From Endozoicomonas elysicola (GTDB taxonomy: Bacteria; Pseudomonadota; Gammaproteobacteria; Pseudomonadales; Endozoicomonadaceae), in NCBI RefSeq assembly GCF_000710775.1, contig NZ_JOJP01000001.1:4636232-4700231 (forward strand): a stretch of 64,000 nt of DNA. The letters run 5' to 3'. A model generated the notes under the pieces. That model was not told the origin of the DNA and searched no databases. It saw only the letters and a list, made by a program, of their open reading frames with translations. This document shows positions 1 through 64,000 of the stretch, one piece after another. Numbering within the stretch: the stretch's first letter is position 1; each line of letters starts with the position of its first letter. The position numbers and the translations under genes were made by a program.

Positions 1-87
1 GTTGAGGGCGTTCAGTTTCATCCAGAATCCATTATGACTGAACAAGGCCATGACCTACTGGCCAATTTCCTCAAACAATCGGTATAA
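1..87 (+). CDS. trpG: Anthranilate synthase glutamine amidotransferase subunit, C-terminal end (partial)
   Basis: Only the last 28 codons are inside the window. They contain GVQFHPES, the conserved C-terminal segment of class I glutamine amidotransferases that carries the His and Glu of the Cys-His-Glu triad. The protein supplies ammonia to TrpE for anthranilate synthesis. The stop is 20 bases upstream of trpD on the same strand, as in the trpGDC operon of pseudomonads. It could in principle be pabA, but adjacency to trpD and trpC favours trpG. Confidence 0.9.
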
Positions 88-107
88 CAGACTCAGGGAG
101 TGACATC

Positions 108-1151
108 ATGCAAATAAAAGAAGCCATCGGTCGGATTGTGCAGCACCTTGATCTCAGCCGGGATGAAATGGTCGATGTGATGCAGCAGATAATGACCGGC
201 CAGTGCAGTGACACACAGATTGCAGCTTTTCTGGTTGGCATGCGGATGAAGAGCGAAAGCATCGAGGAAATTACCGGAGCGGCAATGGTCATGCGACAGC
301 TCGCTACTTCAGTACAGGTGAATACTGATCATCTGGTGGATATTGTTGGTACGGGTGGCGATGGTGCCCACCTCTTTAACGTATCCACTGCTTCTGCATT
401 TGTTTGTGCCGCCGCCGGCGCTAACGTTGCAAAGCATGGCAACCGAGGGGTTTCCAGCTCAAGTGGCAGCGCCGATCTTCTGGAGCATGCCGGGGTCAAT
501 CTGGATATCACCCCAGAGCAGGTTTCCCGCTGTATTGAAGAGGTGGGCGTCGGTTTTATGTTTGCACCAGCCCACCACTCAGCCATGAAAAATGTCGTTG
601 GTGTGCGTCGGGAACTGGGTATTCGTACGCTGTTTAATATTCTTGGACCAATGTCCAATCCGGCTAACGTGAAAAATCTACTGATTGGTGTATTTACCAA
701 AGAGCTATGCCGTCCCATGGCAGAAGTACTCCGTGAACTCGGTAATGAACATGTCATGGTGGTGCATTCAGTCGATGGACTGGATGAAATCAGTATTGCG
801 AGTGAAACTCATGTTGCTGAGCTGAAGGATGGCAAAGTCTTCGAATACACCCTGAAACCAGAAGATTTTAATATTAATTCACAAAGCCTGATTGGGCTGG
901 ATGTGAAAGACAGTAATGAATCACTCACTCTGATCAAGGATGCACTTGGTAAACAACAAGGACGATATGCTGAAAAAGCGGCCAGTATGATTGCCCTGAA
1001 TGCCGGCACCGCCATCTACCTTTCAGGCGTCGCCAGCCGCCTCGAAGAAGGCATCCTAATGGCTCAGGATGCTATCGACAGTGGCCTGGCTCTGGAAAAA
1101 ATGAACGAACTGGCCAGCTTCACACGTGTTTTTTCAGCAGATGCTCATTGA
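108..1151 (+). CDS. trpD: Anthranilate phosphoribosyltransferase
   Basis: Transfers phosphoribose from PRPP to anthranilate, the second committed step of tryptophan synthesis in the cytoplasm. The 347-residue product has normal family length. The PRPP/Mg loop DIVGTGGDG lies around residues 78-86, and the anthranilate-binding segment [15 protein letters not shown] around 109-123. The ATG is preceded by an AGGGAG ribosome binding site. It sits between trpG (20-base gap) and trpC (10-base gap), so the three are almost certainly cotranscribed. Confidence 0.97.
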
Positions 1152-1161
1152 GGACAGGTGC

Positions 1162-1965
1162 ATGCCATTACCGACCATCTTAAATAAAATCGTCAAGCGA
1201 AAGCATGAAGAAGTTTCTGAGCGCAGCCTTGTAAAGCCTTTGGATGAAGTGATAAGGCTTGCCAAAAACAGCTCACCTACAAGAGGTTTTGCTGACAGCC
1301 TTTTCGCAAAAATTGAGAAGCAACAAGTAGCAGTAATCGCTGAAATCAAAAAAGCATCTCCTAGCAAAGGGATTATCCGGGAACACTTTGAACCCGCAGA
1401 CATCGCTAGAAGCTATGAACATTCAGGAGCCAGCTGCCTGTCGGTGTTAACAGACCATGACTTCTTTCAGGGTAGTGAAGCATATTTGCTAGCCGCGCGG
1501 GAAGCCTGCTCCCTGCCCGTACTGAGAAAGGATTTTATGGTGGATCCCTACCAGATATACGAGGCGCGAATGATTGGTGCTGATTGTATTCTGTTGATCG
1601 TTTCCGCTCTCTCTGATCAACAACTCAGAGAGTTTAATGCGCTGGCACAATCACTGGGAATGGATGTTCTGGTTGAAGTACATGGTGCGGATGAACTGGA
1701 GAGAGCCCTGCCACTTCCAGGAGCCATTCTTGGTATCAACAATCGCAACCTGCATACCTTTGAAGTCAGTCTGGAAAATACCTTTGAACTACTGGGCTCA
1801 ATTCCCGATGGTCGACTAGTGGTAACGGAAAGTGGCATTCATACTAAAAATGATGTGGAATCCATGATCGAGCACAATGTGAAAAGCTTTCTGGTAGGCG
1901 AGGCGTTCATGCGACAGGAAGATCCTGGCCAAGCCCTGAAGGAATTATTTGGTGCTTATTTATAA
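1162..1965 (+). CDS. trpC: Indole-3-glycerol-phosphate synthase
   Basis: Converts carboxyphenylamino-deoxyribulose phosphate to indole-3-glycerol phosphate. The TIM-barrel signatures are in order: [41 protein letters not shown] and VTESGI. The ATG at 1162 ([11 protein letters not shown]) is chosen over an in-frame ATG at 1126. It matches the usual N-terminus of pseudomonad TrpC, has GAGGACAGG upstream, and avoids overlapping trpD. The product is 267 residues and is monofunctional, not fused to trpF. Confidence 0.96.
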
Positions 1966-1970
1966 TACTG

Positions 1971-1989
1971 GCCGACCCTAAAGGTCGGC
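1971..1989. terminator. Hairpin between trpC and sodC, likely bidirectional terminator
   Basis: GCCGACC and GGTCGGC form a perfect 7-bp stem with a 5-base loop, six bases after the trpC stop and before the convergent sodC stop. The downstream T-tract is weak on both strands, so the efficiency of termination is inferred only from position. Confidence 0.6.
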
Positions 1990-2020
1990 TACTCTTCCCT
2001 GACATTCAATCACGTTTGAA

Positions 2021-2602
2021 TTACTGAATAATCCCACAGGCTATTCTGGCACCACCACCGCCCAGAGGAGGATTATCAGAATAGTTGTCAGCACCAGCAT
2101 GAATGACAAGAGAGTGCCCCCTCAGCTCTGATAATGAAAGTCGGGGAGCCTCCACAGGGGTAACTGCATTCCCGTAATCATCAACCATTAATGTGGGCAA
2201 GTCTCCTAAATGTCCATGACCTTCAGGCCCTTCATGATGGCCAGTCTTCTCAGGATCATAATGACTACCTGCGGCCAGTGCGGCAACTTTCTGACCACCT
2301 TTCTCTCCAGGTTCACAGGAAGGATTTTCGTGAACATGAAAACCATGCGCCCCCGGCGGCAAGTCATGAAGCGCAGGCTGAAACCTGACCCCTTGAGCAA
2401 TATCATCATCGTCAGCGTAATGAATAACTACTTTCCCCACCATGGGCCCATTACCTGCCGAGGTCACCTGAAACATCACAACTTCCAGCTTTTCTTCAAC
2501 TCTGCTCGAATTATCTACATGACTCGTATTATCCGAGCAACCAGACACTAAAGCAGAAAATATGATCGGTAGGGTCAGGAATCTGATGTCTCTGTTAACC
2601 AT
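2021..2602 (-). CDS. sodC: Copper/zinc superoxide dismutase, predicted lipoprotein
   Basis: Dismutates superoxide in the cell envelope. The family metal-site segments are present: GFHVHENPSCEPG, HYDPEKTGHHEGP, GHGHLGDLP and the C-terminal GGGGARIACGII with its disulphide cysteine. The N-terminus has a hydrophobic stretch ending in LVSGC, which fits a lipobox, so membrane anchoring is likely. An acidic and Asn/Ser-rich linker follows. The 193-residue length suits a bacterial SodC with a tether. It is monocistronic and convergent with trpC. Confidence 0.93.
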   Translation of the reverse strand: MVNRDIRFLTLPIIFSALVSGCSDNTSHVDNSSRVEEKLEVVMFQVTSAGNGPMVGKVVIHYADDDDIAQGVRFQPALHDLPPGAHGFHVHENPSCEPGEKGGQKVAALAAGSHYDPEKTGHHEGPEGHGHLGDLPTLMVDDYGNAVTPVEAPRLSLSELRGHSLVIHAGADNYSDNPPLGGGGARIACGIIQ

Positions 2603-2615
2603 GTTACGTAGCCTC

Positions 2616-2638
2616 TGAGTATATTTATAAAACTCAGT
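2616..2638. promoter_or_regulatory. Inverted repeat upstream of sodC
   Basis: CTGAGT and ACTCAG flank an 11-base AT-rich centre, 14-36 bases upstream of the sodC start codon. It overlaps the likely -10 region (TATAAA-like on the minus strand), so it could be an operator. This rests on position and symmetry only. Confidence 0.3.
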
Positions 2639-2708
2639 ATAGGTCTCAAATACGTTTACTTAATAGTGCTGACAGTGCTGGTAGCTATGATACCCAAGCC
2701 CTCACAAG

Positions 2709-3350
2709 CTACCGAGTACCAAAAACAACCATGGTTTTTCCTTTAACAGAAACAAGCCCTTGGGCTTCGAGACTTTTCAGCACCCGACCAACCATCTCAC
2801 GGGAACATCCAACAATACGGCCAATTTCCTGACGGGTTATCTTAATTTGCATGCCATCAGGATGAGTCATGGCATCTGGTTGACGGCATAGATCAAGAAG
2901 CGTTCTGGCCACCCGACCAGTAACATCAAGAAAAGCAAGGTCTCCCATCTTCCGGGTAGTATCCTTCAGACGAGTTGCCATCTGACCTGACAGCAGCATC
3001 AAAATATCAGGATCTTTCTGAATCAGCCCCCTGAATTGCTGGTAGCTGATTTCAGCTACTTCGCAGGGGGTCTTTGCCTTGACCCAGGCACTTCGTTCAG
3101 GAAGATCCTCATCAAACAAACCCATTTCACCAAAGAAATCGCCCTGATTGAGATATGCGACGATCATCTCTCTACCTTCGTCGTCTTCTATAACAACAGA
3201 TACAGCCCCCTTGACGATATAATAAAGCGTCTCGGAAGTATCACCTGCACAAAGTATTGTGCTTCTTGCTGGATAGCTTTTCTGAGAGCACATGGACAAA
3301 AAGTGCTCCATGCCGGGACCTGGTTTGACGGGCAAATTCTTTGTCAACAT
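2709..3350 (-). CDS. crp: cAMP receptor protein / Vfr-type transcription regulator
   Basis: A global cAMP-responsive regulator. It has an N-terminal cyclic-nucleotide-binding beta roll ([10 protein letters not shown], then [17 protein letters not shown]), a long dimerisation helix and a C-terminal winged helix whose recognition helix segment is [15 protein letters not shown]. The C-terminal half is nearly identical to P. aeruginosa Vfr as I remember it. The start at 3350 gives 213 residues, the Vfr length. It has GAGGAG directly upstream, so a TTG at 3347 is also possible; longer in-frame starts exist to 3443. Position beside trpC and an OsmC gene matches pseudomonad synteny. Vfr controls type IV pili and type III secretion in Pseudomonas, which may matter for genes elsewhere in this window. 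Confidence 0.95.
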
Positions 3351-3557
3351 CTCCTCACCACAACGACCATGTTTGGTTAATATCATACCGCAAACTATTC
3401 TTTCGTTAATTGTGAATGTCTTTTTTCTTGACTGCCTTGGCACAATTCACTGAAAAAATACCTGAAATATAAAGTGATCAACTCCTATATATGAAAAAAG
3501 CATTAATCTCTTCTATGCTCTTTGCTTACCTTTTACCCAAACCAAAGGTAATTTACC

Positions 3558-3920
3558 ATGAAAGAGCTGCCTGCATTTTGTTCAATTCATCCATATTTCC
3601 GAGTAAAACCGGAAAGAATGGACAGCTTCAGCCAGCTTATGACGGACTTCGTCGAAAGGACTCAGAACGAAGAAGGCGTTATATTTTATGGCTTCACTTG
3701 CCACGGTAACGAAGTACTCTGCAGAGAGGCGTATATCAATGCCCATGCATTGCTGCACCACTTGGATAACGTTGCTGATTTACTGGATGAAGCCAGTAAA
3801 ATTGCTGAACTCACCCGTCTGGAAATCCATGGCAGTGAAGCAGATATAACCCACCTCAGAGAGCCTTTAGCCAAGTGGCAGCCTGACTTCTATACCTTTA
3901 AACTCGGATTTATTCACTAA
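3558..3920 (+). CDS. Antibiotic biosynthesis monooxygenase (ABM)-like protein
   Basis: A 120-residue product with the ferredoxin-like ABM fold pattern. The N-terminal strand HPYFRVKPERMDSF is followed by a helix, then a GVIFYGFTCHGNEVLCREAY strand pair and a helix with the typical H-H-L segment (HALLHHLDNV). Such proteins are small quinol or heme-type monooxygenases or structural relatives. The substrate cannot be told from sequence. The start has AAAGGTAA nine bases upstream. It is divergent from crp and so could be under CRP control from the shared intergenic region. Confidence 0.75.
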   Translation: MKELPAFCSIHPYFRVKPERMDSFSQLMTDFVERTQNEEGVIFYGFTCHGNEVLCREAYINAHALLHHLDNVADLLDEASKIAELTRLEIHGSEADITHLREPLAKWQPDFYTFKLGFIH

Positions 3921-3990
3921 AAAGGTAGAGGCATTAGCTAAATCACTCGTTTTCCTCTGGTAATGGTTGTTTTCATTTAAAGGCTTTAGA

Positions 3991-4452
3991 ATGGCTCGAA
4001 AAGAGAAACAGCCTCAATTACCAGAACAGGAATTTCGAATGCGGACACAAGTAAAGTGGGTCGATAGCCAGCGTTTTCTAGGACTGACTGCCAGTGGCAA
4101 TTCAGTGGTTATGGATGCAGACAAAAACCAGAAGAACGCTCCAAGCCCCATGGAGATGGTTCTAATGGGCTTAGGTGGCTGCTCCTCTGTCGATGTAGTC
4201 AATATTCTGGAAAAAGCACGACAGAACATCACCAGTTGTCATGTAGATATTGAGTCAGAACGCGCTGATGCCATTCCTGCAGTGTTTACCAAAATACATC
4301 TGAACTTTGTCGTCAAAGGCAGCAATATCAAAGAGTCTCAGGTACAGCGTGCCGTCAATTTATCCGCTGAAAAATACTGTTCTGTAGCCCGTATGCTCGG
4401 TAAAGGTGGCGTAGAAATCACTCACAGCTACGAGATTATTGAGACTGAGTAG
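3991..4452 (+). CDS. OsmC family protein (YhfA-like)
   Basis: The OsmC/Ohr fold is shown by the central segment PMEMVLMGLGGCSSVDVV, which carries the first conserved Cys, and by EKYCSVARMLGKG, which carries the second. The two Cys form the thiol peroxidase-like site in the family. The YhfA branch is poorly characterised. ATG 3991 is preferred over 3967 because AAAGG lies at the right distance; a start at the later Met (MRTQVKWV) is also possible. OsmC next to crp/vfr is a conserved arrangement in pseudomonads. Confidence 0.88.
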   Translation: MARKEKQPQLPEQEFRMRTQVKWVDSQRFLGLTASGNSVVMDADKNQKNAPSPMEMVLMGLGGCSSVDVVNILEKARQNITSCHVDIESERADAIPAVFTKIHLNFVVKGSNIKESQVQRAVNLSAEKYCSVARMLGKGGVEITHSYEIIETE

Positions 4453-4460
4453 ACTGCTTG

Positions 4461-4520
4461 AACCACAAAGCACGCAATGAGCACAAAGAAAGACTCTAAA
4501 AACTTGTGTGCTTCGTGGTT
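4461..4520. repeat. Long imperfect inverted repeat between osmC-like gene and hinT
   Basis: AACCACAAAGCACGCAA (4461-4477) pairs with CTTGTGTGCTTCGTGGTT (4503-4520), leaving a 25-base loop that itself repeats a GCACAAAG motif. It lies between two convergent genes, so it could serve as a terminator. It also resembles the AACCACGAAG-type interspersed motif seen in many bacterial genomes. Confidence 0.6.
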
Positions 4521-4526
4521 AAAAAA

Positions 4527-4868
4527 TCAACCTGGAGGCCACTGCATTTGACGGCCAGCCAGCAGATGAAGGTGTATGTGATACACTGACTGCCCACCAT
4601 GGCTGTTGGTATTCAAGGCAAAGCGAAACCCATCGTCATCAACCCCTTCCTGAGCAGCGATATCTTTTGCCACCAGCATCATCTTGCCAAGCAGTGACTG
4701 ATCTTCTGCCATTGCATCATTCATGGTTGCAATATGCTTTTTCGGGATGACCAGAATATGGGTTGGGGCCGCAGGATTAATATCCCTGAATGCCACCACC
4801 TCATCATCTTCAAACACCTTATCAGCAGGAATATCCCCTGAAGCAATTTTACAGAAAAGACAACTCAT
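4527..4868 (-). CDS. hinT: HIT-family purine nucleoside phosphoramidase
   Basis: Hydrolyses adenosine 5'-phosphoramidates. The histidine triad HIHLHLL is at residues 97-103, and the N-terminal CLFCKIASGDIPA is typical of the HinT/PKCI branch. The 113-residue length is normal. The start codon is followed in transcription order by no close gene; cysZ lies 33 bases upstream on the same strand and may be cotranscribed. Confidence 0.94.
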   Translation of the reverse strand: MSCLFCKIASGDIPADKVFEDDEVVAFRDINPAAPTHILVIPKKHIATMNDAMAEDQSLLGKMMLVAKDIAAQEGVDDDGFRFALNTNSHGGQSVYHIHLHLLAGRQMQWPPG

Positions 4869-4901
4869 TCAATCCGCTCCTTTATTTGCCTTTAATAAAA
4901 C

Positions 4902-5639
4902 TCACACTGCTGCATTTTTCTGTTCCATTTCACGCTCCCATAACAGGGAAGCACCAACGACTGCAGCTGGAATAATCAACAAATTAACCAATGGTATTAA
5001 CATAGCCAGATTTACAATCGCCCCAAACGGCCAGGACTTTGATATTTGTGGCTTCAGTCTTGATAGCATATCGGAAAAAGAAACGCCTCGGTTATCCGCG
5101 GCATAATCGCAATATTGGATAGCCATCATCCAGCCATTGAATAAAAACCACAGCACAAAACCCAGTACAGGAACAAAGGATAATAGTAACAGCACTATTG
5201 CACGAGGCAGGTAATAGAGCAGTTTGCGCAGCTCTCGACCAATACTTCTCGGGACAATGACCAGCCAGTCAGACAATTGGAGGTCTGGCAAATCAGCCCC
5301 CTCCATACGCTGCACTTTTTCTGCCAGAAGTGCATTAAAAGGAGCAGCAATAAAATTCCCAATAATGGTAAAGGTAAAAAACATGACCGCTGCCAGTGCC
5401 AGAAAAAACAGAGGCCACAACAGGTATTCCAGAAATGCCAACCACTCGGGCATCCAACCTGTGAGTTGTGACATCCACAAAGAGAAATGGCCCGATGCCC
5501 AGTAAATAATCCCACCAAACACCAGAATATTGATAACCAGTGGAATCAAAACAAACCATCTCAACTGTGGCAGTACGATCATTTTCAGGCCCTGAATAAA
5601 GTAACCGGGACCAGATAAAGGGTTGTTATGTGTCATCAC
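4902..5639 (-). CDS. cysZ: Sulfate transporter CysZ
   Basis: Inner-membrane sulfate permease feeding cysteine synthesis. The 245-residue product has about four hydrophobic segments (about 25-50, 70-100, 145-175 and 205-230) and the family signature around GNFIAAPFNALLAEKVQ. The N-terminus SGPGYFIQGLKMI and the YDYAADNRG-like segment (YCDYAADNRGVSF) are typical of CysZ. It is divergent from trxB, separated by a MITE-like element. Confidence 0.92.
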   Translation of the reverse strand: MMTHNNPLSGPGYFIQGLKMIVLPQLRWFVLIPLVINILVFGGIIYWASGHFSLWMSQLTGWMPEWLAFLEYLLWPLFFLALAAVMFFTFTIIGNFIAAPFNALLAEKVQRMEGADLPDLQLSDWLVIVPRSIGRELRKLLYYLPRAIVLLLLSFVPVLGFVLWFLFNGWMMAIQYCDYAADNRGVSFSDMLSRLKPQISKSWPFGAIVNLAMLIPLVNLLIIPAAVVGASLLWEREMEQKNAAV

Positions 5640-5665
5640 TCTATTTTTAATTCTTGCCAGAAGTA

Positions 5666-5930
5666 AGGGCCTGTTGACGTTGCGTTGCGGGGCTCAGTGG
5701 CTCAGAAAAACGTCATATGCGCGAAAGACTTGCGCAGCCCGTAGTCAGTCTACACCAAGCGAGTCTGACAAAGCAGATGGTGTTTTTCTGAGTCATCCGA
5801 AGGACGTATCAGGGCGCCACTATACCGTTGTTGCAGCATTTTGAAACGCAACCAGCCTTCCTGTAATGCCGCGCCTAGTCACAGGAGCGCCCTGATACGC
5901 TGCGCACGCAACGAAACGTCAACAGGCCCT
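5666..5930. mobile_element. MITE-like element between cysZ and trxB
   Basis: A 265-bp non-coding block bounded by near-perfect 24-bp terminal inverted repeats (AGGGCCTGTTGACGTTGCGT at the left, differing by one base at the right). Nested inside are a second inverted pair (CGTATCAGGGCGC at 5805-5817 against 5887-5899) and a GGCTCAGAAAAAC/GTTTTTCTGAGTC pair. No transposase is encoded, so it looks like a miniature non-autonomous element or a structured repeat. No clear target duplication is visible. The ends share CTGTTGAC and TGGCTCAG with elements near 9639 and 24850. Confidence 0.7.
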
Positions 5931-6037
5931 AAATATTACAACAGCTAAAGCCATTTCTCTTACTTTCTTCTGTCTTCAATAGCGTCAGGCAATGCAATCT
6001 ATCATTTTTGCCAATTGCCATGGCAGAAAGGCAATAG

Positions 6038-7039
<1,002 letters not shown>

Positions 7040-7052
7040 TAAAATTAATATC

Positions 7053-7082
7053 GTTGGCTTCTTCAAAAGAGAAGAAGCCAAC
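7053..7082. terminator. Bidirectional terminator between trxB and zapG
   Basis: GTTGGCTTCTTC and GAAGAAGCCAAC form a perfect 12-bp stem with a 6-base loop between two convergent genes. The minus-strand exit (GATATTAATTTTATT) is U-rich; the plus-strand exit is not. Confidence 0.75.
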
Positions 7083-7090
7083 AAATCAGG

Positions 7091-7576
7091 CTACTTATCC
7101 ACACTCGCCTCTTTCGCAGGCTCACTGCTAAAACCATACTCTTCTGCCAAAGCCCCCTGCTCATCCGGACTAGATTTAGGCGCATAATCCTTTGGTTGCT
7201 CAAGCGGAGGCGTACGTTCATTCCGGCGCTTATGAACCTTACCTGATAATAACGCATTACTGCTCAGCAAAGAGTCTCCAAGCCGATTGCGAACCTCTTC
7301 ATCCTTACAGAGGCCTTCTGCGCCATTGGCAAGATGCTCATGGACATCCCGGTAAGTATCGGTGAGTTTGTTAACCAAATGCGCAGATGTGGTGAAATGG
7401 TCTCCCACGCGCTCCTGATACTCCTTGAACTCCTGCTGCAACTCATCCAGCTGGTTTTCCAGCTTGCCATTACGGGATTTCGACCCTGACAGTAGATGGT
7501 AAACAAGCGCACCACACAAAATCCCCGCCAGAAACGCCAGACTACCGACAAACCAAAGTACGTTCATGTTTTCCAC
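7091..7576 (-). CDS. zapG: ZapG/YhcB family (DUF1043) envelope protein
   Basis: One N-terminal transmembrane helix (VLWFVGSLAFLAGILCGALVY) is followed by a basic turn and a coiled-coil segment (LENQLDELQQEFKEYQERV), then the family motif around HFTTSAHLVNKLTDTYRDVHEHLA. The C-terminal tail is low-complexity and acidic/Pro-rich. The family takes part in divisome and envelope growth control in E. coli. The GTG at 7576 has GAGG upstream; an ATG at 7567 is also possible. In E. coli yhcB is next to zapE. Here zapE is 2.2 kb away, with two unrelated genes in between. Confidence 0.88.
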   Translation of the reverse strand: MENMNVLWFVGSLAFLAGILCGALVYHLLSGSKSRNGKLENQLDELQQEFKEYQERVGDHFTTSAHLVNKLTDTYRDVHEHLANGAEGLCKDEEVRNRLGDSLLSSNALLSGKVHKRRNERTPPLEQPKDYAPKSSPDEQGALAEEYGFSSEPAKEASVDK

Positions 7577-7711
7577 AGTATCGCCTCACTCAGTGGGGCC
7601 CGCGCCCTTGTCATTAAATCACAACGCCATGTCCTTAAGCGCCTATTGTATAGATTCCATTGAAGTTGGCCTAGTCCATAAAGGCACAAGTCAGATTCGA
7701 GCAGAATCCAC

Positions 7712-8326
7712 TTACTCTGTCCACCACTCAGCCCCTGATTTACTTTCAATACCCAGAAGGTTAGGGAAACAGTGCCTGATGCTTCTACCATGGGCATCTA
7801 CATATAAATTCAGTGCAATTGCAGGACTCTGATCAGAGGCTTCCTGCAAGCGGTGCGTATTGTTCTTTTCCGGCACAAAATACGCTTCCGGTTGAAAAAC
7901 CTTTAACCTTCGGCTCCTATCCAGTATGGCAATACCTGTCCCAGAGTTCTGCAATTTATCAGTATATCCATAGAACTCTACCACCTCTCCATAGATCAAT
8001 AACGGCCCACACTCTACATCGTGATCATGTGTAACCGTACTCTGGCCAGGAGACAAAACAATAGCAACAATAGCGAAAGGGGCCGAATATTTGCAAAGCC
8101 CCTGGGAATCAAGACTTCGGTATAACACTTCGCGATAATATGCTTTCCTGCTTACCTTTAGTAAAAGATCTTCTACAACGACAGGAGACATCGACAGATT
8201 AATACCCAGATAACGCCATATCCACCTGGGCATTTCATCCCCAGGCACACCCATCTCAGAACCTTTCGTTACTCCCGCATCGACCAGACTCTGAAGCGCC
8301 AGACTGAAGCTACTCAAATTAAACAC
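7712..8326 (-). CDS. Cysteine-dioxygenase-like cupin protein
   Basis: The 204-residue product matches the thiol dioxygenase cupin pattern. HDHDVECGPLLIYGEVVEFYG provides the first His-x-His of the iron site, and NNTHRLQEASDQSPAIALNLYV provides the third His in the typical cysteine-dioxygenase context. The likely role is oxidation of cysteine or a related thiol to a sulfinate; the substrate is not certain. The start is a GTG with a weak ribosome binding site, so an internal start cannot be excluded. It lies between zapG and zapE with the next gene divergent, in a block that looks inserted. Confidence 0.7.
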   Translation of the reverse strand: MFNLSSFSLALQSLVDAGVTKGSEMGVPGDEMPRWIWRYLGINLSMSPVVVEDLLLKVSRKAYYREVLYRSLDSQGLCKYSAPFAIVAIVLSPGQSTVTHDHDVECGPLLIYGEVVEFYGYTDKLQNSGTGIAILDRSRRLKVFQPEAYFVPEKNNTHRLQEASDQSPAIALNLYVDAHGRSIRHCFPNLLGIESKSGAEWWTE

Positions 8327-8513
8327 CTGAAAACCAGCAAGCCCGATAACTTTGTATAGCTCTTTTCATCAGGGTGTGAGGAAAAAATAAAGCGCTTCCC
8401 AGAATCCATTGCAACAGCCCAACCACCTTGAAATCGGTCACATTGCCAGCCAATCATTCACACACTATGTTGAAGTTATTCATGGAACAAACTATTGCCA
8501 AGAGGTTTTCCTG

Positions 8514-9605
8514 ATGACTGCTGGCATGATGAGAGCTGTTCGCATCTTTGAACATGGTGATACAGGTGTACTCAAGGTTGACGAATATCCAATACCGGAG
8601 CCGGGTGAAAATGATCTTCTGGTAAAAGTCATAGCAACCGGCGTTTCCGGCTGGGATATCAAATATCGCAGAGGAGACTTTCTGAAGCACTTCAATCAGT
8701 CCGGCCTCCCCGGCAGAAAAAAATTCCCTCTACCTCAACAACCAGGTCGTGAAGCATCAGGAACGGTAATAAAAACAGGGTCATGTGTTACACGTTTTAA
8801 AACGGGTGATGCTGTACTCGGCCTGGTTCACCCACAAAACGATTATTGCACGAATACAATGAGAGGCCTTGGCAACCTTTCCACAGAAATTGATTATCCC
8901 GGCCATGCGGCTTTTGGAGGCAATGCCCAGTATATATGCCGCCCTGAGCACTACTGGTTTCCAATTCCCGATGGCGTAAGCTATGAACAAGCAGCGGCAG
9001 GATCATGGTCCTTTCCCACCAGTCACCGGATAGTGGTTGATCGTTGCAAGATAGCTATCGGCGATACTGTTTTTATTACCGGTACTGCCGGCGGTATGGG
9101 GAATGCAGCTGTCCAGTGGGCCAGATTAGCGGGGGCAAGTATCATCGGCTGCACCCGAAAGGCCGAGAAAATTTCCTCTATCGAAGCACTGGGTGTGGAC
9201 CTGGTTATCAATACAATGGATTCCAGTCACGCATATGATCAGATGATGTCAATGACCCATGGTGAAGGAATTGATCACTTTATAGAATTTACCGGTTCGC
9301 CGTCACTTATTGAACTGGGGCTGGAAGCACTGAGGGTAGGAGGAACTGTCTGTCCAGTCGGAGGCGACATGAGCGATAAGCCGCTGCCCTTTAAAGTCAT
9401 GGACTTTACCAAAAAGGAAATGACCGTCCTGGGCATTCGAGGCTCCCGCCTTAATGATCAGCGAATCTATCTTGAGCAGCTGGCTACAGGAAAGATCTCA
9501 GTCCCCATCGCAGCAACACTTCCCTTGAGCGAAATTCAAGAAGCTCACCGTCTGATTGAAAATGGCGAGGTGGTCGGTAAAGTACTAATTAACCCATGGC
9601 TGTAG
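8514..9605 (+). CDS. Zinc-type alcohol dehydrogenase / quinone oxidoreductase-like medium-chain reductase
   Basis: A GroES-like N-terminal half (GENDLLVKVIATGVSGWDIKYRRGDF, PGREASGTVIKTGSCV) is followed by a Rossmann half (GDTVFITGTAGGMGNAAVQWARLAG). The catalytic zinc Cys position of true alcohol dehydrogenases is occupied by Ser-Gly-Trp-Asp, so it is probably a zinc-independent NAD(P)H reductase of the quinone/enoyl type. ATG 8514 has AGAGG eight bases upstream and gives 363 residues; an upstream ATG at 8409 would add an unlike extension. Confidence 0.8.
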   Translation: MTAGMMRAVRIFEHGDTGVLKVDEYPIPEPGENDLLVKVIATGVSGWDIKYRRGDFLKHFNQSGLPGRKKFPLPQQPGREASGTVIKTGSCVTRFKTGDAVLGLVHPQNDYCTNTMRGLGNLSTEIDYPGHAAFGGNAQYICRPEHYWFPIPDGVSYEQAAAGSWSFPTSHRIVVDRCKIAIGDTVFITGTAGGMGNAAVQWARLAGASIIGCTRKAEKISSIEALGVDLVINTMDSSHAYDQMMSMTHGEGIDHFIEFTGSPSLIELGLEALRVGGTVCPVGGDMSDKPLPFKVMDFTKKEMTVLGIRGSRLNDQRIYLEQLATGKISVPIAATLPLSEIQEAHRLIENGEVVGKVLINPWL

Positions 9606-9638
9606 ATCCTGTTTCTTGAATGCAAACCTTGCTACCCA

Positions 9639-9760
9639 GGCTCTGTTGACATAAGGTTGCTGGCTCAGCTCAAACCCGAGTGTTCGTGGCCAGGCGCAAG
9701 AACGCAGGAAAAACCTAAAGGCCACAATTGCCAATGCCTTTAAAGTTCAACGCATAGTTA
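9639..9760. repeat. Degenerate or half MITE-like element upstream of zapE
   Basis: GGCTCTGTTGAC at 9639-9650 and TGGCTCAG shortly after resemble the left ends of the elements at 5666 and 24850. No matching right end is visible, so it appears truncated or decayed. The right border given is approximate. Confidence 0.4.
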
Positions 9761-9821
9761 TGACACCTTTAGCAAATATGAAAACAATAAGCAGCGAGCT
9801 TTTATTCATCAGTATTTTATT

Positions 9822-10916
9822 ATGACCCCGCAAGCTTGTTATCACAGGAATATAACCCAAAATGGCTTTAGCAAGGATCCAGCGCAGGCCGAAGCAGTAA
9901 AGCACTTGCAAAGCCTGTTTGAAGAGTTGGTCCAACCACCCAGAAAGTCATTCTTTAAGGCGATTAAAGGCGCTTTGGGCAAACCCATGGAGCCAGTACG
10001 CGGCCTCTACTTCTGGGGGGGAGTCGGTCGGGGCAAAACCTGGCTGATGGATACCTTTTATAATTGCCTGCCCTTTCAGGACAAGCTTCGCATGCACTTT
10101 CATCACTTTATGCGACGGGTGCATGAAGAGCTGAAGACACTGGAAGGCCAGAAAAACCCGCTATCCATTGTTGCGGATCGCCTTGCCAAAGAGGCAAGGA
10201 TCATCTGTTTTGATGAATTCTTTGTTTCTGATATCACAGATGCCATGATTCTCGGCGGTTTAATGGAACAGTTATTCCACCGTGGCGTTACACTGGTTGC
10301 TACATCCAATGTAGATCCAGACCTTCTCTATAAGGATGGCCTGCAAAGAGCTCGATTCCTTCCTGCCATTGAACTGATCAAAAAACACACGCTCGTCGTC
10401 AATGTAGATGGAGGTACCGACTACCGCCTTCGACTACTTGAGAAAGCGGAAACCTATTACTGGCCTCTCAATGACGAGAACCATGAAAAGCTGAATCAGG
10501 TCTTTTCTGACCTGGCCCCCGACCCGGATCATATTGAATCCTATCAAAGCATTGAAATTTCTGGGCGCCCCATTAATAGTGTGAAGCTGTGTAACGATGT
10601 AGCCTGGTTTACCTTTACCGACCTGTGTGATGGACCCCGTAGCCAGAACGATTACATTGAGCTAGCTCGTTTCTACCATTCAGTCATTCTTCAAGCGGTT
10701 CCTCAGTTTGATGCTAACCGGAATGATCAGGCCCGCCGTTTTATAAACCTGATTGATGAGTTCTATGATCGGGGTGTAAAACTCATCGTATCCAGCGAAG
10801 TTCACCTTGAAGCGCTCTATGCAAGTGGTACTCTGTCATTTGAGTTTCAGAGAACACTGAGTCGTCTGCAGGAGATGCAGTCCACTGAGTACCTTGCCCG
10901 CCCTCACAAACCCTGA
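9822..10916 (+). CDS. zapE: Cell division protein ZapE (AFG1-like ATPase)
   Basis: P-loop ATPase that acts on the Z-ring in E. coli under stress. Walker A GGVGRGKT is at residues 66-73 with FW just before it, Walker B ICFDEF is at 128-133, and sensor 1 is VATSNVDPDLLYKDGLQRARF. The whole 364-residue length agrees with the family. The C-terminal half carries the usual FTFTDLCDGPRSQNDYIELAR segment. No strong ribosome binding site is visible. The gene is convergent with nothing nearby; an SDR gene follows 116 bases downstream. Confidence 0.95.
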   Translation: MTPQACYHRNITQNGFSKDPAQAEAVKHLQSLFEELVQPPRKSFFKAIKGALGKPMEPVRGLYFWGGVGRGKTWLMDTFYNCLPFQDKLRMHFHHFMRRVHEELKTLEGQKNPLSIVADRLAKEARIICFDEFFVSDITDAMILGGLMEQLFHRGVTLVATSNVDPDLLYKDGLQRARFLPAIELIKKHTLVVNVDGGTDYRLRLLEKAETYYWPLNDENHEKLNQVFSDLAPDPDHIESYQSIEISGRPINSVKLCNDVAWFTFTDLCDGPRSQNDYIELARFYHSVILQAVPQFDANRNDQARRFINLIDEFYDRGVKLIVSSEVHLEALYASGTLSFEFQRTLSRLQEMQSTEYLARPHKP

Positions 10917-11032
10917 GAGCTTAAGCAATGCCCATAGGGAAAGAAAAATATTTTGCGCCATCCTTAAGAATTAAAAAGTGAAGCAAAATATTTTTCACGA
11001 CAAAAGCAATAAGCAGAGAGGAGTTTCATCGT

Positions 11033-11818
11033 ATGGATCTTGGCGTTCAAAACAAAGTCTTCATGGTTGCCGGTGCCAGCTCTGGGCTCGGCTATGCCAT
11101 CGCAAAAAAGCTGGCTGAAGAAGGGGCGAAAGTTTCTATTGCCAGCCGCAGTCCGGAAAATATAGCCAAAGCAGCGGCAACAATAAGCGAAGAAACTGCG
11201 GCTGAAATCCGGGGTTATGTATTTGATGCCCGGGATGAAGGCTCTATAACACAATGGGTAGAAGAGACCCAAAATGACTTTGGCCATATCGATGGCTTAG
11301 TGATCAATACTGGCGGCCCGGCACCGGGTTTCTTTGAGGAGTTTGACGATCAGGCTTGGCAGTCTGCCTTTGAGTTGACACTCATGAGTGCCGTGCGTTT
11401 GATCAGAGCCGCTCTGCCGGCCCTGAAAGTAAATGGCGGCAGCATTCTTACGCTGACATCTTCTGCCGTGAAAGAGCCAATCGATATTCTGGTTATGAGT
11501 AATGTCATGCGCTCAGGCGTCAATAGCCTGGTAAAAACACTGGCAACCGATCTGGCGCAATACAACATCCGAATTAATAACCTGATTCCGGGCTCAATTA
11601 ATACGGATCGAATCAAAGCGCTAAATCTTTTTCTGGCAAAGCGTTCTGATACCAGCCCGGGTAAAGTTCGAAAAGCAGCAGAATCTGCTATCCCTATGGG
11701 GCGCTATGGTAAACCGGAAGAGTTTGCCAATGCTGCTGCGTTCCTGCTTTCTGATGCTGCCAGTTACATCACTGGAACCAACACCGTGGTTGATGGCGGT
11801 AAAATGAAGAGTGTTTAA
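11033..11818 (+). CDS. Atypical short-chain dehydrogenase/reductase lacking the Tyr-Lys pair
   Basis: A Rossmann SDR of 261 residues with cofactor motif GASSGLG (14-20), NTGG (92-95) and the C-terminal DAASYITGTNTVVDGG typical of 3-oxoacyl-ACP-reductase-like proteins. Where classical SDRs have Tyr-x-x-x-Lys, this has Ser156-Asn-Val-Met-Arg160. The usual catalytic Tyr and Lys are therefore absent, while the Ser region (TLTSSAVKEP) remains. Either the chemistry differs or the protein is a binding/scaffold member. A GAGAGGAG ribosome binding site precedes the ATG. Confidence 0.85.
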   Translation: MDLGVQNKVFMVAGASSGLGYAIAKKLAEEGAKVSIASRSPENIAKAAATISEETAAEIRGYVFDARDEGSITQWVEETQNDFGHIDGLVINTGGPAPGFFEEFDDQAWQSAFELTLMSAVRLIRAALPALKVNGGSILTLTSSAVKEPIDILVMSNVMRSGVNSLVKTLATDLAQYNIRINNLIPGSINTDRIKALNLFLAKRSDTSPGKVRKAAESAIPMGRYGKPEEFANAAAFLLSDAASYITGTNTVVDGGKMKSV

Positions 11819-11826
11819 CATACAAT

Positions 11827-11849
11827 GACTCCCCCGCTCGAGGGGAGTC
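11827..11849. terminator. Hairpin after the SDR gene
   Basis: GACTCCCC and GGGGAGTC form an 8-bp stem with a 7-base loop, nine bases after the SDR stop. The exit TATAAACTTA is only mildly AT-rich. Confidence 0.55.
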
Positions 11850-11891
11850 TATAAACTTACAGCCGCATAAAATATGAGCTCATCATCGTTA

Positions 11892-12284
11892 TCATTTAAA
11901 AAGTTGATGATCATTAAACATCTGCGATCCAGCCTTGATAACAGCTATATACTTCTCATCAACTTTAATTTCTACCTGTCTACCATGAAATCGCACCACT
12001 GCACCCTGCTCACCAACCTGAATTGGTATTGGCTTCCCTGATACTCCTGCCTTTCCTCGTATATAAGTGTTAGCACTTACGGCTGGCATTAACTCAAGAG
12101 TACATTGATGTTCGGGACAAAAAATTACAATTTTTCTACCACCTGAATACCCAACCAGATCAGACAAAGGGTAGCCTGCAACATTCGTTGCATTAGGTTC
12201 TATTTGATAGGTTGAATTGTGATTCTCCCAATTTTTATCTGGGTCTGTATTGTTAGCGATTTTACTGATTGAGAGATGAAGCAT
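11892..12284 (-). CDS. Hypothetical protein
   Basis: I do not recognise this 130-residue product. It has no signal peptide or membrane segment. It carries a pair of Cys near the middle (IFCPEHQCTLEL) with an adjacent His, and a basic C-terminal half with alternating hydrophobic residues that suggests beta structure (GAVVRFHGRQVEIKVDEKYIAVI). The ribosome binding site is poor. The reading frame is the longest and best-behaved in this stretch, but AT content is higher than in its neighbours. It sits alone between an SDR hairpin and the rhodanese gene. Confidence 0.5.
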   Translation of the reverse strand: MLHLSISKIANNTDPDKNWENHNSTYQIEPNATNVAGYPLSDLVGYSGGRKIVIFCPEHQCTLELMPAVSANTYIRGKAGVSGKPIPIQVGEQGAVVRFHGRQVEIKVDEKYIAVIKAGSQMFNDHQLFK

Positions 12285-12406
12285 CGTATTAAATCCAATA
12301 TTTAGACCCAGATCATTCAGGTTTCGAGTCTTCTAAAATATTGAGTAATCTCCGGCAAACATTAGCTTCAAAAGTCCATAACCGATATTTTCAGCGAAGA
12401 CATTTA

Positions 12407-12772
12407 TCATTTTAGCGACCTGTCCTGAAGCTGCCTATAACCACCCGCATTGAGCGTATTTTTATAACCTTGGGCAACTAATGCCTTATGCGCCTTACCA
12501 CTGCGATTACCACTTCGGCAATAAAGCACAATATCTGCATCCAAAGTGATGTTTTTCTGTGCAAGCCCATTAACAATATTCTGATAAGGGATATTAATAG
12601 CCCCTGCAAGATGCCCCTCTGCATATTCCGCTGGTGTTCGGACGTCGATCAGCAAAGCACCATTCTTAATCCTCTCCCAAGCCTCGCCATAGAAATCAGT
12701 TGCACCCGCTGAACCCACAATCCCAAGGGCAACCAGAATACTCAGAAAACACCGTTGAAACAGATTTTGCAC
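12407..12772 (-). CDS. Secreted single-domain rhodanese
   Basis: Periplasmic sulfurtransferase-like protein of 121 residues. An N-terminal signal peptide (FLSILVALGIVGSAGA) is followed by one rhodanese domain with LIDVRTPAEYAEGHLAGAINIPY and the active-site loop CRSGNRS. This is the organisation of PspE-type proteins. It starts with GTG after AGAAAGGAGC. It lies 37 bases downstream of speB on the same strand and may be the last gene of the speA-speB transcript; a functional link to polyamines is not known. Confidence 0.88.
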   Translation of the reverse strand: MQNLFQRCFLSILVALGIVGSAGATDFYGEAWERIKNGALLIDVRTPAEYAEGHLAGAINIPYQNIVNGLAQKNITLDADIVLYCRSGNRSGKAHKALVAQGYKNTLNAGGYRQLQDRSLK

Positions 12773-12809
12773 CGTACAAGCTCCTTTCTATTTTCTTCGT
12801 CATCAACAC

Positions 12810-13736
12810 TTATCGGTCAGTTATACTGGCAGCCTGAACATAAAGCATGTCCAATGCCACAGTTGCTGCTGCCAGTGCAGTAATATCCGCACTATCATAA
12901 GCAGGTGCAACCTCAACCACATCCATTCCAACAATATCAAGCCCTTGCAGCCCACGAACCAGCTGTAATGCCCGGTCTGATGTCAAGCCACCGCAAACCG
13001 GTGTCCCTGTTCCCGGCGCGTACGCGGGGTCCAGACAGTCAATATCAAACGTCAGATAAGCAGGCCGATGGGCAACCGTCGTATGAATACGGTCAATAAT
13101 CTCCGTTACTGGAGCTTCATTAACGTAACCTGCATCGAACACCTGGAACGGGGTATTTTCCTGATCATGGTGAGTGCGTATGCCAATTTGAACAGAAGTC
13201 TCAGGATCTATCAGTCCTTCCTGAATGGCATGATAAAACATTGTGCCATGGTCAAATGGCCCCCCTTGATCATAGTCATCCGTGTGAGCATCAAAATGAA
13301 TAAGTGACAGGGGCCCAAACTGTCTTGCGTGGGCTCGAAGTAGCGGCAATGTAATGAAATGATCCCCTCCCAGCGTAAGCATCTTTTTACCCACTGCCAG
13401 AACAGCCTCAGCATGCAGCTCCAATGACTCACACAGATCACTGGCATTACCTGCCTCAAAAACCAGGTCACCACAATCAACTATGGACAAATAATTGCTT
13501 AACTTGAAACCCCATGGCCAACGTTGCGACTCCCAGGCCAGATTTATCGATGCTTTGCGAATGGCTTCAGGTCCGAAGCGGCTACCGCTTCGGCCGGTAG
13601 TTGCCAGATCAAAAGGAACCCCTGTGATGATCCACTGTGCATCACTGTTGACCGGGTCAAAATCAAGTGGCTGCCTCAGGAAACCAAAAGCATTGGAATA
13701 GAGTGAGTAATCTGCCTTTTTTTCCAGAGTTGTCAC
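12810..13736 (-). CDS. speB: Agmatinase (ureohydrolase family)
   Basis: Hydrolyses agmatine to putrescine and urea. The dinuclear manganese motifs are present: [20 protein letters not shown] and [18 protein letters not shown]. Length is 308 residues. The start is GTG with AAGGAG eight bases upstream. The gap to speA is only 11 bases, which together with the pairing of the two enzymes makes an arginine-agmatine-putrescine operon convincing. Confidence 0.95.
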
Positions 13737-13747
13737 TTCATTGCTCC

Positions 13748-15745
13748 TTATTTTTCTTTATAAATCTTTTTTGAACCTGCCAGAGGCTCTGTCAGGTAGG
13801 TATAACCTTTAAGTGCTGACTCCAGTTCAGCCAGTGCAGCAGAGCGCTGCTCCTCTTCAAGATGTTCAAAAGCCATTTGCCGATAGGCCTGAAAAAAATG
13901 GTCAGGTTTTAGATCAACATACCGCATCACATCTTCAACACTATTGCCCTTATAGAATTCACTGATTTCTATATTTCCGTTTGCCATGATTTCCACAGAA
14001 GCTGAATCAGCATCTCCAAAAAGGTTATGCATATCACCAAGAATTTCCTGATAAGCCCCCACCAGGAAAATCCCCATATAATATGGATCATCTGACGTCC
14101 ATGGCGGTACAGGCAACGTACTCTCAATCCCCTGACCATCGACATACTGACTCATAACACCGTCCGAGTCACAGGTAATATCAAGCATAAAAGCACGGCG
14201 GGTCAGCGGCTTATCAAGCTGGGATAAAGGCAATACAGGAAATACCTGCTTGACCCCCCAAACATCAGGTAATGACTGAAACAGTGAAAAATTCAGATAA
14301 AAACGATCAGCAAGCTTCTCGCTCAGTTCATCAATCAAATCCCGATGAGCCCGATTTTTAAAACCAAGTCGTTTCATTAATCGATGGCATATACACACGT
14401 TGATTTTTTCAGCCCAGGCTTTTTCTTCAAGACGAACGACTCCAGCCTCAAAACCCGTATGAATCTCAGCAAGATTTCGTTGTGTATCATGATAAATCTC
14501 GACAAGCGCCCGGTGACAATTCTGTTCTAACAACTCTAACCAGGATGCCCAGAGGTTATGAAACTGATAGGTACTGTCATCTGAAGGCTGTTCAGGAGAT
14601 TGCTTAGATAATACACTCTGACAGCTTTCTACACTCACCACATTAGTAATCAGAACAGCATGGTGCGCTGCCAGATTACGACCAGATTCAGAAATAATTC
14701 CGGGTTCCGGAACTAGATATTGATGACATAGGCTACCTATTATGGAAACAACGCTGTTAGCGTATTCACAGAGGCTGTAATTCATTGAGCATTGGCTCTG
14801 ACTACGAGTCCCTTCATAGTCCACAGCAAGTCCGCCACCAATATCTATCCACTGAATTGATACTCCCATTCGAAAGAGTTCTACATAAATACGTCCACAC
14901 TCACTGATGCCCAGACTGGCATCCCGGATGTTGGTAATCTGCGAACCCAGGTGAAAGTGCAATAGTTGTAAGCAGGACAACTGACTGGATTCTCTCAGCC
15001 GGGCAATAACACTCAAAATTTGTGCAGTAGTCAGCCCAAACTTTGAGCCCTCACCTCCGCTTGCATACCACCGGCCTTTTATTTTTGAAGTAAGCCGCGC
15101 CCTTAACCCAAGTCTGGGAATAACCCCGAGCGCTTTTGCTTCGGACAGCACCAACTCCAGCTCTGAGAACTTTTCCAGAACAATGTATACCTGACACCCC
15201 AGCTTTTCACCAATAAGCGCCTGACGAATATACTCCCGATCTTTGTAGCCATTACATACAATGACAGCACTGGTTTGTTTGGCCAAAGCCAGCGCAGCCA
15301 TTAGCTCCGGTTTGCTACCAGCCTCCAGACCCAGCTGCTTATCAGCCAGCAACGATTGGCTTCTTATGAGGGTTTCAACAACACTTCGCTGAGGATTTAC
15401 TTTTAACGGATAAACAGCAAGGTAGCGATTACTGTACTCATGATCGCTGATTGCCTGGTTGAAGGCCTGGCACAACGTATGAACTCTATGGCAAAGAATC
15501 TCGGGAAATCGAACCAATACCGGCAGTGAAGCCCCTTGATTCAACAGCGCTTTGATTATGTCATTGAACTCCACCGCTATTTGCTTTTCTGGAGAGGAAA
15601 AAACGGCCTCACCATCATCATTGATATCAAAATACCCCTGACTCCAGTATTGAATATTGTAAGTTCTGCGCGATTCATCAACACGCCAGTTAGCTTTGAT
15701 GGGGGAAACGACACTGGGGATTTTTTTTCTGGAGAAGCTGTGCAT
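13748..15745 (-). CDS. speA: Biosynthetic arginine decarboxylase
   Basis: PLP-dependent enzyme of the alanine-racemase-fold group that makes agmatine. At 665 residues it is family length. The PLP lysine lies in the N-terminal [15 protein letters not shown], the glycine-rich phosphate site in [12 protein letters not shown] and [14 protein letters not shown], and the C-terminal [19 protein letters not shown] and [15 protein letters not shown] complete the signature. It is the first gene of a speA-speB(-rhodanese) unit. Confidence 0.96.
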
Positions 15746-16423
15746 TGAACTGGTGGGTAACCTCCCGAAGAAAGTAGCAGCTTAGCTAGCCAACTAAAAC
15801 AGCAGGAGTATAGTCACTCGTGAACAATAACAATCAATTGAAAACACATTTTCAGAGCAATAGCATTTATGTCAGGCGTAACAGCCTGTTACAAGCTTAT
15901 TACAGAGAACTAATACGGAAAAACACATGATGAGCAGTACGAAAAACCAATTGAAAGAGGGAGAGTGCATCAAGCAGACGGATGCACAGCTCTCTCAACG
16001 ATGGAGGTGGAAAGCCCATTAATCTCTTTGAAGATAAGGTATTTCTTTTTTCTTCTCAGTGCAGATCTGACCTTTCTTCGCAACTCGGAGAAGCAATAAA
16101 CTACCGGTCTATTGGACTCAAGATCCACCCTGGTAGCTGCCGGAACGTACCAGTACATAAACTGCTTGCGCTTGGAATAGATCACAGCTCTGGCCTCCAG
16201 GAAAATAATCGACAGAATGATCCAGTTGATCAATTAGTCAATTAAATCCTGAAAAAGTTCCCTGGGAGCTTGTCAGACTTACCACTGACCGATCGCGAAA
16301 AGCCGAATTTGGCAATTTTTACGCTGTTTTTTGCTAAATAGCGCCGCTATTCACCTAACATCTGTACATAAACTAGTTCAAACCGGACTATCCTCGCTAC
16401 GGCCGGTTAAGTCAGACAGACTC
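15746..16423. other. Intergenic region between speA and djlA
   Basis: The 678 bases contain the probable speA promoter near 15750-15900 and one doubtful small open frame (15970-16233, minus strand). Near the djlA stop is a short inverted pair (AACCGG 16381-16386 with CCGGTT 16403-16408) that might help terminate djlA transcription. No RNA gene or recognisable repeat was seen. Confidence 0.4.
15970..16233 (-). CDS. Doubtful small membrane-anchored basic protein
   Basis: An 87-codon frame starting with TTG. The product would have a hydrophobic N-terminus (WIILSIIFLEARAVIY) and a strongly basic second half (RRKVRSALRRKKKYL). The opposite strand is also open over almost the same interval, and the ribosome binding site (AGGA) is too far away, so this may be chance. 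Reported because the hydrophobic-then-basic pattern is not random-looking. Confidence 0.22.
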   Translation of the reverse strand: MINWIILSIIFLEARAVIYSKRKQFMYWYVPAATRVDLESNRPVVYCFSELRRKVRSALRRKKKYLIFKEINGLSTSIVERAVHPSA

Positions 16424-17245
16424 TTAACCTTTCTTTCTGGCTGCTCGAACCTGATCATAAGCTCCCTGAATTTCCTGCGTTTTCTCCTTGGCCACCTCCA
16501 TCATCTCTTCCGGAAGCCCTTTAGCAACCAGCTTATCGGGGTGATGTTCACTCATCAGCTTTCGGTAAGCCTTCTTTACTTCAGTATCTGAAGCACTTTC
16601 TGAAACACCCAGAACATCATAGGCTCTTTTCAGATCCATTCCTGATGAGGCCCTGCTGCTACCACCAGGTCCAGAATGGTACCCACCTTGTTGATAATAT
16701 TCTCTCTGGGCAATGAACCGTTTATGAATCTGGTCAAAGGCAAAGTTCCCCACCCCAAGAATACTGCAGACCTGCTTGAATACGGCTTGTTCTGCAGGGC
16801 TAAGCCCTCCATCTGCATACGCTGCCGAGAGTTGAATTTCCAGAAACATGGGAATCAATGTGCTGGCACCAGCAACTTCACGAAACGCCCTGAGTGCTCC
16901 TTCAATATCGGAAGATGGCTTCTTCCCTTCGTTAAACAAATCAATAGCCATCCTGCGCTGATCTTCCGAGAGGCGCATGTTGTGCATAATAGCTCGAGCC
17001 GTCTCTATCTCATACTCACTCACCCGCCCATCGGCTTTGGCAACCCGCCCCATTACCAGAAAGGTTGCCCGGAAGAAAGCAGTCTGCGCTTTTTGACGAG
17101 AAGCGGCAGAAGCACCAAAACCTGCTGCCCCCCGTCCACCTAGGTACGTGCGATTAATCCAGGAACCAACAAACGCGCCTAAAATAGCGCCAAACGGCCC
17201 CCCGGTCATGAACCCAACCAATGCGCCAATTACTATTGCGGTCAT
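16424..17245 (-). CDS. djlA: Membrane-anchored DnaJ-like co-chaperone DjlA
   Basis: Type III J-domain protein that stimulates DnaK at the inner membrane. A glycine-rich N-terminal transmembrane segment (IVIGALVGFMTGGPFGAILGAFVG) precedes a TerB-like helical domain (VMGRVAKADGRVSEYEIE, AYADGGLSPAEQ). A C-terminal J domain carries the essential HPD (SEHHPDKLVAKGLP). Length is 273 residues. The start codon overlaps the murU stop by four bases, so translation is coupled to the cell-wall recycling pair. Confidence 0.94.
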   Translation of the reverse strand: MTAIVIGALVGFMTGGPFGAILGAFVGSWINRTYLGGRGAAGFGASAASRQKAQTAFFRATFLVMGRVAKADGRVSEYEIETARAIMHNMRLSEDQRRMAIDLFNEGKKPSSDIEGALRAFREVAGASTLIPMFLEIQLSAAYADGGLSPAEQAVFKQVCSILGVGNFAFDQIHKRFIAQREYYQQGGYHSGPGGSSRASSGMDLKRAYDVLGVSESASDTEVKKAYRKLMSEHHPDKLVAKGLPEEMMEVAKEKTQEIQGAYDQVRAARKKG

Positions 17246-17979
17246 GAAGTCCTGCTCTGATCTTGAAGATTGTTTTGATTTTGATCCTGGAGATGTTCTT
17301 GAAGCTGTTGTTTAAGATAGCGCTCCAGTGCTTCCAGTCGTACTATAGATCCAGCATCAGTCCAGAAACCCTTATGGTACTGACCACTAACCTTGTCCTG
17401 TTTCATGGCACGAATCAATAAAGGGGCCAGAGCAAAAGACTCTCCTACCTGACACCCATCAAACAAACGTGGAGACAGAACACTGATACCACTGAATGTT
17501 AAATTCTGACCGGAAGGCATTTTATCCTTTTCAAACAGATGGCCATCTCTCAGACAAAAATCACCCTCCGGATGAAAATCGGGGTTATCCACCATCACCA
17601 GATGAGCCAACATGCCTTCAGGTAATCTTAAGGAGCCCAACTCTAAGTCGGTATAAACATCCCCGTTCATCACGATAAAAGGCATATCACCCAGCATAGG
17701 TAAAGCCTGAACGATCCCCCCACCGGTTTCCAGCGGTTCACCTTCAGGGGAGTATTGAATATTAACACCCCAGTTTGAACCACTGCCAAGTGCCTGCTCA
17801 ATCTTTTCACCCAACCAACCATGGTTAATAACCAGCTCATGAAAGCCAGCCTGTGCCAGACGTTCAATATGATAGGTAATCAGTGGTTTACCCGCTACCA
17901 GCACCAAAGGTTTGGGAGTGGACAAGGTAATGGGCCTGAGTCTTTTACCATAACCCGCCGCTAGAATCATGGCCTTCAT
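17242..17979 (-). CDS. murU: N-acetylmuramate alpha-1-phosphate uridylyltransferase
   Basis: Makes UDP-MurNAc from MurNAc-1-phosphate in the peptidoglycan recycling route that bypasses de novo synthesis and fosfomycin inhibition. The nucleotidyltransferase signature LAAGYGKRLRPITLSTPKPL is N-terminal, followed by GDMPFIVMNGDVYTD and FWTDAGSIVRLEAL. The last 20 or so residues (QQLQEHLQDQNQNNLQDQ) are a Gln/Asn-rich tail that looks like an added low-complexity extension from an imperfect DNA repeat. It overlaps amgK by four bases. Confidence 0.93.
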   Translation of the reverse strand: MKAMILAAGYGKRLRPITLSTPKPLVLVAGKPLITYHIERLAQAGFHELVINHGWLGEKIEQALGSGSNWGVNIQYSPEGEPLETGGGIVQALPMLGDMPFIVMNGDVYTDLELGSLRLPEGMLAHLVMVDNPDFHPEGDFCLRDGHLFEKDKMPSGQNLTFSGISVLSPRLFDGCQVGESFALAPLLIRAMKQDKVSGQYHKGFWTDAGSIVRLEALERYLKQQLQEHLQDQNQNNLQDQSRTS

Positions 17980-19085
17980 ACGCTGGCACCCTCCAGTACA
18001 CGCTTAAGCCTTTCATTCATGATCGGTTTGACATGTTCCTGCAACCAAAGCGCATACTCTTCGAACTGAGGGTATCGCTGACAAACAGACAGTACGTAAT
18101 CAAATGTTCTTGGAATATCCTTGAGGTAACCTGGCTTGCCATCACGAAGCCACAATCTGGAAAAAATCCCCAGACATTTCAGGTGACGCTGCAGGCCCGC
18201 CAAGTCAAACCAGGTTGTTAACTGTTCTAAATCATAATCAGCCAATATCGGGTGGCGCGTCATAAACGCAGAAAACCACTGATCAATTTTTTCTTGAGGC
18301 CAGGAGATATAGCAGTCCTTTAATAAGGAAGCCACATCATAAAGCAGCGGGCCATGGAGAGCTCCCTGAAAGTCAATCACACCGACAATACCGTCAGGCG
18401 TGAACATCAAATTCCGAGAATGATAGTCCCGGTGAACAGTACCCTGGGGCTGCTCAAGCATGGTTGAAACCAGAACGGAAAAGAGTTCGGACAGTTGGCC
18501 GGTTATTTCTGAACCCTCTGTTTCAAAGCCCAACAGCTCCCCGAGAAACCACTTAGGGTATAGAGATAGCTCAAAACGCATTAACGTTTCATCATAAGGA
18601 GGCAGGTTTTCAGACGCCTGCTTCTGAACAGACAGCAATGTATCCAACAGTTCCGGATAGTACTGATCTGCTGAAGAGTTATGCAGTAAAGCCTGCATTG
18701 GCGTATCACCCAAATCTTCCTGAAGCATAAAGCCACATTCGAAATCGACAGCAAAGACCTCAGGGACATGAACCCCCCCGGCTCTCCAGCGACGGGCTAT
18801 ATCAACAAAGGTATGCGTATCTTCTGTTGCCGGAGGTGCATCGACTGCAACCAGCGTTCTCTGGGGAGTCTGAACCCGGTAATACTTTCGAAACCCGGCA
18901 TCACTGCCAATCGCCTGTAAAGGCATTGAAATGCCCTCACCGGAACCCTCATTACCAAAAGAAAGGTCTTTATCAAAAGAGAGGTCATTTCCATCCGATA
19001 GAACTGAGACAACCCATTGTGCAAGTTGTTCCCGGCGCTGAGCATGTTCAGGCGAGGTCTGAAGCTCTGAAATTGTGGTGGCCAA
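17976..19085 (-). CDS. amgK: N-acetylmuramate/N-acetylglucosamine anomeric kinase
   Basis: Aminoglycoside-phosphotransferase-fold kinase that phosphorylates MurNAc at C1, the step before MurU. Signs are GSDAGFRKYYRVQ (substrate/ATP region), the catalytic loop HRDYHSRNLMF and the metal-binding IDFQGALHGPLLYDVASLLKDCY. The start appears to be TTG at 19085 after CAGGAAG. The order amgK-murU-djlA with lptD divergent matches the pseudomonad arrangement. Confidence 0.92.
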   Translation of the reverse strand: MATTISELQTSPEHAQRREQLAQWVVSVLSDGNDLSFDKDLSFGNEGSGEGISMPLQAIGSDAGFRKYYRVQTPQRTLVAVDAPPATEDTHTFVDIARRWRAGGVHVPEVFAVDFECGFMLQEDLGDTPMQALLHNSSADQYYPELLDTLLSVQKQASENLPPYDETLMRFELSLYPKWFLGELLGFETEGSEITGQLSELFSVLVSTMLEQPQGTVHRDYHSRNLMFTPDGIVGVIDFQGALHGPLLYDVASLLKDCYISWPQEKIDQWFSAFMTRHPILADYDLEQLTTWFDLAGLQRHLKCLGIFSRLWLRDGKPGYLKDIPRTFDYVLSVCQRYPQFEEYALWLQEHVKPIMNERLKRVLEGASV

Positions 19086-19673
19086 CGCGTTTGCTTCCTG
19101 TTAAGCAATAATGTCAGATCAATACTCAAGACTATCACAGAGAGTTATTCTGGCCTATTGAAGCTTCCAATGACTTTCATTTCCCTGCAATCGTCACGAT
19201 TGGGCAGCATATAATCCCGGGATATTTGACATTTCAGGCTGTCGTGTTCAAAGTTCCCAATGGATTTAAAACTGCATTTCCGGTGCAAATGCATATAGAA
19301 TGTTCCAGTTCTGATCCAGTTTGCATGTTGCAAGGTTTAAGCCTTTCTGCTGTATCACTCTACTGAGTGATGGGTAACCGGCCAAATAAGCCCTTCTCCA
19401 CCGGTAATTAAATTGGCCCGCAAACGGTTTGTATGTCGACAAAAAGCCCGTAGAACGAGCAAGTTTATTTTCATGAAAAGCCGCTTCATTAATCGAGCAG
19501 AAAACACTACGTGTTTCAAGTCCAGCTATCGCGGGCTGTTCTGCTCTGCCTCTCCTATGCCCGTGGAGAAGGTTAACAGTGCACTTTTCGTGGTTTCAAA
19601 TAAACAACAGAGTACCTTTATTTTAACGCAGCCTTTTCGCCAAATAAGAACGTTGCCCCAGGATTGCTGAGCT
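19086..19673. promoter_or_regulatory. Divergent amgK / lptD intergenic region
   Basis: 588 bases that must hold both promoters. A perfect hairpin ATCACTC-TACT-GAGTGAT lies at 19354-19371. A looser symmetric pair (GGCC...GGCC) flanks 19380-19418. No convincing gene is present: two short frames here lack a ribosome binding site and any protein-like composition. No typical sigma-E site could be assigned by eye, although lptD-surA is commonly envelope-stress controlled. Confidence 0.4.
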
Positions 19674-22478
19674 ATGGACATGCATCTGCATCATTTACCA
19701 TTTACCCCCAGAACCCTCACATTAGCCATTGCTGCCAGCATTCTGGCCAGCCAGCCAGCCTCTAATGTAATCGCAGCTGAAACCAGAGCACAACAGACTG
19801 AGTGGCGTTGCCAGACACTGACCAATGGCCAGTGGAGCTGTGATCCATCAACAGCGCAACCAATACCAGTGCAAAAAGTACAGAGAAGCAAGCCCAAAAC
19901 CAGGGCCCAGAAAAAAAGTGTGCCTGCCACTGCTTCTGCCTCAAAAGAACAGCACCACTCTCTGAAAGCCCTTTTAGACTGGCAACCTATCCAAGACCTT
20001 CCACCGGAAATGAGAGCCTCTGAACCATTCTATAGCTGTGGTGCTTATATTGAACCGCCAAGGCCTGGTAAAGACGATACCGGTGATGTCAATAAGGCAC
20101 CTATTGTCGCTGAGTCTAATGAGTCCAGCTATGACAAAGCGTCTGTTGCCACATTCAGAGGAAATGTCATTGTTCGCCAGGGTAGTCGACAATTTGAAAG
20201 TGATAAGGCATCTCTGGATAAAAACAGAAACCATGGCCAGTTCGAAGGCAATGTTCGCTTCCGTGAGAGAGGCGTACTCCTGGCCGGTGATAAGGGTGAT
20301 CTACAACTGGACAGCGGCCGGGCAACACTTGAGAACACAGCTTATGTGATGCATGAACAGAAAGCCCGTGGCAGTGCGACTCGCATAGTTCGCAATGAAG
20401 ATTCAACCCTTGAGCTGACCGACGCCACCTATACCACCTGCCCTCCGGGTGACAAAGGCTGGCAGTTGTTCGGACAAAACGTGACCCTTGATATGGACAG
20501 TGGTCAGGGCCTGGCTAAAAACGCCGTGGTTCGTGTACAGGGGCTGCCAATCCTATATACCCCTTATTTATCCTTTCCTATTGATGACCGCAGAAAATCG
20601 GGATTCCTTTATCCTACGCTGTCCCAGAGCAGTGATAATGGTCTGGACTTCTCCATTCCGTACTACCTGAACATTGCGCCAAACTATGATGCGACACTCA
20701 CGCCCCGCTATATGAGCAAACGGGGGCTGATGCTGGAGAATGAATTCCGCTATCTCGCAGGTAATAGTCAGGGAGAACTGGGTCTCTCAGGACTACTGGA
20801 TAAAGATGAGCTGAAGAAAGAAAACCCTTACTACAATGATCATCGGTGGCTAATTAACTATCGCCATAAGACCGACTTAACCAGTCGCTGGATTGCAGAA
20901 ATAGACTACGCAAAAGCCAGCGATAAAAATTACCTAGATGACTTCAGCACCGCCCTTAACCTGTCTGCAAACTCACCACTCAACCAGCGAGTTGGCACTC
21001 GTTATCTGGGAGGCGATACCAATCATAGCTGGCAGCTGAGCCTTGATGCTCACCAATACCAGAACATGAACCAGACAGCAGATGATCCATATAACAAGTT
21101 GCCACAAATAAAGCTGGCGGGTAACTGGCTGGCCAATGACAGCCTGAACTTGAATTATGTCGCTGACTACACCAAGTTCACTCGTGCTGACAACTGGCAT
21201 TACCTGAATGAAACGCTGGTAAACCCATCAGATGACGTTTACCAGAGCAATTACGATTCCGGCTATGGCATTAAAAGTGCAAACGGTGAGCGGCTTTACC
21301 TGGAAACGGGGGCAGGTTACTCGTTTGACCGGAGTTATGGTTTTATTCGCCCCTCAGTAAAGGTTCAGCACGTTGAATACCGGCTAACTGATCTGGACCA
21401 ACAGAATGTTATTGATGACTTGAATCAGGCGTACTTTGGCAGCTTCACCGCAGCAGATTACACCGAGTCTCCAAAAACCACCGTACCCAGTTTCAGCATC
21501 GACAGTGGTCTCTACTTTGATCGCTTCACTAATATTGGCGGGACTACATTTACCCACACACTGGAACCCCGAATGAAGTATCTCTATTCTCCTTATGTTG
21601 AGGGGCAGGAGATGAATCCCGTGTTTGATACGGCGTTGATGAACTTCAACTACCACTCGTTATGGCGTGACAGCCGTTTCTCTGGACACGACAGGCTGGG
21701 AGATGCCAACCAGCTATCTCTGGGTCTGACGACTCGACTGATAGAAGACGATGGTTTCGAGCGGGTTCGTTTTGGTATTGGCCAGATCGTTTATTTTGAA
21801 GACCGTCAACTATGGATAAGCCCGAACGCAGGTATTGATCAGGGTGTTGACCAAGACCTGGATACCGATCCAAACGATGAGACAGAACGACTGCGGGAAG
21901 ACATGCAGGACGCTGTATCACCACTGGCATCAGAGCTGGTCTATAACATAAACCGCACGATGAATCTCCGTCAGGATCTGATGTGGGATACCAGCAATAA
22001 TGAATTGGATAGCTATGGTCTTTACTACCAGTACAAGCCAAGTGATCGTCGGGTAATGAACGCTGGCTATCGCTACCTGAGACAGGCTGACCGTTATGTT
22101 AAAAATGAACAGAACGGTAATATCCAGGATCCGAATAATCCGGGTACATACCTGACTACTGACAACAACCTGAGCCAGACAGACCTCTCTGTGGCATGGC
22201 CCGTTTCCAATAACTGGTCAGCCATGGGACGCTGGCAGTACGATTTAACCAACAAGCGGAACCTTGAGATATTGTCTGGAGTCGAATATAACAGTTGCTG
22301 CTACCAGGTACGTGTTCTGTGGCGTAAGTGGGTCGATGTTGATGACAACATTGATCACCCCAACAGTAAAAGTGGTATATTTCTCCAGTTTGTCCTGAGA
22401 GGACTTGGGGATCTCACCAGTGGCTCAACTAAAGAGTATCTTGAAGGTATTAAAGGTTACGCAGGGGATGAGAAGTAG
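19674..22478 (+). CDS. lptD: LPS assembly outer-membrane protein LptD
   Basis: Forms, with LptE, the outer-membrane translocon that inserts lipopolysaccharide. After a signal peptide comes a pseudomonad-like Cys-containing N-terminal segment (EWRCQTLTNGQWSCD). An OstA/LptA-like jellyroll follows (TFRGNVIVRQGSRQFESDKA, GQFEGNVRFRERGVLLAGDKG), then the C-terminal beta barrel starting near PYLSFPIDDRRKSGFLYPT. The adjacent Cys pair NSCCYQVRVLW near the C-terminus is the conserved disulphide partner region. Length is 934 residues. surA begins directly after the stop. Confidence 0.96.
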   Translation: MDMHLHHLPFTPRTLTLAIAASILASQPASNVIAAETRAQQTEWRCQTLTNGQWSCDPSTAQPIPVQKVQRSKPKTRAQKKSVPATASASKEQHHSLKALLDWQPIQDLPPEMRASEPFYSCGAYIEPPRPGKDDTGDVNKAPIVAESNESSYDKASVATFRGNVIVRQGSRQFESDKASLDKNRNHGQFEGNVRFRERGVLLAGDKGDLQLDSGRATLENTAYVMHEQKARGSATRIVRNEDSTLELTDATYTTCPPGDKGWQLFGQNVTLDMDSGQGLAKNAVVRVQGLPILYTPYLSFPIDDRRKSGFLYPTLSQSSDNGLDFSIPYYLNIAPNYDATLTPRYMSKRGLMLENEFRYLAGNSQGELGLSGLLDKDELKKENPYYNDHRWLINYRHKTDLTSRWIAEIDYAKASDKNYLDDFSTALNLSANSPLNQRVGTRYLGGDTNHSWQLSLDAHQYQNMNQTADDPYNKLPQIKLAGNWLANDSLNLNYVADYTKFTRADNWHYLNETLVNPSDDVYQSNYDSGYGIKSANGERLYLETGAGYSFDRSYGFIRPSVKVQHVEYRLTDLDQQNVIDDLNQAYFGSFTAADYTESPKTTVPSFSIDSGLYFDRFTNIGGTTFTHTLEPRMKYLYSPYVEGQEMNPVFDTALMNFNYHSLWRDSRFSGHDRLGDANQLSLGLTTRLIEDDGFERVRFGIGQIVYFEDRQLWISPNAGIDQGVDQDLDTDPNDETERLREDMQDAVSPLASELVYNINRTMNLRQDLMWDTSNNELDSYGLYYQYKPSDRRVMNAGYRYLRQADRYVKNEQNGNIQDPNNPGTYLTTDNNLSQTDLSVAWPVSNNWSAMGRWQYDLTNKRNLEILSGVEYNSCCYQVRVLWRKWVDVDDNIDHPNSKSGIFLQFVLRGLGDLTSGSTKEYLEGIKGYAGDEK

Positions 22479-23816
22479 ATGATGAAGGGATTGAAACACA
22501 TTGCACTGGCTTCCCTGTGCCTGCTGTCATTCAGCAGTAGTGGAGTTTATGCGCAATCAGCCGAAGCGGTTCAAGCCGCTCAGAAAGGTATAACTCAGAG
22601 TCGGATAGAACTTGATCGTATTGTTGCCAAAATTGATCAGGACGTCATCATGCAGAGCGAGCTTGATGCACGACTTGAGGCAGTTCATCGACAGCTTGCG
22701 TCCAGAAATATTGCGCTGCCTCCTGAAGAGGTTCTGCAAAAGCAGGTACTGGAACAACTGATACTGGAAAATATTCAAATCCAGATGGGCAAACGCGGAG
22801 GAATCCGTATTGATGACTGGGCACTCAATGATGCCATTGCTCGTATCGCCCAACGCAACCAGATGACCCTGGAAGAGTTCAAGCAAAACCTGGAAGCCGA
22901 TGGTCTCTCTTTCAGCCAGGCGCGTGAAGAGATTCGCCGTGAAATGATTCTTAACCGTGTTCGTCAGCGTCAGGTTGCCCAGCGTGTTCAGGTCAGTGAG
23001 CAGGAAATTGATAACTTCCTGAGTTCTCCTGAAGGTCTGTCTCAAATGCAGACAGAATACCGTCTGGCTCATATTTTGATTGCAACGCCTGATAATGCGA
23101 CACCTGACCAGATCCAGGGTGCGGAACGTCATGCCAACGACCTTTCGAGTCAGCTTCGTCAAGGAGCAGACTTTCAAGCGCTGGCGATTGCCAACTCCAA
23201 GGGACAGAATGCCCTGGAAGGTGGAGATCTTGGCTGGCGAAAAGCCGACCAGCTACCAACCCTGTTTGCTGAACAGGCAATAAAAATGTCCAAAGGACAG
23301 ACCTCCGCACCGATTCGCAGCCCTGCAGGTTTCCATATTTTCAAGTTGATGGATACCCGGGGTAATGAAAAAGTGGTTCAGAGTCAGGTTCATGTTCGCC
23401 ATATTCTGATTAAACCCAACGAAATCCGCAGCAATCTTGAATCGCAAATGCAGGCCAAGAAACTGTATCAGCGGGTTCAGGCAGGAGAAGAGTTCAGCGA
23501 GCTGGCTAAAGCCTATTCTGACGATACCGCTTCCGCACTCAATGGTGGTGATATGGGTTGGATATCTCCGGATGTACTGGTACCTGAATTCCAGACCGTT
23601 ATGAACATCATTCCGCAAAAGGTTGTCAGTGAGCCATTCCGCACCACTTATGGCTGGCACATTCTTGAAGTTCTGGGTAAACGACAGTCCGATATCAGTA
23701 CACAGGTACGTCGCAACCAGGTAAGAGAACTGCTTAGTAACCGTAAGTTTGAAGAAGAGCTGCAAGTTTGGCTGCGAGAAGTTCGTGACCAGACCTATGT
23801 TGAGATACAGCTCTGA
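22479..23816 (+). CDS. surA: Periplasmic chaperone / peptidyl-prolyl isomerase SurA
   Basis: Escorts outer-membrane proteins, LptD included. A signal peptide ending near SSSGVYAQ is followed by the SurA N-domain ([18 protein letters not shown]) and two parvulin domains ([13 protein letters not shown] and [12 protein letters not shown]). A short C-terminal helix ends the chain. Length is 445 residues. The ATG abuts the lptD stop codon with no gap. pdxA starts one base after the surA stop, so the cluster is one transcript. Confidence 0.96.
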
Positions 23817-23817
23817 T

Positions 23818-24840
23818 ATGGATCTCTCGCCCAATATCGAACCCACTCATCCCCGGCTGGTAATCACCGCCGGGGAACCTGCAGGAATTGGGCCGGATCT
23901 TTGCCTGATGCTTGCATCACAAAGCCATAAGTTGTCCAAACCCACTCAACTGGTAATCGCTGCAGATCCTGAGCTTCTGGCGCAACGTGCAAAGAAGCTG
24001 GGACTTTCCGTAAACCTCCAGCTCTTCAACCCGGCTAGCCGTGAGCCAGCCGAAAGAAACACCCTGCTGGTTGCACCAGTTAGCATGGCCTGCCCTACAA
24101 AACCAGGTATCATTAACCCGGCTAATGGTCAGTATGTACTTGATACACTGACGCTGGCTCTTCAAGGCTGTGTAAATGGCCTTTTTGACGGAATGGTCAC
24201 TGGTCCGGTAAACAAGGAAGTAATTAATAATGCCGGCATTCCTTTCAGTGGTCATACCGAATTTCTCGCCGAACAGACCCACACTGAAAAAGTTGTAATG
24301 ATGCTGGCGACAGAGGGGTTGAGAGTCGCTCTTGCCACTACCCACCTTCCACTGTCTCAGGTTTCTTCTGCGATTACCCAGTACTCTCTGACACAAGTTA
24401 TAGAAATCCTCCACCGTGAGTTACAAGAGAAGTTTGGTATTCCCTCCCCTCATATTCTTGTCTGTGGGTTGAACCCCCATGCGGGCGAAGGTGGTCATCT
24501 TGGAATGGAAGAGATCGAAACAATCATTCCCGTTCTGAAAAACTGCAGAGCCCTGGGAATGAACCTTACCGGGCCCCTACCTGCTGACACCCTGTTCAAT
24601 CCAAAGCTGCTACAGCAGGCTGACGCTGTTTTAGCCATGTATCACGACCAGGGATTACCCGTTCTGAAATACAAAGGGTTCGGACAGGCGGTGAATATCA
24701 CTCTTGGCCTACCCATCGTACGCACCTCCGTGGATCATGGCACTGCCCTTGATCTCGCAGGCACAGGAAACATCGACTCGGGTAGCCTGTATACCGCTAT
24801 CGAAACAGCTCTGGATATGACGACCCCATCCTGCAGTTAA
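23818..24840 (+). CDS. pdxA: 4-hydroxythreonine-4-phosphate dehydrogenase
   Basis: Pyridoxal phosphate synthesis enzyme. Motifs are [38 protein letters not shown] with metal-binding His, [29 protein letters not shown] and [14 protein letters not shown]. The ATG one base after the surA stop gives 340 residues, matching the family; an upstream in-frame start at 23749 would overlap surA. In many gammaproteobacteria rsmA follows directly, but here 1.7 kb intervenes. Confidence 0.96.
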
Positions 24841-24849
24841 CCTTCCCCC

Positions 24850-25033
24850 AGGATCTGTTGACGTTTCGCTGTATGGTCTGCACATAAGGGCACGACACGC
24901 AGTCTGGCTCAGAAAAGATCATTGGCTTTATCAACCATTGCTTAATGGAGAGTATTAAGCACTGTGTGCATATAATTCCAACCGCAATTTCTAAATCCCC
25001 TATTGCACTGACAATAAATCATCAACAGATCCC
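24850..25033. mobile_element. MITE-like element between pdxA and the kinase gene
   Basis: A 184-bp non-coding block with imperfect terminal inverted repeats (AGGATCTGTTGACG at the left, GGGATCTGTTGATG read inward from the right). It shares CTGTTGACG and TGGCTCAGAAAA with the element at 5666-5930. No transposase. It starts ten bases after the pdxA stop and marks the left edge of the insertion into the pdxA-rsmA junction. Confidence 0.55.
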
Positions 25034-25134
25034 AGCCTGCTATTGATTCTCACAGATTGAGTATTGATGTCGATGAAAAAACATGACCTGTGACGTTATG
25101 GATATCAATCTCAACATGGGAATCCAGTGCACTT

Positions 25135-26277
25135 ATGCCAAATGAGATCAGCCCTCCACCAATGACACAACCATCGGCACCTGCGTCAGACCAATCCGCT
25201 CGCACTGCCTTAGAGGAAAGAAAAAGCATTTGGAGAGGTTCTTCCCTAACCAAACATCACACAGTGTCACGAGTAAAGCTCGAGTTCACATTAATAGCCA
25301 AAGGCGCTGACAAACAAGTATTTGAGGCCAAAAATCTCAATGATCGTAAAGTGGTTGTCTACACCCCGGTCAGAAAGTTGTTCGGATTATATTCTAGAGA
25401 AGCAGCACTTAAACAGGAGTATCAAAAGACACAGGAAATAAAACGCTCTGTTTCTGATTCAACTCATCTTGCTGTCGATATGAAGCCGCTAACCGGTCAG
25501 GATAGGATTGACGATCAATTCTCACTGGAAACAGCAAAAGCCGCTGGCGACCTGGAAGCAACCATTCAAAATAAAGCAACCACCTTTGGCCAGCGCCTTG
25601 ATTATTGTGTGCAATACCTCGATGGTTTGATGAACCTCCATGGAGCAGATATGGCCCATGGAGATCTCAAGCCTGAGAATTGTCTTATCTATGACGACGG
25701 CTCTTTAAAAATCGCAGACTTTGGTAAGACAGAAAAGCTCCCCAACAATAAAACCAAAATGTATAAAGGCAACCTGAGATTTTGCCCTCCAGAAGGAGTG
25801 CTGAGTATAAAAAGCGATGTGTATGGCAGCGCCCTGCTGATTATCCGGGCACTTGAGGAAACGGGGAGTGTATTGGATAAAAACGGCTGCCTGTTACCCA
25901 TTCCAGAAGAAGACCGGGAGTCGGGAGTAACAGGCATGGGGCGGGGAATTGATAAATACGTGGTAGAACACAAGGAATTCCTGGCTATAGACTCACAAAG
26001 TCTGGCAGGAAAAATTACAAAACGACTGCCGAGGCAGATAAAGCTTGCGCACCTGCCAAAGACACAGCAAAAAGAACAGCGGAAGTTAATTGTTAACTAT
26101 ATTAAAACGCTGGCAAATAAATTACACAACCAAGGCTATTTCACCGAGAAAAGTGCTGAGAACCTAACTCAATTACTAATAGATATGACGACTAGAAATC
26201 CCTTGTTAAGAATAACGGCTCGTGAAGCCTTCTCCAGATTTAAAGCACTTCAGAATGATGTTGGCATAGAGAAGTAA
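25135..26277 (+). CDS. Eukaryotic-like Ser/Thr protein kinase family protein
   Basis: The kinase core is recognisable. A degenerate glycine loop (IAKGADKQVFEA) precedes the catalytic loop HGDLKPEN (residues 175-182 from this start) with Asp and Asn in place. DFG follows at 195-197, then a PPEG segment like the APE motif (RFCPPEGVLSIKSDVYG). The usual beta-3 VAIK lysine position reads VVVY, so ATP-lysine pairing may be altered, and the HRD arginine is Gly. The N-terminus is Ser/Pro/Thr-rich and there is no membrane segment. ATG 25135 is preferred over a GTG at 25090, though neither has a strong ribosome binding site. Could be a secreted effector or an internal signalling kinase. Confidence 0.78.
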   Translation: MPNEISPPPMTQPSAPASDQSARTALEERKSIWRGSSLTKHHTVSRVKLEFTLIAKGADKQVFEAKNLNDRKVVVYTPVRKLFGLYSREAALKQEYQKTQEIKRSVSDSTHLAVDMKPLTGQDRIDDQFSLETAKAAGDLEATIQNKATTFGQRLDYCVQYLDGLMNLHGADMAHGDLKPENCLIYDDGSLKIADFGKTEKLPNNKTKMYKGNLRFCPPEGVLSIKSDVYGSALLIIRALEETGSVLDKNGCLLPIPEEDRESGVTGMGRGIDKYVVEHKEFLAIDSQSLAGKITKRLPRQIKLAHLPKTQQKEQRKLIVNYIKTLANKLHNQGYFTEKSAENLTQLLIDMTTRNPLLRITAREAFSRFKALQNDVGIEK

Positions 26278-26369
26278 TATTACCCGCATAAGCCTGATAG
26301 TCTCCCGAGAAGCGACCCAAGAATAGCGCCCGTAGTGAGGATGCCAGAAAAAATTCGGACCAATTGTCT

Positions 26370-26386
26370 GCCACTGCTATAGTGGC
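26370..26386. terminator. Hairpin between the kinase gene and rsmA
   Basis: GCCACT and AGTGGC flank a 5-base loop; the exit AACCTATTCTTAAA is AT-rich. It is 93 bases after the kinase stop and may terminate that transcript before rsmA. Confidence 0.4.
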
Positions 26387-26520
26387 AACCTATTCTTAAA
26401 CAGCTTCCTAGCAAAAGCTACGGCATAAAGTTATCATTACCGGTTTGACAGGCATCCATGACCTCCATTTTCATAACTGACTGTCACGGATAGTTTCTCC
26501 CCAGTTGAGCAATACTCCTC

Positions 26521-27321
26521 ATGTCTCAGACCGATGTCCCCTACCATAAGGCCCGAAAGCGTTTTGGCCAGAACTTTCTCCATGACCATGGCGTAATCAA
26601 TGAAATTATTGCGTCTATTCATCCCAAACAGGGTGAGCATCTGGTGGAGATTGGCCCCGGCCAAGGGGCCTTGACGGCTGGTATACTGGAGCGCGCTGGC
26701 GAGCTGGATGTCGTAGAACTGGACCGGGACCTGATTCCCACCCTGCTTCTCCGTTTTGGGTTGAACCAAAACTTTCGAATTCACGAAGCGGACGCTCTGA
26801 AGTTTGACTTTTCCAGTATTAAAAACGATGAGCGCCCCTTGAGAGTTATCGGTAACCTGCCCTATAACATCTCAACCCCGTTAATTTTCCATTTATTAAG
26901 CTTTGAAAGCATGATTAAAGATATGCACTTCATGCTGCAAAAAGAGGTGGTTCAGCGCCTCGCCGCCAAACCCGGTGAAAAACACTATGGCCGCTTGGGG
27001 ATTATGGCCCAGTATTATTGCAAAGTAGATTACCTGTTTACCGTAGGGCCCGGAGCATTTAAACCCGCACCCAAGGTTGACTCTGCCATTGTACGTATGA
27101 CACCACATGGCGAACTCCCTCATCCTTGCAAGGATGTCGAGAAACTGTCTCTGATTGTTCGCGACGCTTTCAGCCAACGACGTAAAACCATCCGAAATAC
27201 CCTGAAGCAACATCTCAAGGTAGAAGAGCTTGAGGCACTCACCATAGACCCCTCTGCCAGACCAGAGGTTTTGCCCCTTGCCGATTTCGTCCGGATTGCC
27301 GATTACCTGACCGACAGATAA
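26521..27321 (+). CDS. rsmA: 16S rRNA dimethyladenosine transferase
   Basis: Dimethylates A1518 and A1519 of 16S rRNA. The family signatures are KRFGQNFLHDHGVINEI, the SAM site VEIGPGQGALTAGIL, and the catalytic NLPYNIS. A helical C-terminal domain contains AFSQRRKTIRNTLKQ. The 266-residue length is normal. The start at MSQTDVPYHKARKRFGQ fits the family. apaH follows after 57 bases; apaG, which usually lies between them, is absent. Confidence 0.96.
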   Translation: MSQTDVPYHKARKRFGQNFLHDHGVINEIIASIHPKQGEHLVEIGPGQGALTAGILERAGELDVVELDRDLIPTLLLRFGLNQNFRIHEADALKFDFSSIKNDERPLRVIGNLPYNISTPLIFHLLSFESMIKDMHFMLQKEVVQRLAAKPGEKHYGRLGIMAQYYCKVDYLFTVGPGAFKPAPKVDSAIVRMTPHGELPHPCKDVEKLSLIVRDAFSQRRKTIRNTLKQHLKVEELEALTIDPSARPEVLPLADFVRIADYLTDR

Positions 27322-27378
27322 CCTTTACAGGCTACGTTCCGGAAAAGCACTTAAGGACTCTCTCAGGAAAAAAAGTTG

Positions 27379-28182
27379 ATGGCTACTTATGCTGTTGGGG
27401 ATATACAGGGTTGCTATGACCCTCTTCGTCGCCTGTTAGACAAACTCAAGTTTAATCCGGAACACGACCGTCTCTGGGTTGCTGGCGATATGGTCAATCG
27501 AGGACCAGACTCCCTTGCGACCCTCAGATACTTGAAGAGTCTTGAGAGCAGCTGCATAGCGGTTCTTGGGAACCATGACCTGCACCTGCTGGCCGCCGCC
27601 TGTGGTATTCGCAAGCTAAAGAGTAAAGATACGCTGGCTGATCTACTGGATGCACCCGACGCCGATGAACTGATCCAGTGGTTACGCTATCGTCCCATGC
27701 TTCACCACGATGCTCAACGAAACATCACCATGGTTCACGCCGGCATTCCTCCAATCTGGACTGTTGAACAGGCGATTGAAGAGGCCCAGCATCTGGAGCA
27801 GGCTCTCCGCTCCGAGGACTATATCAAATGGCTCAGAAAAATCTTCAAAAGCAGTAAACCGTGCCCATGGAGTGATGAACTTAAGCTAAAGAAAAAACTG
27901 CGACTGACCGCATCCTATCTGACACAAATGCGCTTCTGTAACGCTCAAGGCATGCTGGACCTTGAAAGCAAGGGCTCGACACCTCAAGAGGGTTATGCAC
28001 CCTGGTTTACTTTTCCACAAAGCCCCTGCTACCGGGAACACATCATTTTTGGCCACTGGGCTGCATTGGAAGGCATTAGCGGTCATGACAATATCCACGC
28101 TATAGATACTGGCTGCGTCTGGGGAAAAAGCCTGACAGCAATCAATGTAGATAGTTTTGAGCGAACCGAGGTCTTCAACTAA
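27379..28182 (+). CDS. apaH: Symmetrical bis(5'-nucleosyl)-tetraphosphatase
   Basis: Cleaves Ap4A and can decap Np4-capped RNA. The calcineurin-like metallophosphatase motifs GDIQGCYD, GDMVNRGPDS and LGNHDLHLLA are near the N-terminus, and FGHWAALEG with DTGCVWGKSLTA near the C-terminus. ATG 27379 follows TCAGGAAAAAAAG; a TTG three bases earlier is an alternative. Length is 267 residues. Confidence 0.96.
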   Translation: MATYAVGDIQGCYDPLRRLLDKLKFNPEHDRLWVAGDMVNRGPDSLATLRYLKSLESSCIAVLGNHDLHLLAAACGIRKLKSKDTLADLLDAPDADELIQWLRYRPMLHHDAQRNITMVHAGIPPIWTVEQAIEEAQHLEQALRSEDYIKWLRKIFKSSKPCPWSDELKLKKKLRLTASYLTQMRFCNAQGMLDLESKGSTPQEGYAPWFTFPQSPCYREHIIFGHWAALEGISGHDNIHAIDTGCVWGKSLTAINVDSFERTEVFN

Positions 28183-28302
28183 CAGCAAACGCCTGATTAA
28201 TGACTGCCTGAAATTGACCGAAACAAACAATAATCAGTTCTCATTTTCAGAGGATTATCAGCATTTGTGATCGCTCTGATATAAACTTTGGGAAAGTGAA
28301 CT

Positions 28303-28308
28303 TATAAT
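28303..28308 (+). promoter_or_regulatory. Candidate -10 box upstream of pilC
   Basis: A perfect TATAAT lies 39 bases before the pilC ATG, in a gap with no other gene. The -35 region at the expected distance is a poor match. It suggests that pilC has its own promoter here, since pilB does not precede it. Confidence 0.35.
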
Positions 28309-28346
28309 CTGCCAATCAAGCAGAACAGCTATGGATCGCGCATAAT

Positions 28347-29567
28347 ATGGCCGCAAAACCAACCAAACTAGTCACTTTTGTCTGGCAGGGTAAAGATAAA
28401 GCCGGCAAAAAGACCAAAGGGGAAATGCAGAGTTCCAGTATCGCGCTGGTTAAAGCTGAGCTTAGAAAGCAGGGTATTATAGCCACAAAAGTTGCCAAAA
28501 AGGGCCCTTCACTAGGTCTTGGTGGTGGCGGAAAGATAAAACCCATGGATATCGCTCTTTTTACCCGGCAGATGGCGACCATGATGAAGGCAGGGGTACC
28601 ATTGCTTCAGGCCTTTGATATTACCGCCGGTGGTATTGAAAAAGAGTCGATGCGGGATCTGGTTGGCAAGATCAAGAATGAAGTAGCCTCAGGCAGTACA
28701 TTTGCAGATTCTCTCAGGAAACACCCGGATTATTTCGATGACCTGTACTGCAGCCTCGTTGCCTCGGGTGAACAGTCTGGAGCTCTTGAAACCTTGCTTG
28801 ATCGTATCGCAACCTATAAAGAAAAAACCGAGGCGCTTAAAGCAAAAATCAAAAAAGCAATGAATTACCCAATCGCGGTAGTCTGTATTGCGATCGTTGT
28901 TACTGTCATTCTCCTTGTAAAAGTAGTTCCTCAATTCGAAGAGGTTTTCCAGGGCTTTGGTGCTGAACTACCAGCCTTTACCCAAGTGGTAATTAACATT
29001 TCTGAAGCGGTCCAGGATTATTGGCATATCGTCTTAGGTGTTCTGGTCATTGCAGGCTTCCTGATAAAACGCACGCTGAAATCATCCAAAGCGGCCAGAG
29101 ACGGGCTGGATCGCTTAGTGCTCAAACTGCCGGTTATTGGTGAAATACTGGATAAATCTGCCGTTGCCCGCTTTGGGCGAACATTGGCAACGACATTCGC
29201 AGCAGGTGTTCCCCTTGTAGATGCTCTTGACTCAGTGGCAGGCGCTGCGGGCAATGTGGTTTATGCGAATGCTGCAAAAAAGATAAAAGAAGATGTATCC
29301 ACGGGTCAGCAGTTACAATTTGCCATGAAAAGCTCTGGCATATTCCCTGCTATGGCAGTACAGATGGTTTCTATCGGTGAAGAATCGGGCTCTCTGGATG
29401 AGATGCTCGAGAAAGTTGCCAATTTTTACGAAAATGAAGTGGATAACATGGTGGATGGTCTGACCAGCCTGATGGAACCAATAATCATGTCGGTACTGGG
29501 CGTACTGGTTGGGGGCCTGATTATTGCCATGTACCTGCCAATATTCCAGTTGGGTTCTGTGGTTTAA
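28347..29567 (+). CDS. pilC: Type IV pilus inner-membrane platform protein PilC
   Basis: GspF-family polytopic protein that couples the PilB and PilT motors to the pilus. It has two repeats of the T2SSF domain (FTRQMATMMKAGVPLLQAFDI and FGRTLATTFAAGVPLVDALDS) and three hydrophobic segments (about 175-195, 225-245 and 375-400). Its C-terminus ends IAMYLPIFQLGSVV like Pseudomonas PilC. At 406 residues it is full length. pilB is not upstream (apaH is) and pilD is 8 kb downstream, so the usual pilBCD operon is broken up. Confidence 0.96.
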   Translation: MAAKPTKLVTFVWQGKDKAGKKTKGEMQSSSIALVKAELRKQGIIATKVAKKGPSLGLGGGGKIKPMDIALFTRQMATMMKAGVPLLQAFDITAGGIEKESMRDLVGKIKNEVASGSTFADSLRKHPDYFDDLYCSLVASGEQSGALETLLDRIATYKEKTEALKAKIKKAMNYPIAVVCIAIVVTVILLVKVVPQFEEVFQGFGAELPAFTQVVINISEAVQDYWHIVLGVLVIAGFLIKRTLKSSKAARDGLDRLVLKLPVIGEILDKSAVARFGRTLATTFAAGVPLVDALDSVAGAAGNVVYANAAKKIKEDVSTGQQLQFAMKSSGIFPAMAVQMVSIGEESGSLDEMLEKVANFYENEVDNMVDGLTSLMEPIIMSVLGVLVGGLIIAMYLPIFQLGSVV

Positions 29568-29596
29568 AGAACCTCAAAGAGCCATACTGATAAATT

Positions 29597-29619
29597 AAGG
29601 GGGAAGACGATTCCCCCTT
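29597..29619. terminator. Bidirectional terminator after pilC
   Basis: AAGGGGGAA and TTCCCCCTT form a perfect 9-bp stem with a 5-base loop between pilC and the convergent SnoaL-like gene. The minus-strand exit AATTTATCAG is U-containing. Confidence 0.75.
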
Positions 29620-29669
29620 GCTGACATTTGTACCTTACATAACTCTTCCCAAGCCCAACATAATGATAC

Positions 29670-30227
29670 TTAACGCTTCCCTCGTCTGAACATTTCGAAA
29701 AACCTATAAGAAGGATCATCCAGTCCCGGCCGACCTATATTGGAACCAGCAATAAACGGATGCTCCAGCTTAACGACGGTCTGTTCCTGAATATTGACCC
29801 AATCCGCCAGCACTGCACGATGGGAAAACTTCCAGACACCATCTCGCTTTTCATACTTATCCAGATAACGGCCACCAATTAATACATCAAACAGCCCCTG
29901 CCCTCCTTCGGCCTGATGGAAAGCGAGAACATACACTTCACCTTCAGCCTTGTGGCCATCCAGCTTGATATTATGAGTCGTGACATTGTGGTGGAGTATT
30001 CTCATGGTCGCCTGAATGTCTGGCAACTTGTCAATGAAGTCCATGGCAGCTCCATGGAAAAATGCACCATGATCATCAATGGCATCTTCATGGTAAAGAG
30101 AACGCATTTTCTCATGGTCGTGGCGGTCCGCTGCGTTACAGTACGCCTGAACCAGTTCACGAATTGACTCTTTATCCAGCAATGCCCTCAACTGATCATT
30201 AAGGTCATCAGTTACTTTATTATTCAT
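29670..30227 (-). CDS. SnoaL-like / NTF2-fold protein
   Basis: A 185-residue cone-shaped alpha+beta barrel protein of the SnoaL_4 type. The N-terminal helices ESIRELVQAYCNAADRHDHEKMRSLYHEDAIDDHG are followed by the strand block HHNVTTHNIKLDGHKAEGEVYVLAFHQ. The family contains dehydratases, hydrolases and isomerases acting on small molecules; the His/Asp pattern fits a catalytic rather than a carrier role, but the substrate is unknown. It lies just downstream of the TRAP permease on the same strand (72-base gap), so it may act on the imported compound. Confidence 0.72.
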   Translation of the reverse strand: MNNKVTDDLNDQLRALLDKESIRELVQAYCNAADRHDHEKMRSLYHEDAIDDHGAFFHGAAMDFIDKLPDIQATMRILHHNVTTHNIKLDGHKAEGEVYVLAFHQAEGGQGLFDVLIGGRYLDKYEKRDGVWKFSHRAVLADWVNIQEQTVVKLEHPFIAGSNIGRPGLDDPSYRFFEMFRRGKR

Positions 30228-30299
30228 TATTATTTTAATGCCAACTGTTCAAAGATCAGGGGATGGGCAAAGCTCACCCCCAATCTTCTGCTATCAGTG

Positions 30300-32204
30300 T
30301 TAGCTTGTGATTTGCGGGCTTTGCTTTGCCCCCATTCGCCATTGCAGGGCAACCAATACCATAACGACTAGTGCCCCCAGTAATGCACCTCCATATGGAT
30401 TAAATAGCAATACTGGCAGGCTTGCTGAAGACACAAGTCTTTCCCAAACAGTCAGTTTTCTTAGCAAATAGCCTTCAATGGTCATTGCCATGGCAATAAT
30501 AATGGCTACAGTTTGGAGTGTTGCCAACACCAGACCCAACGGGTCTTCAGCTGTATTAATCAGCCCGGTATAAGCCATCATAATTGGAATGACAAACAAA
30601 CCAGCAGCAAGCTTAAATGCCTCAACCGAGGCTTTCATTGGGTTGGCATTGGCCACACCGGCTCCTGCGAATGCAGCAAGGGCAATGGGTGGTGTTACGT
30701 TAGACGTTTGTGACAGCCAGAAAATAATCAGGTGGGAGGTTAACAGTGGCAAACCAAAATCACCCAGCAGAGGTACAGCGATAACGGCAAGAACAATATA
30801 CGCAGCCGTGACCGGCAACCCCATACCCAGAATCAGTGCAACAAGGCTGATCAACAATAAAGCGGTGAACAGGTAACCACCGGAAAGTGCCATAACAAAC
30901 TGGGTAAATTGCAGGCCAATTCCGGTCTGACCAACCACGCCGACAATAATACCGGCAGCACCACAGGCAACAGAAATAGGAAGTGCTAATAATGCGCCCG
31001 CTTTCATACCCTCAATCACTTTGGGAATACTGACACGACTGTGTCTGCGTAAAGCAGCGGTCACCAAAATGGCTGCACAACCAGCCACCCCCACCAGCAA
31101 GGGTGAATACCCCATCATCAGCAGTGAGGTGATCAGCACCAGCGGAATCAAAAAGTGTGCGCCCTGTTTCATCACCTTAAGAACCGCTTCTGTGCGACTG
31201 ACCGTCTGCAGGTCCAGTTTGCAGGCCATAATATGAACATACAGTAGCGTGCAGAAAAAATAGAGTAGCGCTGGCACAATGGAGGCAATCATAATGTCGC
31301 TGTAGGGTACACCGGTAAACTGCGCCATGACAAAAGCACCGGCTCCCATAATCGGCGGCATGATCTGCCCACCGGTTGATGCTGCAGCCTCAATACCTGC
31401 AGCCTGCTCGGATTTATAACCCAATCTCTTCATCATTGGGATGGTGATTGAGCCTGTCGTCACCGTATTGGCAATGGCTGAGCCTGAAATAGAGCCCAGT
31501 CCGGCAGAAGCAATCACAGCAGCTTTGGCTGGCCCTCCTCGATACTTACCGGCAATAGCAAAAGCCAGATCGATAAAAAACTTACCCGCACCGGTGACTT
31601 CGAGAAAAGCCCCAAACAATACAAAAATAAAGACAGTTGTTGCTGCTATCCCTAGTGCAGAGCCAAAAATGCCGTTACTGGAAAAAATCTGGAACTGCAC
31701 CAATTCTTGAAGACTGTAGGCCTTGGTAGCCAGAGCACCTGGAAGCAAATCACCAAATGCACTGTAAGCCAGAAATATACCGGCGATAATCACCATGACC
31801 CAGCCCACCGTCCGTCGGCAGGCCTCCAGCAGTAAAACCGTAAAAACAGCACCGGCAATCAGGTCCATTTTCGCGAGGCCAAATAGCAGGTAGTTGATGT
31901 CGTTGTAGTCAAACTGAATAATTCGATAGCCAGCAAATACGGCCAATGTACACAGTGCCAGGTCAATCACTCGGCCTGCAGCAAAAAGACGATGTTTATC
32001 TTCTTTGATTCGAAGGCTTTTTATTAAGGGGTTTTTTATTAATGGATAGTGAAGAAAAATCAACACAATGACCCAGGTCAGGTGGGCAGGTCGAAAGTAC
32101 GTTGCGGAAATGGTTGAGGTCACGCCCTGCCAGATCTGGAATACTGACAGCATCACTGCAAGAGCCAATAACAAATAGCCCAAGACCTGATTAAGCCTGC
32201 TCAT
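30300..32204 (-). CDS. TRAP transporter fused permease (TAXI type, DctQM-like)
   Basis: A 634-residue multi-spanning protein with a small N-terminal DctQ-like part and a large DctM part. The conserved region SAGLGSISGSAIANTVTTGSITIPMMKRLGY and GGQIMPPIMGAGAFVMAQFTG is the hallmark of fused TRAP permeases. Its solute receptor is encoded just upstream on the same strand. TAXI systems import dicarboxylates, glutamate or unknown solutes driven by Na+ or H+; the ligand here cannot be inferred. A long hairpin lies between receptor and permease genes. Confidence 0.92.
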   Translation of the reverse strand: MSRLNQVLGYLLLALAVMLSVFQIWQGVTSTISATYFRPAHLTWVIVLIFLHYPLIKNPLIKSLRIKEDKHRLFAAGRVIDLALCTLAVFAGYRIIQFDYNDINYLLFGLAKMDLIAGAVFTVLLLEACRRTVGWVMVIIAGIFLAYSAFGDLLPGALATKAYSLQELVQFQIFSSNGIFGSALGIAATTVFIFVLFGAFLEVTGAGKFFIDLAFAIAGKYRGGPAKAAVIASAGLGSISGSAIANTVTTGSITIPMMKRLGYKSEQAAGIEAAASTGGQIMPPIMGAGAFVMAQFTGVPYSDIMIASIVPALLYFFCTLLYVHIMACKLDLQTVSRTEAVLKVMKQGAHFLIPLVLITSLLMMGYSPLLVGVAGCAAILVTAALRRHSRVSIPKVIEGMKAGALLALPISVACGAAGIIVGVVGQTGIGLQFTQFVMALSGGYLFTALLLISLVALILGMGLPVTAAYIVLAVIAVPLLGDFGLPLLTSHLIIFWLSQTSNVTPPIALAAFAGAGVANANPMKASVEAFKLAAGLFVIPIMMAYTGLINTAEDPLGLVLATLQTVAIIIAMAMTIEGYLLRKLTVWERLVSSASLPVLLFNPYGGALLGALVVMVLVALQWRMGAKQSPQITS

Positions 32205-32233
32205 ATAATTCGTCCGCCAGAATATTGGAAGGG

Positions 32234-32267
32234 GCTCAGTGATAACGTTTAAACGTTACCACTGAGC
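32234..32267. promoter_or_regulatory. Long intercistronic hairpin between TAXI receptor and permease genes
   Basis: Two 17-base arms (GCTCAGTGATAACGTTT and AAACGTTACCACTGAGC) pair with a single mismatch and essentially no loop. It sits between receptor and permease on the minus strand, with no U-tract in transcription direction (exit CCCTTCCAATATT). A role as an mRNA stabiliser or partial terminator giving more receptor than permease is inferred. Confidence 0.65.
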
Positions 32268-32281
32268 TTAAATGCCGTTAA

Positions 32282-33199
32282 CTATTGAATACTGTTAAGG
32301 TACTTCTCTGCACCTGGGTGCAGGGGAACGCCAGCAAGTTGTTTTGCATTGGCCGGAATAGTTGCTTCGGCAACTTTGACTACCTTGCGTACTTCCCCCA
32401 TATTTTCATAGGCGACACGTGTCAGCTCATACGCCATATCGTCTGTCATATCTGCATGAACAACCAGCACGTTCCAGATACTCAGCGTGTCAGTGGCTGG
32501 CACATTGTTATAGATGCCCTCAGGAATGGTGTATTCACTGTAGGCTGGGTACTCTGCAATAAATGACTGCCTTTCTTCTTGAGAGATCGGAATAACGCGC
32601 AGTTTATGGGTCAGGGCAATCTGAGTAACCGCACCAACACCCTGCCCACCAACAATAAAGCCAGCATCTATCTGGCCATTAGCTAGGGCATTAGTGGTTT
32701 CAGAATAATTGAGGTAAACGGCATTGATATCCTTTTCAGGATTAATTCCCAGGGTTTTCAGCAATGCTGCCGAAGTAACGGCAGTACCTGAGCCAGGCGC
32801 TCCCAGAGAAACGCGCTTACCTTTCAGGTCTTCCAGTTTTTGGATGTCGGAGTTTTGCAATGTCATGGGGTGAACAAGGTTTGGATAAAGTGCGAACAAC
32901 ACCTTAACGGGCATTTTGGCTGGGAACTTTCCTTCGCCCTGATAAGCATCCATCACCACATTTCCCATGGCAATACCGGCCAGCATGTCACCACGAACCA
33001 CTTTGATAGTGTTTTCAACGGAAGCTGCGGTCACCTCAGCTTTGACGTTAATACTGCTGACTTCATCCGACCAGACTTTGGCAAGCGCGCCACCAAAGGG
33101 GTAATAAATACCACTCTGCCCACCGGTTCCAATGGAATAGTTTTGTGCAAAAGCAATCATGGGTAATAGCATTGCGAAAGCGGCAGCTATCCGTCTCAT
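32282..33199 (-). CDS. TAXI family TRAP transporter solute-binding receptor
   Basis: Periplasmic ligand receptor of a TRAP system. A signal peptide (MRRIAAAFAMLLPMIAFA) is followed by the family opening YSIGTGGQSGIYYPFGGALAKVW and the central KGKRVSLGAPGSGTAVTSAALLKTLG, and the C-terminal half has GVPLHPGAEKYL. Start 33199 is preferred because AAGGGGG sits nine bases upstream; an in-frame start exists at 33277, giving a longer non-signal-like N-terminus. Length is 305 residues. Confidence 0.93.
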   Translation of the reverse strand: MRRIAAAFAMLLPMIAFAQNYSIGTGGQSGIYYPFGGALAKVWSDEVSSINVKAEVTAASVENTIKVVRGDMLAGIAMGNVVMDAYQGEGKFPAKMPVKVLFALYPNLVHPMTLQNSDIQKLEDLKGKRVSLGAPGSGTAVTSAALLKTLGINPEKDINAVYLNYSETTNALANGQIDAGFIVGGQGVGAVTQIALTHKLRVIPISQEERQSFIAEYPAYSEYTIPEGIYNNVPATDTLSIWNVLVVHADMTDDMAYELTRVAYENMGEVRKVVKVAEATIPANAKQLAGVPLHPGAEKYLNSIQ

Positions 33200-33259
33200 A
33201 TTGGTCATCCCCCTTTTACAGGTCATTTTGTAGTTATTAGCGAGCGGGATCTTCCGCTC

Positions 33260-33374
33260 TATACCCAAAGGATTCAAGTTGCTGCGCGGCGGTAAAGCAC
33301 AGGGAGCTTAGCAATAGCGCTCCAGTGAGCCGAACTCAGCCAACTAAGTCGTAACCTGAAAGGCGACGGGTATA
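33260..33374. repeat. TATACCC-bounded palindromic interspersed element
   Basis: A 115-bp block begins TATACCCAAAGGATTCAAGT and ends with the complement (GGCGACGGGTATA), with the centre rich in GCTCC/GAGC pairs. This end structure is like the small palindromic MITEs of Yersinia, Serratia and Photorhabdus that begin TATACCCAAA and end ACGGGTATA. Non-coding; it lies upstream of the TAXI receptor gene. Confidence 0.6.
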
Positions 33375-33929
33375 TTTCGTTGTTTGAGCAGAGCTTACTA
33401 TAGGAAAGGCTGTTGGAGAATACTCTCTGAGAAAGGATGGAGAACTAATATGTGAAGTAGGCATACCGAAAGAAATTTCAGTAATGATCAAAAAACAACC
33501 AATACATATCCAAAACAACAACAGTGACCTCTTCTCTGCTTTTCCTCATAAGACTCACAATGTTATCCACAGAATCTGTGGTTAAGTTTTCAGGAATGGA
33601 ATATGCCTTGATAATTAAGTAAAACCTTAGGGAGTACCCAGTAAAAATCCCATATAATTACCATCTCAACGTGACCACAGCCTTAATATCCACAGCGACT
33701 AGCATCTCCAAGCAATTATTTTTCGATGAAAAATATTATTCTCAGTAAAAACAGCTACAGACAAATAAATGCTCGCTAAAGCAAGACAAAAACAAAAGGC
33801 ACAACCTCGATTTTCATACGAATAAATCATTAGAGCTGTATTAGATATTACGAGAAACCCACAGTTATTGCTTAAAAAAAGTTCTATCAGAATGATAGTC
33901 CCACATAATATAGAAATTCGGAGCACTCA
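33375..33929. other. AT-rich intergenic region upstream of the small porin gene
   Basis: 555 bases of low-GC DNA with no convincing gene. It holds a short palindrome CCACAGAATCTGTGG, overlapping a TTATCCACA sequence at 33563-33571, and the likely promoter of the downstream porin gene near 33860-33900. The AT content suggests acquired or relaxed sequence. Confidence 0.4.
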
Positions 33930-34613
33930 ATGAAGCGCGTTCTCCTAGGGACAGTTCTGGCTACTTCTTCTGCAATGGCTTTCGCTGGCGGCAGTTACGT
34001 AACTGGTAACGTTCAAAGCCACAGCAAAGACATTCATGGCTCCAGCATGACTTCTACTCTTGAAGCCGGCCATACTTTCGATACCACTGAGCGTGGTGGT
34101 CTGACTGTGCTGACCGAGTTTGATGGCATCCAGATTGGTAATGCTGCCGTTGAAGGCGTATCCAGCAGCCCATACATTACTTTGGGTGTTGAGCAAGCCT
34201 ATAGCCTAACTGACAATCTGTGGGTTGCGGCGGGTTACCATCATCTTCTGCACGATGGTGACTTTATTCAGGCTCGTCCACTGGTGAAAATTGGTTACAA
34301 CTTTGATAATGGCGTAGCCATCAGTAACCGTACCCGCTGGCATTTGGACCAGACCGGGGCAGCTGGTGATGCAGATAACATTCGTACTGATAACGCCATC
34401 AGCTACCAGATGCAGAATCAACCGGTTCAGCTGAAATACAACAACGTATACATGTGGAAAGACAACAGCGCTACTGTTGCTGACGAAAAAACTATGGATC
34501 ACGAATTCCGTGCAACCTGGACCAAAGCGGGCGTTCAACCATATGTTGAATGGCGGAACCAGGCTGACGATGCCAACAATGCTCTGGTACTGGGTGCATC
34601 CCTCGGCTTCTGA
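33930..34613 (+). CDS. KdgM-like small outer-membrane porin
   Basis: Predicted monomeric beta-barrel channel of 227 residues. A signal peptide (MKRVLLGTVLATSSAMAFA) precedes about 12 alternating amphipathic strands. The C-terminal strand ends ALVLGASLGF, with the terminal Phe required by the BAM machinery. Resemblance to oligogalacturonate/oligosaccharide-specific KdgM porins is in size and pattern (GVEQAYSLTDNLWVAAGYHH, ARPLVKIGYNFDNGV). GGAG precedes the ATG at good spacing. The substrate is not known. Confidence 0.78.
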   Translation: MKRVLLGTVLATSSAMAFAGGSYVTGNVQSHSKDIHGSSMTSTLEAGHTFDTTERGGLTVLTEFDGIQIGNAAVEGVSSSPYITLGVEQAYSLTDNLWVAAGYHHLLHDGDFIQARPLVKIGYNFDNGVAISNRTRWHLDQTGAAGDADNIRTDNAISYQMQNQPVQLKYNNVYMWKDNSATVADEKTMDHEFRATWTKAGVQPYVEWRNQADDANNALVLGASLGF

Positions 34614-34653
34614 TTCAGTTACCTGTCCCCATTAGTAACTGGTGTGCCAAAAG

Positions 34654-34673
34654 CCCTCGACATATGTTGAGGG
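34654..34673 (+). terminator. Terminator after the porin gene
   Basis: CCCTCGAC-ATAT-GTTGAGGG forms a hairpin flanked by AAAG on the left and TGTTTAC on the right, 40 bases after the stop. Confidence 0.65.
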
Positions 34674-34925
34674 TGTTTACTAAAAATCAGTGCAAACCCT
34701 CAAACAATTACTACACCTTCATTTTCCAGTGTTTCTACTAGAGTCACAATTAAATTGCCCATTCTATGGCGATAACTCCCACTATTCTGAGCAAGTTGAC
34801 CCTCTGAGAACTTAAACTGAACGCTGCCTTTTGTCCCGTTTTTTCAAACTGCCCCAGCAAACCATCTATCAGGGGGGCGCTTCTATATTATTCGAATTAA
34901 AGCCTAACCAGAGTCATTCTAGAGC

Positions 34926-35149
34926 TGTTCTCATGGTGCTGGCCGGAGCATATAACGCACCGCGGCTCAACAAGCTTTACTATGGATGACCTTGCCAGAC
35001 AAACAGCTGGAATTGAGCGCTGCAAAGATAAAGGGATTCTGGATGAAATTCCCAGCGTATACAAAAACATCGATAAAGTCATGAGCTTCCAGAAAGACAT
35101 GGTAGAGGTAGTTCATACTCTCAAGCAAATCATTAATATCATCGATTAA
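34926..35149 (+). pseudogene. rtcB: Decayed C-terminal fragment of an RtcB-type RNA ligase
   Basis: From 34926 the frame reads CSHGAGRSI, then a stop codon at 34953-34955 within what should be the M-S-R of the RtcB active-site motif HGAGR-x-MSR. After a frameshift the sequence resumes as FTMDDLARQTAGIE and runs to a stop at 35147-35149 through GILDEIPSVYKNIDKVM and DMVEVVHTLKQI. This matches the last 55 or so residues of RtcB (E. coli: DEIPMAYKDIDKVM, DLVEVIYTLRQVVC). The ancestral upstream 300 or more residues are missing, so the gene is non-functional. Confidence 0.8.
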
Positions 35150-35345
35150 GTCCCTTTCTTCAGCCACACCTCTCTTTCATAACGCCTCTTCTAACTTAAT
35201 GTTGAGAGAGGTCTGGCTCCCCTACTCATCCCGCAGTCATTATTTCTCTCAGCGTTAAAAACCCAATGAATCAGTGATGCAATTTGCCAATAAATAATAA
35301 GAAACAAATGCCGACATCAAGTCTATATTGGCTGGAGATATAGCA

Positions 35346-35813
35346 ATGACAGACCCGCAAGCCCGATTTGAGCAATTGATACAGCACCTGCGTGATCTTA
35401 CTGGGCTCGACTTCCCTCTTGAAAACAACAGCTGCACGCTTGTTGACAGCAGTGATGAAGAGAAGATTGTGCTTGAGCTTCCAGAAAAGAGTGACCTTCT
35501 CTTATTGCACAGAATGATGGCCAGGCTTCCAGCAGATCCTGCCATTCGAACTGGCAGAGCCCTGCAGCTTCTGGCACTTAATAGCCATCCGGAAAAACTT
35601 CGCGGAGCCTGGTTCTGCATCGATAATCAGGCAAGAGCCATTCATCTAATGCTAGGACAGTCACTCGAGAGCCTGAGTGACGGCAACTTCGAAAACCTGA
35701 TATTCAACTATGTAGAGCTGGCGGATAATCTGGCAAAAGAGATGAAGGAGGAAGAGCAGGAAATTGGTAAGCCGTCCCGCCCTGACTTACAGAACCCGGG
35801 GATACAGGTATGA
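35346..35813 (+). CDS. CesT-family type III secretion chaperone
   Basis: A small (155-residue), acidic protein with the CesT fold order. An N-terminal helix (ARFEQLIQHLRDLTGL) leads to strands with the typical NNSCTLVDSSDEEKIVLELPE, then LLLLHRMMARLP. The dimerisation helix region is ALQLLALNSHPEKLRGAWFCIDNQARAIHLM, and an acidic C-terminal helix (LAKEMKEEEQEIG) follows. Such chaperones bind one effector or translocator. ATG 35346 has GGAG upstream. Its stop overlaps the next gene by four bases, the usual chaperone-substrate arrangement. Confidence 0.82.
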   Translation: MTDPQARFEQLIQHLRDLTGLDFPLENNSCTLVDSSDEEKIVLELPEKSDLLLLHRMMARLPADPAIRTGRALQLLALNSHPEKLRGAWFCIDNQARAIHLMLGQSLESLSDGNFENLIFNYVELADNLAKEMKEEEQEIGKPSRPDLQNPGIQV

Positions 35814-36139
35814 CTTCTATTACTGGACCATCCATTAACCCAATTCCCAGCCAGAACCAACCTCCCAGCCAGACGGGCAAAGTTGATGAAAATTCCAATA
35901 TAGCCCAGTTGTTCAGTGGCTGCAGGTGTGATAATGGCAAACAGTCAATCCAGTTGCCAGGAAACTTTTCATCACTTCAAACTGCGGCCGACAAAGTTCC
36001 AGATTTAGCTGGCGCTAAAGCGGGTCAGTCAATCAATAATAGCTCCGAAAACAGCACCCTTGATCAAGTAATCGATACTGGTGGAAAAATACTTGATGGA
36101 GCACTTGCACTTGCAAGCTTTGTTGCGATGGTTACTTAA
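35810..36139 (+). CDS. Putative type III secreted substrate paired with the chaperone
   Basis: A 109-residue product of no recognised family. It starts with a Ser/Pro/Asn/Gln-rich, disordered N-terminus (residues 1-30) typical of type III signals and ends with an amphipathic-to-hydrophobic helix (GGKILDGALALASFVAMV). The ATGA overlap with the chaperone gene implies translational coupling and is the main evidence for substrate status. No type III apparatus gene is in the window. It could instead be a small translocator-like or membrane-active protein. Confidence 0.55.
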   Translation: MTSITGPSINPIPSQNQPPSQTGKVDENSNIAQLFSGCRCDNGKQSIQLPGNFSSLQTAADKVPDLAGAKAGQSINNSSENSTLDQVIDTGGKILDGALALASFVAMVT

Positions 36140-36325
36140 TTACGGATTCAGCTCTCACCATCTATAAAACGAAATATGTTCTATGAATCAAAAGAGGTTC
36201 CAAGTACCAAATAATCATCATATCCATGCTTCCCAGAACGTTTGCCTCAAACTCATAATGGAAAACCGCTAGAAATCTAGATAATCTAGCGCTCTTCTTT
36301 CATCGAGTTGCAAGCCCGTTCTCCA

Positions 36326-37489
36326 ATGATCATAACACCCGAAGTAAAGAATGTTGTGGCACTTAACTGTTTCCCTCCTGGATGTAAAGAAGCTGTTCAA
36401 CGACAGGTTGATTATATTCGTTCCCAGTCTGCCCTGAAAAATGGCCCAAAACGTGTTTTGATCCTTGGAGCTTCTTCCGGATTTGGCCTGGCATCACGTA
36501 TTGCAGCCTTTGGAGCAGGAGCCGACACACTCGGAGTCTCTTTCGAGCGGGGCCCCTCTGAGGATCGATCAGGTAGTGCTGGATGGTATAACAACCTTTA
36601 TTTCAGAGAGATCGCTGAAGAGCATGGTTTGTATGCCAAAAACCTGGTGGGTGATGCTTTCTCGGTATCAATGCGCGAGCAAGTTCTCAGCACCATAAAA
36701 GCGGATTTTGGTGGTAAAGTTGATCTTGTAGTTTACAGTCTGGCAACCGGAGTTCGTCCTGACCCGGAAAGTGGCAACCTCATTCGATCAGTCATTAAGT
36801 CTGTGGGAATACCGTATACCGGCCTGACACTGAATATTGAAAAAGAACAACTTGAGGCAGTAACGTTGGAGCCAGCAACACTGCAGGAAATCGACAACAC
36901 CATCAAAGTGATGGGTGGGGAAGACTGGGCTGATTGGATTGAACTGCTCAACCGCCACGATATGCTGGCGGATGGTTTTAAAACCGTCGCCTATTCCTAT
37001 ATTGGCCCGGAATCCACACAAGCCATCTATCATAAGGGCACCTTGGGCCATGCCAAGAAAGATCTGCAATACCATGCCGAGATGATGCATGAATGGCTAA
37101 GACCTCTTGGTGGTGATGCCTGGGTGACTGTTTGCAAAGCACTGGTTACCAAAGCCAGTGTATTCATTCCGGGACTTTCCCCTTATGTCATGGCTCTTTT
37201 CAAAGTCACCAAGGCAATGGGACTCCATGAAGGCTGTATTGAGCAGATGTACCGGCTCTTTTTCACTCACCTGTATGCCCTGAATGGCCCGAGCCTGGAC
37301 GCAGAGCGAATGATTCGCATGGATGACTGGGAACTTCGTGATGATGTTCAGTCGCAGGTTAATCAGTTACTGGAAAAAATCACACCAGATAATTTCAAAG
37401 ACCTTGTTGACTACCAGGGGTTGCGTCAGGATTTTATGCAGCTTAACGGGTTCGGCTTTGACAACATTGATTATGAAAAAAGTAAATAG
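36326..37489 (+). CDS. fabV: Trans-2-enoyl-ACP/CoA reductase FabV
   Basis: NADH-dependent enoyl reductase of fatty acid synthesis, largely insensitive to triclosan. Diagnostic are the N-terminus MIITPEVKNVVALNCFPPGC, the cofactor site LILGASSGFGLASRIAAFG, and the Tyr-x8-Lys active site in YHKGTLGHAKKDL. The C-terminal RMDDWELRDDVQSQV segment is also typical. ATG 36326 matches family N-termini; a TTG at 36308 is in frame. The length of 387 residues is normal. No partner fatty acid genes are adjacent. Confidence 0.95.
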   Translation: MIITPEVKNVVALNCFPPGCKEAVQRQVDYIRSQSALKNGPKRVLILGASSGFGLASRIAAFGAGADTLGVSFERGPSEDRSGSAGWYNNLYFREIAEEHGLYAKNLVGDAFSVSMREQVLSTIKADFGGKVDLVVYSLATGVRPDPESGNLIRSVIKSVGIPYTGLTLNIEKEQLEAVTLEPATLQEIDNTIKVMGGEDWADWIELLNRHDMLADGFKTVAYSYIGPESTQAIYHKGTLGHAKKDLQYHAEMMHEWLRPLGGDAWVTVCKALVTKASVFIPGLSPYVMALFKVTKAMGLHEGCIEQMYRLFFTHLYALNGPSLDAERMIRMDDWELRDDVQSQVNQLLEKITPDNFKDLVDYQGLRQDFMQLNGFGFDNIDYEKSK

Positions 37490-37669
37490 TCAGGGCTTGA
37501 GGAATATTTTGCCTTGCCAAAATTGGGTATCAGCTCCCAGTTTGGTGTGCGGTAGTGATTTCCCTTAAGCTTCAAAGGTTTGATTACTGAAACAGTCATG
37601 CCAATATTGGACTATTAAAATATCAGGTAAGTAGCCAGCCTTACTGATAACCATCAGGGAACCGTGTGA

Positions 37670-38548
37670 ATGTCACCGATTATAGAACTTCTTGAGACCT
37701 CAACCCCTTACCTGGCTTTTGTCCTGGCACTTATTGGATTGATTGTCGGCAGTTTTCTCAATGTGGTGATTCACCGGTTACCCATAATGATGGAAAGGCA
37801 GTGGCAGCAGCAGAGCGAGGCTATTTTACATCCTGAAAAAGAACCAGAGCCTCTCCCTGCTTATAACCTTGTGGTTCCCGCATCAACCTGCCCTTCCTGC
37901 CAGCACAAAATCCGGGCCTGGGAGAATATTCCGGTCATCAGCTATCTATTCCTGAGAGGTAAGTGCTCCGCCTGTCAAACATCGATCTCCTTGCGCTACC
38001 CTGCCATAGAGACTATCAGTGCAGTGATGACGTTAGTGATTGGCCTGACCTACGGTTTTACATTACACACTCTGGTTTTCTGTCTGTTTGGCTGGTCACT
38101 GCTGGCCCTGACCATGATCGACTACGATACACAGCTGCTACCTGACGATATTACGCTTCCCCTCCTATGGGCTGGCCTGATTGTAAACAGTTTTGGGCTT
38201 GTGGTAACCCTTGAGCAGGCCCTGTGGGGAGCCATCGCCGGTTACCTGTCCCTGTGGAGCGTCTACTGGATATTCAAGCTGATTACCGGTAAAGAAGGTA
38301 TGGGCTATGGAGACTTTAAACTGCTGGCAGCACTGGGAGCCTGGCTGGGCTGGATTAAACTGCCCCTGATCATTCTTCTCTCTTCTCTGGTTGGCACCAT
38401 CGCTGCAGTGCTATTGATCGTCACGAAGCGTCAGGAGCGATCCAACCCTATCCCCTTTGGCCCCTATTTGGCCATTGCTGGTTTTATTGCCCTGATCTGG
38501 GGCGATAAGCTGATTAATGCCTATCTCAGCTTTTCGGGACTGGGCTAA
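37670..38548 (+). CDS. pilD: Type IV prepilin peptidase / N-methyltransferase PilD
   Basis: Cleaves and N-methylates the prepilins, including those encoded at 43-64 kb. It has the N-terminal GSFLNVVIHRLP and a zinc-type tetracysteine (Cys 74, 77, 99, 102) in CPSC and CSAC. The two catalytic Asp motifs are MIDYDTQLLPDD and GMGYGDFKLLAALGAW. About seven transmembrane segments follow. Length is 292 residues. The stop overlaps the coaE start by one base. Confidence 0.96.
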   Translation: MSPIIELLETSTPYLAFVLALIGLIVGSFLNVVIHRLPIMMERQWQQQSEAILHPEKEPEPLPAYNLVVPASTCPSCQHKIRAWENIPVISYLFLRGKCSACQTSISLRYPAIETISAVMTLVIGLTYGFTLHTLVFCLFGWSLLALTMIDYDTQLLPDDITLPLLWAGLIVNSFGLVVTLEQALWGAIAGYLSLWSVYWIFKLITGKEGMGYGDFKLLAALGAWLGWIKLPLIILLSSLVGTIAAVLLIVTKRQERSNPIPFGPYLAIAGFIALIWGDKLINAYLSFSGLG

Positions 38549-39165
38549 TGAAAATAGAGCTATTTCAACACAACCGTCCTTTCACCGTGGGTGTAACCGG
38601 TGGTATTGGCAGTGGAAAAACGGCAGTGACCAACTTTTTTGCCAGCAAGGACATTACGGTTGTTGATGCGGATATCGCGGCGAGGGTTGTTGTAGAACCG
38701 GGAAAGCCCGCTCTGGCTGGGATTGCACAACGCTACGGCCCAGATATTCTTGTTAATGACAATCTTGACCGTAGAAAGTTGAGAACCATCATTTTTGATG
38801 ATGCCGATGAGCGCAAGTGGCTTGAACGCCTTCTGCACCCTATCATTCGAGAGCAGATTGTCCATGAGCTAAGTAGTGCGGAATCAAGTTATGCCGTGTT
38901 GGTTTCCCCCCTGATGCTGGAAACCAATCAGCATGAATTGGTGGATCGTGTGCTTGTGGTCGATGTACCGGAGAGCATTCAGATTGAACGAACCATGGCT
39001 CGCGATCAAATGACAGAGGAGCAGACCCGACAGATCCTCAACAGCCAGATTCAGCGAGAGCAGAGAGTAGCGAAAGCCGATGATATAGTGGATAACAGTG
39101 GTTCATTAGATCAGCTGCATCATTCACTGGAAAAACTGCATCAATTTTACCTGAGCCTTGCTTGA
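38548..39165 (+). CDS. coaE: Dephospho-CoA kinase
   Basis: Last step of coenzyme A synthesis. P-loop GGIGSGKT is at the N-terminus, followed by DADIAARVVVEPGKPAL, HPIIREQIVHEL and the lid region RDQMTEEQTRQILNSQ. It has 205 residues. It overlaps pilD by one base, the conserved pilD-coaE pairing. yacG, often next in this cluster, is absent. Confidence 0.96.
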   Translation: MKIELFQHNRPFTVGVTGGIGSGKTAVTNFFASKDITVVDADIAARVVVEPGKPALAGIAQRYGPDILVNDNLDRRKLRTIIFDDADERKWLERLLHPIIREQIVHELSSAESSYAVLVSPLMLETNQHELVDRVLVVDVPESIQIERTMARDQMTEEQTRQILNSQIQREQRVAKADDIVDNSGSLDQLHHSLEKLHQFYLSLA

Positions 39166-39172
39166 GGCTCAG
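39151..39172 (+). terminator. Terminator overlapping the coaE stop
   Basis: CTGAGCC and GGCTCAG form a 7-bp stem around the coaE stop codon, followed by a T-rich run (GTTGTTTAGGACTTTT). It lies between coaE and the convergent nadE. Confidence 0.7.
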
Positions 39173-39186
39173 GTTGTTTAGGACTT

Positions 39187-40812
39187 TTAAACCCCAGGCC
39201 TCCAACCATTAGTTATCGGATAACGGCGATCCCGTCCGAAGCCTCTAGGTGTGATTCTGACACCAATAGCAGACTGACGACGCTTGTATTCGTTGATATC
39301 CACCAGCCTTAAGACACGATAAACCGTATCCCGGTCAAACCCCTCTTTGGCAATGATGGACTCTGCACTCTGATCCAGTTCAATATAGAGTTCGAGAATG
39401 CGATCCAGTTCATCATACGGTGGCAGACTGTCTTCATCGACCTGATCTGGTGCCAATTCGGCTGATGGTGGGCGATCTATTACCCGCTGAGGAATCACAT
39501 ACCCCCGTGTATTTCGGTATTCTGACAGTTTGAACACCAGCGTTTTTGGCACATCCTTCAGAACATCAAAGCCCCCGGCCATATCCCCGTAAAGCGTGGC
39601 ATAGCCTACAGCCATTTCACTTTTGTTACCGGTAGTGAGAACCAGATACCCCTTTTTATTGGAAATCGCCATCAGCATGACACCACGACACCGGGACTGA
39701 AGATTTTCCTCAGTGGTATCTCGACTATAGCCAGCAAACTCAGTATTCAGGGTTTCCATAAAGGCATCAAACATCGGTTCAATTGGTAGAACCTTATATT
39801 CAACACCCAGAATTTTTGCCTCTTCTGCCGCATCCTCAAGGCTCATATCGGATGTGTAGCGATATGGCATCATTACTGCCTGAACCCGGTCTTTACCCAG
39901 AGCATCGGTGGCTACAGCCAGAGTCAGAGCGGAATCAATCCCCCCGGACAGGCCAAGTACGATGCCTTTAAAACCATTTTTATTAACATAGTCTCTGACA
40001 CCCGTAACAAGAGCATCGTAAACCCTTGAACAAACCTCTGGTATTTCAGCTATCTCACCTTGATCAAAGGCCATAGAACCTTTATCAAAAGAAACATTAA
40101 AGAGTTCTTCAGTAAAATAGGTAGCACCAAAAGCCATTTCACCATCACCATTCATGGCGAAAGAGCCTCCATCAAACACCAGCTCATCCTGACCACCGAC
40201 CAGGTTGCTGTAGAGTACAGGAAGGCCTGATTCCAGACAGCGTTCTCTGACGACCTGATGGCGAAGAGACTGCTTATTCATATGAAAGGGTGAAGCATTC
40301 AGGCTGATGATCAGGTCTGCGCCGGCTTCTTTAGCCCTGCGAACCGGTCCCTGATACCAGAGATCCTCACAGATCAAAAGCGCAATATTTACCCCTTTGC
40401 AGGAATAAATAACCGTATCCTGACCTTTAACAAAATAGCGTTTTTCATCGAAGACCTGATAATTGGGCAGATGCTGTTTCCCATAACGGGCAAGAATATC
40501 ACCGTCACGCATCACCAGCGCCTGGTTCTCCAGACCATGAGCCCCCATCAGCGGAACACCGATAATCAGATCAATCCCCTTAATCACTCTGAGCCGACTC
40601 AGAGCCTGTTCAACCCGAACAATCAGGCTGGGCCGTAACAACAGGTCTTCCGGCGGATAACCGGAAAGGGTCAACTCTGGAAAGACAATAACATCCGCAT
40701 CCAGCTGATCCCGGGCCTGCTCGGCAGCCTCAATGACACGGGTAGTGTTCCCGTCAATGTCGCCCACTACCAGGTTGAGCTGGGCCATGACCATATTGAG
40801 CTTTGCTGACAT
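39187..40812 (-). CDS. nadE: Glutamine-dependent NAD synthetase
   Basis: Amidates deamido-NAD. The N-terminal nitrilase-like glutaminase carries the Glu-Lys-Cys triad in FPELTLSGYPPEDL, GKQHLPNYQVFDE and LLICEDLWYQGP. The C-terminal NAD synthase has the PP-loop GLSGGIDSALTLAVA, LTTGNKSEMAVGYATLYGDMAGGF and the ending RYPITNGW. The full 541 residues are present. AGG precedes the ATG at seven bases. Confidence 0.96.
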   Translation of the reverse strand: MSAKLNMVMAQLNLVVGDIDGNTTRVIEAAEQARDQLDADVIVFPELTLSGYPPEDLLLRPSLIVRVEQALSRLRVIKGIDLIIGVPLMGAHGLENQALVMRDGDILARYGKQHLPNYQVFDEKRYFVKGQDTVIYSCKGVNIALLICEDLWYQGPVRRAKEAGADLIISLNASPFHMNKQSLRHQVVRERCLESGLPVLYSNLVGGQDELVFDGGSFAMNGDGEMAFGATYFTEELFNVSFDKGSMAFDQGEIAEIPEVCSRVYDALVTGVRDYVNKNGFKGIVLGLSGGIDSALTLAVATDALGKDRVQAVMMPYRYTSDMSLEDAAEEAKILGVEYKVLPIEPMFDAFMETLNTEFAGYSRDTTEENLQSRCRGVMLMAISNKKGYLVLTTGNKSEMAVGYATLYGDMAGGFDVLKDVPKTLVFKLSEYRNTRGYVIPQRVIDRPPSAELAPDQVDEDSLPPYDELDRILELYIELDQSAESIIAKEGFDRDTVYRVLRLVDINEYKRRQSAIGVRITPRGFGRDRRYPITNGWRPGV

Positions 40813-40980
40813 GGAAATACCTGTCTATCCCTTTTTAGAAACATCAATCATCTCAGGGGCGGTATTGTCTTGTAAGTATTCGCGTCTGTAAATTGAAATA
40901 CCATAATGCGGGCTATAAACCCATTAATCTGAGGTAGTGAAAATTGAAAGAATAAGGGAGGAATTAGAAAGATGTCAGGA

Positions 40981-43077
40981 TTAACCATCCGACCCGAAGT
41001 CAAAATCCATACGCTCCGAAGGTGGCTGCATATAACTTCCCTGAATAAAATCAGCACCAAACTGCCAGACAGGGGTCATTTCTCCTGCTGTTTCAATACC
41101 AGGCACAATAACCTTTCTTCCACTTTGACTAAGGGCTTCAATCATTTTCTGCAACTCTTCTGCATTATCACCATCATTAAGGTCTTCAGTGAACGATGGA
41201 TCAAGCTTGACCAAATCAACATCCAGGTGAGCAATGCCTTCCAATGGATTCAGACTACAGCCAAATTCACTGACAACCGTCTGGCACCCCATGTCTTTGA
41301 GTGATCTGAAAAAATCAGGTATTACCTCTGAGTAACGGGCAAGATTTTGCTCACTCAATTCGATAGCGACAGCGCCTGCAGGAATTCCGGCAGCCTTGAG
41401 AGCAACTTTCATCCAGGGAAGAAACGTATCATCTGTGGCTGAAATGCCGCCAACATGCATCAGCATGCGAGTATCACTTCCCTCCTTTCGCTTGGCCATC
41501 AGGGCTTTACTGGCTTCAATGAGTTGCCATCGGTCCAGCTTATTCCACAAACTGACTTTTTCCAGTTTCGGTCTGAAAGCCGCTGCCTCATGCTCCCTTC
41601 CCTGTGCATCGGTCATAACAAAAGAGACTTCATAATATTCAGCGGGAGAGCCTGCAAGGGAGATAACAGGCTGATAGCTTAATCTGAACTTTTTATGTTT
41701 TAACGCCTGGTTGACCATACCAGCCAGCTGCTTTTCAACAGAATGGACAGAGCTAACTTTGCGTTTCTGGTAAAAGCATAATTGATTACCACCTTCTTTT
41801 TGTGCCTGCACTGTGGCCTGACGACTCTGTACCATCAACGTTTTGGCATCGTTTGTGGTATCACTGAGGATTACGGCCCCTATAGATAGCTTAACTGACA
41901 ACAAATTTTGATCAATGACGATATCTTCCCCCGTTACAGCAGTCAGCAGACTATCGGCCAATAATTTAACTTCCCGCTCTTCTCCCTCCCGAAATAGAGC
42001 AGAAAAATTCCCACCCCCCATGCTGGCCACCGGATGCACACCTCCCAAGTGAGAAGTTACTTTTTTAGCAAGTGCTTTAAGTAGCTTCTGGCTGACCTCC
42101 TTGCCGTGTTGCTCGTGAATTGCTTTCAGGGTCTCTATATGAAGGCAGCACAATGTCGCCTTTCCCTTCCCTGAAACAGCTCTCTGAATAGCAACATCCA
42201 ACTCCTGCTCAAACTGCTTTCGGTCAAAGAGCCCTGTTTCACTGTCCGGAGCTGACTTTTCAAGGGTTTTATCCGCACCTGTTTGCTCAGCTTCCTGTTC
42301 ATTGAATTTAATTTGCAAACTAAGGGTGAATTCGCCATTAAACGATGTAGGAGAGATCACCGCACGAGTAGGAACTTCTGAGCCGTTTTTAGCAATTAAA
42401 GGACATTGAATGACAGCCAGAGCCTGACCACTCTCTTCAATACCAATCAGAAACTCTTCAACATCCTGCTGATCTTTGGTGATGATCAAATCCTTGAACA
42501 GCTTTCCATCCAGAGACTCCTCTTCCGGAAGCCCGAGCAGCTTCAGAAAAGCAGAGTTAACATATTGAATCCGGCCATTATTGACGTACACAACCGCATC
42601 AACCTGATCATCCAATAATAGCCGTCGCTGTTTTTCTGATTCGTGCAAGGCAACACTCATGCGCCGGTGGTGCCGCCTAATCTTCAGGTCTTCCAACTCT
42701 TTTTGAGCAACAGCCAACAGGTACTCATCATGCCCCAGGGGAATAACCGCACGGGCTCCCATTTTCATCAGAGAGAGAGAATCCCTCTCACCATCCGGTG
42801 AGGTCAGAATTATCCCAGGAAGGTCCACATCTTTTTGGTTTATATAATCAAAGATTTGAGAAAAACTCAGAGGCGGTGGAGGATCTGTCATCAATAGCAG
42901 ATCCCAGTGCTGATGCCCGGATATTGCCGTTGTCAGGTCATCCAGAGAGTTGATCAGGCTTGCACGGGTTGAGTAGCCGGATTCACGAAAAACATTCAGG
43001 AAAGACTCCGCTTCCCCGGGAGATGAATCAATAATTAAAAAGCGAACTGTATCCTTACCACCCGATGCCATGGTCAT
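40981..43077 (-). CDS. fimX: FimX-type degenerate REC-PAS-GGDEF-EAL c-di-GMP effector
   Basis: A 698-residue protein with a response-receiver-like domain (10-125), a PAS domain (about 150-260), a GGDEF domain (about 283-440) and an EAL domain (about 450-695). The GGDEF motif reads GGGNF (354-358) and the EAL motif reads EVS (483-485), so neither cyclase nor phosphodiesterase activity is expected. This pattern is that of FimX, the c-di-GMP receptor that promotes type IV pilus assembly at one pole. GAGGGAAAGC precedes the ATG. It is 65 bases downstream of a pilE gene on the same strand, which supports the assignment. Confidence 0.88.
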   Translation of the reverse strand: MTMASGGKDTVRFLIIDSSPGEAESFLNVFRESGYSTRASLINSLDDLTTAISGHQHWDLLLMTDPPPPLSFSQIFDYINQKDVDLPGIILTSPDGERDSLSLMKMGARAVIPLGHDEYLLAVAQKELEDLKIRRHHRRMSVALHESEKQRRLLLDDQVDAVVYVNNGRIQYVNSAFLKLLGLPEEESLDGKLFKDLIITKDQQDVEEFLIGIEESGQALAVIQCPLIAKNGSEVPTRAVISPTSFNGEFTLSLQIKFNEQEAEQTGADKTLEKSAPDSETGLFDRKQFEQELDVAIQRAVSGKGKATLCCLHIETLKAIHEQHGKEVSQKLLKALAKKVTSHLGGVHPVASMGGGNFSALFREGEEREVKLLADSLLTAVTGEDIVIDQNLLSVKLSIGAVILSDTTNDAKTLMVQSRQATVQAQKEGGNQLCFYQKRKVSSVHSVEKQLAGMVNQALKHKKFRLSYQPVISLAGSPAEYYEVSFVMTDAQGREHEAAAFRPKLEKVSLWNKLDRWQLIEASKALMAKRKEGSDTRMLMHVGGISATDDTFLPWMKVALKAAGIPAGAVAIELSEQNLARYSEVIPDFFRSLKDMGCQTVVSEFGCSLNPLEGIAHLDVDLVKLDPSFTEDLNDGDNAEELQKMIEALSQSGRKVIVPGIETAGEMTPVWQFGADFIQGSYMQPPSERMDFDFGSDG

Positions 43078-43142
43078 GCTTTCCCTCGTTATCTTAGAGA
43101 GCTATCGGCGGTTACCAGATGAATTATATGCTGCAAGCGCTA

Positions 43143-43535
43143 TTACCAGAAATCAACGGGCGTTCTTACCCCACGGCTATTCAGAGTCAAGTTACCATCA
43201 CCAGTCTGATCTCCCTGAGGTACAGCAGTTAGCAGCACACAACGGTTCAGGGGATCTGTCCCACACTGAGCAGCATTAATTGTGTAATTATTATTTTCAG
43301 AGGCTGGGTTCGCAGTAAAACCCAGCTGAGTCAAATCAGTGGTATAAGATAGCTGTTCTGTATAAAAACGCTCCTGCTGCTGCATCACCCACATAAGCAT
43401 TGCAATCCCGTCACTTCTGCGACTTTCAACCACATACTGACGATAGCTGGGGAAAACAATCGATACTAAAATACCAACGATTACAAGAGCAATCATCAGT
43501 TCGATCAGACTAAACCCTTTATTGATCATTTTCAT
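43143..43535 (-). CDS. pilE: Type IV pilus minor pilin PilE-like (module 1)
   Basis: A class III signal MKMINKG is cleaved before FSLIELMIALVIVGILVSIVFPSYRQY, with Glu5 present. The mature protein has about 124 residues and two late Cys (AQCGTDPLNRC) likely forming a disulphide loop. Start 43535 overlaps the pilY1 stop by four bases (ATGA) and has GGAG upstream, so it is translationally coupled. PilE minor pilins join the priming complex with FimU, PilV, PilW and PilX. Confidence 0.9.
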   Translation of the reverse strand: MKMINKGFSLIELMIALVIVGILVSIVFPSYRQYVVESRRSDGIAMLMWVMQQQERFYTEQLSYTTDLTQLGFTANPASENNNYTINAAQCGTDPLNRCVLLTAVPQGDQTGDGNLTLNSRGVRTPVDFW

Positions 43536-46500
43536 CGATTTTCTCTCCAGAACTGCCTGAACACAGGGATAGAGCCAAAGCTTCTTAATGTGTTCTGAAA
43601 ACATTCGGTGCCTACACAAAGCTCAGAACCCTGAGAGCCTCGAGTGACAATAGAAGGTTCCGGAGCCAAGGTAGAGTGCCTCAAAACAGTCCTTCGGTTT
43701 GATTTATCCAGTGGTGTAGTGCTGGTCATATCACCAAAATTGAACGAGGCACCTGCATTCTCAATATTCAGTGCATAGAGATAATTTATTCCGGGGTTTG
43801 GCGTACATTGATTGACGATATTGGTATTCTGACCAAATGAGTTAATCAACAAAACACCTCTAAATGTTGCCGCTTTGCTGATCACTTTTTCACCGGCAGA
43901 CTCTAGTCTGACATACCACCCCCGGCTACTGTCCAGACTACTTTGAGCAGCTTGGCGCTGAGTATCATTACCCTCCTGCAAAATATTGTTTGTTGCATCA
44001 TACAGATTGGACTCAGTAATTATGTTGCTTCCAACGTAGGTATAATCGGTAGGGGCCTGACTGATATGGGGGTCACGAAAGACATAAATCCGATCATCCG
44101 TATCGTCACTAAGAGGGTCCGACCGGTCTCCGGAACCAATAGCAATATTCAAGTAATCAAACGTGGTAGATACACTGACATCAGGTGCTTCAAAAAAACG
44201 TCTAACCCCCCTGCTGTCAGAGGAATTCGAAATTCTGGCTATGACCCCGCCATCTGCAAAGTTATTTGCACCTGTGTTTGTCTCACTAATATCAAAGCGG
44301 ATCAGTTGACCTCCGGTATCCACTGCATAAAAGAAATCAGTCAGACCATCCTGATCATGATCAACTAGGGTTAAGCTGGCCGGAATGCTATAACGAAGGT
44401 CAGAAATGTTCAGGCTGGAGCGGTTATTTGAGGAAGACCAGAGCAGTGCTCCTGTATCAGCATCAACCATGAAAACTGCGTTACCAATATTACTGTTCTG
44501 AACGGTCGCCTGACCATCAATGGCAACATCATAGCCGCCACCAAAAAGTAACACCTGACGTTCAGCACCATTCCATGGAACTCTCGCTAACTTTGGCTCA
44601 GACCACGTCTGTCCCAACCTGGCAAAATCACCGGTACTGTCAGTCATATGATCATTATCGACATCACCCCGTATTACCCATTTCAGAACAGGGCTATTTC
44701 TATTGGTCACATCGAGCGCATATATATTGTTTCCTCCACGACGCATCGTCATATATAAGAATGCGTGCTCACCTGGGTCAGCAGTGCCATTATTGGATTG
44801 AAGGATGTCTCCATCGCCATTAAGGTCATTAATCCACGAAGCCATGGGGCCATCCATACCGTATACTTTGGGGATCACACCTGCTGCAGGTGGTAGAAAG
44901 TACTGAACATCAATGCCGGCGATAGTAAAAATGCCTTCAGAAACCTCAATCTCATAATCATCCCACGATCCGCCCCCATCAGTGATTTGCAGCCTTTTAC
45001 CACCGTTGACTATTCGGATCTGAGGATTAGTAATAGTCCCCGTTGTTCCATGCCCGTTGTAAATGACCCTGTATCCCCCCGGGCGAACATTGCGGCGAGT
45101 TGTTTGATTCTTCGCTTCCGGGAAATCACCAATGCCTTCGAGTTCTATGCTATGCCAGATGGCTGATTCTTCATCAACAAAAAAGGTTTCTTCAACCCTC
45201 TCACCGGTATCCGCATTACTTCGGCCTCGATACATTGCTACATTTTGAACAAGCTCTTCAGGGACAAAAGAAAACTCAGTTGTACCATCATCTGCATTCA
45301 CTGCGTAAAGGAATCCATCATTAGCTGTGAAATAGATAGTCTTATCGGTTCCACCAAAATAATTAATAAGCTGTGGCTGAGTATGAAGCGGATCTCCAAT
45401 ACTGTGCCGGTCATCAGTGGTATCACCATCACCATCTTCATCATCGACATCGACACCTCTGCCCCATTGGATAACACTGTCCCGGTCTGTCGCGCTGATA
45501 AGATTCAGCATCGCAGCAGTAATAAGGCTGTTACTTTCGTGGAAACTGTTGCTGGAAGAGGTGAGAGAGACATTTGTATTACCGCTCATATTGATGTAGG
45601 CGGGTACAGTCTGGCTTCGCTGTTCTGCCATTCCACCCTGCTCGACCACCTGACCATCTGGCGAACTGCTCCAGAAGCTTCTTGCCGACTCACTGAAGAA
45701 ACCGGTAACGGGGTCAATGGCTACATTACCATCAGCATCATAAATCTGATTATCTTCACCCAGACGGTAGCGCTTAAGGTTGCCACGCCAATTAACACCT
45801 TCTTCAGGCTTAAACATGACAAAATAAACATCTTCCGCTGTTTCCAGTGCGCTGAATGCGCTGGTAGTCGTTACAGGGGCAGTAAACGTTGACTCCTGAG
45901 AGCGAACCCTGGCCATAATATCTCCCAGAGCCTCATCCAGCTGTGTTGCATCTGCAGCGTTATAATAGACTCCACCACCTGCATTGGCTGTTCTGGTCAA
46001 AATCCCCGGAGCAGCACCACCAAAACCGGCAATAGTATAAACCGTCGCATTCTGATCACCGGTTACAGACGGTTGTATATCTGCGTTTTGCATGAACCAG
46101 GCCATTTCATCCAAGCACTCATCCTCAGCACAATTGGAATCAATGCCCGATGGCAAAGTCATCCCACTGATCAGGCTTCTGACATCATTTTGATGATCAC
46201 CAAGTGCATAACCATCACCATCAGTGAACAAAATAACATTGATTCTCTGACACTGATTGCTTACCGGGGAATTAAATCGAAATCCAGTCAATGCAGCAGG
46301 AACACTATCATTGCCTCCCCACCTTGTGTTTAGCCCGGCAATATAACGATAAGACTCATAGAGGGCACCAACTAATGGAGTACAGCAGACATTGGCAGCG
46401 TAACCATTGGCAACATCAAGGGCTGCCTGTCGATTGTTATCAATATTCTGTGAAGGGAAGTCAACTCTAGCGCCATCACTAGTAAAACTCATCAGTGACA

Positions 46501-46810
46501 TATTGATATTCTGAGCACTTTGAATGAACCGACTCGCTGCTGCTTTCGTAATGTCCATGCGGGTCAGATCAATACCACCACCTGAGGTCACCAAGGCTCC
46601 CATACTGGTCGAGGTATCCATGATGAATATCACAACACCTCGCTGAGCATCTGGAATTTGACGCACAAAAAGATCCACATCTTCAGCAAATGCCTGAGTG
46701 GTTAAAAAAATAAGTAAAAAGACTTTCCTGGACCAATTGGCGAAAAAGGTATGTAAACCAATCTTCCGGCTGGCTATAACACTTTTTCTAACAATGCGAT
46801 GAATAGACAT
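43532..46810 (-). CDS. pilY1: PilY1-type tip adhesin / assembly factor with canonical VWA (module 1)
   Basis: About 1092 residues. A long signal peptide ends near FLTTQAFA. A von Willebrand A domain follows with an intact MIDAS motif (MDTSTSMG, about residues 64-71). The C-terminal half is a PilY1 beta-propeller of repeats (YFTANDGFLYAVNADDGTTEF, VLLFGGGYDVAIDGQ, DGLTDFFYAVDTGGQLIRFD) with Asp-rich calcium-type loops (DVDNDHMTD, DHDQDGLTD). In Pseudomonas, PilY1 caps the pilus, adheres, and signals through minor pilins to c-di-GMP. ATG 46810 is preferred over a TTG at 46819; GGGAGGG lies upstream. It is shorter than the two other PilY1 proteins here and less like them. Confidence 0.93.
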   Translation of the reverse strand: MSIHRIVRKSVIASRKIGLHTFFANWSRKVFLLIFLTTQAFAEDVDLFVRQIPDAQRGVVIFIMDTSTSMGALVTSGGGIDLTRMDITKAAASRFIQSAQNINMSLMSFTSDGARVDFPSQNIDNNRQAALDVANGYAANVCCTPLVGALYESYRYIAGLNTRWGGNDSVPAALTGFRFNSPVSNQCQRINVILFTDGDGYALGDHQNDVRSLISGMTLPSGIDSNCAEDECLDEMAWFMQNADIQPSVTGDQNATVYTIAGFGGAAPGILTRTANAGGGVYYNAADATQLDEALGDIMARVRSQESTFTAPVTTTSAFSALETAEDVYFVMFKPEEGVNWRGNLKRYRLGEDNQIYDADGNVAIDPVTGFFSESARSFWSSSPDGQVVEQGGMAEQRSQTVPAYINMSGNTNVSLTSSSNSFHESNSLITAAMLNLISATDRDSVIQWGRGVDVDDEDGDGDTTDDRHSIGDPLHTQPQLINYFGGTDKTIYFTANDGFLYAVNADDGTTEFSFVPEELVQNVAMYRGRSNADTGERVEETFFVDEESAIWHSIELEGIGDFPEAKNQTTRRNVRPGGYRVIYNGHGTTGTITNPQIRIVNGGKRLQITDGGGSWDDYEIEVSEGIFTIAGIDVQYFLPPAAGVIPKVYGMDGPMASWINDLNGDGDILQSNNGTADPGEHAFLYMTMRRGGNNIYALDVTNRNSPVLKWVIRGDVDNDHMTDSTGDFARLGQTWSEPKLARVPWNGAERQVLLFGGGYDVAIDGQATVQNSNIGNAVFMVDADTGALLWSSSNNRSSLNISDLRYSIPASLTLVDHDQDGLTDFFYAVDTGGQLIRFDISETNTGANNFADGGVIARISNSSDSRGVRRFFEAPDVSVSTTFDYLNIAIGSGDRSDPLSDDTDDRIYVFRDPHISQAPTDYTYVGSNIITESNLYDATNNILQEGNDTQRQAAQSSLDSSRGWYVRLESAGEKVISKAATFRGVLLINSFGQNTNIVNQCTPNPGINYLYALNIENAGASFNFGDMTSTTPLDKSNRRTVLRHSTLAPEPSIVTRGSQGSELCVGTECFQNTLRSFGSIPVFRQFWRENR

Positions 46811-46839
46811 ATTTACCAAAGCCCTCCCTGACTGGTCAT

Positions 46840-46885
46840 AATTCCTTTAAAAGTTCGGCCAGAATTCCTTTAAAAGTTCGGCCAG
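46840..46885. repeat. Perfect 23-bp tandem duplication at the end of a small gene
   Basis: AATTCCTTTAAAAGTTCGGC plus three bases occurs twice back to back (46840-46862 and 46863-46885). It covers the last codons and stop of the 46870-47190 gene, so the second copy is a non-coding remnant. The stop and last residues are unaffected, consistent with a recent slippage event. Confidence 0.9.
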
Positions 46886-47190
46886 ATGCGTAAAGCCTGA
46901 ACGGTATTAGGCTTCCAGGTTAATACTGCTGGTTTTCCATCTAACGCTCTAAGCTTCTGGGTAAAGCTCCTTTCATCATGAGGTAAAACAATCAGTTTCT
47001 CATTAAAGACAAAGCTTTTGGGTGGACAGCTGTGGCAAGCATAAGCATCAATAATACCCGAAGTATCTGTTGCAAATTTGATATCTACCCTCACCAGTTC
47101 CTTGATATCTTCAACTTTTTGAAACCCCACTGACATCAATGGAGTAATTAAAAAAGCACAAAACAGAAATCCTTTTAATAATATTCTCAT
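46870..47190 (-). CDS. Small secreted Cys-containing protein of the module-1 pilus operon
   Basis: A 106-residue product with a signal peptide (LLKGFLFCAFLITPLMSVGF) and a CHSCPP motif in the middle (YACHSCPPKSFVF). Around it is a mixed alpha/beta segment. I do not recognise a family; the CxxC pair in the periplasm could bind metal or form a disulphide. It sits between pilX and pilY1 of module 1 (ten bases after the pilX stop) and has no counterpart in modules 2 and 3. Confidence 0.7.
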   Translation of the reverse strand: MRILLKGFLFCAFLITPLMSVGFQKVEDIKELVRVDIKFATDTSGIIDAYACHSCPPKSFVFNEKLIVLPHDERSFTQKLRALDGKPAVLTWKPNTVQALRIWPNF

Positions 47191-47200
47191 TTTATATTCC

Positions 47201-47650
47201 CTATCTCGCCGCTACATAAATCACACCCAGTGTTTGATCGGATCGTGCACCAGTGCCATCAAGAGTAGCGACACTGTTTATTTCGAAAGACAAGCCAATA
47301 AAATTTGTGAAACTAAAGCCTGCTGGTGGTGGAACCTGCCCGATAAACCGAAGGGTAACGTTCTGCTGGATCCCCCCTCCGGGATTAACAATCGCCGTCA
47401 GGGTCTGCTCCCCAGCCAAAGCAGTATTAAAAAGCCCAGGGTTTGTTTCCAGAAAGTTGAGTTGCACTTCTAATTCGCTATAAGCGACTTGGTATACCTG
47501 CACCGTGCGCTGCTCATTGCTCACGGTGACCTCTTCCAACTTTGCCATCTCCATCACAAAAAGGCCGGAAAAAATCATAACGATCATGACGATCATCACA
47601 ATTAATAAAAAAGATCCAGCCTGCTCTTTTCTTCCTGAATTGATTCCCAT
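47201..47650 (-). CDS. pilX: PilX-like minor pilin (module 1)
   Basis: A 149-residue pseudopilin-like protein. The leader ends in AG before SFLLIVMIVMIVMIFSGLFV, followed by MEMAKLEEVTVSNEQRTVQVYQVAYSELE, the PilX N-terminal pattern. As in other PilX proteins residue 5 is not Glu (Ile here). The hydrophobic core contains a threefold VMI repeat encoded by a short DNA repeat. It is smaller than PilX of modules 2 and 3. It follows pilW directly (two bases between stop and start). Confidence 0.8.
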   Translation of the reverse strand: MGINSGRKEQAGSFLLIVMIVMIVMIFSGLFVMEMAKLEEVTVSNEQRTVQVYQVAYSELEVQLNFLETNPGLFNTALAGEQTLTAIVNPGGGIQQNVTLRFIGQVPPPAGFSFTNFIGLSFEINSVATLDGTGARSDQTLGVIYVAAR

Positions 47651-47652
47651 TA

Positions 47653-48447
47653 TTACAGCCCTGTATTATTTAATCGGATAGCGGTGCTATACATATACCT
47701 GGGTGTTTGATCATTGAATGTCAGATCACCACTATTAAGCAGGTTATAGGTTCGAGCTCTTGAATCAAAAACACGTGAAAGCTCTCCAGCACCAACTAAA
47801 ACCCCCACACGAATTCCTACGACCTCCCGCCAGTCCGCCACAGCAGCGGCCGTAACGTATTGATTAATATTGGTGGTACCCGGTATTGCAACTCCATAAA
47901 CTGCCTGAAACCTTTCAACGCCCTGAACTAAAGCCAGTGCATTGCCTGGTGGCCAAGGCAGGCCGGTTACTGGGTCATAACCAAGGCAAAACAACGTATT
48001 TATATTGTTTGCATCAGGAGCAACAAAATAGACATCAGCTGTTAAAGCACCACCAGTGACCGTTCCTCCTGCGCAATCACGCCCATTCCCAGTAATTGGA
48101 TCTGTTAGTGGTTCGTACTGAATAGCCACCCTGTCACTGTTAGTACCTCCACCATCAACAGTACAGATTGTATCTCCCTCACATGCCCCTCTGTAAAAAG
48201 GTGGTGGAGGCGCTGTCCCAGCTTGAGCCCTAAACCCAGCACGTCGAAACTCACTACTCATAATATAAAGACTGTGGCGACCGTTCTCCTGAGCGGTAGC
48301 GATAAACTCATTCACGCTCGCTGACCGGCTATTACTGATCATCAACTGCAAAGCACTACCCGCAATGATAAGCCCCATAACAAAGGCCAACATCATTTCA
48401 ATAATGCTAAATCCTTTTTGATGATTGATTACCTCAGTCCTTTTCAT
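47653..48447 (-). CDS. pilW: PilW-like minor pilin (module 1)
   Basis: Prepilin with leader MKRTEVINHQKG before FSIIEMMLAFVMGLIIAGSALQL, Glu5 present. The family segment ENGRHSLYIMSSEFRRAGFRA follows; PilW proteins typically have R-x-A-G-[FY]. The 264-residue product has several Cys and a C-terminal VGIRVGVLVGAGELSR region characteristic of PilW. It sits between pilV and pilX with near-zero gaps. Confidence 0.88.
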   Translation of the reverse strand: MKRTEVINHQKGFSIIEMMLAFVMGLIIAGSALQLMISNSRSASVNEFIATAQENGRHSLYIMSSEFRRAGFRAQAGTAPPPPFYRGACEGDTICTVDGGGTNSDRVAIQYEPLTDPITGNGRDCAGGTVTGGALTADVYFVAPDANNINTLFCLGYDPVTGLPWPPGNALALVQGVERFQAVYGVAIPGTTNINQYVTAAAVADWREVVGIRVGVLVGAGELSRVFDSRARTYNLLNSGDLTFNDQTPRYMYSTAIRLNNTGL

Positions 48448-48450
48448 GTT

Positions 48451-49023
48451 TTAATTCCGGTTATAGGTAAACCCAACCTGCTGACGAACCGCTAGAACGC
48501 CTTGTTCTGCTCCTCTCGAGTCCCAGGCAATGGTGATAGTGACAACAGCGCCTGTGGCACAGGGAGCAGGACAGTTAATCACGATAGTCGGGTTAATGAT
48601 GTCATTTGCATTTCTACACATAAGATCATGAACATCAAAAGCAGCCATCTGATCAGGAGTACATGCAGTGCCAATACACTGAGTCGGAATCACTGGACAA
48701 TACGCAGCAATATTTGCACTGGCCGTTGTTGCAGCCATTTGATAGGCAGAGCTCTCAAGCCCTGCCGGGTTTAACTTCATTAACTCAGCAGTAGCATTTG
48801 CAAGCCACACGGCCTGTGATCGCTGAAGACTGTCATGAGTGACTCGTATGGCCTGGCTTTGCATACCTGCAACCGCCATCACACCCCCGACAAAAATCAA
48901 CACACCAATCATGACCTCAATAAGCCCTATACCCTTTTGCCGACTTAATGCAAAAGGCTGCATTGGTTTATTTGAAATCGAAACAAAGAACGAGGAAGAA
49001 CATGTGCCTTTCAGTTTATTCAT
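48451..49023 (-). CDS. pilV: PilV-like minor pilin (module 1)
   Basis: Type IV prepilin of 190 residues with cleavage site QKG before IGLIEVMIGVLIFVGGVMAVAGMQ. Start 49023 overlaps the fimT stop by four bases and has GGAGGGG ten bases upstream, so I chose it. It gives an unusually long 31-residue leader with an extra hydrophobic patch (SSSFFVSI). A start at 48963 (MQPFALSRQKG) would give a normal leader but lacks a ribosome binding site. Six or more Cys follow. Confidence 0.88.
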   Translation of the reverse strand: MNKLKGTCSSSFFVSISNKPMQPFALSRQKGIGLIEVMIGVLIFVGGVMAVAGMQSQAIRVTHDSLQRSQAVWLANATAELMKLNPAGLESSAYQMAATTASANIAAYCPVIPTQCIGTACTPDQMAAFDVHDLMCRNANDIINPTIVINCPAPCATGAVVTITIAWDSRGAEQGVLAVRQQVGFTYNRN

Positions 49024-49562
49024 GGACAGTTTACCCCCTCCTGCTTCCGGATTAACCCTGATCCTGAAACATTTACCTGTCTCTGAGCCAATGGTCTGGC
49101 CGGTACCGGACATAAAGTAAATGTGCCCTGACCCACCGGGCTTCCCCTGGGAATAAAGGTAAGCAGCTGACCATTGTTCCATCCAATGTTGACAGGGCTA
49201 CTGACCTGGTTGTACACACGTAAAATTTCTTCACCAGCATCAATAACATTATTTCTATTTGGGTTTACAAAAATGACCCACCCATCAGCCCAATTCGCAC
49301 CAGCATCACAGGCCGTTCCTGCAGTGGAACGACACACACTGACATTTTCAGATCGTTTGATTGCCTCACTTCTCGCCAGAGCAGCGCTTGAGTAAATACG
49401 CTGATTCAAGTAATCGAGCTTAAAACCTTCTGCAACCAGCCCCAGTGGAGTTACCATGGAGACCATAATTCCCATCAACACAACGGTGATCATCAGCTCA
49501 ATCAAAGTGAAACCGCTGTTGAACTTATGCTTTACAGCTGGGTGGAAAAAAACCAACTTCAC
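49020..49562 (-). CDS. fimT: FimT/GspH-like pseudopilin (module 1)
   Basis: Leader HKFNSG before FTLIELMITVVLMGIMVSMVTPLGL, then RSEAIKRSENVSVCRS and the GspH-family core NWADGWVIFVNPNRNNVIDAGEEILRV. The product is 180 residues starting at GTG with GGAAGGAC upstream; a TTG at 49556 is an alternative. FimU/FimT-type minor pilins begin the priming complex. It is the first gene of module 1, after an AT-rich gap. Confidence 0.88.
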   Translation of the reverse strand: MKLVFFHPAVKHKFNSGFTLIELMITVVLMGIMVSMVTPLGLVAEGFKLDYLNQRIYSSAALARSEAIKRSENVSVCRSTAGTACDAGANWADGWVIFVNPNRNNVIDAGEEILRVYNQVSSPVNIGWNNGQLLTFIPRGSPVGQGTFTLCPVPARPLAQRQVNVSGSGLIRKQEGVNCP

Positions 49563-49866
49563 GTCCTTCCCTATGAAGAATCCCTCTCCTTAAATCTAGG
49601 TGGGTAAGTTATACAGACGATCAGAAGTCGATAAACGGTAGAAAAAAACCGATAAAAGAAATAGTCATATACATAATCAATTGTTTTTAAATTCATTCAT
49701 CACTAATGATGGAAGCATTACTTATCTATTCACTTACTACAAAAGAACAATTGACATTTATATATAAGGTTTAAAAAACAACAGCATCTTTTATTGAAAA
49801 GTAGATAATTTAATTTAAAAAAATCATCCCAATATAATTTTCAAAACACTTCATTAATTCATTTAA
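49563..49866 (-). promoter_or_regulatory. AT-rich gap between pilus modules 1 and 2
   Basis: 304 bases, strongly AT-rich, with no gene on either strand. It separates the pilE of module 2 from the fimT of module 1, both read leftward, so it must contain the promoter (and possibly terminator) that makes module 1 an independent transcription unit. No single promoter match was clear enough to assign by eye. Confidence 0.4.
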
Positions 49867-50277
49867 TCACCAGCAGTCACCAGTAGCGCCACCTCCGGAA
49901 TTACTACTACCTCTTACCCCAAGGTTATTCAGTGTGAATGTTCTACAGTTTGTATCCAGAAACTGTGTGCTACCGGATGCTGCCGTGGCAGTTAGAGTAA
50001 ATGTACTATCAGTTGCTGTCAGTGTTATTACATAATGACCTTCCGGCGAGTTACTCCCTCCCAAATCAGCAATGTTATTACTGTAGCTGTTGTCATAAAT
50101 ATAAATTCGCTCCTGCTCTGCTGCAGCGGAAGTTAATGCAACGTAAGCATCAGAGCGCCTGCTTTCCTGAATATATGTCCTGTATGAAGGAACAGCAATC
50201 GCTGCCAAAATAGCAATAATAGCAACTACGATCATCAGCTCAATTAAACTGAACCCATTTCTTACTCTATTAATCAT
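49867..50277 (-). CDS. pilE: Type IV pilus minor pilin PilE-like (module 2)
   Basis: Prepilin MINRVRNG before FSLIELMIVVAIIAILAAIAVPSYRTYI, Glu5 present. The mature chain has about 128 residues with the pattern SAAAEQERIYIYDNSYSNNIADLGGSNSPEGHYVITL, and two Cys near the C-terminus. The body is very similar to the module-3 PilE. It starts five bases after the pilY1 stop; the ribosome binding site GGTGA overlaps that stop. Longer in-frame starts run back into pilY1 and are not needed. Confidence 0.9.
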   Translation of the reverse strand: MINRVRNGFSLIELMIVVAIIAILAAIAVPSYRTYIQESRRSDAYVALTSAAAEQERIYIYDNSYSNNIADLGGSNSPEGHYVITLTATDSTFTLTATAASGSTQFLDTNCRTFTLNNLGVRGSSNSGGGATGDCW

Positions 50278-50281
50278 GTAA

Positions 50282-53200
50282 TCACCGTGGAATATTATGA
50301 ATCTGTCTCCATGATTGACGACCTTGGTCAGATATACTGTATTCAAGACTGGTGCTTGAAATATTACCTGCCTCACCCTGAACAATAACACTGGTTTTGC
50401 CATCACCACTCTGGTGGATTATTGGTGCAGGAGCCATACCTGCTCCTAATGCAACTCGTTTTACCGATATACTGGAATCCGTTATCGTACCGGTTGTTAA
50501 GACCCTCTGTATATTCGCCGGTATAGCTGTACCAGTTTGATAATGCTGAGCTCGGAGGAAACTGTTGCCATCAACCTGACATTGATCGGCAGGTGGCTGA
50601 TATTCAGTAAACAATAAAAGGGCAAACGTACTTACTGGTGAACTTGTGCTCTTATTACTTGGATTAGTTCCATCATGCTCAAAATAATTTATCCATCCAG
50701 CCTCATTTACCATTGCATCTTTTAGTGCATTAAAATTATCAACGGTTACTCCAGGCCTAATGGAAAAAGTAGAGCTAAAATCACCATTGCCACGGACTTC
50801 TATATCCGTTGTGTTTACCAAGTCATTTTTAAGAACCTGCCCATAAGTAAAACCGGACGCATTTTTAGGCTCTTTTACACCAAAGAAGTATTCCTGAGAC
50901 GTATCAAGACTATCACTTCTGATTAGCTCACGCCCAGTACCGGAAAATATCCAGCGCTCTCCTTCATTGTTCGTGATTGCCAAGGGCTTTGAGGTAATGG
51001 GCCTGCCGATATCCAGCAGTGTAGTCACATCCCAATTATTGGTTGAGCTATCTTCAATGTTTATTCGCAACAACTCTCCACCAAGTGTCGAGGTGCTGAT
51101 ACTACCGAAATACACTGCATCGTCATAATTATCCTTGTCCCAGTCAATAACCGACATATCTCCAGAGTACGAGCTGGACAGTCCGGTGTCATAAGGGGCA
51201 AAACGAGTTAAGAACTGTTTATTTCTCAGATCGTATATGAATACTTTTAAGTTCTGGTCACTGGTTGCATTATCCAGAGCATCCCTGATCCCAGAAACGC
51301 CAGTGCCCCTTGGGCCAGAACCAAATACCAGATACCACTCATTAATCTGTGGGGCACTATAGTCCCCAGAACTATCCGGCAACCTCCTTTGGATAAGTTC
51401 AGGCCTCATAGTGGTAAACCCCATTTCGGGATGGGTAATCTCTGCCAATACTTTTGGAGGCTTTTCCGGGTTGGTAATATCCATGATCACATAAGCAGAC
51501 CTGCGGGTCACGGTACTCCCACCAACAGAGATATCAATAGCTCCCCCGCCCAGCCCCATCCCCATAACAAGAACAGTTCCCCACCCCTTCGGGTGGTCAG
51601 CGTCAGCTGGAAAGATGTTTGCATCAAATATCAATGGCTGACCGTCCATATAATAAACATGTGGATAAGCAGGGTCAGATAGCCATTGCAAATGAGGTAA
51701 AAGATTCATTGGAGTATAAGCCCACAATTCACCACCAAGAGGATGACTGGTTTCCCCATTTTGGCTCAAGGCAAACTGCTGATTAGCTTCATCCCAGAAC
51801 CCAGCATTGAATGCATGGATAGAGCCCCCGTTACTTCCTACATAGATGACTTGCCTGCGATCCTCATACTGTTGAATGAACTCCAGAAATGTCGAGTCAT
51901 TTGGATTATATGATCGGCTATCCCCATAAAAGCCAGCGGGCTTGGAAACAGATAACGGGTTGGAGTTAATGATGTCACCCAGTCTCCATACATCCAAGTC
52001 TCCATCATTGTCGTAGTCAACAGAGCGAGAACGATATCCAGGTTGATCCTCCCCCCTGATATATTTCATTAACGTGTCAACAGTACCAGAAGAAACCCCA
52101 AGATAACCCTCATTACCACTGCCAAAGGTTGAGGTAATCATTGGTTTTTCTTCGGTTGCTCCAACGACACCATCATTGTTGCTATCGATCCATGTAAACA
52201 TATACCGCCCCATACTTGATGGGTCTGTGTATGTTCTCTGCCATAACACATTGGTTAGATTCATCAGTTCTTCATGAGCACTCCATACTGGCTTCAAGCT
52301 ATCCAGGCTTGAGGTGCTCCCTTGGGGGACTAAAGTTGTGCCGCCATCAGAGGAAGAGTACCTCTGAACAAGTGTTTGATTTACAGAAGCATCGAAAAAG
52401 AGATTCACAGCAAAATCTGTGCTGTAATCATCAAGCTGGTCATTTCCATTGGAGTCTTCGCGAAGATTTCCCTTAGAATCTATGAACAAGCTGTTAAGAA
52501 GCCCAACCCAGCCAATTTCAACATTATTTATTTTCACCTTCGGCCTGAACAGCGCCTGAACAGCAGTACCCGCACCACTTGCACTGTTGGAGACCAAAGC
52601 AACATTTGATGCAGAAGAAATTCTGCTGGCAATATCTTTTAAGATTCTTGAAAGCTGTTCCTCAAGGAGAGCAGGATTATTTGAAAAAAAGTAATTGTCC
52701 GGAATACCATCTGCACCGAGGGAGCCCGTGAGATTATTTTTATTATCCCACTCCCTTGAGTCATCTGGCGTACCATCCCTGTCAGCATCATGGTTGGGTG
52801 TGCCGTCGCTGTCTAAGTCGGTAAAACCACCATATTTTGCCGCCATGAGTAGAGGCTTTGGCAGTACACTGGCCAAGTTATTGCTTGGTGTATAATTTTT
52901 GGTTACATCATTGGGTGTAACCAACGTGCAATCATTTGTTGCATCACAGCTAAACTGACCACCACCTGCTGTCGTAGAAGTTCTTATGATTAGGGCTGAT
53001 TCACTATCACCATCATCGTATGCTGTATTCGTACCTCCTACTGCTGCGTAAACAGCATTATAATCAGCGTCAAGCGCCATACCGTTGGAGCCACTTACTC
53101 CAGAGACTGAATACCCCAGCCTAAAAGCATTTGCCCCCCTAAAAACAGGGTTATGAAGGCGAACACGCAAATTATTGTTCTGGATAGTAACCGTGTAGGA

Positions 53201-55111
53201 TGCAGTCATATCCGTATCACCATCGCCCCCAAATGTTTCATCAGCCCACCCCATATGAAAAGAGATACTTTCCAAGGCGCCTGAGGCGTTATAAGAAAAG
53301 CTTTCAACATCTACATCAAGAAAGCGACAGGGGTAATACCCCGTTTCATCCAGAGCCCCACGGGTAAAGGATATGGTCTGACAAATAGGAGAAAAGCCAA
53401 CAACATTTGTATTTCCAGCACCATCCGGCACGGCAAATGACAATGAAGGAACAGTCTGTGCCAGTTCAACACCATAAGTTACAATATTTTGAGTGCCATC
53501 AAGGTCAGCACGAAGGTCAGCGGTTTTCGCATAAGATGCCAAACCTGCAACGTAATAACTTCCTTGGTATTGAGGCACTTCTGGGCAGACACCACGAGCC
53601 TCGGAAAGACCCGTTAAGCTTTTGGGTTCACACTGGGTAATTCCTGCACTGCCATTACTGCCAACTAGAAAGTTTCCAGGAAAAGTTAAGCCCGGCTCAT
53701 TATTTCCAACTTCATCCGTCAGTTGATTTAGTTTTGTTAGCCCGCCACTTAGCAGATCCCCAATACTTGAATAGTTGTCCCCATCGTATGAGTTTTGCCC
53801 TGTTGAAAGAACGATTATTGCGCAGTTGGCACAGCGATTTGTTGTTGTATAAGGGTCTTGCCATGTGGGCGTTGGTAAATTCAGATCATTACTTGAGGTA
53901 ACCGCATAGTCACTGGAAGGGTTACTTTCCCCGGAAATATAACGCAGAGCTTCAAGGTATATCTCCGAAATAGGATTTCCCCAGTCTCGACAGCTTACTG
54001 GACTGGAACCATTACAGTTATAGCGCTCACTTGAGTAGTTATATTCAGAAACACGAAACGCATCAATTGTAGATATCATTCCAGAATTATTGTTAAAACG
54101 GCCGTTACTCTGATCAAATTCATCGGTTGCAAATGATATATTTTTTCTTAACACACCTCCGCCAGTGTTCTTTTCAAAACTCCCTGAAACCAAACCAAAC
54201 TCAACTTGGTCATGGTATTGTTGAATGAGACCAATCGGCTTTCTAACAGCCCCGTACTGTACACAATCACTGGAACTGAGTGTGGCATGACAGGCTTCAA
54301 CACGAACGTTAAAATCAGCCACCGATGTCCCCTCACATCGTCGTCCTCTCAGAGCTCCCCATGTGGCATCTGCTGAAGTCCGAATTCGCAGTAATGGAGC
54401 ACCATTAGCTGTATCACTCAAGTTACAAAGGGTGATCGCACCTGAGGTATAGGGGGTCAGTCTATTAACGTTAGGTCCATCGTAAATTTTGCCGAAGGCA
54501 TGGAAGTCAAAGGGAATTTCAGCACGTTCAAGAACCGTCTGAGTTGGCGTGTCAGTTGATCGCTTTCCTCCATAAAGTACCTTTCGAATCAGATCCATTC
54601 GTGTCATGGAAGCCCAGTTCAAAAAATTCCCACTCCATGGGCCCCCTGGAGTTGTACAGAAATGTGAGTTAGCCCCCGTTGCCGCTGAGACTGGCTGAAA
54701 TCGTCCACTGCCGTAGTTATAACACCAGTTAGGCTCGAAATACCCATAATAATCAATGCTGTCGTCATAGACGACGTCCATTCCCCCATCCCCATCTACA
54801 TCGGAATAGTCACTGTACGCTTTTTTAAAAAGCTCATGATCAAATGACATGGCAAAAAGGATCAAGGGAGGAGAGCTTGTTGTGCCTTGACTGGGGCTTG
54901 ATGAATAAGTTGAAACATTAGCTTGAACTGCATTAGCGCTAATAAGCATCCACATGATTAATGGCCATTTAATGAAAGACTGCGCTGCCTTCAAAGACAA
55001 TAGGAAAGAACTAAATAAATTTTTTGGCAAGCATGTATGTCGAACTGAATAGAATATACTCACACAGATTAATGTGATGTAAATTAATCGTTCCATAACT
55101 AAAATCACCAC
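50282..55111 (-). CDS. pilY1: PilY1-type large tip protein (module 2)
   Basis: A 1609-residue secreted protein with a hydrophobic signal region (KWPLIMWMLISANAVQA) and an N-terminal block LILFAMSFDHELFKKAYSDY. In place of a DxSxS MIDAS there is SFDHELF, so the VWA-like part is degenerate. Asp-rich EF-hand-like loops recur (DVDGDGGMD, DLDSDGTPNHDADRDG, DWDKDNYDD). The C-terminal beta-propeller (YVGSNGGSIHAFNAGFWDE, NEWYLVFGSGPRGTG) is the PilY1 domain. It starts with GTG overlapping the pilX stop (GTGA); an ATG at 55096 is an alternative. Confidence 0.92.
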   Translation of the reverse strand: MVILVMERLIYITLICVSIFYSVRHTCLPKNLFSSFLLSLKAAQSFIKWPLIMWMLISANAVQANVSTYSSSPSQGTTSSPPLILFAMSFDHELFKKAYSDYSDVDGDGGMDVVYDDSIDYYGYFEPNWCYNYGSGRFQPVSAATGANSHFCTTPGGPWSGNFLNWASMTRMDLIRKVLYGGKRSTDTPTQTVLERAEIPFDFHAFGKIYDGPNVNRLTPYTSGAITLCNLSDTANGAPLLRIRTSADATWGALRGRRCEGTSVADFNVRVEACHATLSSSDCVQYGAVRKPIGLIQQYHDQVEFGLVSGSFEKNTGGGVLRKNISFATDEFDQSNGRFNNNSGMISTIDAFRVSEYNYSSERYNCNGSSPVSCRDWGNPISEIYLEALRYISGESNPSSDYAVTSSNDLNLPTPTWQDPYTTTNRCANCAIIVLSTGQNSYDGDNYSSIGDLLSGGLTKLNQLTDEVGNNEPGLTFPGNFLVGSNGSAGITQCEPKSLTGLSEARGVCPEVPQYQGSYYVAGLASYAKTADLRADLDGTQNIVTYGVELAQTVPSLSFAVPDGAGNTNVVGFSPICQTISFTRGALDETGYYPCRFLDVDVESFSYNASGALESISFHMGWADETFGGDGDTDMTASYTVTIQNNNLRVRLHNPVFRGANAFRLGYSVSGVSGSNGMALDADYNAVYAAVGGTNTAYDDGDSESALIIRTSTTAGGGQFSCDATNDCTLVTPNDVTKNYTPSNNLASVLPKPLLMAAKYGGFTDLDSDGTPNHDADRDGTPDDSREWDNKNNLTGSLGADGIPDNYFFSNNPALLEEQLSRILKDIASRISSASNVALVSNSASGAGTAVQALFRPKVKINNVEIGWVGLLNSLFIDSKGNLREDSNGNDQLDDYSTDFAVNLFFDASVNQTLVQRYSSSDGGTTLVPQGSTSSLDSLKPVWSAHEELMNLTNVLWQRTYTDPSSMGRYMFTWIDSNNDGVVGATEEKPMITSTFGSGNEGYLGVSSGTVDTLMKYIRGEDQPGYRSRSVDYDNDGDLDVWRLGDIINSNPLSVSKPAGFYGDSRSYNPNDSTFLEFIQQYEDRRQVIYVGSNGGSIHAFNAGFWDEANQQFALSQNGETSHPLGGELWAYTPMNLLPHLQWLSDPAYPHVYYMDGQPLIFDANIFPADADHPKGWGTVLVMGMGLGGGAIDISVGGSTVTRRSAYVIMDITNPEKPPKVLAEITHPEMGFTTMRPELIQRRLPDSSGDYSAPQINEWYLVFGSGPRGTGVSGIRDALDNATSDQNLKVFIYDLRNKQFLTRFAPYDTGLSSSYSGDMSVIDWDKDNYDDAVYFGSISTSTLGGELLRINIEDSSTNNWDVTTLLDIGRPITSKPLAITNNEGERWIFSGTGRELIRSDSLDTSQEYFFGVKEPKNASGFTYGQVLKNDLVNTTDIEVRGNGDFSSTFSIRPGVTVDNFNALKDAMVNEAGWINYFEHDGTNPSNKSTSSPVSTFALLLFTEYQPPADQCQVDGNSFLRAQHYQTGTAIPANIQRVLTTGTITDSSISVKRVALGAGMAPAPIIHQSGDGKTSVIVQGEAGNISSTSLEYSISDQGRQSWRQIHNIPR

Positions 55112-55659
55112 TTATACGTTGATTGTAACATCACTCTTGCACCATCAATGTCCATAGATGCAAGAGCCGTAATTCTATAAAGACTTGACCAATCAGCAGG
55201 ATTTGCAGGATTTGGAGTTACACCAAAAGGGTTTCTTGGCACATAACAGAGAAACTCAATGATAAAACTCCCAGTTACAGTAGGCGCAGTTAAATTAGTC
55301 GCAGCGATATGCCTTGCCGTATCAGTCCATATCGCTGCCTGCTCCCAAGGTCGTTGATTTCCCGATCGACAGCTAACGGTACTGGTTCGGTCACTCCCAT
55401 TGAAACAAAGACCATTAGTGCAATTAGTGTCAAATAACGCAATATTTGAGCAGGCAGCATCCTCCCGAATACACTGTTCTGCTTCCAGTAGAATTGTCTC
55501 TGCACCAAAGAAGGTCGTCTGCTTGGTTCTGAAATTGGATGAAGTGCGCTGCTCCAGGCTGGAAAATTGAACCGCTGTCAGACCTGCAGTTATCATGATG
55601 CCCATGAATACCATGGTGTAAATTAACGATGAGCCTTTTTCTTTCTTGGTTTCCATCAT
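55105..55659 (-). CDS. pilX: PilX-like minor pilin (module 2)
   Basis: Leader METKKEKG before SSLIYTMVFMGIMITAGLTAVQFSSLEQRTSSN, typical of PilX and lacking Glu5 (Tyr here). It ends in the conserved WSSLYRITALASMDIDGARVMLQSTY. Length is 184 residues, with seven Cys in the globular part. The C-terminal half closely matches the module-3 PilX. It overlaps pilY1 by the GTGA start/stop. Confidence 0.88.
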   Translation of the reverse strand: MMETKKEKGSSLIYTMVFMGIMITAGLTAVQFSSLEQRTSSNFRTKQTTFFGAETILLEAEQCIREDAACSNIALFDTNCTNGLCFNGSDRTSTVSCRSGNQRPWEQAAIWTDTARHIAATNLTAPTVTGSFIIEFLCYVPRNPFGVTPNPANPADWSSLYRITALASMDIDGARVMLQSTYKW

Positions 55660-55665
55660 CCACCT

Positions 55666-56691
55666 TTAATTCCGGACATCAATCGTCATTACATATTCTC
55701 TTCTCAGCAGCCTGTCTGTTGGTGTCACCGTTGTACCATCAAAAAAATATGCTCTGGGAGTAGGAGCTAACTGACCTGTACTTTGGGTAAGTAAATGAAT
55801 TCTGATTGCTGTTACCTGTTGCCAATCTGCGTTTCGAAACGCTCTATCACCGGCATTTACAAAACGATTAGCAACACCATTTCCATTTGAATCCAGGCCA
55901 TAGTAAATAACCATATTCTCAATACCCCCAACAACAGGAAGAGCATTAGTATCACCCAGTGTTTTTCTGTATAAGGTATTAACACCGTTCGCAGGATCTG
56001 GCTTGATAAAATAAACAACTGAATCGACAAGCCTCATTGAGCCTGGGTTAAATGATACTGTTCCTGCTGAAACAGAACCGTCATAACAGTTAAAATTTCC
56101 TCTTAAAGCTACCGAGCAATTGCTAAATCGTGCAGTTCCTCCCGTTGTATAAGCAAGACTATTGGTAGAAGCCGCTGCAGCAAAAACCAAAGAAATTTGC
56201 TGACAATCCTGTCGGATTAGACCGACAGGAAAGTTGGCTGCAGCAGGGAAGCCACCTGTATCAAAAGTTACTATTCCAGAAGCGACATCATGATTGGAAA
56301 CATTCCATACCAAGTCAGTAGAAAGTTTAAATATAATAATTCCCTCAGATGTCGCATCAGGATCAACCATATTAACTACGTCTGCCTGACTGATTCCTTG
56401 TATTTTTTCTTCCGTTATCATCCATAAATCGAGAGGATTGGTATTCACAACAACATTCGACACAGGAAACTCATCGCTACAACCTGTGTACCCAGCTGTG
56501 CGAATATCATTTGAAATTGAATACAGCCCTATTCTTCCAGACTGCTGCATTAACCCAAATTGGTAGTTTAATTGATCCGTCAGATTCGATGCTGCAAAAA
56601 GCCGGATTGCAGCAGTAATGATGAAAAGGCTTATCATCATAGAAACAACCAACTCAATCAGAGTCAGCCCAAGCTCAAACCTCTTATTCAT
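55666..56691 (-). CDS. pilW: PilW-like minor pilin (module 2)
   Basis: Prepilin MNKRFELG before LTLIELVVSMMISLFIITAAIRLFAAS, Glu5 present. The PilW segment QQSGRIGLYSISNDIRTAGYTGC follows. At 341 residues it is longer than the module-1 homologue. The C-terminus has AIRIHLLTQSTGQLAPTPRAYFFDG, similar to Pseudomonas PilW. It overlaps pilV by four bases at its start (ATGA). Confidence 0.9.
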   Translation of the reverse strand: MNKRFELGLTLIELVVSMMISLFIITAAIRLFAASNLTDQLNYQFGLMQQSGRIGLYSISNDIRTAGYTGCSDEFPVSNVVVNTNPLDLWMITEEKIQGISQADVVNMVDPDATSEGIIIFKLSTDLVWNVSNHDVASGIVTFDTGGFPAAANFPVGLIRQDCQQISLVFAAAASTNSLAYTTGGTARFSNCSVALRGNFNCYDGSVSAGTVSFNPGSMRLVDSVVYFIKPDPANGVNTLYRKTLGDTNALPVVGGIENMVIYYGLDSNGNGVANRFVNAGDRAFRNADWQQVTAIRIHLLTQSTGQLAPTPRAYFFDGTTVTPTDRLLRREYVMTIDVRN

Positions 56692-57176
56692 ACTCCTCCC
56701 CGGATAACTATATTTCTTCTGGGAAGAGCGCCTTTGCTATCATCAAAAAAAATCGTAATGGTATAGACACGACCTTCCGGTGTATCCGCCATCACAATAG
56801 AACCGTCCCCATTGGGTAGCTGCTCATTTATGATGAATTTCCATTGATTGATATCATAGGTAGCTAATTGTGCAGGTGTGCAGTCAGCAACAACACAATT
56901 ATCAGGATAAACAGTAGGGATACTGCCAAGACCAACACTATAGCCCGGACCATCTATTGAAAAAACCGGGTTCGATCGGATGCGATCAAGCATGTCATAA
57001 CCGATAGTGTTTGCAGCATTATTAAAATAAGCGATCTGACTGTATGATAAGCTTCGTGTCTGTACAACTGAAATCCCAAGCATTCCGGATGCCAGAATTA
57101 AAACTGATATCAATACTTCAACCAGTGTAAAACCACTAGACGCTTTCTGAGTATGTTCAAAATGAATCATGGGCAT
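56688..57176 (-). CDS. pilV: PilV-like minor pilin (module 2)
   Basis: Prepilin leader ending KASSG before FTLVEVLISVLILASGMLGISVVQTRSLSYSQ, Glu5 present. The family segment DMLDRIRSNPVF and C-terminal VYTITIFFDDSKG complete the PilV pattern. It has 162 residues. The start lies inside the end of fimT (ten-base overlap). Confidence 0.9.
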   Translation of the reverse strand: MPMIHFEHTQKASSGFTLVEVLISVLILASGMLGISVVQTRSLSYSQIAYFNNAANTIGYDMLDRIRSNPVFSIDGPGYSVGLGSIPTVYPDNCVVADCTPAQLATYDINQWKFIINEQLPNGDGSIVMADTPEGRVYTITIFFDDSKGALPRRNIVIRGGV

Positions 57177-57694
57177 GTCACCGTATTATTTTCGACGACC
57201 CTGCCAGTCAAATTTACAGTAACGCCCCTGATAACGGAGAGGTCACCATTCAAATCACAAATTCTCAGATCTCCCTGACTGCCAGTAATCACATTTCCTT
57301 CCCCCTGAAATGTAATATTTCTCGTTCCTCCCCAGGCAACAGTTGCCACACTTGGTATGACTGAAGCTCTAATCAACTGATCAACGCCGGCATCCAAAGC
57401 GCCATTGCCATCTATATCCAGAAAAATGATCCAACCATTATTCCATGAGGCTGGTGTTGCCAAACATGTGGCACTGTCATTTGAAGGGCATACTGTCACA
57501 CCACTGCCCTGTTTCATCGCCTCAGCTCTGGCAAAAAAAAGGCTTGATATCAGGTTTCTCTGAACTGATTCAAGATTTGCCCTAGTCGAAATCTGGCCAA
57601 TCCTCGGAGCCGCTATGGATAAAATAAGCGAGGAAATCAGCACAACAATAATAAGCTCAATCATGGAAAACCCTCTCAGGCTGAATAGCTTCAT
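57167..57694 (-). CDS. fimT: FimT/GspH-like pseudopilin (module 2)
   Basis: Prepilin MKLFSLRG before FSMIELIIVVLISSLILSIAAPRIG, Glu5 present. The core ARAEAMKQGSGVTVCPSND and WNNGWIIFLDIDGNGALDAGVDQLIRA is GspH-type. It has 175 residues. AGGAGATGGGG precedes the ATG. First gene of module 2. Confidence 0.9.
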   Translation of the reverse strand: MKLFSLRGFSMIELIIVVLISSLILSIAAPRIGQISTRANLESVQRNLISSLFFARAEAMKQGSGVTVCPSNDSATCLATPASWNNGWIIFLDIDGNGALDAGVDQLIRASVIPSVATVAWGGTRNITFQGEGNVITGSQGDLRICDLNGDLSVIRGVTVNLTGRVVENNTVTCP

Positions 57695-57904
57695 ACCCCA
57701 TCTCCTGAGAATTTCTGCTAATCCTTTTGTAGCGGCAAAAAAAGAGAAGCAAATAGATCTAAATCAGGGAGGACATGACAATCTGTCAAATTAAAAATGA
57801 TTTAAAAAATCAGTGGCTGTTATGAAAGGATACAAAAGGATTTTTGACAGATAATCAGGACTTATTTCTGCTATTATTTAATTCTCGTTTTCCAATAAGA
57901 GTTA
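57695..57904 (-). promoter_or_regulatory. Gap between pilus modules 2 and 3 with TTTGACAGAT repeats
   Basis: The 210 bases should contain the module-2 promoter. TGACAATCTGTCA (57776-57788) is a perfect palindrome. The word TTTGACAGAT appears once on each strand, around 57780-57790 and 57844-57853, as an inverted pair. A TTGACA within the minus-strand copy could be a -35, but no good -10 was found at 16-18 bases. Confidence 0.35.
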
Positions 57905-58312
57905 TTACTTCCAGCACTCTTGGGGAGCCTGTATTCCAAAATGATCCAGAGTTATCTCTGTGCAGCCTGAATCCGTTGCCTGAACATCTGTGTTTAAGGC
58001 AGTAGCCGTCAGGGTAAATGAGGCGCTGTCAGCTTCAACACTGATCGTATAATACCCTTCGGGAGAGCTATTCCCCCCCAGACTGTTAACTGCATTTGTA
58101 TACGCATGGTTGATGGAATACCAGCGCTCCTGAGCCGCAGCAGCAGCCGTCAATGCCGACCAGGCATCACTTCGCCGGACTTCATACATATATTGGCTAT
58201 AGGAGGGATACACAATACCCGCCAGAATGCCAATAATGGCAACGACAATGATCAGCTCAGGCAGGGAAAAACCCTGTTCACGATTCTTAGTCACGGGCAC
58301 ATTTCCATTCAT
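57905..58312 (-). CDS. pilE: Type IV pilus minor pilin PilE-like (module 3)
   Basis: Prepilin MNGNVPVTKNREQG before FSLPELIIVVAIIGILAGIVYPSYSQYM. Glu5 is present, but residue 4 is Pro instead of Ile. The body (TAAAAAQERWYSINHAYTNAV, GGNSSPEGYYTISV, SFTLTATA) closely parallels module 2. It starts one base after the pilY1 stop (TGATATG). About 121 mature residues, two late Cys. Confidence 0.9.
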   Translation of the reverse strand: MNGNVPVTKNREQGFSLPELIIVVAIIGILAGIVYPSYSQYMYEVRRSDAWSALTAAAAAQERWYSINHAYTNAVNSLGGNSSPEGYYTISVEADSASFTLTATALNTDVQATDSGCTEITLDHFGIQAPQECWK

Positions 58313-58313
58313 A

Positions 58314-61300
58314 TCAATCAATCCATGGAATCCTGAAAATCTGCCACCAGCTCTGTCGTCCTTCAGAACTGAAACTGTATTCAAGATTAGTCGAAGTAAT
58401 GCTCCCTCCCGCGCCCTGAGTCACTGCGGTCAGTTTTCCTTGCTCCCCCTGGTGCACCACTGGTGAAGAGGCATAGCCAACCCCCAGACTCACCTTATCA
58501 AGAGAGCGCTCAATTTCCAGACTATCGACTTGCACACTGCCAAGCACGGCATCGGGAGATGCAGTGCCTGTCAAATAGTGAAGGGCATACAGAGAGCTTG
58601 TGCCATCAATGGAGCAGCTGTCAGATGGTGGGCTGTACTCGGTCAACAGAATTTGAGAGAACAATCGGGCAGCTTTATTCACACTGCGTCCCGAAGGGGC
58701 AGATCCGTCATAGCTTAAAGGAAGCTTCCATCCACCCTGTCCAGCAACCACGTCCTGTAGCATTCCAAAACTATTAATGGTTTGAGAACCCACTACAAAT
58801 GGGATATAGGAAGAACCGGACTTCTTCAGGACATCGCCATTAGTAAAAACAGCCACATCACCCACGTTAACCAGGTTGCTCTGGCTCACAGATGCGTATG
58901 TAAATTCTTTTGTACTGTTCAATGGCTCCTGAATACCATAAAAATAGTTGGCCGCAGTATCACGATTATCACCAGCAGTTAGCAGGCGCCCTGTACCGGA
59001 ATAAACCCAGAAACTGTTTTCATCGGTGACCGTCATGGGTGGAGCCATAATGGGTTGACCAGCATCCATAAAAACATTCAAGCTGGAACTGCCCAACGTA
59101 GATGCCAGCTTCAGTCGCATTAATTTCCCTGTCAGACTGGTTCCCCCGGTTTCCACAGTGCCAAAGTAAACAGCATCATCTTTGTAATCCCTGTCCCAGT
59201 CCTCAGCCACCATATCTCCGGCATAAGCAGCGGAATAAGATGTCATCAGAGGGTCAAAGCCGGAAACAAAAGACTTGTTGTTCAGGTCATAAACAAAGAC
59301 TCGGAGATTCTGGTCTGACGTTCCCTGCTCAAGAGCAGACCGCAGTGCTGTGGAGCTGCTGCCCGCTGGCCCGGAGCCAAACACCAGATACCATTCGTTT
59401 TGTGCTGGATTGCTCCAGTCCGTTTCTCCATTAGCACTAACACCTGCCTCACGCCTTTTAACCAGTGCAGGGCGCGAGGTTGTAAACCCCAGGTCCGCAT
59501 GGGAAATTTCAGCCAGTAATTCAGGTGGCTGCTCTGGGTCAGTGACATCCAATACCACCCAGGCAGAACGCATGGTGCGACTTTCACTGCCAATGGTTAC
59601 ATCAATATCACCACCTCCAAGCCGCATCCCCACTACCAGAACCGTACCCCAGCCATCTGGATGATCACTGTCATCCGGAAAGATATTCGCATCAAAGACC
59701 ATGGGTTCTGAATCCATGTAATAAACATGAGGGTAATCTTCTTCGGTCAACCAGCGCATGTGAGGCAGCAGATTCATAGGCGCGTAGCTCCATAACTCTG
59801 AGCCCAGAGGGTGCTGTACTTCATTATTATCCGATGTCAGCTCATAGCTGTATGAACTTTCATCCCAGAAGCCACCGTTAAATGCATGAATCAGACCATC
59901 ATTGGCCCCTACATAAAGAATATGTCTTCGATTGAGGTATTGATTACGAAATGTACGATAACTGCTGTCATTGTAATAAGAGTCAAAACGGCTATCAGGT
60001 GTAGCAACCAGTCTGGGGGTCGAATGCACGATATCACCAAGACGCCAGACATCATCCATACCATCCTCATCAAAATCGATGGTGCGGGAACGCGTTCCGG
60101 ATAGCTCCTCTCCGCGAACATAATTAACGACCGTAGACACATCACTGGAAGAAATCCCCAAGTATCCCTCATGACCGGCAAAGGTTGAGGATATAAAGGG
60201 TTGCTGCTCACCCGTATCAACCTGCTGATTATTATTGGAATCAAGCCAGGTCAATATATGCCGGCCACCAGAGGCAAGAGCATTGTAGGTTCTCTGGTTT
60301 GTTAGATCGCTCAATAAGGCCAGCTGCTCTCTGGCATCCCAGATGGTTTCCAAAGATGAGAGTGATTTCAATGAACCATCTGCCACTTTGGTAACACCAA
60401 AGTCATTGGAGGTATAACGCTGGACCATTGTCTGGCCGGCATTAGGATCAAAAAATAGCTCAACAATCTTATCGGTGTTGTAGTCATCGAGCTGGGCGTT
60501 ACCATTACCATCTTCTCGAATATATCCTTTGCTATCGATGAATAGTGAATGAAGAATCCCCCCCCATGTTACCGATTTACCGTTAACATCGAGGTTTGGC
60601 TGAAACAACGCCTGATAAATAGCACCGGTTCCTGTGGAGCTATTGGCAAATAGAGCAGCATTCGTCGCGGAAGAGACTCGACTGGAAATGTCTTCCAGAA
60701 CCTGCCCCAACTGACTGGAAAGCAGGGCTGGATTCCTTGAAAAAAAGTAGTTATCTGGCAGGCCATCTGAACCAAGGGCTCCGGTCACGTTATTTCTATT
60801 ATCCCACTCGCGGTTATCGCCTGCATCAATACTGCCATCACCATCGGCATCATGATTTGGGCTGCCATCACCATCCAGATCTATGAACCCACCGTATTTG
60901 GCAGCCAGAAAAAGTGGTTTGGGCAACACACCCGCGGCAGACCCGGAAGCAGTAAAGTCGGTGACCTGAAACGCTGTTGTTCCTTTATAGGCATAACTAC
61001 TTTGTAACCCATCATTGCCTGAACTCCCGGTCACCGTGTATGAGAAACGCATATTCAGGCCAGCAAACACACCGTCCACTTGCACAGCTACTCTGACTTC
61101 ATTAGCGTTAAAACCCGTTGTATTCAGAGTACTGTCTGCGGTTTGGTTGCATTGGTCTCCGACACAGAACTTGACTCTTGAAGAAGCATCGTAGTCATAG
61201 TCATTGCCCCAGAGAGAATCTTCCCAGGTAAAAAGCAGAGATCCCTGAACCACTTGCCCAGATCCATCGAGTATTAGCTCTTCAACGACAACATCGGTTA

Positions 61301-63110
61301 ACGTACAGTCACTGCCACTGCCGGAAAAATCACCTCCGCCACTGCCAAAGTTTGAACTGGTCTGACAAACAGGCTGAAAAGTGAATGTCTTTCCATCCAC
61401 ATTCAGGGTAAAACTGGGCATAGTTTCGGCCAGCTCAATGGCGTAAGTTTTAACTTTCTGGATGCCATCAAGGTCTGTTCGTAAGTCTGTAGTGTTACCA
61501 TGAAAAGCCAACCCTGATACTTGATAGCCGCCTTCCAGCTGAGGAATCTCCGGACATAAACCGACGGCATCAGAAAGACCCGATAAATACTTAGCAGTAC
61601 ATTGGCGCGTACTACCAGTACCACCCACCAGATATTGGCCGGCAAAACTACCACCGTACTCATGATCTCCAACCTCGTCGGTTTTGCTATTTACGGAGCT
61701 GGTGCCAGACATACCCGGAAGGTCTGAGCTACTGGATAGCTGGTCGGTATCAAATGAGTTCAACCCAGTGGATAAAACAATAATTGAGCAATTGGCACAG
61801 GCATTATCTGCAAACATTGGGTTCGCCCAGCTCTCTCTGGACAGGTCACTGACAAAGGAGCTGTCATTGCTGGTGTCAAAACTGCTGGTGGCTGTCGTTT
61901 CTCCCGCAAAGTAACGCAGTGCTTCGAGATAAAGTTCCGCCAGTGGGTTCCCCCACATACTGCAGTGACGGGAAGAGTATGTACTTCGGCTGGATTTAAA
62001 CGTTGATACAGAGATGCCATAGCTATTGCAGTCCGTATATTTGTTTTGAGAAAAACTGTACTTCGCCAGCCTGAACTGATTAATGTTATGAATAATCCCT
62101 TCTACATTGGTGAATCGTCCAGAAGAAAGCTCAATCTCATCATCGGAGCTCTGAGTATTGCCACCAATCTTGTTGATATTTCTTCGCAGTACACCACCAG
62201 AAATATTTTTGTCATAAGAACCACTGATTAAACCGAAGCGGATATCCCCAGACTCACCGTACTGCTGGAGCAGGCCTATGGGCTTACTCTTTCCATTACT
62301 GTAAAGCTTACAGCGATCGGTATTTACAGAATCCTTATCAGTTACACAGGCTTCAATATAAACATCATTTGTCGTCAGCCTGTAACTGGTGGATGGGCTG
62401 TTTTGAGCTCCCCACTGGCACTGCTTTACTTCTGTTGAAGCCCATCGAGGCCAGGCTTCTCTGGCAACCCTGACTTCAGGAGTTCCATTTTCAGAGTCGG
62501 CAACACTGCAAAGGCTGATCTCACTGTTGGTATAGGGCGTAAAATTTTCGGTGGGCACACCCGAATCACTGCTTCTATAGATCTTCACAAACGCATGTAC
62601 GTCTCTGGGAATATAAGCACGCTCCAAAATCGTTTGATTATTGGTATCTGTCGATCGCTTACCACCAAAGAGCACCGTTCTCAGGATGTCCATCCGTGTC
62701 ATGGTCGCCCAGTTCAGGAAGTTACCACTCCAGGGTGCCTGGGATGTGGTGCAGTAATGCTGGTTATCTCCAGAGGCTTCGGCTACCGGAGAATAGCGTC
62801 CAGAAGAGTACTGGTAGCACCAGTTACTGTCGAAATAACCCAGATAATCAAAGCTGTCCACATAGCTGGTATCCAGTCTGCCATCCGAATCCAGGTCAGT
62901 GTAATCACTGTACGCTTTTTTAAATAACTCATGGTCGACAGACATGACCAGCATGACCAGCGGTTCCGAGGTATTACTGATCAAGGGAGGTGTTACTGCA
63001 TAATCACTCGATACAGCTTCAGCATTGACCCGTAATGAAAACAGCAACAGCAGAAGCCCGGACAACACAATCTGCCTGAGAGTAAGCCTTTGTGAGGTAT
63101 ATCGATCCAT
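58314..63110 (-). CDS. pilY1: PilY1-type large tip protein (module 3)
   Basis: A 1598-residue secreted protein with a signal peptide (LSGLLLLLFSLRVNA). The opening LVMLVMSVDHELFKKAYSDYTDLDSDGRLD parallels module 2 and again lacks a DxSxS MIDAS. Calcium-type Asp loops (DLDGDGSPNHDADGDG, DWDRDYKDD) recur. The C-terminal propeller (YVGANDGLIHAFNGGFWDE, NEWYLVFGSGPAG) is PilY1-like. ATG 63110 is directly preceded by GGAGGTGATC, a ten-base full complement of the 16S rRNA 3' end, and is preferred over ATG 63122. It is 45 bases after pilX. Confidence 0.92.
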   Translation of the reverse strand: MDRYTSQRLTLRQIVLSGLLLLLFSLRVNAEAVSSDYAVTPPLISNTSEPLVMLVMSVDHELFKKAYSDYTDLDSDGRLDTSYVDSFDYLGYFDSNWCYQYSSGRYSPVAEASGDNQHYCTTSQAPWSGNFLNWATMTRMDILRTVLFGGKRSTDTNNQTILERAYIPRDVHAFVKIYRSSDSGVPTENFTPYTNSEISLCSVADSENGTPEVRVAREAWPRWASTEVKQCQWGAQNSPSTSYRLTTNDVYIEACVTDKDSVNTDRCKLYSNGKSKPIGLLQQYGESGDIRFGLISGSYDKNISGGVLRRNINKIGGNTQSSDDEIELSSGRFTNVEGIIHNINQFRLAKYSFSQNKYTDCNSYGISVSTFKSSRSTYSSRHCSMWGNPLAELYLEALRYFAGETTATSSFDTSNDSSFVSDLSRESWANPMFADNACANCSIIVLSTGLNSFDTDQLSSSSDLPGMSGTSSVNSKTDEVGDHEYGGSFAGQYLVGGTGSTRQCTAKYLSGLSDAVGLCPEIPQLEGGYQVSGLAFHGNTTDLRTDLDGIQKVKTYAIELAETMPSFTLNVDGKTFTFQPVCQTSSNFGSGGGDFSGSGSDCTLTDVVVEELILDGSGQVVQGSLLFTWEDSLWGNDYDYDASSRVKFCVGDQCNQTADSTLNTTGFNANEVRVAVQVDGVFAGLNMRFSYTVTGSSGNDGLQSSYAYKGTTAFQVTDFTASGSAAGVLPKPLFLAAKYGGFIDLDGDGSPNHDADGDGSIDAGDNREWDNRNNVTGALGSDGLPDNYFFSRNPALLSSQLGQVLEDISSRVSSATNAALFANSSTGTGAIYQALFQPNLDVNGKSVTWGGILHSLFIDSKGYIREDGNGNAQLDDYNTDKIVELFFDPNAGQTMVQRYTSNDFGVTKVADGSLKSLSSLETIWDAREQLALLSDLTNQRTYNALASGGRHILTWLDSNNNQQVDTGEQQPFISSTFAGHEGYLGISSSDVSTVVNYVRGEELSGTRSRTIDFDEDGMDDVWRLGDIVHSTPRLVATPDSRFDSYYNDSSYRTFRNQYLNRRHILYVGANDGLIHAFNGGFWDESSYSYELTSDNNEVQHPLGSELWSYAPMNLLPHMRWLTEEDYPHVYYMDSEPMVFDANIFPDDSDHPDGWGTVLVVGMRLGGGDIDVTIGSESRTMRSAWVVLDVTDPEQPPELLAEISHADLGFTTSRPALVKRREAGVSANGETDWSNPAQNEWYLVFGSGPAGSSSTALRSALEQGTSDQNLRVFVYDLNNKSFVSGFDPLMTSYSAAYAGDMVAEDWDRDYKDDAVYFGTVETGGTSLTGKLMRLKLASTLGSSSLNVFMDAGQPIMAPPMTVTDENSFWVYSGTGRLLTAGDNRDTAANYFYGIQEPLNSTKEFTYASVSQSNLVNVGDVAVFTNGDVLKKSGSSYIPFVVGSQTINSFGMLQDVVAGQGGWKLPLSYDGSAPSGRSVNKAARLFSQILLTEYSPPSDSCSIDGTSSLYALHYLTGTASPDAVLGSVQVDSLEIERSLDKVSLGVGYASSPVVHQGEQGKLTAVTQGAGGSITSTNLEYSFSSEGRQSWWQIFRIPWID

Positions 63111-63155
63111 GATCACCTCCATTTCCCTGTTAACTTCTTACGACCAACTCGAAAA

Positions 63156-63782
63156 TCAGCTGCTTTTCTTATACGACGATTGCAACATTACCCGTGAATC
63201 ATTTGAGCCACCGGTCGCCAATGCAGTAATCCGATAGAACTGAGCCCAGTCTCCACGGTTGGCCGGATCAGGCAAAGGCCCTGGCGCTTCTTTGGCGATA
63301 TAGCAGCGAAATTCAATAATGTATTTTGCCTGAGCCGATATACCGCTGATTGAAATCGTAGTAACTCTGTGTTGATTACTATCACTCCAGACAGTGCCAG
63401 TTTGCCAAGGCTCGGAAACTCCGGGATCACAGCTACCTATATCGTCAATATCGGATCCTGAAAAACAGTACCCATTATCGCAATCTACATTAAAGCCAGA
63501 TAAGGTAAGTGCATTATTGGCAATGAAGTTTTCAGCCTCTTTTAATGCTGCCTCAGCCGCATATAGTGCCATCTGTTGATCCTGGTAATTACCACTCATT
63601 TTTTCTTCGAGGGTTGCCATTTTCACCGCTGTTAACCCTGCAACCGTGATGACCAGCAGCATGACCAGGCTAACCAGTAACACACTCCCTCTTTCTAATG
63701 GCCAGGGAGTCAATAAACGGCTTTGCTGAAGAACCTCAGGATACTGTTCTGGCATTGATGCGTTTATGTGCCCTCCCATCAC
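63156..63782 (-). CDS. pilX: PilX-like minor pilin (module 3)
   Basis: A long leader ends PWPLERG before SVLLVSLVMLLVITVAGLTAVKMATLEEKMSGN, followed by QQMALYAAEAALKEAENFI, the clearest PilX signature of the three. Glu5 is absent as usual. The C-terminal QFYRITALATGG and RVMLQSSY match module 2. Length is 208 residues from a GTG overlapping the pilW stop; an ATG at 63779 is an equal alternative. Confidence 0.9.
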   Translation of the reverse strand: MMGGHINASMPEQYPEVLQQSRLLTPWPLERGSVLLVSLVMLLVITVAGLTAVKMATLEEKMSGNYQDQQMALYAAEAALKEAENFIANNALTLSGFNVDCDNGYCFSGSDIDDIGSCDPGVSEPWQTGTVWSDSNQHRVTTISISGISAQAKYIIEFRCYIAKEAPGPLPDPANRGDWAQFYRITALATGGSNDSRVMLQSSYKKSS

Positions 63783-64000
63783 AGCCCCCGGTTCCTTAAC
63801 TTAATGGTTTTCATGAAACTGCGTCGAACATACAGATCGTTTGGCAATATTCTCTGGCCCGCAAAGAAATAGGCCTGGGCTTCTGGCGCAACTTCAGTGA
63901 AGCTCCGAACCAGTAATTCAAGCTTGATTGTGATTATGTTCAGCCACTCATCGCTGTAGGGTGTTATTTCACCGGCAGTCATATACCGGTTTGCAATACC
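63779..64000 (-). CDS. pilW: PilW-like minor pilin, C-terminal part (module 3, partial)
   Basis: The frame is open to the window edge; about 73 codons are visible. It opens with GIANRYMTAGEITPYSDEW and has IITIKLELLVRSFTEVAPEAQAYFFAGQRI. This corresponds to the PilW C-terminal region after the conserved V-x-A-I-x-I-x-L-L segment seen in module 2 (AIRIHLLTQSTGQ). Position immediately upstream of pilX, with overlapping stop and start, supports the assignment. The N-terminus with its prepilin leader lies beyond the window. Confidence 0.78.
   Translation of the reverse strand, partial: GIANRYMTAGEITPYSDEWLNIITIKLELLVRSFTEVAPEAQAYFFAGQRILPNDLYVRRSFMKTIKLRNRGL

What the first reader, a model, noticed from the sequence alone, without database searches (positions are those of the whole stretch)
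43143..64000. Three consecutive PilY1/minor-pilin modules in tandem
Seen: the order fimT-pilV-pilW-pilX-pilY1-pilE occurs fully twice and a third time truncated by the window end, all on one strand, with ATGA/GTGA overlaps inside each module and gaps between modules. Known: most type IV pilus genomes carry one such cluster, and PilY1 plus minor pilins form the initiating tip complex. Inference: the strain may build pili with alternative tips, choosing adhesins by condition or host surface, or one tip may mix subunits. About 20 kb devoted to tip complexes is unusual.
Basis: partly seen in the sequence, partly recalled or inferred. Interest (0 to 1): 0.82.

Follow-up and report, generated by a model that had tools for sequence, protein, structure and literature searches.

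The report
Array of interchangeable pilus-tip gene modules
This marine bacterium (an Endozoicomonas) carries five complete gene sets for the sticky tip of a retractable surface hair, four of them side by side, and in some related strains the contact-making part of a tip has been replaced by recombination while the rest stayed the same.

Summary
Beyond the window module 3 is completed, a fourth module follows on the opposite strand, and a fifth lies 1.5 Mb away. The genome is an Endozoicomonas. All 30 genes of the five sets (fimT-pilV-pilW-pilX-pilY1-pilE) are open; the genome has one PilO gene, and fimX, pilD and pilC lie near the array. Such arrays are normal in the closest genera: in 22 of 22 genomes M3 has another module or remnant beside it; 7 of 22 keep three or more with PilY1. 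The modules form five old classes inherited as units (355 of 357 genes agree). Siblings lose modules: of the window's four, only M3 is intact in the E. cretensis contigs seen. In three cases close relatives share minor pilins and PilY1 base but have heads diverged to saturation, always within a class. M2/M3 heads look like von Willebrand domains without the metal-site motif; most M1/M4/M5 heads keep it. Best reading: alternative, separately inherited tips for one pilus machine, with diversifying heads. Multiple tip modules are known (Myxococcus, Xylella); the four-module array and class-bound head replacement are the new variant. Expression, binding and assembly were not tested.

The parts
43143..43619 (-). 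M1 pilE (minor pilin)
   Evidence: Pfam N_methyl + ComP_DUS; class M1
43532..46819 (-). M1 pilY1, 1095 aa, von Willebrand head with metal-site motif DTSTS, beta-propeller base
46870..47190 (-). M1 orf106: small CxxC protein with a signal-peptide-like start (by eye); conserved upstream of headed M1-class pilY1
   Evidence: 14 of 16 headed, 0 of 4 headless M1 PilY1; no Pfam/NCBIfam hit
47201..47650 (-). M1 pilX
   Evidence: PilX_N only at E 0.027, below cut-off
47653..48447 (-). M1 pilW
48451..49182 (-). M1 pilV (true start probably later in this ORF)
   Evidence: TIGR02523
49020..49562 (-). M1 fimT
   Evidence: GspH
49630..49639 (-). AlgR-like box ACCGTTTATC in a conserved block upstream of M1 fimT (putative)
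49867..50409 (-). M2 pilE
50282..55111 (-). M2 pilY1, 1609 aa, head without MIDAS motif
55105..55659 (-). M2 pilX
55666..56691 (-). M2 pilW
56688..57176 (-). M2 pilV
57167..57694 (-). M2 fimT; homology of the E. cretensis contig to this module ends inside it at 57303
57905..58384 (-). M3 pilE
58314..63122 (-). M3 pilY1, 1602 aa; head (residues 36-860) modelled, von Willebrand-like fold, no MIDAS motif
63156..63782 (-). M3 pilX
63779..64000 (-). M3 pilW, 3' part; the gene continues to L005 9060, then pilV 9057-9689, fimT 9680-10306 (-). M4 follows at L005 10681-18487 (+), M5 at L006 5057-11493 (+)
40981..43077 (-). fimX, 65 bp downstream of M1 pilE, same strand
   Evidence: PDB FimX 4j40 E 4e-74; PAS-GGDEF-EAL
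37670..39165 (+). pilD (prepilin peptidase) and coaE
28347..29567 (+). pilC (pilus platform protein)
   Evidence: PDB PilC 3jc8 E 3e-104; (best NCBIfam model below its cut-off)

Best explanation
The array is a set of alternative tip cartridges for one type IVa pilus machine. Each six-gene module encodes minor pilins that prime assembly and carry their own PilY1, whose beta-propeller base docks on PilX and whose N-terminal head contacts the surface (from work on Myxococcus and Pseudomonas; inferred here). Shown here: five complete modules; one PilO gene; five old classes inherited as units; two head types (with and without the metal-site motif); loss of modules in siblings; and, in three cases in relatives, a PilY1 head exchanged by recombination while base and minor pilins stayed. 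Inferred: different tips are used on different surfaces or hosts; each class assembles with its own partners; head replacement changes what is bound; expression is chosen by promoters (an AlgR-like box at M1, M4, M5 but not at M2, M3); and FimX couples extension to cyclic-di-GMP.
Against: No expression, binding or assembly data. M1 and M2 of this genome have no close relative for a selection test. In the E. cretensis contigs most of the homologous array is gone, so the modules are dispensable in some niche. Head replacement was seen in relatives, not in the window's own modules. The AlgR-box signal is weak: 11 of 36 upstream regions with two or fewer mismatches; one of 300 shuffled motifs did as well; the regions are not phylogenetically independent. 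A second PilB-like ATPase (C1:943742) was not assigned, so a second pilus system is not excluded. Foldseek gave no match at E <= 0.001 for the M3 head; the von Willebrand match rests on VIA-align and on recalled domain contents of the matched entries; one of the ten best rows (a Toxoplasma conoid-ring chain) I cannot classify.
Confidence: 0.7

Rival explanations
1. Mixed tips: minor pilins and PilY1 of different modules co-assemble, so the array gives combinatorial rather than alternative tips.
For: All modules share the same gene set, and one PilO-type machine would host them all. M2 and M3 are related (48% PilY1 identity). G007, G009 and G015 have an M1 minor-pilin set without PilY1 beside it and an M1-class PilY1 at another place.
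Against: No exchange of parts between classes: 355 of 357 genes concordant; 61 of 61 heads class-bound. The split M1 sets and PilY1 are of one class.
Confidence: 0.12
2. Redundant copies on the way out: duplication left spare modules and only M3 (with M5) matters.
For: In E. cretensis contigs M3 is intact; M4 lacks about 5.5 kb, M2 is reduced to part of fimT, and M1 homology ends inside pilE. G010 has a fragmented M4; pilY1 is split into two reading frames in G010, G018, G021 and G015c (sequencing error not excluded). M3 is present in 22 of 22 genomes of the two genera.
Against: All 30 genes are open here. The classes are old and kept in distant relatives, with dN/dS under 0.25 for most gene pairs (nine pairs above it, highest 0.71). 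M4 and M2 are complete in G026 and G027. E. cretensis also carries a divergent, complete M1-class module on a short contig.
Confidence: 0.12
3. Division of labour other than adhesion: some modules serve DNA uptake or surface sensing rather than distinct adhesion targets.
For: Xylella fimT and pilY1 paralogues have differing, often opposite effects on movement and transformation (PMC9956873, passages). M1 PilE matches ComP_DUS.
Against: The part most exchanged is the PilY1 head, as expected for surface binding; DNA-receptor residues were not examined.
Confidence: 0.06

Closest known systems
Three minor pilin/PilY1 clusters of Myxococcus xanthus (PMC7541494 passages; PMC13190605 abstract and sections 2.1-2.3; PMC9109919 abstract)
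   Same: Several complete minor pilin + PilY1 clusters for one pilus machine; shared C-terminal propeller, different N-terminal heads; alternative tips proposed and differential expression shown there.
   Different: Three clusters with widely spaced locus numbers, against four in one array plus one here; four minor pilins per cluster are listed there, without PilE; two of its heads carry DUF4114, which Pfam did not find in the five PilY1 here; class-bound head replacement is not described ('recombin', 'swap', 'shuffl', 'exchang' occur 0 times in PMC13190605).
Xylella fastidiosa pilY1-1/-2/-3 and paired minor-pilin operons (PMC9956873 and PMC12700405, passages)
   Same: Three PilY1, paralogous minor-pilin sets, functional divergence shown by mutants.
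   Different: Mostly two operon regions, no array of four; pilY1-1 and pilY1-3 are described as nearly identical, unlike the old classes here.
fimU-pilVWXY1Y2E operon of Pseudomonas aeruginosa with FimS-AlgR (PMC5979040, PMC4064291, passages)
   Same: Gene content and order; AlgR activates the operon; algZR and hemCD lie together (PMC5790918, start of abstract in listing).
   Different: Described there as one operon; the AlgR link here is only predicted.
Kil (Tad) pilus with four kilLMN tip complexes in Myxococcus (PMC12075869, passages)
   Same: One pilus type with several paralogous tip complexes.
   Different: Tad-type pilus, other proteins, predation.
PitA, Streptococcus oralis pilus (PDB 7w6b)
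   Different: From a Gram-positive pilus (recalled); 13% identity; fold only.

Membership tests
Minor pilin/PilY1 tip module of type IVa pili | PilY1 with C-terminal beta-propeller | tested here: met
   PF05567 over cut-off for M1, M2, M3 in the genome scan and for M5 as a protein; M4 by profile and PDB 3hx6 at 6.9e-8. The M2 protein alone had no Pfam hit.
Minor pilin/PilY1 tip module of type IVa pili | Minor pilins FimU/FimT, PilV, PilW, PilX (plus PilE) beside pilY1 in one operon-like order | tested here: met
   M1 PilX only weakly by Pfam (E 0.027); libraries were run on M1 and on M2 PilX and PilW, the rest by own profiles
Minor pilin/PilY1 tip module of type IVa pili | Located at the pilus tip and needed to prime assembly | not testable with these tools
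   needs mutants or proteomics
Alternative tips for one machine (Myxococcus type) | Several modules but one set of core pilus machinery | tested here: inconclusive
   One PilO, one pilB near pilA genes; a second PilB-like ATPase at C1:943742 not assigned
Alternative tips for one machine (Myxococcus type) | Modules differentially expressed and individually sufficient | not testable with these tools
   no expression data
von Willebrand A (vWA) head with MIDAS, for M1/M4/M5 | DxSxS motif | tested here: met
   M1 13 of 14, M4 8 of 9, M5 9 of 10 PilY1 of 950 aa or more (one M5 match, G017_4, is in an odd context; the M4 miss is a fragment); all three of this genome have it
von Willebrand A head with MIDAS, for M2/M3 | DxSxS motif | tested here: not met
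   0 of 28 M2/M3 PilY1; the fold itself matches by structure for M3
FimX | PAS-GGDEF-EAL protein closest to FimX | tested here: met
   c-di-GMP binding not tested
AlgR regulon | AlgR binding site upstream and AlgR present | tested here: inconclusive
   one LytTR regulator beside a kinase-like and a hemC-like gene, named by eye; weak box enrichment; the PDB search named no AlgR among the 60 rows shown of 212

The most novel reading that the evidence does not exclude
The locus works as a tip library with two levels of variation: five class-locked six-gene cartridges for one retractable pilus, and, within a cartridge, adhesin heads exchanged between strains by recombination at a conserved base, so that animal-associated Endozoicomonas re-aim their pili without rebuilding them; MIDAS-type and MIDAS-less tips are run by separate regulatory circuits (AlgR and another).
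Probability: 0.3. Interest if true: 0.75.

Novelty: new variant of a known kind. Interest (0 to 1): 0.52.

Why it matters
Endozoicomonas are widespread partners of corals and other marine animals (recalled), and how they recognise hosts is open; one paper only suggests that PilY1 may act in host recognition (PMC11809670, passages). A set of old, coherent tip modules with exchangeable heads gives concrete candidate recognition proteins and predicts which part should track the host. It is also a natural experiment on which parts of a pilus tip are interchangeable: heads can change on a fixed base, but so far only within a class, and minor pilins are not traded between classes.

Tried and rejected
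Phase variation: six runs of seven or eight equal bases occur in the array and none in M5; no longer tract typical of slipped-strand switching; not pursued. Promoters by sigma-70 consensus in 49400-58000: 17 found against 18.9 expected; terminator-like sites 12 against 7.0 (sd 2.9), weak. Recent tandem duplication as origin: rejected, M2 and M3 PilY1 are 48% identical and both classes exist in distant relatives. Short PilY1 of 808-818 aa in four relatives (G018, G025, G026, G027) first looked like loose cassettes; they belong to complete M1 modules that lack the head. Head traffic between classes: looked for, none in 61 heads. Head replacement in the window's own M2: rejected; its head and base stand equally far from G026/G027 (63/64 and 63/65%), while G008b is the odd one (head 45%, base 70%). 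Foldseek on the M3 head: no match at E <= 0.001. G010 M3 pairs also show a lower head identity, but only 134-159 head residues of a split gene are compared; left inconclusive. The copy-number survey (83 of 145 genomes with a match) was set aside for counts because at most four candidates per genome were scored; one search replaces it. The first AlgR scan (29 of 66 upstream regions with a hit on either strand, background 6.5%) used a pattern chosen after seeing the M1 and M5 alignments and is circular; one search uses the published core.

Rows dropped before counts: ORFs under 90 aa throughout; modules with fewer than three genes in the count; heads of PilY1 under 900 aa, and PilY1 under 950 aa; pairs with PilW identity under 80%; upstream regions cut short by a contig end; two of 34 named loci with a stop in frame and two very long ones left out of the model alignment. 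The tree set (up to 50 modules) predates the loci.
Full report
1. What is there. The window is C1:4636232-4700231 of a 5.57 Mb chromosome. Reading on beyond its end shows that the three modules on the minus strand (M1 43143-49562, M2 49867-57694, M3 57905-66074 in extended window numbering) are followed head to head by a fourth on the plus strand (M4, L005 10681-18487). A fifth, M5, lies at C1:3202056-3208492. A profile of the five PilY1 proteins finds these five in the genome and no other at E <= 0.001. All 30 module genes are open. M1 contains one more gene, orf106.

2. Where it sits. Downstream of M1 on the same strand come fimX, then nadE; further left on the other strand are pilD-coaE and, 15 kb from the array, pilC. 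PilO has one match in the genome. One pilB lies near two pilA-type genes; a second PilB-like ATPase at C1:943742 was not assigned. So the tips probably share one machine, but this was not fully settled.

3. Who it is. The species of the window genome was not determined.

4. How common it is. In the family, 34 of 37 genomes have PilY1 at E <= 1e-40, with one to six match rows each (some genes give two rows). In the two Endozoicomonas-like genera (22 genomes including this one, all examined) M3 or part of it is present in 22 of 22, with another module or remnant beside it in 22 of 22. Seven of 22 (G000, G018, G023, G024, G025, G026, G027) have three or more modules with PilY1 at the locus; G018's M2 pilY1 is split into two frames, and G010, with a fragmented M4, is not counted. 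Outside the family, in a sample of 35 genomes of the order in which all candidates were scored, 25 have a match at E <= 1e-20, 10 have two or more PilY1 genes and two have more than five (G051 seven, G064 six; hand count, pieces of one reading frame merged). Of 68 named loci outside Endozoicomonas, 10 show two PilY1 modules within reach and 10 have nadE near the module (contigs often short). I infer that M3 is the old resident of this locus and that the array grew around it.

5. Modules are inherited as units. Outside G000, 63 modules with three or more genes were compared gene by gene with M1-M5: in 61 all genes point to one class, 355 of 357 genes in total. The exceptions, in G023 and G024, are a lone M2 pilE beside an M1 module. 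Trees of the six families recover 28 of 30 class groups as monophyletic; M3 fails for PilX and PilY1. M2 and M3 group together in all six, with support of only 0.17 for FimT. All five classes occur in both genera, so they predate the split of the two and have not traded parts in this sample. G008 and G017 carry two M5-class modules each; the M5-class module of G016 has no flank in common with L006.

6. Gain and loss. Against E. cretensis (94-96% DNA identity in shared parts, assembly in 630 contigs) M3 is intact; M4 lacks about 5.5 kb; M2 is reduced to part of fimT at a rearrangement joining window 57303 to 26314; and the M1 homology ends inside pilE at 43374. E. cretensis has a divergent complete M1-class module on a 6.7-kb contig of unknown place, a further M1-class pilY1 and an M5-class module. 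G007, G009 and G015 hold an M1 minor-pilin set without pilY1 beside it and an M1-class pilY1 at another place; for G014 the contig ends too soon to tell. G010 has M4 fragments and an inverted M1-class pilY1. dN/dS is under 0.25 for most gene pairs; nine are above, the highest 0.71 (M5 PilV, G007/G015).

7. Heads. Of 63 close pairs of modules printed, seven show a PilY1 head at least 15 percentage points less identical than its base, apart from six pairs with the split G010 gene. They trace to M5 of G007, M2 of G025 and M4 of G008 or G017. Among the 34 M3 pairs without G010 none does. Third-position identity falls to 32-46% (M5), 34-52% (M4, apart from 64% in the first 100 codons) and 33-47% (M2, likewise 64% at the start) in the heads. 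Beyond them it is 81-97% (M5), 93-97% over codons 1202-1400 and then 51% and 80% (M4), and 65-79% (M2). Minor pilins stay at 86-96%, 84-96% and 71-79%. Three control pairs are flat. Such a drop at synonymous sites points to imported sequence, not to fast protein change alone. All 61 heads have their best match from another genome in their own class; G024's M1 head is nearest to a strain of the other genus (G013, 64%) while its base is nearest to G023 (85%).

9. orf106. A small protein with a conserved CxxC is found 11-264 nt upstream of 14 of 16 headed M1-class pilY1 genes, including those away from their minor pilins, and of 0 of 4 headless ones (the G023 gene and its 960-aa length from L170; the misses are G017 and the first of two in G021). 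By analogy with TfcP of Myxococcus (PMC13190605, section 2.2) it may help fold or stabilise the head; this is inference.

10. Regulation. The genome has one LytTR regulator, 245 aa, beside a kinase-like and a hemC-like gene (names by eye), as for algZR. ACCGTTTATC lies upstream of M1 and M5, ACCGATAGTC upstream of M4. With the published core (PMC4064291 passages), 11 of 36 upstream regions of M1/M4/M5 have two or fewer mismatches (1 of 300 shuffled motifs did as well; shuffled mean 2.3) against 3 of 29 for M2/M3 (87 of 300; mean 1.9). This is a lead, not a result.

11. What is known. Multiple minor pilin/PilY1 clusters with proposed alternative tips are established in Myxococcus and paralogous sets in Xylella. 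A search for Endozoicomonas with PilY1 found one paper, which says that type IV pili were never discussed for these bacteria in earlier publications and suggests that PilY1 may act in host recognition. Searches for PilY1 with recombination, mosaic or gene-transfer terms (15 of 513 listed; 10 of 12; 10 of 14) listed no paper that I recognised as describing class-bound head replacement; I saw listings, passages of PMC12700405 and PMC12075869 and a term search of PMC13190605. The library lacks most subscription journals.

12. Verdict. A real and richer feature than reported, of a known kind, with a new layout and a new evolutionary rule. The decisive work is expression and binding.

Noticed in passing
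window 26314 and 57303: Junction of a rearrangement relative to E. cretensis, consistent with an inversion of about 31 kb between these points (which would carry pilC, pilD, nadE, fimX, M1 and M2); only one junction was seen.
   Followed up: partly
G051 contig C28:77792-86773: Three pilY1-like genes in a row within 9 kb, seemingly too close for full minor-pilin sets between them; seven PilY1 match rows in that genome.
   Followed up: no
L085 (G021:C2) 596054-603015 of the contig: An M1-class module with two pilY1 genes (981 and 971 aa) and pilX between them.
   Followed up: no
L158 (contig length as G009:C44): Record titled Salinisphaera sp. G21_0 carries an Endozoicomonas-type array 87% identical to M3 PilY1; probably misnamed.
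   Followed up: no
L132: Record titled MAG Klebsiella pneumoniae carries an M3-like module and nadE as in marine gammaproteobacteria; probably a mislabelled bin.
   Followed up: no
G000 C1:5347737 and C1:3925660: Two type II secretion-type ATPases, each near its own set of pilin-like genes.
   Followed up: no
L005 18780-19511: A 243-aa membrane-like protein follows M4; family not searched.
   Followed up: no
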